DNA from: Zygnema cylindricum
Lineage: Eukaryota > Streptophyta > Zygnematophyceae > Zygnematales > Zygnemataceae
NCBI GenBank assembly: GCA_037447655.1
Contig: JBBHKE010001462.1
Location: 232,035 to 296,034, forward strand
Direction of reading: 5' to 3'
DNA length: 64,000 nucleotides
This document shows positions 1 through 64,000 of the stretch, in pieces; position 1 is the first letter of the stretch; each line of letters begins with the position of its first letter. Position numbers and translations under genes: made by a program. The notes beneath the pieces are model-generated. The model made no database searches and was not told the DNA's origin. It saw only the letters and a program-made list of their open reading frames with translations.

Positions 1-348
1 AGTCACGGTTGCACCTGTAGTCTTGGTAAATGTTGAATGGGTAAATGATAGAAGGGTGGTTACATGAAGATATTTGCCTTAAGGTTGACGGTAAATTATA
101 TTTTTATGTGGAAATCGTAAGTAAATGCACCTAAAGAGTAACTGAGAAAAAACCGTAAATTATTGGGCAAAGAAAGCCCTAAAATTCCTAAGCGACTTTC
201 GTTTCCCACATAAATTTTGTAACTTGGACTAAGATTTGAAGCTGATAAAACCGTTTTTTTTTACAGTGTTTTATATTCATTATAATGAAAAAAAAAGTCT
301 AAATGACTTTTGACTTTCTACGCTGAAAGGTTACAACTTGAATCCATG

Positions 349-924
349 TTAGCGTTATTAACTCTAATTTGGCGCCCCCATATTTTGACGCTATCACCTT
401 AAATATAATTAATAACACTAATTATTTTTTTACGTTAATTAAGGTACTGGGCAATTAGCGTTACTAACTCTATTTTATGGTCATCTTAAATAGAGTGGTG
501 TATGGAATGTGTTAGTCCATAAAAATGGTACTTTGTTATGTAGTAAAGTACAAAATACGGATTAGAATGATAACAAACGCACGTAAAACTGCGCTTAATA
601 AAAGGCAAAATGAGATTGTACCTATCGATACCTAAAAAACCCTTACCAATTGATCGTAAAGATATTGATCGCTTATTAATTTTATTGGAGAAAACCCAAA
701 TTAGAGTTATGAATTAGTTAGAGTAAAAGGACGCGACGACGTACGATTTTTCAGGTTTTGTTATTGTTGCTATTTTAGTGTTGGTGAACTCTACCCAAAC
801 TAGAGTTATGAATAAATTAGAGTAAAAGGTTTTTTTCGAAACTCGATAAATCCAAATTAGAGTTAATAACACCAATTATTTTTTTACACTAATTATTTCT
901 TAACGCTAATAGCGATGCACGGTG
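349..924. mobile_element. Decayed TIR-type nonautonomous element
   Basis: The right end, CGCTAATAGCGATGCACGGTG followed by TA, matches the terminal sequence of the small TIR elements elsewhere in the window. Near the left edge (about 350-372) a segment reading TTATTAACTCTAATTTGG is the inverse of a segment near 850-868, giving an inverted-repeat structure. The interior is AT-rich with repeated 'AATTAGAGTTA' motifs at about 700, 800 and 850. No transposase frame is present. The left boundary is uncertain. Confidence 0.45.
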
Positions 925-1600
925 TACAGTCAGTCAGTACACCATCCGTAGTTAGCACTTATTTAAAATATACCACAGTAAATTATGTTTCACAACGTGA
1001 CTTAATTGTTCCGAGACACCCAGTTAGAATTTGTCATTGACACACCAATTTAATAAATTATGATTCCGGGTAAAAAAAAATAGCGAATAACTCTAACGGC
1101 GACGAACGGCGTTCTGTACGGTATTTTGTACGAAACCATCAACCACGACTAGGCAGAAGTTTCGTCGAAACTCGAAAGGGTGTATCTGCTAGATTTGGTC
1201 AATTTTGATGCTCCAATAGAAGACCTCGAATTTCGTACAGATTCAATCGTTTCAGAGCTGTTAACCGACCATTATTGTACGGCATTCGGCTTACGGCCAC
1301 ACTTCGAACCGTTTGGGCAAAAAAATAGACTGGAAGAACTAACGTCGGCGGTTAGTAGTTGCCGGCTAATTTTTGACTCGTCGTGTCACGACACAATATG
1401 CACGGAATTTGTCGCTTATGAACTAAAATAAGTCAGATTTACTTCAATTATTTTTATATGTGGTCATAATTGGCTTCAGCAATAATTTGCATCATTTGGA
1501 TTGGTTTATATGATTATATATTTATATCCCTATCAAAGACTGAAAAGTTAATCTCAAAAAGTAATTTTCTATTGGCCGTACGATCATATGACCACAGTAC

Positions 1601-1817
1601 CACCGTGAATCGTTATTAGTGTTAATGTTTTTTTCGCTATTTAAAACATATTTTATCCGTACACACATGTCGGATTGTGGATCTGACGGCTGCGATTGAA
1701 AGGTAAGATTCTCAGCTTTCGATTGGCGGTCTTAAATTGAAAAAAGGACAATTTTGTACGAAAAAAGAATGTTTTAAGTGGCGAAAAAAACATTAACACT
1801 AATAACGATTCACGGTG
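1601..1817. mobile_element. MITE, TIR family A (complete copy)
   Basis: A 217-bp element with near-perfect inverted ends: left CACCGTGAATCGTTATTAG, right the inverse of it (CTAATAACGATTCACGGTG). The inversion continues inward: AAACAT..TATCCGTACACAC on the left matches the inverse of the right arm, so the element can fold into a long hairpin. Other copies are flanked by TA, which suggests a Tc1/mariner-type nonautonomous element; here only the right flank is TA. No coding capacity. Confidence 0.7.
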
Positions 1818-4800
1818 TACTGTACATCCCTTTCAAAGTTTTGGCTTTTTCCGAGGCGAAAGATTCTTTCTGAAAAACGAAAAAGCATATTTTATTATTT
1901 TATATGTTACCGCTTTGGATCGTTCGAGCAAGCAAAAATTACTCTGTATCGCTGACGTGGCATGACGGTTGGACAAACGTATCGGATATCAAAAAATTCC
2001 GGCACATCCAAAACTGCCGGCCGTCTTTCCGAGCTTCCCAAACCGACACGCCCGTCAAAATTGTCACCGTACGGAATCGTGTCCAATTCGTACGATAAAT
2101 CAGATTTGGATGCGGCCCGCGTTAAATTTCGGTGTGTCAGCGACTTTTGGCCTTGTCAAAAACGACAAAGAATAAATCATCTTCATTTTTCTCTTGAAAT
2201 TCGTTTAGCGAGATCTTCAAATATCGTCTGAGAAGTGCCGTCACCGTCTCGCCGCGTTGTCGGAGACGCGTTAAACTGAGATCGCGCATGAGAACGACGT
2301 TAACTATTTCACTAGAGGACAAAATTTCGGTTCAACTTTTCAATAGTGGTATGATTTCGTACGGAAAAGGCCGTACTGTCACTTTGGTGCGTCCGACAAG
2401 GCCTTTCGTAAGTCACTCTGTTCATCCATTTTTTTGATTCCACGTGCTATCTTAAAAACTGTTTTAACGCGGCGATTTGAATATATTAGGGTTTGTACCA
2501 CTTTATTTGCAAATAAAAGAACCGAGAGTCTACCGAATATTCGTTGACTTTGCTTTTTTTATTGTTTGATGTCTAAAATCTGTTTCGCCCTAATTTGTTT
2601 GACTTGTACGGAAAAAAGCAATCATAACAGATATGTACGGACAAAATTCCATATAATCATTGGAGCTTTGTTTTATTGGTCAAACTTTGTGTTAGAAAAC
2701 AAAACAGCAACGAACTGCCTCTGTGGATATTTTTTCGTACACTTTCTCAACTTATTCGAATATTTCACCCGTAATATTTTGTATTTTTTTGTACGAAATT
2801 TTGACCGGCACCTCGCCCATCGTGGCCGTTAAAAAAAACATCTGACGGCCAAGATTCGCTAAGATTCGCTAATAATGAAGAATTGTCGGTGCGCGCGGAA
2901 ACCCTAAAGCTCTGAGCCTCTGACTATCCCTATATCCTTTCTTGTCATGCTTTCAAAGTTTCAATGTGTATTTTTCCCTTAAAAAAGTACAGTACAGTAC
3001 ATGGACATGACGTGACGTGTCATACTCTATTACCGTTTCTTCTCTTTGTCGTTTGTCACGACCACTACCTCACCGACAGAATACCGTACAGAAAGTCCAA
3101 CGAATCTAATCTCCCCCAAAAAACAAAAAAGTGAGGCTACAGTTGTACTTTTTTCTAAGTTTAAAAAACGACAACGAGATTGCGATATCTGACCGTCAGA
3201 TTGTACTTTTCGGCGCTCATCGGACGGCAGAGAGATGCGATTTCTAATGTTTGACTCAAATATGTCCAAAAAACTTCCAAACTGAGGCGAGTTCCTAAAA
3301 GTGGGTTTTTTGAAATTTCAAACACCCATCGATCCAAGTGAAAAAAAAAAAAACTTTGTCATTTTAACCTTACAACTTAACTTTTCGTCTGGTGCCTTAA
3401 GCGGGCTACGCTTGTCGTATAGCGTTAGCTTTACGCGTGCGAACGATTCGTAAGGTACGAAAACAGACCGAACCGTACAGTCATTTTTGTCATGTAATGT
3501 ATTTTTTTCATTTTTGGCGGTCCAATGAAAACGCACGATTTTTTCTGCGACCGATTCTTTTTCGCAATTTTCACTTCCAGTGGCGACAAATCTGTCGCGT
3601 GAAACTGCAGATACGAAAATTTAAAATTTAAAATGTTTAATCACACGTTTTTCGTGATTACGTGGCGTCATTCTATACGTTGTACACGTCGAGTGGAGTC
3701 GCGGCTCATTTTTATCCACTCTCACAATTGTACGGAAAACGGAGAGATAATCTCTTACATGGCTAAAAAAAGGATATTGACGCTGATAGCAATTGAAACC
3801 GTCTTTTTGGGTTTAAACGGATACCGTTCAAAAGCATACAATGGTGAATGGCACTTTAAACGTTTTCACCATGTTTAAAGCGTTTGTAATCGGTTGAACT
3901 TGGTTATTTTCCTACTTACCTTTTTAGACTAGGTACTTAAAAGTGTATCTAGCTATTTACCAAGGTCCGTTTACTTTTTTGAATTATTTGTTTGTTACTT
4001 ATTATTGGTTAACTCAAAAAAATTGAGCCAAAATTGTTACAATTTATGCTTTCTTAACCGACAAACCCACTCTTATGTGCCAATGTTTAAAATTCGTACT
4101 AGAGAGGTTTTTTTTTATTATTAATTATTATTCTAGTGTTTTTGGCCCGAAAATTCGGATTTATAATTTCAAAAATTATTTGTATTTCTTAAATGCGACG
4201 AACGCCCATAGACGTGGACTTAGCCATTTACACACATGCGATTGTATGCGCAAAAAAAGTACATGCGTTTTGTACCATGTAGTACATGTACGGACGTACG
4301 GTCAGTTTAATATCGTGCACATTTTATACTCAGGAAGTTGCGACAACGTTTTAACCGGTGTAATAACCCTGGGATACAAGTTAAAACGTTTAAACTAAAA
4401 GAACGTTGTCTCCCTACAAGGCGCTATGCGCGCAATCATTATTTCACAAAATTTAAAAATCTCACTAACCGGTACCCTAAATAAGAAAAATAAAATAAGA
4501 ATTAATTAATAATTCGCAGTCATTTTAAGTCCCCCGTTTGTACTCTCCATGGAGCGAATCCCAAAATAGGGAAAATCCAGTTCGGAATTCGAATTTTTTA
4601 GCAGAACTAATACGACAAAATAGAGAACCCTCAAAAATCACGCCTCAAAACGACAGAATCGCCCTATAAGCCAAAACGCATTTAATGTCGTCCTTAGAAG
4701 TTTGTCCTTATTGGCTCTTAGCTGAAAATCGGTACAAGTTTTTTCCGTACAATTAGGTACGATACCATTAGATATTTTTTGTCTTTTCTGTCGTCTTCCC

Positions 4801-5544
4801 TTTTCAACAGCCTGTCTTTTTCCTCCTCCACGTCGTTTTCGATATAGCGCATAAGCAAAATTTCCGGCATTTCCGACACATACGACAAAAAATAACACTT
4901 AATTTTACGTCCGTACAGTTTACTCCCTCGAAGACTCCTTTCCTCGGGCTAGTTTTGTCGTTTTGTTAAATTCCGTACATACGCTGGCCCTATTCGACTT
5001 CCTTTTCTGCCAAAATCGCGGCTGCCAAAAATTTGAAATTGTCGTGGAGAGTGACCGCGCTGGACTGTAGCGGAAATCCCGGAGCGACCGTACCAGCTTT
5101 TTGTCTTATTAGGTAACACTTTTCTTTTCGCGTAAACCGACAGAGATGACCAATGAGAGCGCGCCACGCCTCGATTCCGTCCGATTTTTTTTTTAACGTT
5201 TTGGAAAAAAGTGCAAAATTCTCAACGGGAGGTTTGAAATTCGGGAAAAAAAAAAAAAAAAAAACAAACAAAAAAAAAAAAAGTCGCAACGCGGGAGAGA
5301 GTCAACGGCTTCACCGGATTCTCCCCGAAACCTCCCCAAATTCGAAGGCTCCGTCTTGGCGCTAAACGACAAAAACGAATCCGTACAAGTCTCCGAAACG
5401 AGGGGATTGCGTAGAATCAAGTTGACAACTGTACTTTTTGTCCTTTCTGTAATAATTGCCGCCTCAGTCCCCCCCTCCCCCCCAAAAGTACCGTGCACAC
5501 CGCCCCTTCCTTTATAGCCTGCGACCCAATCAGACAAATAATTA

Positions 5545-6720
5545 TATCTCTCCCTCCAAGCCAGCCTGTCTCCGTCCCTCCCTCCACCTCACCACCAGAA
5601 TCCTCTCCCTCCCTCTCCCTTCTTCTCTCTTCCTCTCTCTTCCTTCCTTCCTTCCATCTTTCCCCTCTCTCCCCTCCCGCTATCCCTCTCTCGGCTCCTT
5701 TTCCGCCCTCTCTCTCCCCGCCCACTCCTCCTCCCTCCCTCTCACCTCTCTCACCTCTGAGCTCTCCCTTCCCTCTTCCCTATTCCTTCCCTTCGCACTC
5801 CCTTCCTCCCTCACCCTTCTTTCCCCTCCCTTTTCTCCCCTTCTTTCCCTCTTTTTTCACCCCTCCCCCTCTCTCTCTCCCTCTCCCTCTCCCTTTCACC
5901 TCTCCCTCCCCTCTCCCTCCCCTCTCCCTCCCCTCTCCCCCCCTCTCCCCTATTCCTACCTTCGCCCTCCCTTCCTTCCTTCCTCCCTCCCCCCTCTCCC
6001 TCCCCCTTCTCTCCCCCCCTCTCTTTCCCTCTCCCCCCCTCTCCCCCCCTCTCCCCCCCTCTCCCCCCTTCTCCCTCCCCTCTCCCCCCCTCTCCCCCCC
6101 TCTCCCCCCCTCTCCCCCCCTCTCCCCTATTCCTACCTTCGCCCTCCTTTCCTTCCTTCCTCCCTCCCCCTTCTCTCCCCCCCTCTTCCCCCCTCTCCCC
6201 CCCTCTTCCCCCCTCTCCCCCCCCTCTCCCCCCCTCTTCCCCCCTCTCCCCCCCTCTCCCTCCCTCTCCCTCCCTCTCCCCCCCTCTCCCTCCCTCTCCC
6301 CCCTTCTCCCCCCCTCCCCCCCCCCTCTCCCTCCCTCTCCCTCCCTCTCCCCCCCTCTCCCTCCCTCTCCCCCCCTCTCCCCTATTCCTACCTTCGCCCT
6401 CCTTTCCTTCCTTCCTCCCTCCCCCTTCTCTCCCCCCATCTCCCCCCCTCTTCCCCCCTCTCCCCCCCCTCTCCCCCCCCTCTCCTCCCCTCTCCCCCCC
6501 TCTCCCCCCCTCTCCCCCCCTCTCCCTCCCTCTCCCCCCCTCTCCCTCTCTCCCTCCCTCTCCCCCCTTCTCCCCCCCTCTCCCCCCCTCTCCCTCCCTC
6601 TCCCTCCCTCTCCCCCCCTCTCCCTCCCTCTCCCCCCCTCTCCCCCCCTCTCCCTCCCTCTCCCCCCCCTCCCCCCCCCCTCTCCCTCCCTCTCCCCCCC
6701 TCTCCCCTCCCCCCCCCCCC
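5545..6720. repeat. Polypyrimidine tract (CCCTCTCCC-type), 1.2 kb
   Basis: The plus strand is almost purely C and T for about 1.2 kb, built of CCCTCTCCC and CCTTCCTTCC units. Within it a longer higher-order unit, recognisable by the non-repetitive core CTATTCCTACCTTCGCCCT, recurs at about 5,948, 6,126 and 6,384, with a diverged version near 5,780. Mirror-symmetric homopyrimidine tracts of this kind are prone to form triplex (H-DNA) structures. It lies immediately upstream of the proposed WRKY start, so it may be the promoter or 5' leader. It creates long Ser/Pro/Leu-only frames on both strands that I do not regard as genes. Confidence 0.9.
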
Positions 6721-6723
6721 AAC

Positions 6724-7952
6724 ATGCTCTCCTCTCCCTTCCCCCCCTCCAAGGGCCCCGTCCGCCAGTTCGTCGAAGAGTGCAGCCGCCTCCGCCAGTC
6801 CGCCCCCCCCCCGGACTTTGGATCCACACTAATTACGAACCCCCACCCCCACCCCCACCACCCCCACCCCCACCACCACAATAATAACAATAACAATAAC
6901 AACAATAATAATAGTCATAGTAATAATAATAATAGTCATAATTTTTTGAATCCCGGCGGTTCTTCCGGAGATCCCGGAGCGAGCGCGGATTCCGGCGACG
7001 GCGGCGGGCCGCACATTTTTGTCCCGACGCGGCTGATTCAAATCCGGGCGGCGGCGCAAAGCTTCGGAAACTGTTTCCCCGACCCGAGGAAGAAAAAGAG
7101 AGTCATGGGGAACCAAGTCGACGGGAATTCGAATACGAATTGTACGAATTATTCGAATTCGAACTCAAATACGAATACGAATGCGAATACGAATACGAAT
7201 TATTCGAATTCGAACTCAAATACGAATACGAATACGAATTATTCGAATTCGAACTCAAATACGAATACGAATGCGAATATGAATTGTACGAATTATTCGA
7301 ATTCGAACTCAAATACGAATACGAACTCAAATACGAATACGAATGCGAATAAGAACTCAAATACGAATACGAATGCGAATGCGAATTATACGAATTATAT
7401 GAATTATATGAATTATATGAATACGAATACGAATTCGACGGAGGAGACGGGAGGGAAGACGGCGAAGACGACGGAGTCGGGGATTTCGGCGAAGGGGAGT
7501 GGATTTGGGGAGAGGATGGGAGTGGAGAATGGGGTCGGTGGAAAAGGGGAGAGAGAGGGAGAGGGAGAGAGAGAGGGAGGGGGTGGGGAGAGTGCAAAAA
7601 GAACGTGGTATCAGGTGTTGAATATGGAGGGAAGTGGTTGGAGAGTGGTAGAGAGAGAGAGGGAAGAGGAGAAGAAACTGGACAAAAGAGAGGAAGAGAC
7701 GGAGAGGGAGAGCGAGAGGGAGAGGGAGAGGGAGAGGGAAAAGGAGAGGGAGAGGGAGAGAGAGAGGGAGTGGGAGAGGCAAATCGAAGGTGTGTGGGTG
7801 AAGAAGGAGAAGGAGAAAATTAGTGAAATGCGAAGTGTGGGAATTGCCACTCTCAGTCTTTTGGAGTTATTGGCGAGTCAGACAAATAAGCTGACTCAGC
7901 AGGTGGAGCGAAATATGGCTGAGGTGGCGACACCTGGCACCGCCCTGTTGAG
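6724..7952 (+). other. WRKY gene exon 1, Asn-rich and Glu/Arg-rich
   Basis: The first ATG after the polypyrimidine tract is at 6,724. The exon begins with a non-repetitive segment ([16 protein letters not shown]), then His/Pro and poly-Asn runs (6,840-6,950), a Gly-rich stretch, and a tandem repeat of AATTCGAACTCAAATACG-type units at about 7,120-7,435 giving [11 protein letters not shown]-like protein. A GAGAGG tract at 7,545-7,790 encodes Arg/Glu. The end ([20 protein letters not shown]) looks like an ordinary amphipathic helix, which supports real coding through the repeats. The donor is GTAAGA at 7,953, phase 2. Confidence 0.6.
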
Positions 7953-10900
7953 GTAAGAATTAAGTAATATAAGGATATTATTATACATTAATAAGGATAA
8001 TTAGATAATTAGATAATTAAATAATTGAACGGTTCAACGACGATCAAAGAATTGAATGAAGGATTTGATCGAAAAGATTTTAATAATAACGCAATCGAAT
8101 TGTTAAGTGAATTTAGCTTTAGTTTAGTTATTTAATTGAATAAAATGTTAGAGTAATTAAATGATTGCACCGTCGATGTTAAATAATGAATCAATGGTTA
8201 TTAGAGAAATAGTTTAAATAATTAGATTGTTAGAATGATTAAATGATGAAATAGTTAAACGATTAAATTATTGAATACTTTAATGAATACATAATCAGTT
8301 GAGAAAAACCCAAATAAATAGGCCATTAAAAAATTAAACAATTAGAAAATGAAACCACTATAGCAAGGAAGTTTATGAAAATAATCGTGAAACCCTGACG
8401 AAAAAAAAATGAAAGTTAATCGATAAAATGAACTATTAAGTAAACCCTTGAAGAAATGACTAACTCAATAACTAATCAGTGAATAAATAAATAAATAAAA
8501 GGTTGAAGAGAAGCCTAAAAGGAAAGAAAGGAAGAAAGAAAGGGAGGAAAAAAGGATTCTAAAAAGGAATGGAGAAAACAGAAGAAAACCAGGGAGTGGA
8601 TAAAAAAATGGATAAAAAGAAGAAGAGAAAACGCTTTTGATTTCCCACAAAATCTTTTAAAACCTTGTCGATTAACCTGTATCCTCGTAACATAACTTTC
8701 TTTCATAGACATGTTCAGTTGTGGGTTTCTTTCTTTTATTTTATTTATTTCCATGTTCTTTTTCCTTTAATGTATCCTTCTGTAAAACATATTTTTCTTC
8801 TTGGGTCTTTTTCTTTTTCTTTCTTTATTGTCCTTTTCCTTCCGCTTTCGTTCTTGTTCTTTCATTCTTCCTTTTTATTTATTTTTCTTTCGTTTCTTTT
8901 CCGCCTTCCTTTTTCTTTCATTTAATTTCTTTTTCTTCCTTTGCTTTCCTTTTCCTTCCTTTTCTTCCATCTTCTTTCTTTTTGTTTCTTTTCCTGCCTT
9001 TGCTTCTCTTCTCTTCCCTTCTCTTACATTTTCTTACCTTTTCTTTTCTTTTCTTCCTTTTCTCTCTTCTTAACAGACAATCCGAAGAAGTTTATATGGC
9101 TAAAGAAACTGACGCAATCGCCCAATCAGTCGTCCGACATCTTGAAGAGTTTCGCGGAAAACTATTAGCGATGACTTCTCCCGAAACGAAGGAAACCGTA
9201 AACAATCAAATGTTTCAAACTTTTCAAAATATTCTCTCAAACGAAAAGTCGCAGTCTCCGATCAACGACCTCGCAAAACTCGCAGCGAGTGACGTGACAG
9301 GGATCGACAAAACGGAGGAGAATCTTCCGTTTTATCTGCATGAAAACGGAGGAGCAGTAGTGGGAGGGGGAGGACTAGCAGGAGGAGTAGGAGGAGGAGG
9401 AGAAGGAATAGGAGAAGAAGGAGAAAGAGGAGGAATAGGAATAAGGAGAGGAGGAGGAGGAGGAGGAGAGAATACTAGAAACAGGGTTCCGGCAACTTCC
9501 AGGTCCGATGGAGGAAGTACTTGTGGTGATAACGTGACAGCTGTTACGTCAAACTCGTCGGATGGATTGGTAAACAGTGGATTTGACACGGCGGGAATAT
9601 GCTGTAACGATGTTTATGCGGTGAGTTTCTCTCTCTCTCTCTCTCTTCCCCCCCCCTCTCTTTCTCTTACCTTTGTCTCTTTGTGATTAGCGACGTCAAC
9701 AAAAATGGTCTAGCTAACTTTTTTTTGTACCAAGTTTGAAGTGATTTTTACGAATTTTATTACTTTATGACTGTCTGGATGCTCAAAATTTGTGAAAAGA
9801 TAATAACTCGCTAATTTGAAATTTGACCTCATATATGTTTTTATTTTGGATAATACCTTACGTAAAATTCTAGATATTTGCTTCTCAAAGAAACAAACTG
9901 CTTTTACTTTATCACTCACTTTTTTGAGCTTGCACGTTTTTTAAACTTGCAGATCTTTTTGGATTCATACATTTTTTTGAATAGCGTAATTTCTGAATTT
10001 CGTATTTTTTCGAATTGCGTGTTTTTTTGAAATTGCGTATTTTTTTGTTTAATTTGAAATTTCGCAATTTGTTTATTGCATATATTTCTGGATTCGTATA
10101 TTCTTTTGAGATTGTGTATTTCTTTGACCGTGTTATTGCGTATTTTTTTGAAATCGTGTAATTTTTTGAAATTGTGTATTTTTTTTGGAATTTTGCAGAT
10201 TGACGCTGCAATTAATTCGGGAAACTCGGGAGGACCGGCGTTCAATAATGAGAGCCAATGTGTGGGAATCGCTTTCCAGTCGCTAAAAAACGAAGATACC
10301 GAAAATATCGGTTATATTATTCCCACACCGGTAATTTTACACTTTATTCGCGACTTTGACCGACACGGGAGATATACAGGTGAGGGGAAAATATGGTTAT
10401 TGGATGGAGGAGTATGTTAGATATAGTGTTAATAGCAATGTAGTATTTAAAGTAGGAGCGACATTGGGAGAGAGAGAGAGAGGGAGAAAGAGAGAAAGAG
10501 ACGGCGAGTGTATATAATATGTATATAATATGTATATATAGCAACTTCCAGGTCCGATGGAGGAAGTACTTGTGGTGATAACGTGACAGCTGTTACGTCA
10601 AACTCGTCGGATGGATTGGTAAACAGTGGATTTGACACGGCGGGAATATGCTGTAACGATGTTTATGCGGTGAGTTTCTCTCTCTCTCTCTCTCTTCCCC
10701 CCCCTCTCTCACTCTCTCTCTCTCTCTCGATCCCTCTCCCTCTCCCTCCCTCTTGCCTCGCGTGTAAGCAACTTTGATTGCTCTATGATCCTCTCTCTGT
10801 TCCTTCATCCCTCTCCCCCTCCCTACGATAATCGTTTCAGTACCCGTCTCTCCCTTCCTCTCTCCTTCTGCTTTACCGTTCTTCTTCCCTCACCTCTTTC

Positions 10901-13778
10901 ACTCCTCCCTCTTTCTTTTCATTTGTTAGCATCACCACTTTCTTCCCTTGCATTTGCTAACATTATCTTCCCTCCCTGCCTCCCTCCCTCCCTCTCCCCC
11001 CCATCTCTCTCTCTTTTTCTCTCTCCTCCCTCTCTCCCTTTCTCCCCCTCTTTTTTCTCCCTCTCTCTCCTCTCGCTCCTTTTCCTATTTTCAGAGCCCC
11101 ATCATGGAACAAGCCGACGCCTTCTTCTTTCCCTCACCCCCAGCAGACCATCTTCTCCCCCGGCCCCCTCTTCTCTCCCCTTCCCTCTCTCCTCTCTCCC
11201 CTTCCCTCTCTCCTCTCTCCACTCTCCTCTCCCACGGATGGAAATCTTTTCGGAATGTTGCTTGGAACGCCAACTGGAACACCCAAAGGATTCTCGAACG
11301 GAAATTCGAACGGAATTTGTAACGGAATGTTGAACGGAACTTTTAACGGAAACTTAAACGAAGTTTTAAACGGAAACTTAAACGAAGTTTTAAACGGAAA
11401 CTTAAACGAAGTTTTAAACGGAAACTTAAACGAAGTTTTAAACGGAAATTTAAACGAAGTTTTAAACGGAAACTTAAACGAGGTTTTTAACAGAAATGGA
11501 AACGGAATCCCAAACGAGACGATAACTTCACAAGAGGACAAAAATTCATCGCAAGGAGACGAAAAAACAAATCGACAACAACAACAAGAACATCAAGAAG
11601 ATCTTCCCTCGTCGTCTTCTCCGTGGATTTCAACGGAAAACAGAACTATGGCTATTGCATCGCAAGGATTTCCATGCAATTCCGTTTTAGTTCCGTCACA
11701 AGAAGACGAATTACGAGGGGCTTTAGCTGCAATTTCTGATTTTGTCGACGCTTGGGGTTTAAGTAATTTGGGGGGAGGAGGAGAAGGAGAAGGAGGAGGA
11801 GAGGGAGGAGAGGGAGGAGGAGGAGGAGGAGGAGAATTAAGAAGGGATACTCCACAAAGCTCGTCTTTATCGCCGGATATCAATATGACCGGATGGTATT
11901 CGACCGATATGACCGATATATCCGGAGAAGATAGTCCGGAACACGTATCGTCGGGATTTAAAAATTCAAGCAAGTAAGTTTATCATCCAAATTTTTACTA
12001 TCAATATTCAATTTATATATATTTTTTTTTTTATTTATATTTTTTTTTTTTTTTTTTTTTTTAATTTAACTTTTAATGTAGTGTGAGTGGAAAATTAGGG
12101 TTTAGTCAGAGGGAAGAAACTTTATTCCTGAACACAATTTTTTTTCAATAAACTTTTCTGGGGTCAATTTTATTTCAATTTTATTTCAATTTTATTTCCA
12201 ATTTTATTTCAATTTTATTTCAATTTTATTTCCAATTTTATTCTTTACTGTTCAATTTTGGGCCAGAATTTGAAGCCTAAATCGAGGAAACCCTAACCCT
12301 AATTTAAGCTTTTCATAAATTTTTAACCGACCGAAAAAATAAAATCGATAGCGTTCGTCAGAAAACGACGAATTTCCGAAATCTGCTGACGTGGACTGCC
12401 ATGTTACGTCACGTCATGTACGGATCCAGTAGGACAGATTCTGCCACGATGTCCAGATTCGACCGTACGAGTGTTGTTATCAGCGTTACTAAAATAACTA
12501 TCATTTTTTTTTTTATCTGCCCGCAAATCCTATGGCGCTTCAAAAAGCCATCGTAACCGTACTAAAAAATCAAAAATCGTACTAAAATAACAAAAATCGT
12601 ACAAAAAAGCTGACGTGGAATGGAATCTCTGTTTTTGCCACGTGGCAGCAAGCGACCGAAACCGGCGGAAGAAGAGGTCCCTGGAGACGAATGGATTTGG
12701 AGAAAGTACGGACAGAAAACGATAAAAGGCACAAACCGTTACAGGTAACTAACTCCGTTCCGTTAGAACACTATATTTGGTTTGTACTGAACCGTACATT
12801 TTATTTTGAACCGTTCGTTTGGTTTAAATTCTCTATTAGACTAATATTTGGTTTGAACCGTACAGTTAATTTTAGTCGGATTTTCAAATGTTCAAAACTG
12901 TACGTTTTGTCTTCATGTGTCCGGTTCGAACTAAATGAATTTGTTTCGAGCTTTATGTTAACTTTTATTTAGTTTGGATCTCGAATTGGGTTCCAACCTT
13001 ATAGTTAGTTCAAAAAATTTATATACAAATTTATATTCGACTTATAATTGATTTGAATTCTATGTTTTTTTTTTAAATCCTATTTATGGTTCACACTCTA
13101 TGTTTGATTCCAATTCTGATTTTTAACCATCAATTTGTCCAAAATAGACTTATTACAAGTTTATCAAATAATAAAAACTGATTTATTGGAAATCTAGATT
13201 GAAGATTTAGAGGAATTAACCAAAACAAGTTAAAGTAAAAAGACAAAAAACCATCTTGTTGGACCTTACTATTCACATTTCACTTTTTTTTTTCCTATGT
13301 TGTGTGTCGAATCTTACAAACCCAATATAAGACTTGTGAATTGACAAAATATGACACATAAACCCATATTTATGATCACTTAACCATGCGTATAGTTCCA
13401 ATACTTAAAATAAGTACTAACCTTTTCATTTTGTTTCCTCGACCCATTACCTTCGCTATCACCAAGCACATTTCCTTACATAATTTACATCGGTAAAACG
13501 TATTTCATTTATTCATTTTCGCTTTTTTTTGTGTTTTTTTCAGAAGTTATTACCGTTGCGGCGATCGCAAAGGAGAATGTTGCAAAGCAAAAAGACAAGT
13601 CGATCGATACCTCGAAAACCACATGGTGGCTTCCGCCGAATATTGCGGTGAACATTCGCACGAGAAACCGCCGAAACGAACGCGAAAAACCGTCGTGGTT
13701 CGAAACCATCCGGGATCGCCTTTGCATAGAGAGGCACTAATGGGGTCGGAAATTGATTTGAGCCCTATTTCTACATAG
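6724..13778 (+). CDS. WRKY transcription factor (multi-exon)
   Basis: Predicted exons: 6,724-7,952; 9,077-9,620; 11,095-11,973; 12,649-12,744; 13,544-13,778. WRKYGQK is encoded at 12,698-12,718. The last two exons join in phase 2 inside an Arg codon just before SYYRC, the position of the conserved plant WRKY intron. Zinc ligands are C-X7-C-X23-H-X-H (or C-X6-C-X24), with group III-like Cys spacing but a group I/II-like HXH end. A basic KRPK stretch precedes the domain. The N-terminal part is low complexity (poly-His/Asn, then Asn/Thr/Ser repeats, then an Arg/Glu tract) with a DPRKKKRV basic patch. The product should bind W-box DNA in the nucleus. The domain is certain. The start and the exon 2 to exon 3 junction are not: phase-0 joining puts exon 3 in a frame that stops at 11,322, whereas the frame leading into the WRKY domain is offset. 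Confidence 0.75.
7953..9076 (+). other. WRKY gene intron 1, AT-rich then pyrimidine-rich
   Basis: GTAAGA donor at 7,953 and a TTCTTAACAG acceptor ending at 9,076. The first half is AT-rich with repeated AATTAGATAATT-like motifs; a purine patch lies at 8,500-8,640; the last 370 bases (8,700-9,070) are TTTTCTTTCC-rich on the transcribed strand. No other feature seen. Confidence 0.7.
9077..9620 (+). other. WRKY gene exon 2
   Basis: Joins exon 1 in phase 2 across an Arg codon, giving ALLR followed by [16 protein letters not shown]. The N-terminal half is helical and charged; the middle (9,355-9,475) is a Gly/Glu tract from GGAGGA repeats; the end contains [16 protein letters not shown]. The donor GTGAGT is at 9,621 after a complete codon. 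The last 129 bases of this exon plus its donor recur at 10,541-10,703. Confidence 0.65.
9492..9655 (+). repeat. Duplicated exon-end segment, copy 1
   Basis: About 163 bases covering the 3' end of WRKY exon 2, its GTGAGT donor and the start of the following CT tract are repeated almost without change at 10,541-10,703. The two copies differ mainly in the length of the homopolymer/CT tract at the end. Near identity implies a recent event or an assembly artefact. Confidence 0.95.
9900..10195 (+). repeat. Intronic minisatellite TTTTTTGAAATTGTGTAT
   Basis: About a dozen imperfect copies of an 18-25 bp unit (TTTTTTGAAATYGTGTAT and variants such as TTTTTGAATTTCGTAT) fill the stretch just upstream of the DEG9-like exon. 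The last unit runs into the TTTTGCAG acceptor. Its T-richness may have supplied the polypyrimidine tract for that acceptor. Confidence 0.8.
10199..10379 (+). pseudogene. Isolated DEG9-like serine protease exon
   Basis: A 181-base open segment between a TTTTGCAG acceptor and a GTGAGG donor encodes [17 protein letters not shown] followed by CVGIAFQSL and [20 protein letters not shown] is the active-site Ser motif of DegP/HtrA-type (S1C) proteases, and the following segment matches plant DEG9 rather than DEG1/5/8. The rest of the protease (catalytic His and Asp region, PDZ parts) is not found anywhere in the window. It lies in the sense direction inside WRKY intron 2, between the duplicated exon-2 copies. 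It enters in phase 0 and leaves in phase 1, so inclusion would shift the WRKY frame. I call it an exon-sized fragment moved here from a DEG9 gene; a misassembly is the alternative. Confidence 0.75.
10541..10703 (+). repeat. Duplicated exon-end segment, copy 2
   Basis: Second copy of the exon 2 end and donor (GTGAGT at 10,670), starting directly after a TATATAATATGTATATA microsatellite. The reading frame through it is intact. If this donor is used instead of the one at 9,621, the intervening DEG9-like exon and 1 kb of DNA would belong to a different transcript structure. Confidence 0.9.
10680..11094 (+). repeat. CT-rich end of WRKY intron 2
   Basis: Nearly continuous CT-rich sequence on the transcribed strand leading to the CCTATTTTCAG acceptor at 11,094. 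It generates long Ser/Pro/Leu frames that are not convincing protein. A second possible acceptor AG lies at 11,096. Confidence 0.7.
11095..11973 (+). other. WRKY gene exon 3 with Asn-Gly repeats
   Basis: The frame that continues into the WRKY domain reads [16 protein letters not shown], then a 24-bp tandem repeat (six copies, about 11,340-11,490) giving NGNLNEVL units, then a Gln/Ser-rich part, a second Gly/Glu tract (11,770-11,835) and a Ser/Asp-rich end ([17 protein letters not shown]). It ends at a GTAAGT donor (11,974), phase 2, which joins to 12,649. Upstream of 11,255 the same frame stays open to the acceptor, but the phase does not fit the exon 2 donor; a base error in a homopolymer, an alternative donor or a missing mini-exon could explain this. 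Confidence 0.55.
12160..12245 (+). repeat. Intronic (CAATTTTATTT)n minisatellite
   Basis: About seven tandem copies of CAATTTTATTT, some with one extra C, in WRKY intron 3 (11,974-12,648). The same intron carries a poly-T stretch at 12,020-12,062. Confidence 0.9.
12649..12744 (+). other. WRKY domain exon a
   Basis: Acceptor CACGTGGCAG at 12,648. Encodes KRPKPAEEE, then [11 protein letters not shown] and TIKGTNRYR up to the phase-2 donor GTAACT at 12,745. It contains the DNA-contacting first beta strands of the domain. The intron that follows (12,745-13,543) shows repeated GAACCGTACA-like motifs in its first 150 bases and nothing else recognisable. Confidence 0.9.
13544..13778 (+). other. WRKY domain exon b and C-terminus
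   Basis: Begins after TTTTTTTCAG. Encodes [19 protein letters not shown] through [15 protein letters not shown], providing both Cys and both His zinc ligands, then a short basic tail and a TAG stop at 13,776-13,778. An AATAAA polyadenylation-type signal lies at 14,048-14,053, about 270 bases downstream. Confidence 0.9.
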
Positions 13779-14047
13779 CCCTAAGCCACACCCTAAGTGA
13801 ACCAAAAAAGTACGAAAAGTACAAAAAGGTACAAGAAAAGTACAAAAAAGGAACAAAAAAAGAACCAAAAAAGAACAAAGAAGGAACAAAAAGAGGCAAA
13901 TTAAAGCGACGATGAGGACGACAAAACAACGACAGGAATAAGGACACGACATGGAGACAGGCAAAATTTTCAACATGTAGTGAAAGCGGTTTGCTTGTAA
14001 ATATTATTTATGCTCACGATAAGTACTGTATGGAATCGTTATTGGAG

Positions 14048-14053
14048 AATAAA
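14048..14053 (+). promoter_or_regulatory. Possible polyadenylation signal of the WRKY gene
   Basis: AATAAA about 270 bases after the WRKY stop codon, the first such hexamer in a suitable position. AT-rich sequence surrounds it. Short motif, so chance occurrence is possible. Confidence 0.4.
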
Positions 14054-15939
14054 TAAGATGAAGATTTTTTTATTTTTGACTGAATGTCAACTTTTTGGTT
14101 TATGTTTGTTTTTTTAGTATTGTACCGTAACCATCACATCATACGAAATTATGTAAAGAAGCTATATTTGGTTGAACCGACAAAAAAATGTTTTTTGTTT
14201 GAGAATTATTATCTGTCCTTGTTATGTCTCTAAATTAAGTATTTGTTTTTTTATGTCCTCGACAACATGAGGAAATGTCAAAGCATCGGTATGATGACAT
14301 CACCGATAATTTTTGTCTTTAATGGAAGACATGTTCCATGATCATGAATGAAACTGTGAAAAGCGTCTTTTTGCTAAAATCCAAAAAAGTGAAGTTTTAA
14401 CCTTTTCCGCCGGCTACGGAAAGAAAAAAAAGGGATACAAAGGATATTTGTTCAAGTCTTATAAAGTTATAATGATAAGTTTTATCAAAAAATGAACGAT
14501 GGTTAACACTCTAAAACGGAATAGAAAGGAAAAATTAATGTGGAAAATGTCATATTAGGTCAAACAACAAAAAATCAAAAACACTGCGGAAACCCAGTGG
14601 CAAACAAAAAAGACGAGCTAAAAGCAGAATTAAAAACCAAACCAAACCCCGATGTAACTAAACTCGTACAAGGCGCCTATCCCCTTAAATCCCCCATGCT
14701 TACAAAAAAAAAAAAAAAAAAATGGCTGACTTTATTAAAAAGCGCGATGGTAAACCATCTGAGTCCATGGGAACAAAAGGAAGTAGCATGGAAAAAACTG
14801 AAAAAACTACATGTTGGGGGAAGAAACAAAAAGGATAAGCAGGATTCTATTGAGGAAAGTCTCCATCCCCTGTCCCTCTGATTCTATATCCACCCCTCGC
14901 ACTCTCCTCCTTCCCTCCCCTCCCTCTCCCCCAACCTTAAACACCCTCCCCAACCTTAAACACCCTCCAACGCGATTCATCACAGCAATAACAAATCAAA
15001 GGCCATTGGGAGTCCTCCATATGTTGTAAACCCGTATCATATGCCTTCTCCCTCTTTAGATTGTCACGATGCATCTCAGGTAGATGTATCTTTATCAAAC
15101 GCATCTGCGTCAATCAAATGCGCATAATCATTAACGCGCCCACTCATAGGTACACGTCACCGTTCACGCGCCCACTCATTGGTACAAGTCATCATAATAA
15201 TCAACGCACACAACTGCTAGTGCACACAATCGCTAATGCACTAAATAATTCACGCACATAATTCGAACCCATTCCCATGAAGGTTTACTAAGGAATGGGC
15301 GGCAAGGGTTATTAGCCCCGAAAACCTTCGACGACCCGTAGTCACAGGGTTTGATACACGAGGGTCCGCTCCTCAAAACCTGCGGACAAGGGTAAGTAAA
15401 ATGACCAAACTTTTATTTCTCCTTTCCGATTATGACAATTCCCTAGACCAACGGTGGTCTACACCTATGGGTTGTGGTGGGTTCAGACTCCTTTCCACCA
15501 TATGTACTTCAGCAGACCTATATAGTGGCGATTATGGCATCACGACTATGGCGTGAGTTCCTATGGTCCACCCAAGAGAATCCTCGGAGACGGCTACCCA
15601 CCCAAGGCTAGAAAGACAAGTTACCAAGCCATATGAGAACCATCCCTCTCGCCCTAAAAAAATGCCCATGACTGGGCGGGAGGCTGGCGGTGCCTTTCTC
15701 GAACTGGTTAACCAAAGCTAGACAAATTTCCCCATGTAAGGCTTTCTTTAGCTCAAAAGGTGCCCATGACAAACATGTTATGACCCTATTTATCGTACAA
15801 CATTTCTACGTACATGTTATCCTAATGACAAAAGTTGTAGTCTGATGGGCTATCGGGATCTACGGCTCAGACGGGCCTTAACGACGAGTAGTCATCGTAC
15901 ATTGCCCAATACATGGCCCCATGCATAGCTCTATTTTTC

Positions 15940-16076
15940 GACGGGAGACCACCAATCGGAAGGGGGAATCTTGCCTTTCATTCACAACCATCAGATTATC
16001 AATCCAACAAGTATGTACGGAGAAAAGATGTTGTAAGTGGCAAAAAAGACATCAACACTAATAGCGATATACAGTG
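15940..16076. mobile_element. MITE, TIR family A (left end missing)
   Basis: The right half of the element is recognisable: CCACCAATCGGAAGG, then ATGTACGGAGAAAAGATG, GTAAGTGGCAAAAAAGACAT and the end CACTAATAGCGATATACAGTG. The corresponding left terminus is absent, so this is a truncated copy. Confidence 0.6.
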
Positions 16077-17610
16077 AATTTCTGTGTGTCCAAAAATATT
16101 GCCAACATTAGTTTCCCTTTGCTTCATCGCGTGCTCAATTTCTCTCTTGTGGTGGTCTTGAAGCTTGGCTATTGGCTCACCAATTCTTTCCACTCTTATC
16201 TCGCACTTGCTTCAACTCACCACTGCTTTCAGGTTCAAGCCTGGCCTCCACGTTCACGTTCACTCGTCCACGTTCACTTAGCTCTTTCGTTAGCCCGTGC
16301 AAGAGGGAGAGAGGGAGGGGAGAGGGAGAGAGGGAGAGAGGGAGAGAGGGAGAGATTTGCCAAAGTCCTTTAGCACAATGGCGTTCACTTGTTTTGTTGC
16401 TCCCATGGAGGAGAGTTTATTCAAGCACACAACACCATGACAACTCTTATCTACGAGGAAGATTATACTCTTCTCTGATAAGTTTCACATGCTATTCCTT
16501 CGTGACGGATGGATATTCTATTACTCGATGGTGGGCGCAATATTTTTGGTGACATTGTTTTGACAATTTTGCCTCGTTGTAGCTTGTGGTTATATTTAAC
16601 CCCTTTATCTCCTTTCCCCTTTTCCCTCCAAGTCTCCCAAATGATTAAAAACCCAAAATGTCAAAATTCCAAATGTCGATTTCTCAAATAAGAGAACTCT
16701 TTTACCATAAACAAAAACTTCATGAATAAATAACAGTTTAAGAATACCATTATTAACAAGTAATATGAGAATCAATGAAAACAATAATAAAAGAATAAGC
16801 AGATAAAATAATTTTCAAGCATAACCATATAAGTACATATGGCAAAAGGCTCAAATTGTCAATATAAAACAATGACCAAAAACCAAAAAGCAATTTCCAC
16901 GAGCATTTTTAAGTTTTTAACATTCACCAAAAGATACTAATAAATTCAAAATCCAAAAACAATTTCACATAGTATTAAAACAGTTCACAAAAGAGTTGAA
17001 AACTTTTCTTTCAAACCTTATATTGTACATCTTTGGAAACCTAAAAAAACAAAACACATAGAAAAGTTAAAAAATAGTGTCGAAAGTATATAACACAGAA
17101 CACGAATTAACCTTTTCTCTCAAAAAAAAACCTTCCTAAATTCAAAAACCACACATATCTTAAGAAAAAGTGAAGGCGTGACTTTACTTTTGTGAACCAA
17201 TCAATGCTATTGCAAAAAGAAGAAAAAAATTGAAATAGTTGACAAGTGAAATTATTTTACCGAGAGTTAATAAAATCACTTTATAAAACACAAAGAATAG
17301 AAAGAAACTGCACTTATTAATAATAGACAATACAAATACAAATTGATAGAAAGACTCGGAGAAAGGGAGAAAGCGAGAGGAGAGAGGAGAGAGGAGAGAG
17401 GAGAGGGGAGAGGGGAGAGGGAGAGGGGAGGGAGAAGGGAGGGAGAAGGGAGGGAGAGAGAGAAGGAGATAGAAGGAGAGAAAGGGAGAACGAACCAAAT
17501 AGGCCATCGGGACATGAAAGACCGATGAAGAGAGAAAAACGAAAACGGATCGAACAAACAAACAAAAAAAAACAAAAACAAAACAAAAAAAAAGAGTTTT
17601 TTTTTTCTAT

Positions 17611-20600
17611 CTACTGTGTCGATAACATACTCGGAAACAATAATCTACCCTCGACCAAATTCTCTCGAGGCCGATCCGCAGGAGTAGAGAGAGATCTCGG
17701 GTAAATTATGGAATCCACACTATTTTCGGTACCAGAATTTCCATCCGATAGACGGTCAGGAGAAGGAGCCGTCCAATTTTTTTTCTGCCCGGGCAAATAA
17801 TCGTCGAGTTCACTTACCATAACTTTTTTCAAAGAGGGAATTCGAGCCGCGAGAGTTTTATACAATCGAGTGTACCTTTCTCGAACACTCGAAACCGTTT
17901 TCGCCATAACTAAGGTTTTGAGAGATTCGGGGAGTTCTTTGAGTTCTTTAGCGATTTCTTCTACACTATTTAGGGTTTCCAAAACGACGGGAATTGGCAT
18001 CACACAAATTTCGAAGGAGGGCCGTTGTGGGTTTCCTCCACTTTCTTTTCCAACTGTGAAAGTTAAAGAGAAAAGAGAAGAAGGAAAAAGGGAAAAGAGA
18101 AGAAGGAAAAAGGGAAAAGAGAAGAAGGAAAAATAGAAAAAACAAAAAGAGGAAGAAGGTTAAAACGTCAGCATAAGTCAATGGACGCTCATAAAAATTC
18201 GATACATTTTTCGAGAGAAAAAACAGGGATTACGCGAGAAAACTTGACATTTGCCGTTTAAATAAAAATGACGTTTAAGCAAAACATGGATTGGAATGTG
18301 AATCACATATTCAAAAACTTTAGAGATAAAGGAGTAGGGACAGGGAGGGAGGAGGGGAGGGAGGGAGGGAGGGAGAGAGAGAGAGAGACTTAACAAATCA
18401 GATTTCAGATTAAATCATTCCCAAACTAATCTTCCTACAAAAACGCTTCTTGAAACTGACACCAAAATATGTACTTAAAAACCTTCAAATAACTCTCAAC
18501 AATCCAAGAAACGCCCCAAAAAAACCTACTCATAAACCAAAAAAGAAACCCGAAAAAAAAACACAGACAAGAACAAAAGAAACGAAAGAGAAGAAAAAAA
18601 AAACACCTTTTCCGATCCCAACTTTCGCAACAAGTTCGAGTCGAGAAGTCGCTCCACATTTTACGATTATTGGAGGAGTTCCCGCCCTACTATTAAATTG
18701 TACCGCACTCCACTCTATTAATTCTCCTCTTAAACAATCCGGAATTCCGGGAATACATTCCTCCAAAAAAAGTTCTTGATTGTTATTCGACATATTTTTT
18801 TGACTCATTGAAGAAGAAACAGTTTGGGATTTAGAAAGTGCTGCTTTTGAATTCGTATTCGAATTCGAGTTCGAGTTTGAATATGAATTTGAATTTGAAA
18901 CGGAAATCGAATTCGAAAAGGAGTTTTGGTTTAAATTTGAGGAGTCAGTAAGTGATAAGACCTGGTAAGAAAGAAAAACCAACAAAATCAACGGAAATCC
19001 ATTAAAATGAATCGAAAAGGTATATAAACAAACCTAAAAATGACGTAAAAAGTATTTTAAAACAACTTTCTAAAAATAGAAAAGGAAAATCCATTAAAGC
19101 GAATCTAAAAAGAATATAAAGGCATCTAAAGAGTAGTTAAACGAACTTAAAAGAACCACGTATTAAAAAAGAATCGATACAGAATTAGAAAATAAAAATC
19201 AGTAACATAAAATGAATACAAACTGTAAACTCAGATACACGAAAATGAAAAAAAGTTAGTAATTTTTTTGTCCTAAAGACAGTTTTGAGTCTCAAGAAAC
19301 TAAAAACACGCCTACAAGAAAAAAAAAAAAAAAAAAACTTAAAAGCACCTAAACACAAAAATAGAAAAACTAAAAAACAATCCAAAGGGAAATAAAAAAA
19401 CACCTCCAAAAAAAAAAAGTAGCAAAAAATATAAAACAAATCACCTTCAAAAAAAAGAAGAAAAAAGGAAAAAAAAAGATAAAAAAGAAAAGAAAAAGAC
19501 AAAAAAAGAAGAAAAAAAAAAGAAAAAAAGAAAAAAAGAAAACAACTGACCTCCATATGTTTTTGAGCTTCACCCAAATATCCCTCGGCTACCACTCGGT
19601 CAATGGGAAGCATTAGAGGAACCTTCTCGGAAAGTAATCGACCCAATTGGGTCCGTTTTTTTGCAATCGACAAACTACTCCAAGGACCCGATTTTTTCGC
19701 CTCCTGTTTCCATATTTTAATTTTATTTTTTAGTATTAGTGCATTAGCTTTGGTTTTATTAGTACAAACATTAGTGTTTACGGATTTTTCGTAGCGATTT
19801 TTGCACCTTGATTCCACACATTTATCAGATTTTTTAAGAGAAATATTGGGTTTTTATAAGAAATATTTACAAAATTTTCCAGCTGTTGTTGGGTATAATC
19901 GATTGTACCTCACAAGACTTCAGAATGTCCTCTAATATAAAAAGAGACGCGACACGAGCTTCTTCCTCGTTGTGAGAGGGAAGCTCCACTCTCTCATCAT
20001 CCATCAAAACGGGATCCGAATGCATTTCTTTCATCACCTGGAAAAATAAAAAAAATGTTTTGAGCAATAGTTTCTACTTTGGGAATAATTTGGAACAACA
20101 GTTTCGAATTTGGGAATAGTATTGTACGATAGTTTCTAGTTTGGGAATAGTTTTGTACAATAGTTTCTTGTTTGGGAATAGTTTTATACAATAGTTTCTA
20201 GTTTGGGAATAGTTTTATACAATAGTTTCTAGTTTGGGAATAGTTTTGTACAATCGTTTCTAGTTCCGCAACAGTTTTATACAATATTATCTACATTGTG
20301 AATACTACGTGAAAGGTTTTGACAATAATTTCTAGTTCGCAAATAATTTTGAATATTAGCTTCTAGTTTTTGAATGGTTTTGAAAAAGAATTAATTATTT
20401 GTGAATAGTTGTGAACTATAGTTTTTAATTTGTAAATGGTTTTGAGCAATAGTATATACAATGGGAATGTTTTTGAACAGTTTTTTTCCTACTTAATCAT
20501 TTACAGTGCGCTTAACTTTGAACAATAATTTCTACTTTGTTAATAGTTTTGAAAAATAATTTCTACTTTGTTAATAGTTTTGAAAAATAATTTTTACTTT

Positions 20601-23600
20601 GTTAATAGTTTTAAACAATAATTTCTACTTATGTTAATAGTTTTGAACAATAATTTATACTTTGTTAATAGTTTTGAACAATAATTTCTACTTGTTAATA
20701 GTTTTGAACAATAATTTCTACTTTCCAAAAGACTCCCTTTGTCTTCCTTTCTAATCCCACTTAAAAAAAAACGTGAGGCATCAACTAATAAAAAAAAAGA
20801 GTAAAAAATAATCTTTAGTGTTTCAGCTTTCAATCTTGTTTTCTGAATTTTACTAGAGGCGTCAAATTTTCAAAAAGTCTTAAAATTAAGAAAAAAAAAA
20901 TCGTATTAGGGTTTTAGGAATAAACCAAAAGAAAAAAAAAACTTACCCTTCTCCTTTTGAGATCTACTGATTCTAATTGGGTACGAAGGCGGTTCATTGT
21001 CACAAGATCGTCCACTTCCTCATTCGCCAACTCGGAAGATAATTGCTGTTTATACCCAAATAAAACGAAGTTCAAATAAAACATTGTCACAATCCTCCCA
21101 CAATGAAAAACAAAAAAAAAAAAACTAGAATGAGCATCAACAGCCAAAACGAAAGGCAAAATTTGAAAACAGAAAAGAAAAGACAACATTAGTTAGAATT
21201 TAAATATAAATCTAATTAACAATTCAAAAGCCGTCTCCTTCTCCCTTCCCTCTCCCACCTCTCCCTCCCTGTCCTCCTCCTCCCCTTCCCTTCCTTTCTC
21301 TCCCTCCCCACCTACCATTAAATGTTGCACTTGACTCTCATACGCCTTTTTCAAATACTTTGCGAGCAAATCTCCCAACACATCCCTCCCTCCCTCTCTC
21401 CCTCCCTTCAATTTGATCGTCCCGATCCCTCCCAACCATCCCTCAAAAATCGCAGTCGTTAAATTCGGTAACTCCGTCCCTCCACTTATCGGAAGGTGGT
21501 CGAAAGTTTCCGCCAACCACCTCCTAATTTGTCTTTTTATCTCCTCTAAATCCGTGTGAGTGAATAGGAAGGCGAGGGCTTCGTTTTCGGCCGCAAATTG
21601 TTTCGATTCGAGGGAGAGTTCAATGTATTTCGCTTTGTTCATCGTCTCTTTCTGGGGAGGGAGAGAGGGAGAGGGAGAGGGAGAGGAAGGAGAGAGAGGG
21701 AGAGGGAGAGAGAAGAGGGAGAGAGAGATAGAAGTGGGAGAGAGAGGTAGAAGAGGGAGAGATTGAGGGAGAGGGAGAGAGAAAAAGGAGAGAGAGAAGA
21801 GAGAGAGAGGGAGAGGGAGGGAAGAGAGGAGAAGGAGAGGGGCGGGGAGGGTGAGAGAGAGAAGATTTTAGATAGGAAAGGTGAGGAAGAAAGGAAGGAA
21901 CGACCAGAGAAGGGAGACGGAGTGTGAGAGCGAGAGAGAGAGAGAGAGAGAGAGAGTTGACAGAAGAAACATTACGGAATAGAGATGTTTAAAAAGAAAA
22001 AAAAAAGGAGGAAAAAACTTTAGAAAATTTACAAATGAAAAACAACAAATAAAAAAAAAGAATAAGGAAGAGAGAATACAGAAAAAGAAAATAATTTGCA
22101 TCATTTTCTTTTCTTTTTTCCCTCCTTGTTTTCTTTTTCTTCTCCCTCTTTTTTTTTCATCTTTTTATTTTCTTTTACCTCCCTTAGTCTCTCCCTTCTT
22201 TCCACCTCGTCCTCCTCCTCTTCCTCTTTCCCTCCTCTCCTCCCTTGCCTTTTCAGGTAACTTATCTCTCCTCTCTCCTCTCCCCCCTCCTTTGCCCTAA
22301 CTCCGGTGTCTTGTCGAAGATTGTTTTTTATCTCCGGAAACTTTCATACTACCATCTTTCTCCAAAAACTGATGTACTTCGGGAATCTGCCAAAAAAAAA
22401 AAACGAAAAGAGAGATAAAGAACAGATTAAGACAAAATAAAGAAAAGAAAATGAAGATGAAGAAGGAGAAGAAGAAGAAGAAGAAATGAAAAAGAAAACA
22501 AAAAGAATGATGATAAAAAAATAAAGAAAACACTAAAAAAACTAATAAAAAATAATAAGGACAACAACAACAAAAATAACAATAATAAAAACGACCCTAC
22601 CTTCCCAGGCTTCAAATCTTGCATTTTAGTCAACAAAATTCGGAGGTATAAAAGACGAATTTGCGCGACAATGCTGCCGTCCAATGGGGCGTGAGGTTGC
22701 ACCCTCGCCAGAAAAGACAAAACAGCGTCACGTAACTCCACCACGAGCTCGGTTTCGCTGCATTTCTCTGCTTTCTTCCGTTTTTCCACACTCTCTAAAA
22801 CCTGAAAAAAAAGAAAAAAAAAAAAAAACAAAAACAAAAATGAAAAAAAAAAAAATGTCGAAGCATTTGCATCCCCCGTTTTAGAGGGAAAAGGAGAAAA
22901 AAGGGAAGAAAAAGAAGAACAATCACAGTCCTAGTCTGTTTTTGGTTATTAATTTTGAAGTCGTATGTAATTAGGGTGAGAAAAAAAAATAGAGATTTTT
23001 TATAACCATCTTTCCTCTATCTCTCTCCTCTCTCTCCCGCCCTCCCTCTACGTTTCTACCTCCCAAACCTCTTCCCTCTCTCTCTCTCCATCAAAACCTT
23101 CATAACCCAAGAAAAAAGACCCCGAGAAAAAAAAACCCGAAAAAAACCCCGAAAAAAAAAACCTCGAAAAATATCTTTTCCATTTCTTCTGAAGAGTGTT
23201 GTCTTCTAGGAAAGAAACAAAAAAAAAAAAAAGACGAAAAAAAAAACTTACATCTTTCAACAACTTATTCGCCCGTTCCGCGATTTCGTTCGGATTCTCA
23301 AACTTGTCGAACTCGAAAGTATCCAAAAGATTTGTCATTTGTACCCCATCTTCACTTTGATTTTTTTTTATTTTATGGTCTCTTCCCGTAAGTTGGAGAT
23401 CTGAGGCCTCCGAGGACCGAAGTTGAGTGGGAATTCGATTTTTTCGATTTTTTTCCTCAAAACTTTGGGAAAAACCTTTGGTTGGGAGGTTTAACCAATA
23501 CTTTGACAAATTGGGTCCGGAGGGAAGTTTCGAGTCGTCATAATCCCAATCCTAGGAAGGGGAAGGGGAAGGGAAGAAAGAAGAGGAGGGGGAAGGGGAA

Positions 23601-26600
23601 AAGGGAAAAAAAGAGGAAAGGCAAAGGGAAAGGAAAAAGAAAAACAAAAAAAGAAGCTCAGGGAAAGGACCATAAACTGCCAAAAAAACAGTTTAAAAAA
23701 TAAAGAAAGGGAGATAAGTTCATGCTCTCATTCAATCGATGTCATTGACACATTTTTCTTGTACAGAAAGTTTTCTGATTTTGCCTAAAATAATCAAAAA
23801 ATCAAATAAAACAATGTAAAATATTCAATTCGTAAATGATGTAGGCAAATCCATGTTGCACAGTGTCCCCCCTCCCCCCTCCCTCCTCCCTCGGTCTCTA
23901 CCTCTTCGTTCCTCCCTTCCTCCTCCACCACATTTTCCGTGGTCTCTTTTTTCGACATTTTTTCCATGAGATCCACGACAAGTCGCTCGTTTTCTTGATT
24001 TAATCTCTGTTTTAAAAGAAAAAACAGAATAATAATCAAAATATTAAGAAAAGAAAACAAGAAAAAGGGAAAAGAAGGAAAGGAGAAAAAACTAAAAGAA
24101 GAAAAGGAGAAAAGGCCAAATGAAGAAAAGGAGAAGGGGAGAGAGGAGAAGAGGAGAAGAGGAGAAGAGAAGAAGAGGAGAAAAGAAGAAGAGGAGAAAA
24201 GAAGAGAAGAAGGGAAGACGAGAAGAAGAGAAGAAGAGAAGAGAAGAAGAGAAGAAGAGAAGAAGAGAAGAAGAGAAGATGAGAAGACGAGAGGAAGAGA
24301 AGAAGAGAAGAAGAGAAGAAGAGTAGAAGAGAAGAAGAGAAGAAGAGAAGAAGAGAAGAAGGGAAGACGAGAAGAAGAGAAGAAGAGAAGACAAGAAGAC
24401 GAGAAGACGAGAAGAAGAGAAGGAGAGAAGAAGAGAAGAAGAGAAGAAGAGAAGACGAGAAGACGAGAAGAAGAGAAGAAGAGAAGAGGAGAAGAGGAGA
24501 AGAGGAGAAGAGAAGAAGAGAAGAAGAGAAGAAGAGAAGAAGAGAAGAAGAGAAGAAGAGAAGAAGAGAAGACGAGAAGAAGAGAAGAAGAGAAGAAGAG
24601 AAGAAGAGAAGAAGAGAAGAAGAGAAGAAGAGAAGAAGAGAAGAAGAGAAGAAGAGAAGAAGAGAAGAAGAGAAGACGAGAAGAAGAGAAGAAGAGAAGA
24701 CGAGAAGACGAGAAGAAGAGAAGACGAGAAGAAGAGAAGAAGAGAAGACGAGAAGAAGAGAACGAAAAAGAAGAGAAGAAGAGAAAAAGAGAACAGAAGA
24801 AGAGAAGAAGAGAAGACAAGAAAAAGAGACAATGAGAACACCAGAAGATGAGAAGAAGAGAAGAACAAACAAGAGAAAAAAATAAGACAAGAGAAGAGAA
24901 GAAGAGAAGAAGAGAAAAAGAAGAAGAGAAGAAGAGAGGATGAGAAGCGAAAAGTCGAGCAGACAAGAAGAAGAGCAGAAGAGAAGAAAAGAAGAACAAA
25001 GAAGAAAAGAAGAATGAAGAAAAGAAAAGAAGAGAAGAAGAGAAGATAAGAAGAGAAGACGAGAAAACGAGAGGAAGAGAAGAGAAAAGGAGAAAACAAA
25101 ACCAAGAAAAAATAAAAAAAAGGATGTCGTTAAAACTGACCTCTGCCAATTCATTACCCTTTTTAACCTCCTCTCTCAACCGAGCAATCTCCTCTTTCGC
25201 CTTTTCAAACTCCTTTTTCAAATCCGAATCGGCATTTTCCAAATTTTTATTAAAATTTGATTTAGAAGCCGCTAAAAAAGCTGCCGATTTTTCAACTTCT
25301 GCGGTCGCGACGGCCAATTGCTGCTGTAGTTGACTCACTTTGACCTGAATAAATCAGAAAAAAAAAACATTTTTTTTTAGTTTTTGAGGGAATTTTGGGG
25401 AATTTTTGAAGTTTTTTACGGTAGAATGAGTGTTTTTTAATCAATTGCTGCTGTAGTTGACTCATTTGGACTTAAAAACATCAGAAGAAAAATTATTTCA
25501 AGCTTTCCAGGAGTTTTGGGGAATTTCTGACATGTTTTATGGTATACAAGAGGATTCTTTTTTTATATCAATTGCTGCTGCAGTCGGCTTACTTTGACCT
25601 CAAAATACCAAAAAAATAAAAAAAAATAAAGCGTTTTGGGCAGATTCTGAAATTTTTTTATCATGAAAAATGATTTTTTTTGGAGTTATTGAATATAGCT
25701 GATTTCTTTTGTCCTAAAAAGAGTATTTTTTTTCAGGTTTTCACAGCCACTTGTTGCTGTAGCTGACTCACTTTGACCTGAAAAAGTCGTAAAAAAATTA
25801 TCGATGTTTTGACGTTTTTGAAGAGTTAATTTTTTTACTCACCTTGACCTGGTAATGTCATAAAAATGATGATTTCCGAATAATTCTGAATTTTTTTATA
25901 TCACAATTGTTTTCAGGGTTTTCAACAATCAATCACTGCTGCAGATGACTAACTTTGACAAGAAATTATCGTAAAAATAGAAAATTAGAGGTTGTTTGTA
26001 GTGAATTGCATTGAGGGCGATTTTGCAGTACAAGATACGTGGTTTTGAAAATGTTACAGTATCATATATTGTATGAGTATTATACACCTTATGTTTATAC
26101 ACCTTATGCTTAATATATACCGTATGATTATTATATACCGTATGCTTATTATATACCGTATAACGGACGTATTAATGTTATCAACATCAATTGCGGTTCA
26201 CGGTGTATTGCATCTTTATTAAATGCAAAGGTACATACCATTTATTGTGTATAGAATATATCGAATTTTTACCTTTTGAGTTTTTTTTTAGAGGTTTTTT
26301 AAGGGTTTTTTTAGGGTTCTTGACAGGTTTTAAGGTTTGTTTGGGAAAAATAAAGCCTCGCAATACGATACACATAACATATTGAATGTCAATTTTTTTC
26401 TTTTTTTTGAATTCGGTACCATGCAACAAACATTAGTTTTTGAGATTTCTCATGCGGTTGACTATTTTTGACCTAAAAATCAATGTAGAAAGACAGGTTT
26501 TGAAGTTTTTTTTGGAATTTCTGACGTTTTATTGGCAATTGTTGATGCGATTGACTTAGTTAACTTTCACCTAAAATAATCGGAAAAAAAAAAAGTTTGT

Positions 26601-29600
26601 CTTATGCAGGGTTTTCTGGTCAATGATTTGCAGCTTGAGCAAAAATAATTTTAAACAAAAAAATAAAAAAAACCAAAATAAAAAATCCAAACTACAAATC
26701 TCTCCCTCACCTCGTAAGAAGCAACGGCCTTATTCCTTTCCGAAATCGCCGTTTCCTCCATTTTTTGGAGAGCCTCAGAATGTTGAGCCTGACTCACTAC
26801 CAGTTTTGTCTCCCACTCCTCCACCAATTTCTCTCTCTCCCTCTCATGTTTCGCAATCATTATCTCCTCCGCTCTCTGATTTCGTTCCTCCAACTCACGG
26901 AGAAGAGATTCGGTCTCGTTGAGTTTACTTTGCAGTAGATCTACCTCTGCCTGGACCACAAAAAAGAAAAAAAAAAACAATGAAAAGAAAATGATAAAAA
27001 AACAGTTTTAGGACACAATTTTGGACAGAAAAGTTTTCAAACTTTTTAGACAACTTTGAGACAGGTTTAGACAGTTTTTAAAAACTTTTCAACAGATGGG
27101 TTTCAGAAAATCTCTAGACAACTTACAAGAATTAGACAGTTTTGAGACAGTTTTGAGACAGTTTTGAAACAGTTTTAATGAAACATTTTTCAGACAGTCT
27201 TTGCTGTTTTCTCCTGCCATTATTTGTGGCAGAATGATGAAGAAAACGAGAAAAACAAAGTATAAATAATGCACGCCAAGGGAAAAAGATTAATGCACTG
27301 ATTAAAATAATATTTTTAAGATATACTTTTACAATTTACTTTTAAATTCAAATTCAGCGTCTCAAAAAGTTAGTACCTTGCGACATTTCTCCCCAAAGAA
27401 TGAGCACCCGAGGAGTCCAAAAAACCTCAAATTACCAGAATCAAGAACTCATATCTTTTCAAAATGCCAAAAAAAACTAAAAAGTTATATATATACTTTT
27501 GTTTTTTGACCTGCAAATTCAAAAACTTCATAAATCCATTTCCGCAACTGCAACCACAATACTAAAAAATCCCAACAAAACCCCAAAACAGCAAAACACC
27601 AATTGATAAAACCCAAAATTTTCTTCCTTTTTCATTTTCTTCCTTCTTTTCTTGTTTATTACCTGTAAATTAAAGGATCTCGCGGCCTCCATTTCGGCCT
27701 CCGATTGGATGGTGGCCGCCATAGTCCAAGACCTTTGAAGTTCCTCAAATAGTGTGGATGCCTGAGTTTCTAACTCCTGGAGAGACTTTTTTTGGGCTAA
27801 AACCTCCTGCTGTCTCTCCTCACACTCCCTCTCCTTCTCGTGGAACTCTTTTCGAACATCGTTCGCCTGTCAAGTATGTTGTATTTTTGTTTTTTATTTT
27901 TGTGTTTGTCTTTTATTTTTTTTGTTTTGTTTTAGAGAATGTTTTCAGAGGTTTTTAGGGTTTTTAGGTTTTTTTCTTTTCAGGCGTCTTTTTGGGGTTT
28001 TTTGGGAGTTTTTTTAACGTTTTTCTGGGATCGCTATCAGCCTTTTTTAAGGATTTCTTTGGGTGATTTTTAGGTGAGAAAATGGAGAAAGGGTAGGACG
28101 TGGAGAAAGTAGAGAAAATGGAGAAAGGGGAGAAAGGGGAGAAAGGGGAGAAAGGGGAGAAAGGGGAGAAAGGGGAGAAAGAGGGAAAAAGATGGAGAAA
28201 GTGGAGAAAATGGAAAAGGGGAGAAGGGGAGAAAATGGAGAAGGGGGGGAAGGGGGGAAAGATGTGGAGAAAGTGGAGAAAATGGGGAAAAAATGGAGGA
28301 GGAGGAGGAGAAGGGGAGAAGTGGAGAAAGTGGAGAAAATGGGGAAAAAATGGAGGAGGAGGTGGAGAAGGGTAGAAGTGGAGAAAGTGGAGAAAGTGAG
28401 AAAATAGAAAAGCTGGAGAAAGTGGAAAAAATGGAGAGGAAATTAGAGAGTGGGAAAAAAAAAAAAACACAATTTCACCTTCTTGAATGATTTCGTACGG
28501 AAATAATTAGCCTTTCAAGGCTTTTTTTCAGAGTTTTCAGTACTTACGAGATTGCGATAAAATTCAAAAATGCAAGAAGTGCAGAAAGAATTTAAAAATT
28601 GTTGAAAAAAAAAGGTCTTTCCTTCCCATGAAATTGCCCGGGGACGTCATTGGTTTATTAGTTATTAAGTAAAATAACGGTATTAGTTGCTAGTGAGACT
28701 AAAAACTGCAATAATGATCTGTAATTAGGTTAAAAAAACAAAAAATTGAATGCGGGAATTACTAGGAGAAAGTTTCAGAAAGTTATGAAAGCGCCCACCA
28801 CTACTTCAAAAAGTTAAAAAAACAATTAAGTGAAAAGAACAGTTTGTATTCTTAGATGGGGTGACAATTTCAGTCGATTGGCCTAAAAACATGAAAAAAT
28901 GAAAATTACAGAAAGAAAAATTTAGAGAATGAAGGTTCCATACCACCGTAAAAGGCATTCGTAAAAATGCAAAAAATAATTTCCCAAACCTTCACAAAAA
29001 TAATAAAAAGTTTAGACGCACCAAATGCAAATTTAACTCTGCAACGAAAGGAAGGAAAGGAAAGAAAAAATAATCACCATGTCTCTCCACTTTTTGATGG
29101 TATCTCGACTCCCGAGACTGAGTTCCACATTTCTTGCTCGAGTTGCAAAATTTAAACTCGAAACGGTTTCCACTGCGTCTCTCTGACCCGGACTGCAATT
29201 CACAATCACGATAGTTTTTGCCTCGCCACCTAAAAAAGTCAAAAAATCCTTTCTAAACTTTTAATTTTAAAAGAAAGTTTAACAATCGCAGTAGATTTCA
29301 CCTCGCCACTCAAAAAAGTAAAAAAATCCTTTTTAAATTTTGAGTTTTAGAAGAAAGTTTAACAATGATGGTAGTTTTCGCCTCACCACCTAAAAAAGTC
29401 CAACAATCCTTTTTAAACTTTTGAGTTTCAAAAGAATTTTTAACGATACTTAAAAAGTCCAATAATCCTTCGTAAACTTTTAATTTTTAAAAGAGAATTT
29501 AACAATCTCGATAGTTTTCACCTCACCACCTAAAAAAGTCAAAAAAAACCTTTTTAAACCTTCAATTTTAAAGGAAATTTTAATTTTAAGATCAAAGTTA

Positions 29601-32301
29601 GAAGGTGAAAAAGTCAATAGGTCCACAATCTTCTCCAAAATTATTCCTCCGGAATTACGCCCCACAATTATTTTAATCTTAACATATAAAAGTAGAAAGC
29701 AAAAGTCCCACAGTCTTCTCACAATCCTCTCCAAAATCTTGATTTTACCGATTTTAATTTAATTTTGACATACAAAGCCGTAACGGAAAAGGTGTCCCGT
29801 GCAAAAAACAAACAAAGCAAAAGCAAAATGGAGAAACGGAGGAAAAAGAAAACAGAGAAACGGAGAAACAGAGACGACAGAAGAGAAGAAACGGAGAAAT
29901 GAAACGGAAACAGAAATGGAGACGGAGACGGAGACAATGAGACAACAGAGATAACGGAAAGGGACATAATGGAGATCAAGACGGAAACGGAGAACGGAGA
30001 TAACGGAGATATGATTAAGGGAATTTTGGCAGGAAAAAAGATAAATTGAAGACGTTATTGCCTGTGAAAAAGACAATATCACGGAATTAACAAATGTGTA
30101 AAAACGGATTGCTTGCCTTACCAATTGAATCAGATAATAAAAGGGAAAGTTTTGAATTTGCAAAAGGAGGTACCCCTTTTTTTGCTGTGAGTGCAGATAA
30201 GCAGTCTCCAAGCCTGCAATTACAAACATTTAAAATATTTTAGAACATTTTAAAATATATATATTTTAAAACATTTAAAAATATGTTTTAAAATATTTTG
30301 AAAACATTTTATATCTGTTTATCTGTAATGCTCGTAAAGACTTGTTAATAAAATGAAAGAAAAATTTTCACACTGATAAACACTTTCTAATAGAAAAATA
30401 AAAACTTACGCAGAAAAAAACTTGTTAATGAAAGGAAAGAATAACTTCATCAGGTAAAGACTTATTGATAAAAAGACTTACAAAAGATTACACAGGTAAA
30501 GAACTGTTAATTAAAACAGATAAACTTACGCAAACAAAAATCTTGTTAATAGAAAACCCTAAACATGCTAATAGACAACCTAAATATGATAATAGAAAAG
30601 AAAAGAAAAAAACTTACGCAGATAAAGACTTATTAATAAAAAGTGATTCCGTTAATCGATCTCCACTAGCTTCTGAACGAGGCAATCTCTCACTTCCTGC
30701 CAGGTCAGCAAGATGCAATTTACTGTGTCTCTTCTCATTTGTCACCAAATTTGTCGACCGTACGTGGATCGTTACTATCCTGTGAAAATCAAAAATACAC
30801 AAAAAAAAAAATTAGGGCAAATGTGCGAGGACAACGGTTTTCAAGGAGTTTTTAAGACCGTTTTCAGGACAGTTTTTAGGAGAAAGTTTATTAATATCAT
30901 TTAGGACAAAGTTTTTTAATAACATTAAGGATAAAGTATTTAGGAGGCCGTTTTCAGAGGTTTTAAGGACAAAGTTTTTAAATAACCATATCAAATCCAC
31001 CTGCAAAGGTTCTTGTTCAATTGTTATCTGTTTTTTTTTTCTTTTTTTTTTTGCAAAAAGAAATTCTGGAAATAATCAGCAAGTAGCTTTTCTGTCGGCC
31101 ACTATAATTAGTGTGGGCCACTCGAACAAGAAAAAGATTCTGTTTGAAGTATTTCTCCATAAGGACAAATTAAATGGGTTTTATTTTGGTCACCAAAAAT
31201 ATTAAATCTGATTCTGTGCTTAAAACTAATGTCAACATCGAGACTAAAACAAAACTAGAAACCTAAATCAAAGCTAAAACGTTCAATTAAAACCAAGTCA
31301 ACACTAAAAACAAAACAAAACTAATAGAGCTAAAAACAAAAATAAAAATATTAAAACTCACATGTGCAAGTCAACACTAAAACTAAAACAAAACTTAAAA
31401 AGCTAAAAGCAAACCTTAAAAAGCTAACAACAAAAACAAAAATATTGAAACTCACATGTGCGAACGCTTCACTCGATCACTTCCTCCAGACAAATCTTTA
31501 ACTCGATTTAAATTTGCCGTCTTCAAAACTTTCGCGAAATCCACCGGAGTTTCTATTCTCTCCTCCATCAAATCTGTTACCACTACTCCGTCTCCCTGAG
31601 TTTGTCGAAATTCATAACTTTTTTGACTCGTTTTCGGCCCAATATCTTGTTGTTTCAATAACAAATCCTTGATCTGCAAATGAAATTTGACAAAAAATCG
31701 TAGGAAAAATAGAAAAAACGCAACTTACCATTTATACGTAAGATTTATAATACAAAAAACAACATCTTTTGCTGAATTCATTGACAAAATAATAAAACAA
31801 CCAATATGAAAGAATTACTCCCTCAAGATAAGTAAAAATTTAAGCTTCAAAAAAAGCAAAGTGTGATTTCCTAATTTCTCACCTGTTCATTATGTAATTC
31901 CATCACACAAACAGAAAAGTTAAATTTGGAGGAAAGAGCGATACTCGAATTTGCGAGGTCAAAAAGTTCGTCAAAAGCTCGATAATAAATTCCTCTGTCG
32001 TGAGATGGTCCTTCCTGACATCCTCGAATTTCCCCAAAAATATATCAAAAAACTGTGAAGCACTAAAAAAATACCGTTTATTTGGACAAAGCTATTAAGC
32101 GTTATAAGAATTATAAAAGTACTATCACCATGTTCCCTCCCCCTTCCCCTTCCCCCTCCGCCTCCTTCCCTCTCTCCTCTCCCCTCTCCTCCTCTCCCTT
32201 TCCCTCCATCTCTTTTCCCTTCTCCCTTCTCACTCTCTCACCTTTTCAAGTCAGAACAAATTGGCCAGATTGTCGATAAAGAGCTAACAGGCTCACCGAG
32301 G

Positions 32302-32384
<83 letters not shown>

Positions 32385-34558
32385 GCACCATTGTGTAAGT
32401 TTTTCCTGCGTTTGTTTGTCCGTATGCTAAAATACAAGAATTGTAGCCGTCCATAACAGAAGTCATAAGGGGCTGGATGTCCTGAAATAGCTTAGCTGCA
32501 TCCCAGAAACAGAGGGAGAGGAGGAGGGCGAGAGATGATAAGAGAAAGGGAAAGGAAGAGAAAACGAAAGATTGAATTGAAAATGGAAAGTAGGAGAGAG
32601 AAAGGAGAGAGGGAGAGAAGAGCGAGAGCAAGAGGGAGATGGAGAGAGATGGGTTTCTTGTAAGAAAATGCCAATACATAAAAAGAAATCCCCGAAAACC
32701 AAAAACAAATACATTAAAAACCAAAAACAAAAACATCAAAAACCAAAAAAACCCTTCAAATCACAGAAAAAAAACCCTTCAAAACAGAAAAAAAAAATGC
32801 TTCAAAACACAAAAAAAAAAAAAACCAGAGCAAATAAACTAACTCTTTACCTTGACTGACATGTGGCCCATAGACATGATCGCATTCAAAATCTTTTTTT
32901 GCCGCAGCTGGTTGGAAGCTTCCTCCTCCGGCCGCTTGATTAACGGAAACCGTAAAAGTATTTGGAAAAGTTGTCGTTGTCGCGCCTTCATCTTCAAATT
33001 GGGGTCGAACTCGACAAAAAACTCTAATGGGACCTGTAAAAATACGACCGTATTGAATATGTATTGAATATTATAAAGTGATCGGTAATAAAATTGTCGT
33101 TTCAGACTCATAATGTGAGTCCATTTTCCGTTTTTTTTTACTCGAAATGTTCATTTTTTGCATTCAAAGTGTCCGTTTTTTTGACTCGAATGTTTATGTG
33201 AATTGAGGAAAATGGGACGGGTCATACGTTTGTTATTTTTTGTGACTCAAAATGTCCATTGTTCTGACTCAAAATCTTCATTTCAATCATATGGAATGAA
33301 ATTGGTGTTGTTCTTCTCTACTCAAAAAATCCCCGTATGAACTGTGTAATTATGAGATCGGTAAAAAATTGTGGTCTTTTCTGACTCAAAACATTCGTAT
33401 GAATTATGTGAAGTGAGATCGGTGACAAAATAGTTGTTTACCATAGTAGGTATATACAATAACATATCGGTGATGAATTTTGTCATTTTTTCTGACTCAG
33501 AATGATAAGGATACCATCAGTCCTTTCTCACAGGCAGTAAATTACCACGACAACATGTCGATTTCTAGTGAGAAAGAGTACAAAAACGTGTGCTAAAAGT
33601 ACATACATATATATGTGTATATATATGAAATGTTTGACGACAAAATGACCATCTTTCTCATAGAAAATGAGAAAGACTAACGGTAAAGTTTGTCCCTTTT
33701 CCCAACAGAAGCTGAGAAGCACTGATGATAGTATGTATGTTTTTCTTATAAAAAGATTTCTTATTGAAAAAGAACCGACAAGACATAAAGTTGTGTCTAC
33801 TGTATTGGAAATAAGAAAGACCTATAGTAGAAAGACCTACAACAGTCCATTTTTCCTTTTCTTTTTTTCCTTTTTTGATGAGAGGAAACTAAGATGTATA
33901 TTTTCACAAAAATGGGAGACATCGATGGTTAACTTGCCTCTTTACTTAACAGAAAACAAGAATTAACTTTTGTATTTTATGCAATAAAATGCTTGCAGGA
34001 TACAGAAAAATAAAGTTCTTAAAACTGTTTTACAATAAATGTTTTGAGAATGTTTAAGTGGATGTAAGAAAAAGAGGTCCCAAAAATAGTTTCATATAAA
34101 AGGGACAGTTAATAAAACCAGATTTCTCCTCTTCCTCGTCCTCTCATCTTTTTCGCTCGTTTTTTTTCCTCTCCTTCTTTCGCCCTCTCCTTCCTCCCCT
34201 CTTCGCCATTCTTTTTCTTTCCCTCTAACTTTTCTATCGCTCCTTCCTCTCTTCCTCAAAGTTTCCCTTCTCCTTCTCCTCTCAACTCTCTCCCTCTTTT
34301 TCCTGTTCTTCCTGCTCTCCTCATTTACCTTTCCCTACCCTTCCCACTCCCTCTCCCCTAAAGCAGATAAAAAAGAGATAAAAAGGAGATAAAAAAGGGA
34401 TAAAAGGGAGATAAAAAAAAGAATAAAAAGGAGATAAAAAAGGAATAAAAATTCACCTTTGGAGTTTAAGAGATCGTTGAATAATTTTCTGCGTTCGATT
34501 TGGAGAGGAGCGATTCGCTGCTCCGAAGTTAAGGCCACCTGGTCTGGAAAATCAGAGT

Positions 34559-34642
<84 letters not shown>

Positions 34643-34665
34643 GAGAGGGGGAAGGGGGGGAGGTG

Positions 34666-34709
<44 letters not shown>

Positions 34710-37700
34710 GAGAGGGGGAAGGGGGGGGGGTGGTAAGGGTGGGGAGCAGGAAGGGGCGGGAGGGAGGGAGAGGAGTGAAAGAAGGGGAGTGTGGAGGTCG
34801 GGGGAAAGGAACAGAGGGAGAGCAGAAGGAGAGGAGGAGAGGTGGACCAGGGAGAGGAGGGGAGAGAGAGAGCAAGGGGAAGAGTGAGAAAAGAGGAGCA
34901 GAATAGGCAGAAAGCAAGGACGAGGAACAGAGAGGGAGCGCGGGAGATAGCAGGGGTGAGGGAGAGGGAGAGAGCAAGGACAAAGACTAAAATGCGAAAG
35001 AGAGAAGGGGTGAGAACAAAGGTCAGGAAGAAGAAAGAGAGGGAGATGGGGTGGGCGTGAGAGAAAGAGAGCGAAGGAAAGGTGGAGAGCATGTGTGAAG
35101 TTGAAAGGGAGGGAGGAGAGGGTGAATGCTGGGCCGAGGGAGATGGGACCAGAAGAGAGAGGGAGAGAGAGAGAGAGCCCAGGGCCAGGACAGGGACGGG
35201 ACGGGGGAAGAGAGTGAGGCGAGAGGGAAAAAGGGCAAGAGCAGGAATGAGGGTAAAGGAGAGGGAATGGAAGGGGGAGAAGCAGGAGAAAAAAAGGGAA
35301 AAGGAAAAGGAGAACGAGGAGGAAATGAAGAGGGAGAGGCTAAAGGGAGGGGGAGGGTAAGGGGGGGAAAGAAGGGAGCTACAAACCATAGAGGATTGCC
35401 ATAGTATTAGAAATTGGTGTGTGTTTGAGGAATTATTGTGGTAACACGAAAACTGAAATATTACATCGTGACTCGGAATTAGTGTTAAGAAAGAAATAGT
35501 GTGGGAAATATTTTAGTTTTGTCCAGGACGAGGATGTTTGTTAACCGCTTTACCAAATTAGCGTCCAAAAAGAAAATTAGTATTTTTAACGCTACTTTAT
35601 GTTAAAAAAAATCAGACCAAATTAGTGTTATTAACGCTAATATTGTTCAGTGGGTGTACACTGACCTTCACTATTAAAGTTTAATTTACTTCGGGGACAC
35701 AAAAGTACTTTTTCTCATCAAAAATTTGTCCAATTTTAAAATTTCTGATTTTCAAACATGAAAACCCGAAAAAGAGCACAAAAGGTGAAACCATTACCAT
35801 TCAATTTCTCCAATTAAAGAAAAAAATCCAAATCCGATGAAGTTAAAGAGGTTTTAGTTCCCAAAAAAAGTCTACACGCTAATAACGACAGGCAGTGTAA
35901 ACTGCCCAACGCTTTTTAGTGTTAAGGGATTATGATGAATTATTAGTTAGTGTAAGAAAAAGAAGAATTACAATGTAAAACCTAATTTAATGTAGGGAGA
36001 CGTGCCGGCTTGTAGTTAGAAACACAGAATGTTATAATGGAGAGAACTGAGGGGTGAGAAAGAAGAGGGAGAGGTGAAGACAAGGGAGCAGAAGGGAGAA
36101 GGGAGAGAAAGCAGATGTAAATGAGGAGAGAGGGAGGGCGGGAGTGAAAGAAAACGAGTGGGAAGGGGAAGGAGAGGAGGATAGGGAGAATGGAATGTGA
36201 AAAGAGAAGGAGAGAAAAAAAGTAGGGTACAGAGGGATAGAGCCTCTCCAAGAATTAAGAAACTTGAATTCCATTGACTGGGGCTTCATTTTACCGAAAA
36301 ATTAAACATCACCTACGCATCTAATATCCTTTCTCTTTCTGCTAAAACGCCCAAATATCGAATAACTCGATTAGCGTTGATTTTTCTGTATATAAACATT
36401 AATTGCTCACCTTCAGTTTTTGCACTTTCTGCTAAAACTCCCAAATACTCAACTTAATTTTGCACTCAAATGTTTCTGTAAAAGATATATAACTTACCCA
36501 ATGTTCCTGCTCTTTCTGCTAAAACTCCCAAATATCCTTGAATCTCAGGCTTCGTTTAACAGAAAAAATATTTTTGTTTACTCACCTACTATGCTTTCTC
36601 TTTCTGCTGACCTCCCAAACATTAAGTAGATCAATTAACATTTCGATTTTCTGTAAAATAATTAAAATTTACTCCCCAAATGGCCTTACTTTTTGCAAAA
36701 CTCCCAATATTAAACAAATTGATTAACGTTCAAATATTCTGCAGAATAAATAAAACTTACTCACCCAAGGCTCTTGCTCTTTCTGCTAAAACTCCCAAAT
36801 ATCGAGTAACTCGACTTAATTTTGCGTTTGAGTATTCCTGCAATTCTCCAGCATCTTGTCGGAGGTCGTTCATTTCATCCCTCGCAGCCTGTGACGGAAA
36901 AAAAAAGGAAGAAAAAGAGTGGATATCTTTAAAGAAACCAGCATATGCCACATTATATTTTCAGCTAACATGATAGCGAAAAATGGATAATATACGAAAA
37001 CTAGCAATTGTTGGGAATGCTGTTTTATGTTTAACTGACATGATTGTAAAAAACACACAATGGATATCTTTACAAAAACTAACATACTTTTTTTACGTTA
37101 AACTGACAGGATAGTATTCAATTTTGACAGTAAAAATTATAAGAACATAGAATTTTCTGTCTAGAGGAAATAGTATTCTGTTCATTAAGATTATAATACC
37201 GTCAAATAAAATAGTAAATTGTCATAAAAGACAGAAAGCAATTTAAGTGTCTAAGAAGTTGTAAATCCGTTCAACAAGATAACACTGTCTAAGAAAAAAA
37301 AGGACTCGGTCAAAAAAGACAGGACCTCTAAGAAAGATAAAATGTTCTTCCTAACCAAAATAAAACTCGGTCCAATACATAGTACTCTGTCAAAATGGAC
37401 ATAATAAATCTAAGAGAGAGAGAAGTCTGTCTTATGAAATAGTATTATGCCTAAGAAGGCTGTTTACAATAACCACTTAAAAACAGCCGAGGAGAAAATC
37501 TGGAATCCACCAAAAAAAAAGGGCCAAAAATAGGTCTAAAATACATTCCTGTACCCGGTTTGGACTAAAAAAGGATGATTCCAAACCCAATGTGGTAGAG
37601 ACTAAGAGTTTTTCTGTGAAAAACACAGAAAAACTATGCCAAATTATCTGATGTATTGTCTTCTATAATGCCTATAATTCTCCATTAAAAAAAAAAGGAC

Positions 37701-38388
37701 AAAATCACAATCCTTCATCCCTGTAATTCTCCGTTAACAGCAGAATTTTATTGAGAAATAACAGGTACGAAGAAATGTAGTTATCATAAATACTATTTGT
37801 CAAAATATATGAGTTTATGGGAAAATGAGAGCTATAAAAAAAAAACAGTTTCTCGAAAAAAAAACATAAGTTATTCAAAAATTTAGGTCTAACTTCGGTT
37901 GAAGCAAATTATCCATCACAGCCTTTATCCTATAATTCTCCATTAAAATACGTTCCAAAGAAGAAAAAGTTTATCTTTATAAAACTAAGTTGATCAATAA
38001 ATTAAGTTTAGCAAAAAATTACCGTCAAGTCCATCTTCATTTGAATTACTTTATCCATCACAGAAGCAACAAACCGATTACTTTCCGTACTCCCCATCCT
38101 CCCTCCATAACTTTCCGTACGATCCAGAGAAGCCAAAGACATGGCCGACAAAAAACGAATGTCGTCCGATCCATGGCCGTCGACATGCGAGAAAGTAGAG
38201 CTATAACTGTCACACGTGTGGTCAACGGCTGTGGCAGAAGAAGAGAGAGGAGACACAGCTTCGGTAAAAGAAGGATTGCTCCCGGGAGAGCTCAGTCCCA
38301 TGGCTACCTCAAATTCCTGAAAATTGGCGTCCATTACTAGGTCGTCGTCTTCGTCGGAGAGTGGATAGTCTCCGGAAATTGCTCCCAT
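17611..38388 (-). CDS. KIN-14A/B (KAC-type) kinesin, about 24 exons
   Basis: Minus-strand gene read from ATG 38,388 (context GCCATGG) to TAG 17,611. I placed 23 exons with GT-AG borders and matching phases, plus one less certain exon ending at 22,179; together about 1,500 codons, a little longer than land-plant members. Order: N-terminal region, short coiled coil (QEYSNAKLSRVTRYLGVLAE), motor domain, SLGSRDTIKKWRD neck-like motif, long coiled coil, and the C-terminal region specific to this family. Land-plant homologues (KAC1/KAC2, also called KCA) act in actin-dependent chloroplast movement and anchoring at the plasma membrane and show little ordinary microtubule motor activity. The gene converges on the WRKY gene. 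Family assignment rests on continuous similarity over both ends; the function in this organism is inferred. Confidence 0.93.
20060..20740 (-). repeat. Intronic minisatellite, about 31-bp unit
   Basis: Kinesin intron between the exons at 20,947 and 20,037. About twenty imperfect copies of a unit reading AATAGTTTCTAGTTTGGG plus AATAGTTTTGTAC on the plus strand, with decay toward the high-coordinate end. It starts within 30 bases of the exon border. Confidence 0.9.
21652..21960 (-). repeat. GA-rich tract (CT on transcript strand)
   Basis: GAGAGGGAGA-type sequence on the plus strand directly upstream, in gene direction, of the kinesin exon ending at 21,651; it forms an extended pyrimidine tract before that acceptor. 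On the other side of the same exon (21,230-21,315) the strand bias is reversed. Confidence 0.85.
24100..25110 (-). repeat. (AGAAGAGAAG)n tract filling a kinesin intron
   Basis: About 1 kb of nearly uninterrupted AGAAGAGAAG / AGAAGACGAG units on the plus strand, i.e. TCTTCTCTTC on the transcript strand, occupying most of the intron 24,007-25,140. It yields the longest minus-strand frames in the window (Ser/Leu/Phe only), which are not proteins. Confidence 0.95.
25440..26660 (-). repeat. Tandem copies of the exon 13 acceptor junction
   Basis: The authentic junction (25,310-25,347, plus strand CAATTGCTGCTGTAGTTGAC then TCACTTTGAC|CTG) recurs in decaying form at about 25,442, 25,568, 25,750, 25,828, 25,928, 26,450 and 26,535, with spacers of about 80-200 bases where not interrupted. 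Each copy holds the first about 35 exon bases and the acceptor region. An ATATACCGTATGCTTATT minisatellite and a MITE-like end (CGGTTCACGGTG, near 26,200) interrupt the array. Confidence 0.85.
26060..26165. repeat. TATACCGTATGCTTATTA minisatellite
   Basis: Four to five imperfect copies of an 18-20 bp unit (TATACACCTTATG / TATACCGTATGATTATTA) inside the kinesin intron, next to a solitary family A-like terminus near 26,190-26,212. Confidence 0.8.
28085..28440 (-). repeat. GAGAAAGGGG / GTGGAGAAA minisatellite
   Basis: Intron between the exons at 29,078 and 27,866. Ten-base GAGAAAGGGG units at 28,125-28,185 grade into GTGGAGAAAATGG units; one 60-bp composite (GGAGGAGG flanked by GTGGAGAAA) is duplicated at about 28,290 and 28,350. 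Pyrimidine-rich on the transcript strand. Confidence 0.9.
29285..29540 (-). repeat. Tandem copies of the exon 10 acceptor junction
   Basis: The authentic junction (TTCGCCTCGCCAC|CTAAAAAAG on the plus strand, 29,205-29,240) is followed by three copies at about 29,287-29,315, 29,366-29,396 and 29,506-29,537. Each keeps about 25 exon bases and the acceptor CTAAAAAAG/CTCAAAAAAG, separated by TTTTAAACTTTTGAGTTT-like spacer. Confidence 0.88.
30336..30600 (-). repeat. Tandem copies of the exon 8 donor junction
   Basis: The authentic exon 8 end reads on the plus strand AAACTTAC|GCAGATAAAGA then CTTATTAATAAAAAG (from about 30,609). Copies lie at about 30,336 (GTAAAGACTTGTTAATAAAA), 30,406, 30,455, 30,494 and 30,524. 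Those at 30,406 and 30,524 retain the full ACTTACGCA, that is a TGC|GTAAGT donor. Confidence 0.85.
32297..32383 (-). repeat. (GA)n microsatellite at a kinesin donor
   Basis: About 43 GA dinucleotides, starting five bases from the donor of the P-loop exon (intron begins at 32,388 reading GTGCGTCTCTCT on the transcript strand). Length polymorphism here could affect splicing of the P-loop exon. Confidence 0.95.
34560..35390 (-). repeat. GA-rich intron tract with two (GA)n runs
   Basis: Kinesin intron 2. Perfect (GA)n at about 34,565-34,640 and 34,670-34,705, each followed by GAAAGGGAGAGGGGGAAGG, so a roughly 105-bp unit is duplicated. Beyond it the sequence is degenerate GGGAGAG/GAGGAGA to 35,390. 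Pyrimidine-rich on the transcript strand. Confidence 0.9.
35659..35897. mobile_element. TIR element with TA flanks in kinesin intron 2
   Basis: A 239-bp segment with inverted ends (left CACTGACCTTCACTATTA, right CTAATAACGACAGGCAGTG) and TA on both sides. It resembles the ends of the family A/D MITEs with extra substitutions. An older terminus of the same type (TTAACGCTAATATTGTTCAG) abuts it on the left, so elements are stacked here. No coding capacity. Confidence 0.6.
36330..36760 (-). repeat. Tandem copies of the exon 2 donor junction
   Basis: The authentic exon 2 end (plus strand CTCAC|CCAAGGCTCTTG then CTCTTTCTGCTAAAACTCCC from 36,761) recurs at about 36,334, 36,417, 36,490, 36,588 and 36,665. 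Copies keep TTTCTGCTAAAACTCCCAAA and a preceding CTCACC or TTACCC, i.e. the 5' splice site. Unit length is about 80-90 bases. Confidence 0.9.
36889..38022 (-). other. Kinesin intron 1, tandemly duplicated sequence
   Basis: Contains imperfect direct repeats: a TGGATATCTTTA..AACATGATAG unit of about 110 bases at 36,920-37,100, and CTATAATTCTCCATTAAA motifs near 37,670, 37,724 and 37,930. TTATCCATCACAG near 37,910 repeats exon 1 sequence at 38,050, suggesting the same junction-copying seen elsewhere but more decayed. Confidence 0.6.
38023..38388 (-). other. Kinesin exon 1 (N-terminus)
   Basis: 122 codons from ATG at 38,388 to a GTAATT donor (phase 0). Begins MGAISGDYPLSDEDDD, acidic and Ser-rich, then ASVMDKVIQMKMDLT, which leads into the coiled coil of exon 2. 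An open frame continues two codons upstream to a TTG, but the ATG in good context is preferred. The N-terminal 100 residues do not resemble the land-plant proteins. Confidence 0.8.
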
Positions 38389-39617
38389 GGCCAATGTGTG
38401 GGAGAGGGAGAGACGGAGAGCAAGACTGCAAGAATTAGGTCACAGGTTTGAGTTCAAGATAGAACAGGGCGCTGCAGGATTGTGATTATTGAATTTGATG
38501 GCTGGAAATGGTTAGGGCAAAGATTCGGAGGAATGTACTGTGTCAACGGACCGACGTACGGTACAGTATGCTTCGAAAAGTGCGTATGTATCGTACGGAG
38601 ACCGTACTAAATTTGGATGAAGTGTTAGAACTCAGCAAAATGCATATTCAGTGCGAATTCTGTTTTGTACAGTACGTCGTCGCGCAAATTTGTCGCACGT
38701 TTTAAACATTTGAACGGAGGTTACAAGGATCTTGGATACTGATTTTTTCTACTGCGAGTTTGGAAACTTTCGAAGGACGTTGGAGAAATTTAGGAACGAG
38801 TACATTGCAATGGAGTACAGTACTATAGTTGCATACAACTTCCGTTCTCTAGGAATATGTTTAGAATTGGTACTCTAAATATACAGAAACCTAACAAAAT
38901 GGTTGTAAGTAAAACGTCTGTTTCTTATTAAGCTCCTTTAAAATCATTAATGTGCCAATTTATTAATTACATTGATTGGTTGATTCTCTGAGGAGAAAAG
39001 CATCGGGAAGGCAGATTTTCGAAATGGTTATTCAAAATCAGTCAAGTTATTCATATTTTTGATGCTCCGCAAGGTTTTCTTGCGAATTGAAAACGACAAA
39101 TTACATCTGTAATTACTAATTTGGACTCCCATTCAGGGAGAGCTTTCCATGTTCACTTCATTTACTCGGATCCAAGTGTGATTATTATGTATTTTTCCCT
39201 CCCGGTCTTCGTGTTCATATGGATCCAAGTGAAATTGAACCTGCCAACGTGGCATAAGAGTCCAGGTAAGACGCCTACCTACTTATTTTTTGTGGCGGCC
39301 GTACCTATTTGTTTTTCGCAGCAAAAAAAATGCGTGGTGATTAGCCGCGAGAGTACAGTACTAAGGCAACGCTATATGACTCAGCACGGACACGAGTCGA
39401 CGTTTCTCAAAAACGCACTCAAGTCTTTAACTCGTACTTTACTTTCAGTTTTATACCCATACTGTATGTATTGAAGCTGAAGTACTAGAAAGTCCAATTG
39501 TTCATTTGAATTCGAGTGACACGTCACGTCCTCGTCAGAAGCGCATACGACAAACTGAATTCACTTTGCAATCAAAGTGAAATCGTGAACATAAAAAAAC
39601 TTTTCTAATAATTGACT

Positions 39618-39992
39618 TCACGAAATTCCATCTCTAGAGTCTATTCTTGACGATGAGAAAAAATAATTTTTTTCAAAATGTTTGTATCCGTACTGTACCT
39701 TTGCAGATTGTGCTTCGAATCCTAATTCTAGTAATTTTAACGGACCGAAGTTTTGCCAGAAATTAGGGCGAAAGGGAGGATGCCGCCAACCTGCTGTTTG
39801 ATTCCAGCCAGACGTCATGATGGAAAACGGCGATTGCAGCGGATCATCCGTACCATATAAAGTACATATTAGAGGTTCGACTTTTATGATTACGTGCGAT
39901 TTCCGTGTATTTGCCAAGGCAACGGAGAACACTTTGACCGATTCACTAACTGCCGACAAAGCCGAAATGCTTTGGCGAAGTACTAAACACAC
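39618..39992 (-). other. Unassigned open frame
   Basis: A frame of up to 124 codons that opens right after an in-frame TAA and lacks an early ATG; the first internal Met is about halfway. It contains SESVKVFSVALANTRKSHVIIKVEPL and is not low complexity, unlike most frames here (length quoted only for orientation). I recognise no family. It could be an exon of an undetected gene or chance; the opposite strand is also open. Confidence 0.2.
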
Positions 39993-41439
39993 GATTTAAT
40001 TAGGCACACCGGAGAAGTTATTTTTTACTTAACAAGTTACGAATTGGACGGCCGTCAAAATTTTTCTCGCAAAAAAAATCCACTTAGCTTATCCGTCCGC
40101 GAAATGTGAGTCGGCCGACTATGCAGGTTTTGAGACGGAGGGGCAAATAAGAAAACGATATAGAGTGGACAATAGGGTTGTCTAAACCGATCGCACCGCC
40201 TGTAGATTTTATGCACACGCCGACCGTAGATCTTAGGCACACCTGGAACACGAGCGAATTAAAGGCACACTGACCACCATCTAACCAAGTTACACCAGTT
40301 CAATAATGTTGTTTGTCCAACGTCCATTTAAAAATCAAATAATTCATTCGGTCAACATGCCCACGGCTATAATGAAAAAGAATAACAATTCCCATAATAA
40401 TGAAAGAACAATTTGTATGGAAATATAAGCTATACTAACAAAACGAGACTCTTGAATAGACGGCCATCTAGTTCATCATTTGGTAACAAGTCTTCAAGCT
40501 AAGGTGGAACCTCAAAAAAAGAAAAAACCATTTGTAAAAAAGTAAAGGTGATTACAAGAAAAAGGAATTGTTGGATGGATGCCTATCTTGTTCACATTTT
40601 GGTAACATATCTTCAAACTAAGGTATATTTTTCACAAAGAGTGACAAACATGAAGGGAGAGGTAGAGGGAAGAAAAGGAGAGAGGAGAAGGAGGGGAGGG
40701 AGGAAGAGAGAAATTCACTATGTTTAGAACAAAATTTGTTGAAGTTTGTTACCATTTGATTTTTTTTAGCCACATCTTTTTTATCGATATTGACTACCTT
40801 CTTTGTGTCAATTTGGTTTCTCATGTGTCTTTAGTGTCTTTTGGTAGTGAGCGACAACTCGAAAGGTACAGAAAGGGAGAAAACACAAGCATCGGTAAAA
40901 GAGAAATATATGAAAATCTTTGTTGCTGTATTTATCTTTCCTTCTCTGTATTTTTCCCTTTGTCTATTTATTGTGAGCGTAATAATAAATGTTGTCTGTT
41001 ACAAAATATTGTTGTAAACCCAAACACAACTTTGAGTTATAAACATCCCTCTCTCACTCTCACTCTCTCTCTCTCAAAATCTATCCCACTTTAACTCTTC
41101 TTCTCTCTCTCCCACACTTCTCTCTCTCTCTCTCCCACACTTTTCTCTCCCTCCCTCTCTCTCTCTCGCTCTCTCTCTCTATCTCTCTCTCTCCCTGTCA
41201 CGCACACACAAAGGTACGAGTGTCATTCACTACGCGACCACACTCAAAATAAATGATAAAGTTTCAAGTTATTGTGCGAATCAGCAGAGTCACAAAGTCA
41301 TGTTGTTATGCTGAGGTTTATTTTGGAGTAAAAGAAAAGACACACAACTATCAACATGAAGGTTGGTGGAGCTTTGCTTACCGCACTAAAGCTCTACCCA
41401 AAGTTTCCAAGCCCAAACCTTATCAACTCAATTTTGGCA

Positions 41440-41510
41440 AAGGTGGGATTTGGAAAACCCTAGATTGTGTGCAATCAAATATGGTATTGAAGCAATTGGG
41501 GTCCTAAATG
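41440..41510 (+). mobile_element. Possible LTR end and primer-binding site
   Basis: The sequence ATGGTATTGAAGCAATTGG follows GATTGTGTGCAATCAAAT, resembling the plant arrangement in which an LTR is followed by a primer-binding site complementary to the 3' end of initiator tRNA-Met (TGGTATCAGAGC). No gag or pol follows, and no second LTR was found. It could be a chance match. Confidence 0.3.
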
Positions 41511-41821
41511 TATGACCGGGTACGTCTTTAGGGCGGTTACTTGTTAAAGCAAGAGATATCGCCCAACATCGAGACGTGGTTACTTACCGACTACCTCTTT
41601 AAAGATGGGTACTCATTAAGGCACGAGATATTGTCCAACGTTAAAATTTGGTTACAATACGAAATAAGTGAGAAAAGACGTGCTACTACCGACATAAGTG
41701 TTTGGTGGCTCATAGGTTAGCATAATTGTTGACGTACAAAAATTGTACCGCTCAGTACCCCGAATTGTGGTGTAAACCACACTAAAACCTATATAAAAAT
41801 GGACCCACCAGCGTAACATCC

Positions 41822-41975
41822 GAGCTGGTGGCACAGTGGTAGTGCGTTCGCAGCTTCAGTGAAAGGTCCCAGGTTCAAATCCTGGCCGGCTCATCAATCC
41901 CTCTACTGGGATCGTCCATTCTATCCCCCGATTCTAGGAATCTTAACAACTTTGACTCCATACAAAAAAAAAGAA
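41822..41975 (+). mobile_element. tRNA-derived SINE
   Basis: The head, 41,822-41,893, folds as a full cloverleaf of 72 bases: acceptor GAGCTGG/CCGGCTC, D stem GCAC/GTGC, anticodon stem TTCGC/GTGAA, T stem CCAGG/CCTGG. It has an A box (TGGCACAGTGG) and a B box (GGTTCAAATCC). The anticodon loop AGCTTCA lacks the invariant U33, so it is unlikely to be a functional tRNA. It continues into about 75 bases of unrelated body ending in an A9 tail, the form of a SINE; the head resembles the plant Au-SINE type. The 3' boundary is approximate and I see no clear target duplication. Confidence 0.65.
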
Positions 41976-42049
41976 ATTAAAAAATAGTAAAACATTTAAT
42001 TGATAACGAAAAATACGATGACAACTTTATCAAAATTCCAAAAGTTTTA

Positions 42050-42260
42050 AACGAGAACCAACGACGACAGTCTCTTCCCTGGACGCCGAACCTGCAATCA
42101 GCGATCCAACTGTCACGTCGCCAGCGACCAGATTGCCTCGGCGCGGGACTCGTCGCCAGCGCCAAGGCAGCGCCGAAGCCCTGTCAGCGCACGCGCCGGC
42201 GTCTTCCGGTCTCCTGTCGGCGCCAAGTCAGCGCCGACGCCCTCCCTGCGCCATGCCGGT
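42050..42260. repeat. GC-rich island with CAGCGCCGA repeats
   Basis: A sharply GC-rich segment in an AT-rich setting. The motif GCCAAGNCAGCGCCGANGCC occurs at about 42,160 and 42,222, with CAGCGCACGCGCCGGCG between. It is followed at 42,290-42,480 by an AT-rich direct repeat of about 115 bases (ATTGAAGCAAAAAAGAACCA twice). No coding signal. Confidence 0.7.
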
Positions 42261-42619
42261 GCTATTACAACATGTTAGCATTCACAAATTTACAATTGAA
42301 GCAAAAAAGAACCATTTTAAAATGTCAAAATTGAATAATGGCAAAATCACAATTGAAAAAAAAGTATCCATTTCTGTATGTCAACACTTAATAATGATAA
42401 ATTCAGAATTGAAGCAAAAAATAACCATTTTTGTAATTCAATTTGAATAATGACAAAATCATAATTGAAAATAAAAAATCCATCATATCCCTTTAGAGCC
42501 TTAAGATGCTCCCACTCTGCTCCTCGAGGCCTAGACATGGCCGCCTGTGAAGAGGTTCGTGGAAGCTTCAAGTGTGGCTTCAATCGAGCGTTCAATAGCG
42601 GATTCAATGGCGGCTTCGT

Positions 42620-42960
42620 TGTAATGATGAACCGTACAATTTTTTTTCAAACTTCGCGCGCGGAAATGAAACATCACTTTTATAGATATACGTACGTTGT
42701 ATTCGTACAGTACAAATTTCTTTCAAACTTCGCGCGCCGAAATAAAACGTCTCTTTTTTGAAATTTCCGTACATAAAATCCGTACGATTTCGTACGAAAA
42801 GTATACGCATTTAACGAAAGATTCAAAATCTTAAAAAAATAACGAAATTTCGTATAAATGTCAAAATCCGTACGAATGAGACATCTATTCCTGAACCATA
42901 ACGATGTTCGTACATAATTGGTACAGTACTATCGCATTATACATCGTACTGTACAAAAAC
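42620..42960. repeat. GTAC-dense segment with a 75-bp direct repeat
   Basis: Contains thirteen GTAC tetramers in about 330 bases, many as CGTACG or CCGTAC. The segment TTTCAAACTTCGCGCGC followed by GAAAT.AAAC occurs twice, about 75 bases apart (42,650 and 42,722). Confidence 0.8.
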
Positions 42961-43011
42961 AGGCCCTTGGCAACCAAAGGGCAAAGCACCGGGTCGCCCG
43001 CGACTATTATT

Positions 43012-43037
43012 TATTACGCTAATAGCGATTCACGGTG
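43012..43037. mobile_element. Solitary terminus of the MITE family
   Basis: CGCTAATAGCGATTCACGGTG followed by TA, matching the right terminus of the family A/D elements. No matching left end was found within a few hundred bases. Confidence 0.5.
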
Positions 43038-43817
43038 TAGTTCCTCCGTGGATTCGATAAACTGAAATTACGGCCTACGCTCTAACACGTGTCTTCAAAA
43101 GCCAAAATTACTAACAACGGACAAAAGTTGTGAATGTCGGCTTTGCTCCAGTGTTCTCACCATTTTTAGCATTAGGTTTTGTCGTATTAAGAACATTTCC
43201 AGCGCAATTAATTTCAGCGTCCCAGTGTGATTCAAAGCGCGGTCATGAGGCGTCATAAATGATGTGACATTTGTAGCTAGCAGGTAACGGTATTTACGGC
43301 CATGTTCACATGTGGATTTTGTAACATCAACTGTTACAAATAGAAAGGGATTTCGACAGTGTTGCACATCGAGCATGTTGTGACGATAATGGATGGGTCT
43401 CGATAACCAGAATATCGTATCGATATATCATATCGCCAATAATAATAATAACAATAATAATAATAGCTATGCATCACAATCTTAAAGCGATAACTTTTAA
43501 TGTGGGTACACTTATTCCGGTGTATCTTGAAACTCTTTATTTATAAGCCGTCGAGCCTGAAATAATTATCTCAAAGAATTCGAACTAAAAGTTTTAGTGA
43601 CGATGATTTTTGGGATCCTGGTTTCTTGTAATTCGCTGCAAAAATGTAGCGATCTTTGATTTTTTAAGAAGATTATGATCCAATGAAATTATAAGTGTTC
43701 AATTGTTTAAATAAAATTGCAATTTGACTAAAATGATAAGTGAACCACCACTGCTCATTCTATCAAGGCAAATGGAGAGCCCTTCGTCAGCCGAATAAGT
43801 TAACGGGCCTGGGAGTA

Positions 43818-43912
43818 CACCGTGTATCGTTATAGGTTTTAGTATATTTTTTCCACTTGAATCATATTTTCTCCGTACATATCCAATTTTAGAGGCCTCC
43901 AATCAAATGGTG
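43818..43912. mobile_element. MITE, TIR family A (left half)
   Basis: TA followed by CACCGTGTATCGTTATAGG, then TTTTCTCCGTACATATCC and CCTCCAATCAAATGGTGAG, i.e. the left arm and part of the centre of the family. The right arm is missing. Confidence 0.55.
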
Positions 43913-44739
43913 AGAACCTAAATGGTGAGTTCGCGGACATCAAAAGTACCGTCGCGAAACGACGTCGTACTTTTGTATGATGACGCGACAGTTCACGTCA
44001 AACAAATTCAAGTTGGAATGACGCTTCGCGAAATGTCGCGAAAATGACAATATCCCAACAGACTATATATATGACTTAATCCGAGGAACTCTTTGTCTAC
44101 GCTATCTGAATGCTCTCGCTGTGTAATTCTACTATTCCTGTGAGTCTTTTACCTATCATTTTAGTACTCTGTTAGATCGAAGAGAGGCTATGTAAGGAGA
44201 TGCAGGTTAGCAGCAATATATCATTAGTTGATCATCGGAGTTCAAGAGTTGAGGAGTTAAAGACGTCTGTGAAGGGAGAAAATCCTTTTAAAATGCATTT
44301 TCTTTTGCCTGATGCTTGTTCTCTATCGTGGTGAATGCTTCCGCTTGTATTGCGTGGTGCTTACTTTAAATTCTTTGTGTGGAATTATTAATCATATCAA
44401 TAAATTCATAGAATTGTTCCTTGTCATACTAATTTAGACGATTTTAAGTTCTCAGTTTTATTGACACACAATCACGCACACACTCACACAAACACTCTAC
44501 CACACGCAACTTGTACACTAGACAATAAAACATACACTCAGAAACAGACAAAAACACCAACTCCAACACCATCGCTAAAACCTTCATGATTAAGCGCATT
44601 AGTATCCCACATTTTACAAAAAAAGTAAAAATGCCACATCATCACATTGCCAGGGTGTCAGTCAATACATCAGATTGACTTGTAATTTTGGGATCATGTG
44701 AAGACTTACCACACGAAACTTGTTCACGAGACCTTAGAC

Positions 44740-44935
44740 ACACACTCACATACTCAAACAAATACATAGGCACAAACATCAACACTAAGACTAACATCAG
44801 CACCAAAACTAACATCAACCCTAAAACTAACATCAACACTAAAAATAACACCCACCCCCAAACCCACATCATAATTGGGCCATCACATCACATCCCACCA
44901 TCATAATTGGGCCATCACATCACATCCCACCTCTG
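44740..44935. repeat. ACTAACATCA minisatellite and 33-bp duplication
   Basis: Five to six copies of CTAAAACTAACATCAACAC-type units at about 44,770-44,850, then CATCATAATTGGGCCATCAC and the following CATCACATCCCACC present twice in tandem at 44,869-44,932. Confidence 0.85.
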
Positions 44936-45827
44936 TCAGTAGGTCACATGATTATGCGCATAAGTTCCCACATTGCAAAAAAAAGAAATACCTCATGGTC
45001 ACATTGCAAGGGATAGAAATCAATAAGTAAGATCAATCGAAAAAATGTTGTTTTATTTGATGGATGGAACAGGAACAATTTATGTGATTTTTTGCGTATG
45101 GTATCTGAAATGTGCGTAGAATCGATAAAAGCTTGACAGTTTATCTTTGGTGTTGTAAAAATTTACTATTATGTTAGATATGGAAGCCTTTGTTGTGTTT
45201 TTTTTTTAATTTTTTTGTGTCACTTTCCTTAAATTAAATTTGTTTTAAGATAGCTTTTTATTCTTGTAGATTGTCCGTAAATTGTAGTATAATTTAAAGG
45301 TTAAAACAAAATTGAGCATGGAAGAGAAATTCAGAATAATAATAAAAAAAAAAAAATAAGCTCTCCAAAACATTTTATGCAGTAGATTTTTGCATTGAAA
45401 AAAATGAAAAGAAGCATTCCGAATAAGATTGAAGAAGGACATCTGAGAAAAAAAAAAGGTCATCTGTATAATAATTGAAAACAAATATCCGCAAAAGGTA
45501 AACAACTTCAAAATAAGGGTAGAGTGGTTAGGCCTAAGGAAAGGACAGAAAACTAAGTAGACAAAAAATAAGATGACCGATCAATACCAAAAAAGAATGA
45601 AGAAGAAAAAATGTGGTAATTAGAAATGCTTATCTCATAAGTGCTGTTGTCTACTAAACCTTAAAATCTATACTTTTAGGAATTATTAGCCTATGGAATG
45701 AATAGGCCACATTTTTTGGACGCACACACAGATGATTTCCCTAGCTCATCAAATTTGCACTTGTATTATTTTTCCAAAGTTTTTGAAATCATCTTTTCAT
45801 AAACCTACTGAAAAAACCGTAGGGATT

Positions 45828-45833
45828 TTTTAT
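45828..45833 (-). promoter_or_regulatory. Possible polyadenylation signal of the lectin-like gene
   Basis: AATAAA on the minus strand (TTTATT on the plus strand) about 170 bases downstream of the stop codon. Position is suitable; the hexamer alone is weak evidence. Confidence 0.35.
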
Positions 45834-46002
45834 TAACGACGATAGCTTACAAAGTTTGACTTTACCATTTGTCGAAACATAATTATAAAAGCAAACGTAT
45901 GAAGTGTCGGTGAAAAGAATAACCAAAAGAACCTCTCCCTCTCTCTCTTTCCTTCTCCTTCTCCCTCTCCCTCGGGGAAAAGTGACGATCTTAAAATGTT
46001 AT

Positions 46003-47786
46003 TCAAGTTAAACTATAATCGGGATCTTGTTTAGGGAATAAAATCCCATAATCGCCGTCGGATGCCAAATATTCATTTGCTTCCAAATTATTTCTTCGAT
46101 TCGAGTTGTCGTTTTGTGCAGAAAGCGTGATCGGTCCTAGATCTGAAGAGAAGTAGGGGAGGTAGAGGGAGAGGGGGAGGGTGAGGGGGAAGGAGAAGGT
46201 AAGGGAGAGGGAGAAGGTGGGGGAGAGGGAGTGAAGGAAAGGGAGAGGAAAAGAGATAGGTTTTGCCAACAAGATAGCTTAATATTATGTAAGAATAGAG
46301 TGCAAAACAATTGGACTGGAAAATATAGAACAATAACATTGTCAAAATTTTGAAATTTCCAAGACTTGAACAAAACATAATACAAAAACGTAAGCATAAA
46401 AACAAGGCAATGAAAGAAATAAAATAGAAACACCAGATACTCAACAGAAAAAAAATACCAGAAAAATAAACCAATCCCAAATCCAGAAACTCATATAGAA
46501 AAAGACAACTCTAAACGTATACAAAAATACAGAAATCTGTACCAATGCTAGTAGCCAAGGTTCGTCTGCACACACCACAATAAAAGTGAATTTTCGTAAT
46601 TAAGCCAAGACCCAATAGACAATAATGATAATAATAATATAAAACAAAACAAAAATATATACTTACGTGGAAAACAAAACCCATATTCTCACCTTTAGGA
46701 GTGGGCATGACTTGTGGATCACACACAACAAGATGTATGACTTTTGAAAAACAGCCAAAAAAAAAACAAAAACCAGACAAAACAGCATACAACAGCCACA
46801 AAAAACATAAATACACTCATACATATAAAATCAGATTCACATTCCCACCTCCAGGAATATCCATGACTTGTATTTCACACACCACAATTTGTTAGAAGTT
46901 TCAAAGTTAGTGAAAATTCTTAAGAACTAGATCCCAAAAACACACACAAAAAAGGCGATAAAGACATGTACATGCATAAACAAAAAAGAGAATCCACAAT
47001 CCCACCTTTGGGAGTGGCCATGACTTGCACTTCGCACACCACAATATATGTGGATCGCGGCACTTTAATCCAAACGTAGCGACCCTCCAGTCCGGCGCAC
47101 TTCACATCCAAAGGATACGCCGCGCCATTTTCTTCGAAGCTATAAGTCGCATTTGGCGCGCAGCGGAGATTGGGCGATCGCGCGCCCCAAGCTCTCACGT
47201 CGCCGACCCACACCTCCATTCCGTCCAAACGACTCAAAAGGCCGATAGTCGCTCCGTTATGCTCCGGAATTCCGTAAATTGTAACGGAATCTATGATGGA
47301 AGGCAGTCCTAAGTCGATTCGGATGGACGGCTGAGAGGAGAAAGCGGATTGGACGCATCCGGTGGAGTCAAAATCCTTCTTGGGATCGGATTTTGGGAAT
47401 ATCCCGTCGACGACATTGTTAGCGGTACACTCTTTTTTTTCGGTTCCGGCACATATTCCGCCACGGCCTACGGAGGACATGAAAACTGGAGCATGTAACG
47501 CCATGTTTACTGTTAAGGGAGCAGGGGAAACGATAAAGCAGATGAGTATCAGAAAAGGTTGTTTAGAATTATGTCAGTGAGATAGGAATAGTCAGCATTG
47601 CCACTTTTATTTTAGTCACAAAACGAGAGGGAGACGGAGAGGAAATAAGCTGGAAATGAAGAGGAAGAGGAGAGGGAGAGGAAGAGAGAGGGACACAGAC
47701 GTACCATCCTTTGCAAGCACTCCTTGAAGAGAAGTCAGCGTTAAGATAATCGCCATCTCTTTCGCACGTGCGAATACCTGAGCCAT
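46003..47786 (-). CDS. Secreted F5/8 type C / fucolectin-like protein
   Basis: Three exons, 47,705-47,786, 47,006-47,509 and 46,003-46,142, join in phases 1 and 1 into 241 codons. The first exon (ATG in GCCATGG context) encodes a hydrophobic stretch, AIILTLTSLQGVLA, that fits a signal peptide. The body has the pattern of the galactose-binding jelly roll of fucolectins and discoidins: NNVVDG, STGCVQSA, IRIDLGLPSIIDSVTIYG, RLDGMEVWVGD, then CAGLEGRYVWIKVP and CEVQVMA near the end. The conserved Cys residues are those of the fucolectin type. It probably binds a sugar outside the cell or at the wall. The C-terminal 46 residues from the last exon are Asn/Asp-rich and not part of the fold. Ligand and role are unknown. 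Confidence 0.8.
46545..46900 (-). repeat. Three decayed copies of the lectin exon 2 donor junction
   Basis: The end of exon 2 (encoding IVVCEVQVMATPKG, then a GTGGGA donor at 47,005) recurs in the same orientation at about 46,849-46,895 and 46,692-46,735, and more decayed at about 46,545-46,575. The first two copies translate to VVCEIQVMDIPGG-like and VVCDPQVMPTPKG-like peptides and keep a GTGGGA/GTGAGA donor. Spacing is about 155 bases. Confidence 0.9.
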
Positions 47787-48699
47787 GGCTGCTGTGCGTC
47801 TATGGTAGTTTCTTCGTCTTACTACAAGGATTTAAAAAAAAAAGGACACTCGAATTCACGAAAAAAAAAAAACTGTAGAGCTCAAGTGAAGAACTCTCGC
47901 CTTAAAAATTCACAAAGGAAAATGAAAGAACGGCGGCAATTTATTTGGCGAGTTTTGATCCAACGGTACAAAAAACGTAACGAAACTAAAGTAAAGCAGA
48001 CCAGTCGGACGTTGACAGACCGGCGAATCAGACAAAATAGGAGACCGACAAACGTTTACACTCATTTGAGTGGTTCACCAAACTGAAAAAGTACGCTTTT
48101 GGTAGTACAGCTATAAAGTATTAAACTCCAAAGCGACAAAAATAGCGTTTCCTATTGCTTTCGTCCTTTTGTAAAGGAAAGCAAAATACTATTTGCGCGA
48201 ACCAATCGGAAAGGAGAAATCTTTGTCGAAAAGGACAAAGCCAAAAAAGCAAAAAATAATAATTAATGCCATCATTAAGAAACCAGAATTACAGTTAAAG
48301 GTTCAGAGTTCAAGTGACGGCTAGAATATGGACGATGGATATCCCCGCGGCGCGCCGTCAAATCTAAAAATAGTACGGCAGCTGGTACGGGTTCAGGATG
48401 ACTGGACTGAAAGCATAGATTTTACGACAATCCAAAGTAAAATCGACGGTCGGGATTTCTGCTAGACACACGTGGGTGCTTTAGAGACGCCTCTCTATGA
48501 TTGTAGTTTGGACTCATGTTACCGCTTTTTTTGCCGAGGAGAAGGACACCTGTCATAGACCTACAAACCCTACAAATCAATTAAACAGTTGTAAATTCTG
48601 ATTCTGTTTAAAGATTTTCAAGCATAGTACGGCAAAACAAGTTAAAACAGTGTTTCATCTGTACGGTACATTCAATGCACTGCAAATCAGTCAGTTAAC

Positions 48700-49015
48700 C
48701 TATTGCCGATATTCGATATATATCAAATTTTAGGTACCCGATAATTGATATATCGAGACCATGTACGGAGAAGCTAAATATCCAGATTTTTATTTTTTTT
48801 CCGGATTTTTTTTTCAAAAAGCCCCCCCCCCCCTTTCGTGCAGTTAACGTCAGTACCTGTACGGATACCTGTACGGATACTCATTTTTTGCGATATATAT
48901 CGCGATAATTTATGTTGGTCGCGGTACGATATATCGAGGACTTTGCTCGATCGATATTCGATATATCGAATATCGAAATTATCGCGATATGAAACTACCC
49001 GATACCCAACACTAG
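48700..49015. repeat. Dispersed CGATATATCG-rich repeat, copy 1
   Basis: Dense in ATATCG palindromes (CGATATATATCGCGATAA, ATTCGATATATCGAATATCG) and ends GATACCCAACACTAG. A related segment ends GATACCCAACACTAC at 62,752. It includes CCTGTACGGATA twice in tandem and a C12 run near 48,825-48,836. Confidence 0.7.
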
Positions 49016-49377
49016 TTTCAGTTATAGGAAAAGTGAGATGGTTTACAAAATTGCTTATTTTTACGTACCGGCGTTTGTTTTCTTTCTTTGAAAAAACAAA
49101 TATTACAAAAGATTAGACCCAAGATTCTCAAACATCAAAGGGTTCAGGCGCAAACATTGACCCTAGGATCATTTTTGAGTTCTCATCAGCGAAGCAAGAG
49201 TTGCACTGACAGGTGGAAGCGCTCTCAGAATTGATTCTTAGTATTAAAGACGGGCGAAATCAAGCGAACTTGTTTTCACATGTTCAAACGTTGACAATGT
49301 GAAGAGAGGTTGGATAAGTTATGTTATGACTCTACACCGTGTATCGCTATTAGGGTTGTTTTTTCATCTCTTTAAAC

Positions 49378-49653
49378 CATAGTTCAAAAGTAGGCGATTT
49401 TATGGTAGGCCTTTGGTCGGCGCCTTTATCGTAAGTTGTGTTATGGGCTTTTTATGTGATCTTCTTAAATTGCTACTTTGATCAAAAACCGTCCGATCAT
49501 CTAAATCTGACGGTGTAAGTAAACTTTTTTGGTCTGAATGTTTTAATTGGTTCGAATAGGTCTGAATACAATATGGGTCCTAAGGTCATATTGTATGTTT
49601 TGCATACAATAGGCATATTGTATGGGCCTACTTTCACCTACTTTTGAACTATG
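49378..49653. mobile_element. Nested TIR element B1 with 8-bp target duplication
   Basis: Starts CATAGTTCAAAAGTAGGCG and ends with the inverse, TACTTTTGAACTATG. CTTTAAAC flanks it at 49,370-49,377 and 49,654-49,661. An 8-bp target duplication with short TIRs fits the hAT superfamily. 276 bases, no coding capacity. Confidence 0.75.
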
Positions 49654-49661
49654 CTTTAAAC

Positions 49662-50165
49662 CATTGTTCAAAAGTAGGCGAAAGTAGGCCCATACAATAT
49701 GCCTGTTGTATGTAAAACATACGATATGACCTTAAGACCCATATTTTATTGGTCGCAAAATGAAAAAAAATAGTGACAGGGTTGAGTTGCACATCGATCG
49801 ATAGAGATTGAAAGTCAAGTCTAAATTTTGAAAAACATTCGGACAATTTTTTTTTTCTGTGAGTTCTGAGGTATTGTTTATTTTAACCGTCAGATTTGGA
49901 CGATCGGACGGTCGTTGATCAAAGTAGCAATCTAAGAATATCACATGAAAAGCCCATAACACAACTCATCCTACGCCGTGTCAATTCGCTTAAAAATTTC
50001 GTCCGGGGCGTGCGTTGTACTATGATCATACGTCAGATTCGTCCGTTTGTACAAGAGTGTGCACAAACGCACACACATACAATATGCTTACTCTAAGCGA
50101 GTTTTGTGCCAAGTTTTGTGCGCCTACCAAACGCCTACCATAAAATCGCCTACTTTTGAACTATG
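49662..50165. mobile_element. Nested TIR element B2, inverted relative to B1
   Basis: Starts CATTGTTCAAAAGTAGGCG and ends CGCCTACTTTTGAACTATG, followed by CTTTAAAC at 50,166-50,173. Its left subterminal sequence (GGCCCATACAATATGCC) equals the inverse of the right end of B1, and its right end equals the inverse of the left end of B1, so the two lie tail to tail. 504 bases; no transposase. Related fragments are at 52,398-52,700 and 59,935-60,140. Confidence 0.75.
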
Positions 50166-51030
50166 CTTTAAACATCTTTTCTCCGTACACGCATGTCGGT
50201 TTTTAGATTTGATGGTTGCGATTGAAATTCAAGATTATCACCTTCCGATTGGCGCTTTTTATGTGAAAATCGGAAAAGGTGTGTACGGAGAAAATATGTT
50301 TTAAGTGGCGAAAATTTGTTAACTCTAATAACGATTCACGGTGTAGCGGGAGAATCCTCAGTTCTTACACGTGCATGCCTCGAAAGCCATACGATCGGGG
50401 CCGCGTTTAGTACTTTCACATTTACAACAGACAAAAAAAAAGTCGTTAGGAAACAGAATACCGTACGCTTCTTCGGTGACCAGATCTCCGAAGTCCGAAT
50501 AGAGTGGCCCGATTTTCGGACCATTTGTACTTCGGAGCTTGTACTTTTACGTACGGTAAACTTCACCCGATAATTACTGAACAAAGTCAGTCTAGAATCA
50601 TTAAAATTTCATTGTTACGAGTTTACGTCAGGACCAAGGATGTTGACTTTCATGTTATTAGTTGATGATTAGCCGACATTATTTTATGCGCGCGTTTTTT
50701 TTATTTTTTATTTGTTTGGAAGTGCGTATATTTCGGAAGGACTGACCAAGCCGAGCGATTTGGGGCGTTTTGATTGGTTGGATACTCTTAAAAAAATATA
50801 CAAACAAGGGAAAATTTGTTAACAAGAAAAGAGTAAAGCCCGATAATTTCTCAGCGGAACCCGCTAGACGACAAAATAAGCAAACTGCACCTAACGACTG
50901 TACCATACTTCCAAGGCAGCCGTACAGTCTGATGCTGGTTAATGCTGCTCTAATTATCCGTACGTATCTTACTGTTGTTCTAATTTCGAAAACAAAAATC
51001 GTGAGTACGTGTCACATATATAGCCGCTAA

Positions 51031-51246
51031 ACAATGTATCGTTATTAGGGCTGATAATTATTCCGCCACTTAAAACATCTTTTATCCGTACACACCTGTA
51101 CGATTTTCAGATGGGGACAACCAATCGGAAGGTGAGAATTTTACCTTTCAATCGCAACCGTCAGATCTACATTTCAACAAGTGTGTAAGGAGAAAAGTTG
51201 TTTTAAGAGACGAAAAAAACATTAACCCTAATAGCGATTATCAGAG
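51031..51246. mobile_element. MITE, TIR family A (diverged copy)
   Basis: Left arm ATGTATCGTTATTAGGGCTG then CCGCCACTTAAAACATCTTT; centre with CCAATCGGAAGGTGAG; right arm GGAGAAAAGTTGTTTTAAG and CCCTAATAGCGATTATCAG. Ends are eroded. Confidence 0.65.
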
Positions 51247-51756
51247 TAGTTTATGACACAGTAGACGTTATTTAGGGTAACATTCCATAAGTCGAAAAGT
51301 GGGGTTCGTTATTGGATGCCGTACGTTTTCGTACAGTGCCTTACAAAGCCATACAAGATATATTTTTGTTGTCAGACGAAACATCGCTACTGGAAAGCTG
51401 TCGGGAAGCTCTAATGATGTATGCGTAATTGCTGACCGTTGGATGTTTCACTTTTTGAGATCCGCGAAGCAATCGCGCACATCATCCAGTGGGACACAGC
51501 TCTCCTCGCGAGGAGAGTTGTGTCCCACAATTGTAGACGACTACCATTGGTACACGTAAAAAAGCAAAAACAATATCTACTTTAAACAAGCAATCACGGG
51601 CCTACACGTCGTACATGCCTATCTACCACTTGCCACGCTGGATGCAGGTCACCCAAAAATATCCTCGCACGCTCCGTCTGGCATCCACCAACATTCAAAG
51701 TTGCCGCTTCTTTTGGCCATTCCGTTTCGAAATTTTAATTTCCATTTTCAAAACAT

Positions 51757-52397
51757 ATTGCGTGGTTCACACTTGAAAAAGGGGAAAACGGCATGGTATG
51801 AAAACGGTAATTGTTTTTGTCCGCCGTGAACTGGCACGTGACGCTAGCCTACGTCAACTAGCGTGTCGTGATACGAGCCACTTGCCCGTACGAAAATGGA
51901 AACGCTTTGCGGACAAGATATGTACGAATCCTTCCAAACCAAAATGTACTGCCACGCAAGCGTTTGTACAGACCGAAAATAACCGTTAAGGAACTTTGGA
52001 CATGCCCTATTTTTTTTTTCCATCGGTGTTTTTTTTTTTTTTTACATTACGTGTTCTCTTATGTGATTGGTCCCCTAGTTTGTTCATAAGTTTGCGACGG
52101 AATGAATTCTTGTACGGTTCACGTCCTTGCGCTTCGTTTTCGAAATTCTTCAAAAATGAAAAAGTGCATTCCGAACATGATGTCCGATGGCGGACGGCAG
52201 TTGCCGTTTGTTATGCGCAGCTATCGAGTTTTGACGCATAGAACTGCATCTTTTGTCCGCCGCTACGCTCCAAAACGGTCGAAACCAACCGCTCCAACCG
52301 TCACCGCCGCGTTTTTTGTCATTTTATGAAATTCGGCGTATGGATCCCAAAATTCATGACATCGTTTTCCCATTTTTCCAAGTGTGAACCACGCAAT
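51757..52397. mobile_element. TIR element C, 641 bp
   Basis: Left end ATTGCGTGGTTCACACTTG and right end CAAGTGTGAACCACGCAAT are perfect inverses for 19 bases, and the inversion continues imperfectly for about 25 more. The interior has no long frame. No clear target duplication; the right end abuts a fragment of element B. Confidence 0.75.
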
Positions 52398-52700
52398 AGT
52401 CCAAAAGTAGGTGAAAGTATACCCATACAATATGCCTATTGTACGCAAAAAATACAATATACCCTTAAGACCCATATTGTATTTGTCGCAAATTGAAATA
52501 AAATAGTAACAGGGTTGAGTTGCACATGGATCGATAGGGAATTAAACGTCATGTCTAAATTTGAAAAAAAAACAGACAAAAAAATATTTTTCTGTGAGTT
52601 TTGAGCGTATTTTTATTAAAAATATTTTTCTGTGAGTTTTGAGCGTATTTTTATTAAAACTGTCAGATTCGGACAATCGGACGGTCGTTGATGTCATGCC
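52398..52700. mobile_element. Element B fragment with internal duplication
   Basis: AGTCCAAAAGTAGGTGAAAG followed by CCCATACAATATGCC matches the B2 left half; it runs to GGACAATCGGACGGTCGTTG and then stops matching. A 41-bp segment (TTTTTCTGTGAGTTTTGAGC and on) is duplicated in tandem at 52,582-52,660. Confidence 0.65.
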
Positions 52701-53157
52701 GTAAGACGTCAGCAGGTATTGTGATTATATCGTGTACTAATTGAAGTTTCGGTGACGTGACAGGTACATATCCGAAAGTACAACTAGAGATTCGTACGGG
52801 ACAAAGGTCGAAATATACTCTCGTACAACACCACGGGAACACAATATGAAATCAGCGTGGAACTGGACCACGGTACGGCATCAGACGTCCGAAATTCAAA
52901 CGGCTATAAACCTGACAGGTGTCTGAAGTCATGAACCCTTGGAGGTTCATGCATCATTTTTGCTTAGCTTAGGGAGGGTTTTTATCCTCGAGGTGTGGAT
53001 GTAAGGCAGTCCAAGGCGGCCACGCAGCGGTCGTCTCTTGAAACTGGAAGTGTTTTAACATAGAAACCTGCCTGCTCAGAGACATGTAAAAATTAGTGTA
53101 GCCGTACGGATTAGTGAAAGCATAGGATAAATGCCATTTGGCAAGATAGTAACCTTT

Positions 53158-53648
53158 GCAAATTAAGTACGGGAATCCAACATTGGAAGGTTGTCGTTTT
53201 CTGACAAGCATTATTCTCGGGATTTGTCGAACTCTACGGTTAGGGTTTCACCTAAATATTTAGTGACAGGCTAGTTTTTGAGTTAGGGTTTTTCCTTTCT
53301 CAGCCCCATAGTTTCATGCTAGTAAATGTCTCTAAGCTTCTCCTTTTCTTTGTATTAAGACCTTACCTAATCTACCGGCGCAAGCCAGCCTGCAAGGTTT
53401 CCCTCCCGACTATTTTCTACTTGCTGTGATTTGTGAATTGCGTCTGTGGACTTGGCGTTTTCTTGCTGTCTGAACGCTGACCGTACAGGCTGGTACTCAC
53501 CTTGTCTGGCCTTGGAGGAATGCCGGTTATCCCGGCTCTTTCATCCGGCTAAGGAAGGGTTCTTACAAGCTGATTGGACGCTTGTAGGGAATATTGATGA
53601 CTTCAGGGCCTAGTGGCTACTGTCGCAAATATTCCCGTACTTAATTTG
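53158..53648. repeat. 18-bp perfect inverted repeat pair
   Basis: CAAATTAAGTACGGGAAT at 53,159-53,176 is the exact inverse of ATTCCCGTACTTAATTTG at 53,631-53,648, bounding about 490 bases. It may mark a TIR element, though there is no duplicated target that I can see. Confidence 0.4.
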
Positions 53649-55221
53649 TTATTATTTCTAATTTTCTGTATTCCTGGTGTTAATTAGTTTCTTTATTTCT
53701 AGTTTATTTTGATTTGCTTATTTCTATTTTTCTTCATTATTGGTGACAATTGCTTTCTTTCCATCTAGTTATTGTAATTTGTTTCTTTCCCAGTCTTGTT
53801 GTTTTCGTTGGATTGCTTTGATCTGTTTTTATTTTCGATCTTTAGGGTTTTGTTGCTAGTGTGCTTGGAGTTTGATATTTCCGATTTTATCTGGACATCC
53901 GGTATAGTTTCCTCTTGCTGTCCACCTACCGGATTAACTCACTCAGAAAACCTAGCAAACCTAAAAAAACATATAAAAAAAAAAATCCATATTCAAAACC
54001 AAGAAAAAAAAAAACAAATATATATTCATTTAAATATATAAATTAGCTTGCACGAATTATCACATAAAATTATAACTGCTTTAATAGTTGGGTAGAGCGT
54101 GGCTTAAAGCTGATACGCGTACCCTAACAGGCTACTAACTACGTTGGTATTTTGAGCTGTGATATCTTTTCGACGATTCGGAGTTGGAAGGAGGTTGGAG
54201 CATCGCTGGGAGACATTAGAGATCGCTCCAGGTGAGTAATCGGGTCCTTGTGGTTGCAGGCGCGTGATAGGTTGTGAAGCGCGATAACCTAGAGGGGTTA
54301 GGATCCGACCGAAGGCTGTGCCTTCCTTTTCGCATAGGCATTGTGGTTGCATTTTCTTTAGATCTGACCGTGATTGGTCTTGGATAGCGACTTCTTGTCT
54401 ATTATGAAATTCTATGGGCTCCATTGCCCACAGAATTCGCAGATCCAAAAGAAGCTAATCTAGATAGTGCCGACTCCAAGTTGATATAAACCCAAATAAA
54501 TGATCCCTTGACAACAAGAACTCCAATATACCTTCACCCCTGTGAAGAGAAGACCTTCTGTGTGCTCAGTTCCACCACAAAATGCAAAGCTTCAATATGT
54601 GTTTTGGACAATATTCCCCACTTTGACTTTCCCACTGAATAAGTGCCACCCTGGCACGCAAAGACTCTGACCGACTACACCCTTGTGTAGCTTAGACTCC
54701 CCTGAGTCCGCAGCAAAAAGAATCAGTGAATTTGCTCACCCGAGCATTAAGTTATGGCTGGTCAAAGATGACCTTTATAGTTACAAGCTCTCTTAGAGAG
54801 AGAGGTACCTAAATATTACTAAGTCTCGGTCTGCCTACTCACGACTACCTACTATTAAACCCTAGTCCAATAGGAACACTATAAAGTACAAGAAGGTACA
54901 ATGGGCGATGTACTTATTGTACAACCATTGTACAACAAGGTCTACAAGGTGAGACCTGTCATATCGGAAGCCATGGTTCCTCCTCCCATCTTCTCCGGTA
55001 TCAAATAATGTGGCGCCACGTGGCACCGCGTGACGCTATATCCGTATGCCGCCAAAAAGCTCACTTCGCGTGGCGGCTATAATGCCGGCCGTCCGATCAA
55101 AACATATTTTACACGGTTCAGATTCGCGTACATGCAGAAATTGCTCCTTTTGGTTAGTCTGCTGTTAATTAGCTGTTTCGTTATTTTTTATATATTTATG
55201 AAACCCATCACGTGTATCTTT

Positions 55222-55297
55222 TCGTAAGTAACTTAATGGATAAGGCGTTGGTCTATTTAGTAGCCTATAGACCCCGGTTCAAATCCGGCCAGCGGCA
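55222..55297 (+). tRNA. Degenerate tRNA-Arg-like sequence
   Basis: CTTAATGGATAAGGCGTTGG resembles the D arm of tRNA-Arg and GGTTCAAATCC is a B box, but the acceptor stem does not pair, the T stem is short of a pair and the anticodon region is abnormal. It is probably a tRNA pseudogene or SINE head rather than a working gene. Confidence 0.3.
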
Positions 55298-55503
55298 GTA
55301 TTTTGCTTAAACTAGTAAAATACTTTCTAATTCATTCTTCCTCCTTCTAGATGATGCGGCAACCATGGCGTGCCTTTGGTCCTCTCTTACTCTCTCTTCA
55401 CATTCTAACTAAAATATAGAAGTGAACTATTAGTCACCTCTTTTCAACACTCAATTTATTTTTCCAACACAGACCTAGAAAATACATAAATTTCAACATA
55501 TTA

Positions 55504-55720
55504 CATTGGCCTTGTTTGGCCAGGATAATTTCCTGTTTTATTACATCTGGCCTTGTGGGCCTTAGATAGTTTCCTGTTTACTACATCTGGCCTTGTGGGC
55601 CTTGAATAGTTTTATGTTTTATGAAATCTGGCCACAAGTGGCCTTGCATAGGTGACATGTTTCTTCTTGGAGTGGCTTGAAGTGACTTATTGTGGTATTG
55701 CTTAGATCTGGCTGTGAACA
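55504..55720 (+). repeat. CTGGCCTTGTGGGCCTT tandem repeat
   Basis: Three to four imperfect units of about 50-57 bases with core ACATCTGGCCTTGTGGGCCT and TTTCCTGTTTTA, just upstream of the retroelement gag start. They contain the palindrome-like GGCC..GGCC and probably belong to its leader. Confidence 0.8.
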
Positions 55721-55935
55721 GCCTTGTTAGGGGTATTCACGATTAGACTAACCCCGGTGATACAGAATAGATCAAATCGTTTACGGGGGTGCTTGTTTGC
55801 GTGGGTGCATGTTTGCGTGAATTTGAAGACTTACAGTGTGATTTGATTATTAGATCTGGCGGTGGGCATTTGCACACTGACCCTGAGTAGGGTCTGGCAT
55901 CTTGTTGCATCCGGATAGGACGACTGTCTGTTTAC

Positions 55936-57842
55936 ATGCCAACGGACTGGAACAATTTACCATTTCCAACGGGTACCACTAAAAGCTCCAGTCTTTACCG
56001 TGGACCGCACCGGGATCTGATTCCCGCCCGCTCACCTCCTATCCTGTTTCTAGGTCATACTGGTCATACCACTCAGTCTCAGCTTACGGGTTCACCCGAC
56101 TCTAGATCTGGTATTGCCACTACATATAGATCTACATCATCTGTCTCCTCATCCTCTTCCCATAGCTGGGGGGAAGATTCGGACATAGACTCCCTTGATA
56201 TTCGGGATCTAAATTTACCACCTTCGCTTTTTCCTTTGAGCGGAAATATACACACTAACTCCGATTCCTATTTTGGGGATATGGCCTCGCCCATAGACAC
56301 CGGAGGAGGTAGAAATCAGTTTTGTTTTTCGGGTCTCAAGGACACTATGTCTTTGTCACATTTTCGAATGCTTTTTGATACCGAGATGCGCGATCTCGCA
56401 TTCCGGTATCAAGACCGTTATGATTTGCGGGTTGCTTTGTCGTTACTTGGGCGATACCTTAGGGGATCTGCCCTATCCCTATATACACGGAAATATGCGG
56501 CAATTTGTGCTATGACAGAAATGGCACCCGCATATTCTGGATCTTTAGCCATAACAGGCAGTCCAGAAATTCTTTTCCAAGCGGCAGTACCCGTAGTTTA
56601 TGACTCTGCAGGTAACGAAATTTCACCTAAAATACCTGAGGTCCCTCATCAGTTCGCCGTTGCGGCCCGGGCTGCAATTCCAGCCGGCCCGGCCATGCTG
56701 GTTCCTCTAAGGGATCCAGTATCATTTGTTTTCAGTTTATTACAAGAAGAGTACCGAATGCAAAATCCCGATCAGGTTAAAAACTAAGGAATTTCGAACG
56801 TCCCCCGGGCGAAACCGCTCCGGCATTGCGAGCACGTATGGAAACATTACGTGAAGCATTGCCAGATCTCATGTCACACGCAGAGGCAGTTCAAAAATTT
56901 GTGGGGCAATTTCCCACCCAATCTCGACGTTTCATTCAAAGCCATTTAACTGAGGCATATGGCCTCAAATTTACTTTCGAGCAGGCTGCAGAATACGCCG
57001 TACGGTATGAAATGCAGACCAGTTGGTGGGACGCTCACGAGGGACCTAAGTCTTCTCCCAATGCATACCTGAATCCTAATCCTAACCCACGCAACCCATG
57101 GCCTAATCCGAGACCTCGAAGGGCTCTGGCCATGGGAACATTACCAACCAACCCTAGTGTTCGTATATGTTTTCGATGTGGTAACACTGGCCACGACACA
57201 CGCAGCTCTCCGGATAAGACCGCCACGTGTACTCATTGTAATCAAACGGGTCATTATGTACATCGATGCCACATTAAAATTCCCGATTTCAGTTATCAAA
57301 ATCAAATCAAAAACGGCGGTATACTTGCTCGCTCGGCAAAATTGGTCACTCCACCCAAAGGGGTAGAGAAAGACAACCCTCTGAAAATCAGCAGGAGGGA
57401 CCGAGAGAAAGCCGAGATGCAGGCTACCCTCGCAGCCATGATGAAGGAGCAGTTTGCCGCGCTTATGGCGCAAGTCAAACCGAAATTAACTGGAATGGCT
57501 CGAACTGTGGTCCATATGCCCTCTTTCGCTGGGCGATCCCTTCGGGAGTCCACTGTTCAACAGCGGGCAGCTCAGTTTAAAGGGACTCCCGATCACAATC
57601 GCGGGTCAAAATCCATTAACACACGAATCCCATTATCATTTGCCAAAGAACCTCGCTCACCTATTCCACAAACGGCCTCAAGCATCACCGCTGAGGCATT
57701 AACTATTTTAGAGAGGAGTATACAAGACACATATAAGGTCAAAGAACGTCTGTCCATCCTGTCCACCATGCTTCCCGAGTTGGATAGCAACGAACAAACT
57801 ATAGATATAACTCCTTCAGCTGTTGCGTTACAAGCATTATAA
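55936..57842 (+). pseudogene. Retroelement Gag region with zinc knuckles
   Basis: Two overlapping frames, 55,936-56,787 and 56,790-57,842. The first is Ser/Gly-rich, then RMLFDTEMRDLAFRYQDRYD and LSLLGRYLRGSALSLY, capsid-like helices. The second holds helical Gag sequence (FPTQSRRFIQSHLTEAYG), a degenerate knuckle (C-X2-C-X4-H with the last Cys lost) and a complete one, C-X2-C-X4-H-X4-C (CTHCNQTGHYVHRC), then a basic Arg/Lys-rich region. The zinc knuckles would bind element RNA. Confidence 0.75.
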
Positions 57843-58340
57843 AACCATCGTAATGCTCTCTCTCTTCAAGCTATTACTCTTGAAGAGCGGTCTAGCCTCA
57901 CTCCTCACATCTGTTTTCTAGATAACAAATTGGGCGTTTTTACGGTTAATGGGTTTGCTCCGGCACTTTCTCTCATGGATACAGGCGCAAAGCCAATTAT
58001 CCTCGATTCTGATTTTGCCCTCAAAATAGGTCTTACAGCAGATAAGTTACAACACACTACCACACGTCTATTGACTTCTGCAGGTACCACAGAGCCAGTC
58101 CTCGGTATTACGATAGAACCAATCTATTTTTTCAGTTTCAGAGTCAGTCTGCGACCAATATCGCAGAAATTTATGCTCACGCCTTGGTCACCAAGTGTAG
58201 TGACTATGAATGCTTGGTCGGTCAAGACGTTATTTTTCGAGTTGGGGGGGGGGGTTGATATGTATGATCAGACATTTTCGTACAGACCGAACAACTTTCC
58301 GGAACGTAAAATTTGCTTACCCTTTATCTCGGCCCGATAA
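57843..58340 (+). pseudogene. Retropepsin-like protease domain, frame-broken
   Basis: LMDTGAKPIILDSDFALKIG carries the DTGA active-site motif followed by the usual beta hairpin. Further on, the coherent reading moves to another frame and returns at a poly-G run at 58,237-58,246, after which GVDMYDQTFSYRP follows. The stop at 57,840-57,842 separates it from Gag in the same frame. Confidence 0.7.
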
Positions 58341-58343
58341 CCC

Positions 58344-59720
58344 ATGCCTACTACGACTCATTCGGCGCTGATCTTGCCAGCCTATGTCGCAATTGGCATA
58401 GGTGCAGACATCCTTGAATCTCTAACCGCGGATGAAATCTCACCAGATCCCCCGTGTTTACCAGAATTATTTAGTACAGCGGGATTTATCATAAACTCTT
58501 CGGAGTTTGACCAGCTTTATAAGTTTACTATACCAATTCCTTTATCTAGTATTCCAGATCCACCCTCCATTACGATAGATCCTTCCGGATTCTTGCCCAT
58601 TAAATGGACACCGGTCAATTTACAACCTCACCAAAACGGTCTCGTCATCTTAGACCTTTTTGCACGAATAGGGCCTTCACTTCTCTCTTGCCTTCGGAAC
58701 GGTCTTCTGATAAAACATTACTATTCCGTAGATATTGACCCTTTGGCAAGACGCGCTCAGTTGCACCATTGTCAAGTCTTGCACGAACAGTATCCTCATC
58801 TCTTACCTCAGTCTTCTTTTCATGATATGCATTCGGCGTTGCCATAGGATATCCGGCTAATAGGAAATCATCATTTAATATAATTGGAACCAATTGATCT
58901 CCTCTTTGCCGGATGGGAATGTCAGGGCATGTCCAAGGCCGGGAAAGGTTTAGGTCTCGCAGATCCACGTACTAAGTTGTTTTTCGAGGTGGTGTGTCTT
59001 ATCCACTTCTTCCAAAAACTGGACCGTCCTTTTGGATACATCTTAGAGAACGTCGCAGCTTATAATGACCCTCAACCTACGGTCCTCGCAGATTATAAAC
59101 ACATTGAATCATTAATTGGACCACCACTGATCATTGATGCCGCACGCCACGGTTCGCTGGCCCACCGGGTTCATTCCAAGTGGACTAACATGGTGGACAT
59201 GGGTCGGCTCAGAGAAACTAACCTCGCTGTCCGTCCACCTAATCTTTCCATCTAGGACGCACTTCTTCCATTTCATAAGGTCCAAACCTGTATACAGACT
59301 GACTATCCTCCGGCATTTGGTCTTAACATCCCGGGCCAACCACTACGTGCACTGCCTACACTAGTTGCATATCCACACTCCCACGCATACTCGCATGATG
59401 GACCGGGCATGCTTCAGAATACTCATACAGGTAGCTTAGAGGAACCTACTGCCACAGAACGAGAACATCTTTTACATTTCATCTCAGGCACCACTGCTGC
59501 TCCGGGACTCACCGAGAGGCAACGTTGCACCTTACTTGGTCGTGTCATGGATCCCCAATCAATGTCATTTGTCTTAGGCATGGGGTTCGCAGCCGGTCGA
59601 TACGCACAAAACCATCCGTCTCAATCAGCAGGGGGGGGGCATACACCATTTAAACACACGACTTCCAAATCCTCACCTTCTCTTCGTGGTACAACTTTTC
59701 AGCTATCCTTACTTACCTGA
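58344..59720 (+). pseudogene. Retroelement-encoded C5-cytosine methyltransferase domain
   Basis: Motif I, LDLFARIGPSLLSCLRNGL (AdoMet binding), at about 58,650-58,710; DIDPLARR at 58,735; motif IV, AGWECQGMSKAGKGLGL, at 58,908-58,960, with the catalytic Cys in ECQ rather than the usual PCQ; motif VI ENV in GYILENVAAYN at 59,030-59,065; an RxR-region counterpart in ARHGSLAHRVHSKWTNM at 59,140-59,190; and a C-terminal part (EREHLLHFISGTTAAPG, LLGRVMDPQSMSF) like motifs IX-X. The ECQ motif is usual in the charophyte retrotransposon methyltransferases. Stops at 58,845, 58,881 and 59,253 break it. Confidence 0.8.
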
Positions 59721-59934
59721 TCTTGTTTTGTCTTTTATTTCCTTGCTAAGTCCATGTGTTCGGAATAATTTGTTTCTTTGAGCATATTCATTTATTATTT
59801 CTTACAGTATATATTCTTTGTCCTCCGATTGTGGTCACAAATACTGTACATATGTAATAGTCATTCATTTTCTGGTGTTTTTCGGCAACCCACGCGGGAT
59901 GTGATGCATGCCATTCACGGTTGTGCTGTCATGC

Positions 59935-60140
59935 ACGACATTGATCAAAGTAGCGATCCAAAAATATCACATGAAAAGCCTGTAACACAACTTACGATAC
60001 GACTATCGTCAGATTTGGACAATTGGACATTGTTGATCAAAGTAGCGACTTAAGACGATCACATGAAAAGTCCATAACCCAACTTACGATGAAGGCGCCG
60101 ACAAAAGACCTACAATAGAAACGCCTACATTTGAACTATG
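59935..60140. mobile_element. Element B fragment, duplicated
   Basis: TTGATCAAAGTAGCGA then ATCACATGAAAAG occurs twice (59,940 and 60,033), and the segment ends GGCGCCGACAAAAGACC, CGCCTACATTTGAACTATG, matching the B2 right end. Confidence 0.65.
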
Positions 60141-61024
60141 TTTCAAAATTTAAACCTGGCCGCAAACTTGACGTACGAATCATTAACTACCTCCGGTCGT
60201 ATAGATATTTCATTCTGACTTTCAGTTTGTAGATTTTTTTAAGATTTTCAAAATCTGGACTCTAACCTATGTGGCGCCAATCATAATTGAGGAAGGTTTG
60301 TTACTGGCCCGACCAAATGGAGCGGACTCTCAGTAAACGCTGTCAGTAGACTTGACCGTACATTTACAAAGATCGCCTAATGGAATGTTACCCTAATTAT
60401 CGCGTTGTAAAAGTTTTTTAATGGAGAAGTTTGCCTTTTTGTGAAATTGTCGACGTCATCCTTATTCGCGACACTTTCCACGTCACTAATTTTGGCACTG
60501 TGGACCACGACTTCCTATTATGTTTTTTTTTTCTTTTCTTCCTCGAGCTTGTCACCAAATTTCGCGCAAAGGTAACCACTTTTATTTTTTTCATAGCTCT
60601 TTTTTTCATAACAATGTTGTCACGATAAATGACAAAAAGAGGGAGAGGGGAGACGGAGTGGGAGAGGGAGAAGGAGAGGCGACGGCGTGTGGAGAGTTTT
60701 GCAAAATGACATTGGAGGTCAGTGACCCTTGTAGCTATTATCTGTACGTGCGGGTGACGACAAAAACAGAAAAATACGTTTACTTTCCCTCGTACTAAAC
60801 AGTCGAAATAGTGTGAAGCGCGATGAGCTAGCATGACGTGGCTGTGAATTGAAAAACCGAAGATGAGAATCTGAATTACACACTAAGTTTGATGATGACT
60901 TAAGCACACTCGGTCGGTCGATCGATTTGTTAACACATTCCTCGTACGGCAGAAGATTTTCTCGGTGTAACATTCAGTTTTTGTAAAAAACGACAGAATA
61001 ACAATTTTTTTTGCAAATGGCACA

Positions 61025-61241
61025 CACCGTGAATCGCTATTAGTGTTAATGTTTTTCTTGTCTCTTATAACATCTTTTATCCGTACACACTTGTCAGATT
61101 ATGGATCTGACGCTTGCGAATGAAATCCAAGATTTTTACCTTCCCATTAAGAGTCTCTATGTGAAAATCGGACAAGTTTGTACGGAGAAAAGATGTCCTA
61201 AGTGGTGAAATAAATATTAACCCTAATAGCGATAAATGGCG
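61025..61241. mobile_element. MITE, TIR family A (complete copy)
   Basis: Left CACCGTGAATCGCTATTAG, right CCCTAATAGCGATAAATGGCG, 217 bases, the same length as the copy at 1,601. The centre, ATGGATCTGACGCTTGCGA and TATGTGAAAATCGGACAAG, matches the other copies. Confidence 0.7.
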
Positions 61242-62585
61242 TACATATCCGCTATGGCAAGATTCACATAACGGCGTCGAGACGCGAAAGGAGAAAGAAT
61301 CGGGTAAAATCTTATCGCGATAATTTTGATATTCGATATTCAAATATCGATTGGTTAGAAGCCTCGATATGGTACGGAAAATCGTACGAAAAAGGTAGAA
61401 AAAACGTTTTGATTTTTTTTTGAGCTAGCGTCAGAGGTCGCAAACGGTTAACTGAAACTGTAACTGATCGTTAACGACCGCCCGCGTCGGATCCGAAACG
61501 GATTCAGGTGCCAAATTTGTGGGGCCGGGCAGATTCGGGTGGTTGATTCACATAAAACAAAAAAGAATCGGTTACGGTCAAGTAAGCGAAAAACGAAAAA
61601 AAAATGAAAGTTTTGTACTATCCATACTATCCAACACTATTGTACTTTGTACTCTTGGTATTGTGGAAGGTATAAGGGAAATGTACCATTTATTTTGTAC
61701 TTATTTGGGTATGGGTGGGTATTGGTAGTCACGAAAAATCGATTTTGGTTAACTATTGTTTTTGTAAACGCGTTTCGGGAAACGGTTAACAATTTTGGAG
61801 CATGACAAAACCCGGTCGGGCGTCGGGTACTCAAATTTTGAAAAAAAAAACAGTCGGTTTCGATTTTCTAAAATTTTGACTTTCGCAACCTCTAGCTCTC
61901 GGTACCCATTATTAGAAAATAGCTCCCACCTTATTGGAACTACACTTTAGTTTTGGTGCGCACTGAAAAGAGTTGTATCGGGTATCATTCCGTACATTTT
62001 CTGAAAAAAGCATGGCTCCGTGTTCACCACGATTCATTAGAAAAGTGCATGCGGCGAAAAGTGCATGCGCCGGATCAGTAGTGTTATCCAATCCAACCGT
62101 TCATTTCCGTGGTAGTTAGTATTGCACTAAAATATTTATGACCGCACTCAATTAAAGCGGACACGCAAAACTTACGGTGATACTGAATGTAAAAACACTA
62201 CAGTGCTTGTCACCAATCCAACCGTTTACTTCAATCGCACTAAATATGCACTAAATATTTTAGATGCGCACTAAATTACGAAAGTTGTAATACTTATCGC
62301 ACGAACACCACTGGTAACAACAAAACTAGGCAAAATTTACAGTTGTTTTGTATTTTTGTCAACAAGGAACCTAAAAAGAAAAAAAAATACGAAAAAATGT
62401 TAAAGAGTCATTCATTCAGTCATTGTACAAGTTTGTCATATTTCTTTCAACAAAAGAACGAAGATTTTTTCGATAATTTTTTGTATTTGACAAACTGTAG
62501 TGTTTTTTGTGTATTACAAACCAAAAACTCTTAGAAATAACTGAGTTTGAAGTTCCTTTTTTTTTGAAACGTTATTCACTTGAAT

Positions 62586-62752
62586 TCTTTGATATATCGC
62601 GGTGGGAAATATATCGAATTATCGGCCGATATTTCGCAAAAATATGGGGATATTCACCTTTTCGATATATCAAAGCGATATATCGATTATCGGGTACTCA
62701 AAATTCGGTACACATCAAATATCGGCATGGGGGCCCTTGATACCCAACACTA
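62586..62752. repeat. Dispersed CGATATATCG-rich repeat, copy 2
   Basis: Shares ATATCG palindromes (TTTCGATATATCAAAGCG, ATATCGATTATCGGGTAC) and the end GATACCCAACACTAC with the copy at 48,700-49,015. The next base pair is the start of a TIR element. Confidence 0.65.
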
Positions 62753-62943
62753 CACTGTGAATCGTTATTAGCCTTATGTTCGGCACCCCAAAATTTTGAC
62801 ATTGATACCTTAAATATAATAAATTACAATATTTAAGGACGTGGACCATAATCTGCCACGTCTCCTTGCACTAAATTAGAATGAATGACGCTAATTTTTT
62901 CTTTACACTAATAATTTCTATACGCTAATAACGATTCAAGGTG
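62753..62943. mobile_element. MITE, TIR family D
   Basis: CACTGTGAATCGTTATTAG at the left, CTAATAACGATTCAAGGTG at the right, TA on both sides, 191 bases. The interior (CCTTAAATATAATAAATTAC, ACACTAATAATTTC) matches the element at 349-924, not family A. Confidence 0.7.
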
Positions 62944-62952
62944 TAGCGGCTA

Positions 62953-63098
62953 CACTATGGGAATTCGTACCCAAATTGGTGCTGTATCCAAAATAGAGTT
63001 ATATGTTGGCGTCAAGCTATTGAACCCATAATAGAGTAGATAACACTATTTGTTTATTTACACTAGTAATTTCTCTACTCTAATAGCGATCCACGGTG
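62953..63098. mobile_element. MITE-like element, family D relative
   Basis: Begins TA-CACTATGGGAATTCG and ends CTCTAATAGCGATCCACGGTG. The right half (TTACACTAGTAATTTCTCTA) matches family D; the left end is diverged. Confidence 0.5.
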
Positions 63099-63134
63099 AA
63101 CTCTTCAGTACAGCACCCCCTGCCAAACCAGCTA

Positions 63135-63355
63135 CACCGTGTATCGCTATTAGTGCTCATAATGTTTTCGCCACTAAAAACATTTTTTTCTTTTCTTTTT
63201 GTACATTCTTTTCCGATTTTCAATTTGAGACCGTCACTCGGAAGCTAAGGATCTTAACTTTCAATCGCAGCCGTCAGATCTAGGAGCCGACATTGTACGG
63301 AGAAAAGATGTTAAAAAGAGACAAAAAAAATCAGCACTAGTAACAGTTCGCGGTG
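63135..63355. mobile_element. MITE, TIR family A (diverged copy)
   Basis: Left CACCGTGTATCGCTATTAG preceded by TA; right ACGGAGAAAAGATGTTAAAA and CACTAGTAACAGTTCGCGG. About 220 bases. Confidence 0.65.
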
Positions 63356-63812
63356 GTAGAATACACGGCGCGTCGAGCGCGCGCCAACAAACACCTCCAA
63401 ATAACTGACACCTGTGCAGGAACGAAATCTTTCAAACAACTTTCCAAACTGTAACTAGAATGTACAGGACCAAGATCGTCCGTACAAATAAATGTGTGTA
63501 GGACCGAATCCACAAAAGGAAAAACATCAACCGTACAGGACCAGGACCACCCGTACAAACAAACGTGTTTGAACGCGGCCGAACATCCATAATATTCGTC
63601 GGTTCGCATCGCCGAATGACCGTACGGCCGATTCCGCAATGTTACATAACAAAGTAGACGTTTACGAGCGTTTTGGGGACTTGCATTTCCTGTTTTTGCC
63701 GTCAATTCTAAAACAATTAGCAGTGTTGCATATCGAACCAGAATTGTGGATTCTCAATTCTCAATATTTAGCGAGGTCTTGATTTACGTCGAAATGGTAG
63801 CTAGATTTCATT

Positions 63813-64000
63813 AACCCTAATTCAGCAACCCCTAATTCAGCAACCCTAATCCAGCAACCCTAATCCAGCAACCCTAATTCAGCAACCCTAATTCAGCAAC
63901 CCTAATCCAGCAACCCTAATCCAGCAACCCTAAGCCAGAAACCCTAATCCAGCAACCCTAATCCAGCAACCCTAAGCCAGCAACCCTAATCCAGCAACCC
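63813..64000. repeat. 14-bp CCCTAA-containing minisatellite
   Basis: About thirteen tandem copies of CAACCCTAATCCAG, with T/C and A/G variants, running off the end of the window. Each unit contains CCCTAA, the core of the plant-type telomere repeat, spaced by an extra eight bases. Variants alternate in blocks (ATTCAG, ATCCAG, AGCCAG), as in satellites that grow by unequal exchange. Confidence 0.95.

Follow-up and report, generated by a model that had tools for sequence, protein, structure and literature searches.

One important question raised by this locus is why the end of an exon, together with its splice site, is repeated several times inside the adjoining intron at several junctions of two genes. 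Within the window (the whole 64-kb stretch of Zygnema DNA analysed), two minus-strand genes, one for a kinesin and one for a lectin-like protein, were modelled with 24 introns and 48 junctions. The kinesin is of the kinesin-14 type, and its motor region, encoded by exons 4 to 10, aligns to KIFC3 in a single alignment with short gaps. The match of the lectin-like gene to a Pfam galactose-binding domain is weak and lies under the curated cut-off. Relatives of the kinesin were sought in genome contigs and viral contigs, and none was confirmed. The donor of kinesin exon 17 is uncertain, with a weak context, and the introns next to this exon contain no repeats at the threshold. A WRKY domain is present in the window; in animals, WRKY domains are rare or not known to occur.

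Five arrays of junction copies were found at the places and on the sides given in a preliminary description of this DNA, and the gene models and the 36-mer tests against controls agree on them. They involve the acceptors of kinesin exons 10 and 13 and the donors of exons 2 and 8 of the same gene and of exon 2 of the lectin-like gene, with the donor of kinesin exon 7 as a borderline addition; all these features are on the minus strand. In the five arrays the copies are successive, head-to-tail and in direct orientation, and every array sits inside a single intron of the predicted gene models. Kinesin exon 13 (25141..25344, modelled with an open frame), whose acceptor at 25344 marks where the array meets the exon, is accompanied by seven intronic acceptor copies within 25442..26604, located at 25442-25525, 25569-25621, 25743-25797, about 25835-25870 (truncated), 25930-25986, 26457-26520 and 26563-26604. 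Six of them were detected by local alignment and the one near 25835 by alignment of the copies. The unit is ~127 nt long, with ~97 intronic and 30-35 exonic nt. Kinesin exon 10 (29078..29229, acceptor 29229, based on the gene model and the KIFC3 motor alignment) has four acceptor copies at 29279..29583 with a unit of ~80 nt, 31 of them exonic; no exonic stretch is present in the copy at 29449-29498. Kinesin exon 8 (30618..30779, donor after 30618, with the same two lines of evidence) has four donor copies within 30335..30555 (30513-30555, 30440-30475, 30389-30433 and 30335-30353), which carry 24-26 exonic nt plus some intron. Five donor copies of kinesin exon 2 (36765..36888, donor after 36765, gene model) span 36329..36704, with a unit of ~89 nt that reaches 31-61 nt into the exon. 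Beyond the exon's own copy, the donor of lectin-like exon 2 (47006..47509, donor after 47006, gene model) has two copies (46812-46888 and 46671-46734) and a weak one (~46515-46585) within 46515..46888; here the unit is ~157 nt, 40-42 of them exonic. The sixth junction, the donor of kinesin exon 7 (31456..31673, donor after 31456, gene model and KIFC3 motor alignment), was absent from the preliminary description. Its copy (31326..31374, 94 nt downstream of the donor) repeats the splice site, yet only 6-8 exonic nt match, and for this reason it was ranked as borderline. The copies are mostly in register, with units of ~80-157 nt (~80, 80, 89, 94, 127 and 157); the exonic stretch per unit is ~25-61 nt at the five junctions, and across the five main arrays the copies are 0.56 to 0.89 identical to the exon in exon-derived columns. 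At exons 7, 8 and 10 the reading frame and the motor homology support the predicted use of the exon-contiguous splice sites.

The specificity of these matches was assessed with 36-mers from the exon ends of the 48 junctions, scored against their own adjacent intron in the same orientation. Scores of 57 (exon 2), 50 (exon 13), 40 (exon 8), 37 (exon 10) and 34 (lectin-like exon 2) were obtained, and the remaining 43 of the 48 junctions scored 24 or less. Control maxima were 30 for the reverse-complemented own introns (n=48), 29 for other introns, where 0 of 1104 comparisons reached 34, and 29 for 36-mers taken from exon interiors. With a query centred on the junction, the exon 7 donor scored 50, against a maximum of 38 in 1104 controls. 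Lectin-like exon 2 (33) and kinesin exon 2 (31) were not above the controls with this query, so both rest on the exon-terminal test. Four other junction-centred scores, those of the kinesin exon 5 donor (38, the same as the highest control), the exon 16 and 18 acceptors (33 each) and the exon 3 donor (31), were taken as simple-sequence matches.

The preliminary description knew of no standard name for this pattern. A published name does exist: in the passages of the reports drawn on here, 'mirage' minisatellites, a known yet little-studied kind of repeat named in lancelets (PMC3087553), are tandem repeats across an exon-intron boundary, found in lancelet Adh3, in the globins BflGb6 and BflGb9, in TnC and in PGBD5 (PMC3087553, PMC3902484). 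According to the same passages, they occur at 3' or 5' boundaries with units of 10-160 bp, many of the units, though not all, carry AG/GT signals, and undisturbed splicing was reported or inferred (PMC3087553, PMC3902484). The Zygnema arrays share the head-to-tail arrangement in the same orientation (no inverted matches at the same score), a unit that spans the boundary with exon end and splice site at five junctions (6-8 exonic nt at exon 7), the occurrence on both acceptor and donor sides, and a unit length (~80-157 nt) inside the reported range. They differ in that their copies are far more degenerate than the units of BflGb6, which are 81-100% identical (PMC3087553, PMC3902484). Near-identity of the units is a property of BflGb6 and others that lies outside the mirage definition as quoted, and in the text on PGBD5 the lancelet mirage repeats are described as imperfect (PMC3902484, PMC3087553). 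Our literature search under the name 'mirage' returned reports from lancelets only, and a further search found no paper on duplicated splice junctions that leave splicing unaffected. The five arrays are most likely degenerate 'mirage' minisatellites, probably a by-product of tandem duplication throughout the introns; what is new here is the presence of five or six degenerate mirage cases within one 64-kb window.

Other comparable systems, as far as the quoted parts of these reports go, differ in their outcome or scale. In potato RdRp, a tandem duplication crossed an intron-exon boundary, as in the present arrays, and included the 3' splice signals (PMC4974935), and a new intron arose there, whereas no extra exon or intron is present in the gene model here. 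In Drosophila genes, introns have been gained when a stretch with splice motifs was duplicated in tandem and one of the copies became intronic (PMC2891723); in that case coding sequence with a proto-splice site was doubled and new intron positions resulted, whereas the present arrays multiply an existing junction within an existing intron. Human genes in segmental duplications contain variable internal tandem repeats, some of them at exon-intron boundaries, from which novel introns may form (PMC2812944). Those repeats are minisatellite-sized, as here, but they are recent, copy-variable and often exonic, whereas the Zygnema arrays are diverged and intronic. Rogers and Bendich (2025) described short direct repeats close to intron borders (PMC11782384). 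Direct repeats near splice sites are common to both cases; theirs are of 4-30 bp, were compared between the two borders of one intron and were interpreted as insertion scars, whereas here the units are long and one junction is repeated several times.

The growth of introns by tandem duplication, which had been proposed for this DNA, was supported. Of the 1471 40-mers tested from the introns plus 80 nt of flank, 209 recurred in direct orientation within their own stretch and none had an inverted match of equal score; an entropy filter had removed 572 of 2043 windows as low complexity, and consequently purine-rich and CT-rich arrays were not judged. Direct repeats covered 3302 of 17399 intron bases. 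Seven arrays are purely intronic, all on the minus strand in the kinesin gene: a 31-nt array with no exon contact in intron 19 (20057..20724), degenerate repeats in intron 3 (33077..33516), repeats with spacings of 63 and 88 in intron 7 (30856..31005), of 87 in intron 11 (27043..27182) and of 92 in intron 21 (18991..19130), an 18/36-nt array in intron 12 (26061..26180) and a pair with a spacing of 258 in intron 1 (37653..37962). In another gene, on the plus strand, window self-comparison revealed a direct repeat pair (9492-9667 / 10541-10717, within 9492..10717) that includes the terminal part of an exon-like frame with its GT donor. This pair, absent from the earlier list, is either a recent copy of a junction or a duplicate made in the assembly.

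We consider it very probable that ordinary tandem duplications chanced to span a junction, were tolerated through exon-contiguous splicing and then decayed neutrally; the evidence comes from the sequence of two genes. Short tandem duplications of ~80-160 nt would arise throughout the introns by slippage or unequal exchange. At 5 of the 48 junctions, as the sequence shows, one end of the duplicated unit falls ~25-61 nt inside the exon (6-8 nt at a sixth), so that the splice site is copied along. Splicing would keep the site contiguous with the full exon, leaving the protein unchanged and turning the other copy into intron. The unit would then have reached the 2-8 copies, mostly in register, of the present layout, with the intronic copies free to decay and the exon copy under selection. 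Such a process predicts that the exon copy is on average the closest to the others, and the comparisons were consistent with this. The exon copy was nearer to the intronic copies (571/760 in exon-derived columns, 698/1160 in intron-derived columns) than these were to one another (826/1221 and 881/1642, respectively). Among the intronic copies, identity was 0.68 in the exon-derived part versus 0.54 in the intron-derived part, which counts against plain neutral decay of one unit, since this predicts equality. The two parts were about equal at exon 10 (76/93 versus 122/155), and the gap outside exon 10 is put down to indels in A/T runs as a candidate cause.

A second possibility, which we regard as unlikely, is that tandem duplication shows a moderate preference for transcribed splice junctions, with R-loops or splicing-coupled breaks as conceivable causes, so that exon ends would seed intron growth at about twice the chance rate. 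Repeat coverage was even along the introns, at 0.17 within 0-49 nt of the junction and 0.17-0.26 deeper. Repeats touched 14 junctions versus 10.3 +/- 2.9 expected under rotation, which is no significant excess (P = 0.14), and eight of these 14 lie outside the described arrays (exons 3D, 5D, 9A, 15A, 18A, 20A, 21D and 23A), with exon-terminal scores of 24 or less. In a placement model cruder than the rotation, 6 of 13 arrays spanned a junction against 2.6 expected (P = 0.027), or 5 of 17 against 3.0 expected (P = 0.16), depending on the treatment of exon 7 and of four simple arrays; the list of arrays was compiled by the analyst, and junction-spanning arrays are probably detectable for longer. 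These figures leave room for a weak bias of the arrays toward junctions.

The preliminary description had gone further and proposed that introns grow repeatedly and directionally, perhaps by replication slippage or by repair anchored at the junction. In such a model, the exon end would be copied time and again into the adjoining intron through breaks or slipped replication at splice sites. Five clear junctions of 48 with a borderline sixth, the placement model (P = 0.03-0.16) and the better conservation of exon-derived than of intron-derived parts are in its favour, as is the decay with distance seen at exon 13 and, by whole-unit identity, at lectin-like exon 2. The decay growing with distance from the exon that had been described is not a general trend across the five arrays. 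Identity of the exon-derived part dropped with distance in the exon 13 array only (rho -0.72), and the remaining arrays showed a rise (rho +1.0, +0.87, +0.70 and +1.0, with 3, 3, 5 and 2 copies). Whole-unit identity fell at exon 13 and at lectin-like exon 2 (0.66, 0.61 and 0.53) but not in the other three arrays. In exon 2 the nearest copy had the lowest identity in its exon part (0.56), and the farthest (36329-36370) matched the exon in 39 of 42 positions over its best stretch. The exonic endpoints are mostly common within an array: +30 to +35 in four of the six locally aligned copies of exon 13 (+16 and +8 in the two farthest), about +31 in three of the four copies of exon 10, -24 to -26 in all four of exon 8, -40 and -42 in lectin-like exon 2 and, more loosely, -31 to -61 in exon 2. 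This indicates a tandem array rather than scattered copying. The even coverage, the rotation result and the seven purely intronic arrays also argue against junction-anchored copying, which we judge decidedly unlikely; junction-anchored machinery is not needed.

It is very unlikely that the copies are functional decoy or alternative splice sites, kept to tune splicing or to yield isoforms. Many copies do retain GT or AG, as had been noticed, and 16 of 24 have it exactly in place, but this is no excess over the 15.1 expected from other dinucleotides in the same copies. Predicted use of the decoy sites led to an in-frame stop in 19 of 19 cases, and the extension was a multiple of three in just eight of the 19. 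The copies have no evident function. An assembly artefact, with copies made by duplicated reads or collapsed repeats, could account for the 9492/10541 pair (98% identical), but it is extremely improbable for the main arrays, whose copies diverge by ~10-45% from the exon in exon-derived columns, the substitutions and indels being scattered, a pattern that misassembly does not yield. Scarcely credible, despite the location of the repeats at intron ends, is the insertion of introner-like or transposon-borne copies at introns, because introner elements share sequence among many introns of different genes and no such sharing was found within the window: none of the 1104 exon-terminal comparisons with other introns reached 34, and in the window self-comparison (dust filter on) direct matches were confined to one intron and its bordering exon, with the exception of one purine-rich match that links intron 2 to sequence past the last exon of the kinesin.

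As degenerate mirage repeats, the arrays display in their sequence one route by which introns lengthen. Repeats that span a junction are also natural experiments on splice-site choice, since similar sites are placed ~80-160 nt apart and the cell must choose, among similar copies, the one joined to the full exon. Five or six cases in 48 junctions seems dense and, if this were true genome-wide, Zygnema would lend itself well to measuring the frequency with which a duplicated splice site is tolerated.

The kinesin gene was modelled on the minus strand from exon 1 (38388-38023) to exon 23, which starts near 18050, and the lectin-like gene (47783-46003), also of the minus strand, was modelled in the same way, with exon borders set from the reading frame and the GT/AG context. 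Exons 1-22 of the kinesin gene are joined with no stop in frame. Exons 4-10 correspond to the motor region, which gave a single alignment with KIFC3 with short gaps, and the motor domain was recognized by Pfam (E = 4.8e-87). In two contig collections that were scanned, no relative of the kinesin could be confirmed. For the lectin-like protein only a weak Pfam match, under the curated cut-off, was obtained. The exon numbering of the preliminary description coincides with that of the model built here. A WRKY DNA-binding domain (~12660-13780, divided between two exons; 61 bits against Pfam WRKY with the pieces joined) is present in the same window as this kinesin-14 and the lectin-like gene, and its presence speaks against a lancelet or another animal as the source of the DNA. 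A tRNA-Lys (CTT) was identified at 41822-41893 by ARAGORN, and as a tRNA by Rfam.

Arrays, that is, several same-orientation copies of an exon end and its splice site inside the adjacent intron, had been described at five junctions. The 36 exonic nucleotides next to the splice site were compared with the adjacent intron at 48 junctions (24 introns), and exactly these five stood out: the donor of kinesin exon 2 (score 57), the acceptor of exon 13 (50), the donor of exon 8 (40), the acceptor of exon 10 (37) and the donor of lectin exon 2 (34). The remaining 43 of the 48 junctions scored 24 or less. Control scores did not exceed 30 when each intron was reverse-complemented (n = 48), 29 for exon-terminal 36-mers against other introns (n = 1104) and 29 for 36-mers taken from the interior of exons and compared with the same intron. 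In a second test, with a junction-centred query of 12 exonic and 24 intronic nucleotides, the donor of kinesin exon 7 scored 50, the maximum of 1104 control comparisons being 38. The exon 5 donor equalled this maximum (38), and lectin exon 2 (33) and exon 2 (31) were not above the controls. The exon 7 copy repeats the donor and the downstream intron with an exonic match of only 6-8 nt, and it is therefore a borderline sixth case. The junction-spanning minisatellites of the two genes are real and form a clear set.

The repeat units measure ~127 nt in exon 13, ~80 nt in exon 10, ~89 nt in exon 2, ~94 nt in exon 7, ~157 nt in lectin exon 2 and ~80 nt, with a 42-nt step, in exon 8. The exonic end of the copies, counted inside the exon (minus from the donor, plus from the acceptor), is mostly common within each array: -24 to -26 in all four copies of exon 8, -40 and -42 in lectin exon 2, ~+31 in three of four copies of exon 10, and, in exon 13, +30 to +35 for four of six locally aligned copies, with the two most distant ones stopping at +16 and +8. 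The array of exon 2 is the most irregular, its copies extending 31-61 nt into the exon. These largely common ends indicate the layout of a tandem array and not independent captures of the junction.

A decay of the copies increasing away from the exon had also been proposed, and it is not a general rule. From near to far, identity in the exon-derived columns falls only in exon 13 (0.82, 0.76, 0.89, 0.76, 0.65, 0.74; rho -0.72), whereas it rises in exon 10 (0.77, 0.81, 0.84), exon 8 (0.77, 0.81, 0.81), exon 2 (0.56, 0.66, 0.77, 0.81, 0.74) and lectin exon 2 (0.76, 0.78); these values omit truncated or weak intronic copies (the fourth of exon 13, third of exon 10, second of exon 8, second of exon 7 and third of lectin exon 2), and copy numbers are too low for testing a gradient in any single array. 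The farthest copy of exon 2 is identical to the exon at 39 of 42 positions. Whole-unit identity falls in exon 13 (all copies: 0.73, 0.61, 0.60, 0.56, 0.54, 0.54, 0.62) and lectin exon 2 (weak copy included: 0.66, 0.61, 0.53), is flat in exon 10 (all copies: 0.81, 0.81, 0.78, 0.81) and goes up and down in exons 8 and 2.

Repeats were counted across the 24 introns together with 80 nt of flank. A direct repeat within the same stretch was found for 209 of 1471 tested 40-mers, and none had an inverted one reaching that score; 572 of 2043 windows had been set aside as of low complexity, a filter that leaves the long purine-rich arrays of kinesin introns 13 (24051-25096) and 10 (28076-28437) largely unjudged. 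When the partner was sought within 1 kb, low-complexity windows excluded, direct and inverted repeats were found in 186 and 2 of 1092 intron windows, 33 and 2 of 405 in the WRKY region, 7 and 1 of 407 in exons, and 182 and 121 of 2923 in the rest; none of the 380 windows of the retroelement frames had a direct repeat. These retroelement-like frames (55891-59720) include a weak zinc knuckle, an aspartyl protease and a piece of C5 cytosine DNA methylase. At 11297-11496, 24-nt repeats lie in an open frame, apparently a coding exon of the WRKY-region gene. Another direct repeat pair (9492-9667 and 10541-10717; 98% identical over 177 columns) contains the end of an exon-like frame with its GT donor, and represents either a recent duplication of the junction or an artefact of assembly; a trypsin-like fragment (Pfam Trypsin, from ~10202) lies between its copies.

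Repeats account for 3302 of the 17399 intron bases, with a coverage of 0.17 at less than 50 nt from the junction and 0.17-0.26 deeper. A repeat occupies part of the nearest 20 intronic nucleotides at 14 junctions, against 10.3 +/- 2.9 expected when coverage is rotated inside each intron (P = 0.14). In kinesin intron 19, a large 31-nt array (20057-20724) occupies most of the intron and stops ~20 nt short of the acceptor of exon 20 (20037), so that it does not reach into this exon. With no general gradient, even coverage and this P value, the directional, junction-anchored mechanism of the preliminary description is unsupported in the two genes. In a cruder model, in which the unit of each array was placed randomly in the genes, 2.6 spanning arrays were expected among 13; six were observed including exon 7 (P = 0.027) and five without it (P = 0.096). 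Adding four simple arrays (17) gave 3.0 expected, with P = 0.056 for six and 0.16 for five. Since the array list was compiled by the analyst, and spanning arrays probably stay recognizable for longer, given the slow change of the exon copy, this excess is a hint at most; a weak bias of arrays to junctions is possible.

The exon copy on average resembles the intronic copies more (0.75 in exon-derived and 0.60 in intron-derived columns) than these resemble each other (0.68 and 0.54), as expected if one copy is under selection and the others are free to drift. Of 24 copies, 16 retain the splice dinucleotide exactly in place, against 15.1 predicted from the other dinucleotides of the same copies, and for all 19 copies that have GT or AG at the site or close to it, use of the decoy would lead to an in-frame stop. 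When intronic copies are compared with one another, conservation is higher in exon-derived columns (826/1221) than in intron-derived columns (881/1642), which counts against the simplest neutral model. In the array with the best alignment, that of exon 10, both classes are about equal (76/93 and 122/155), and indels in A/T runs are the suspected cause of the difference.

Junction-spanning minisatellites are of a kind already known. In lancelets, where they are named mirages, splicing is reportedly undisturbed and unequal or intra-strand crossing-over has been proposed (PMC3087553), and imperfect mirages of 60 and 108 bp are reported in lancelet PGBD5 (PMC3902484). A literature search with this name and repeat or intron terms found none beyond lancelets. 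Tandem duplication over an intron-exon boundary is reported to have given a new intron in a potato gene (PMC4974935), and repeats at human exon-intron boundaries have been mentioned as one origin of new introns (PMC2812944). The data agree best with a mechanism in which ordinary tandem duplication would create the arrays, splicing would tolerate the duplicated junctions and the intronic copies would then decay neutrally.
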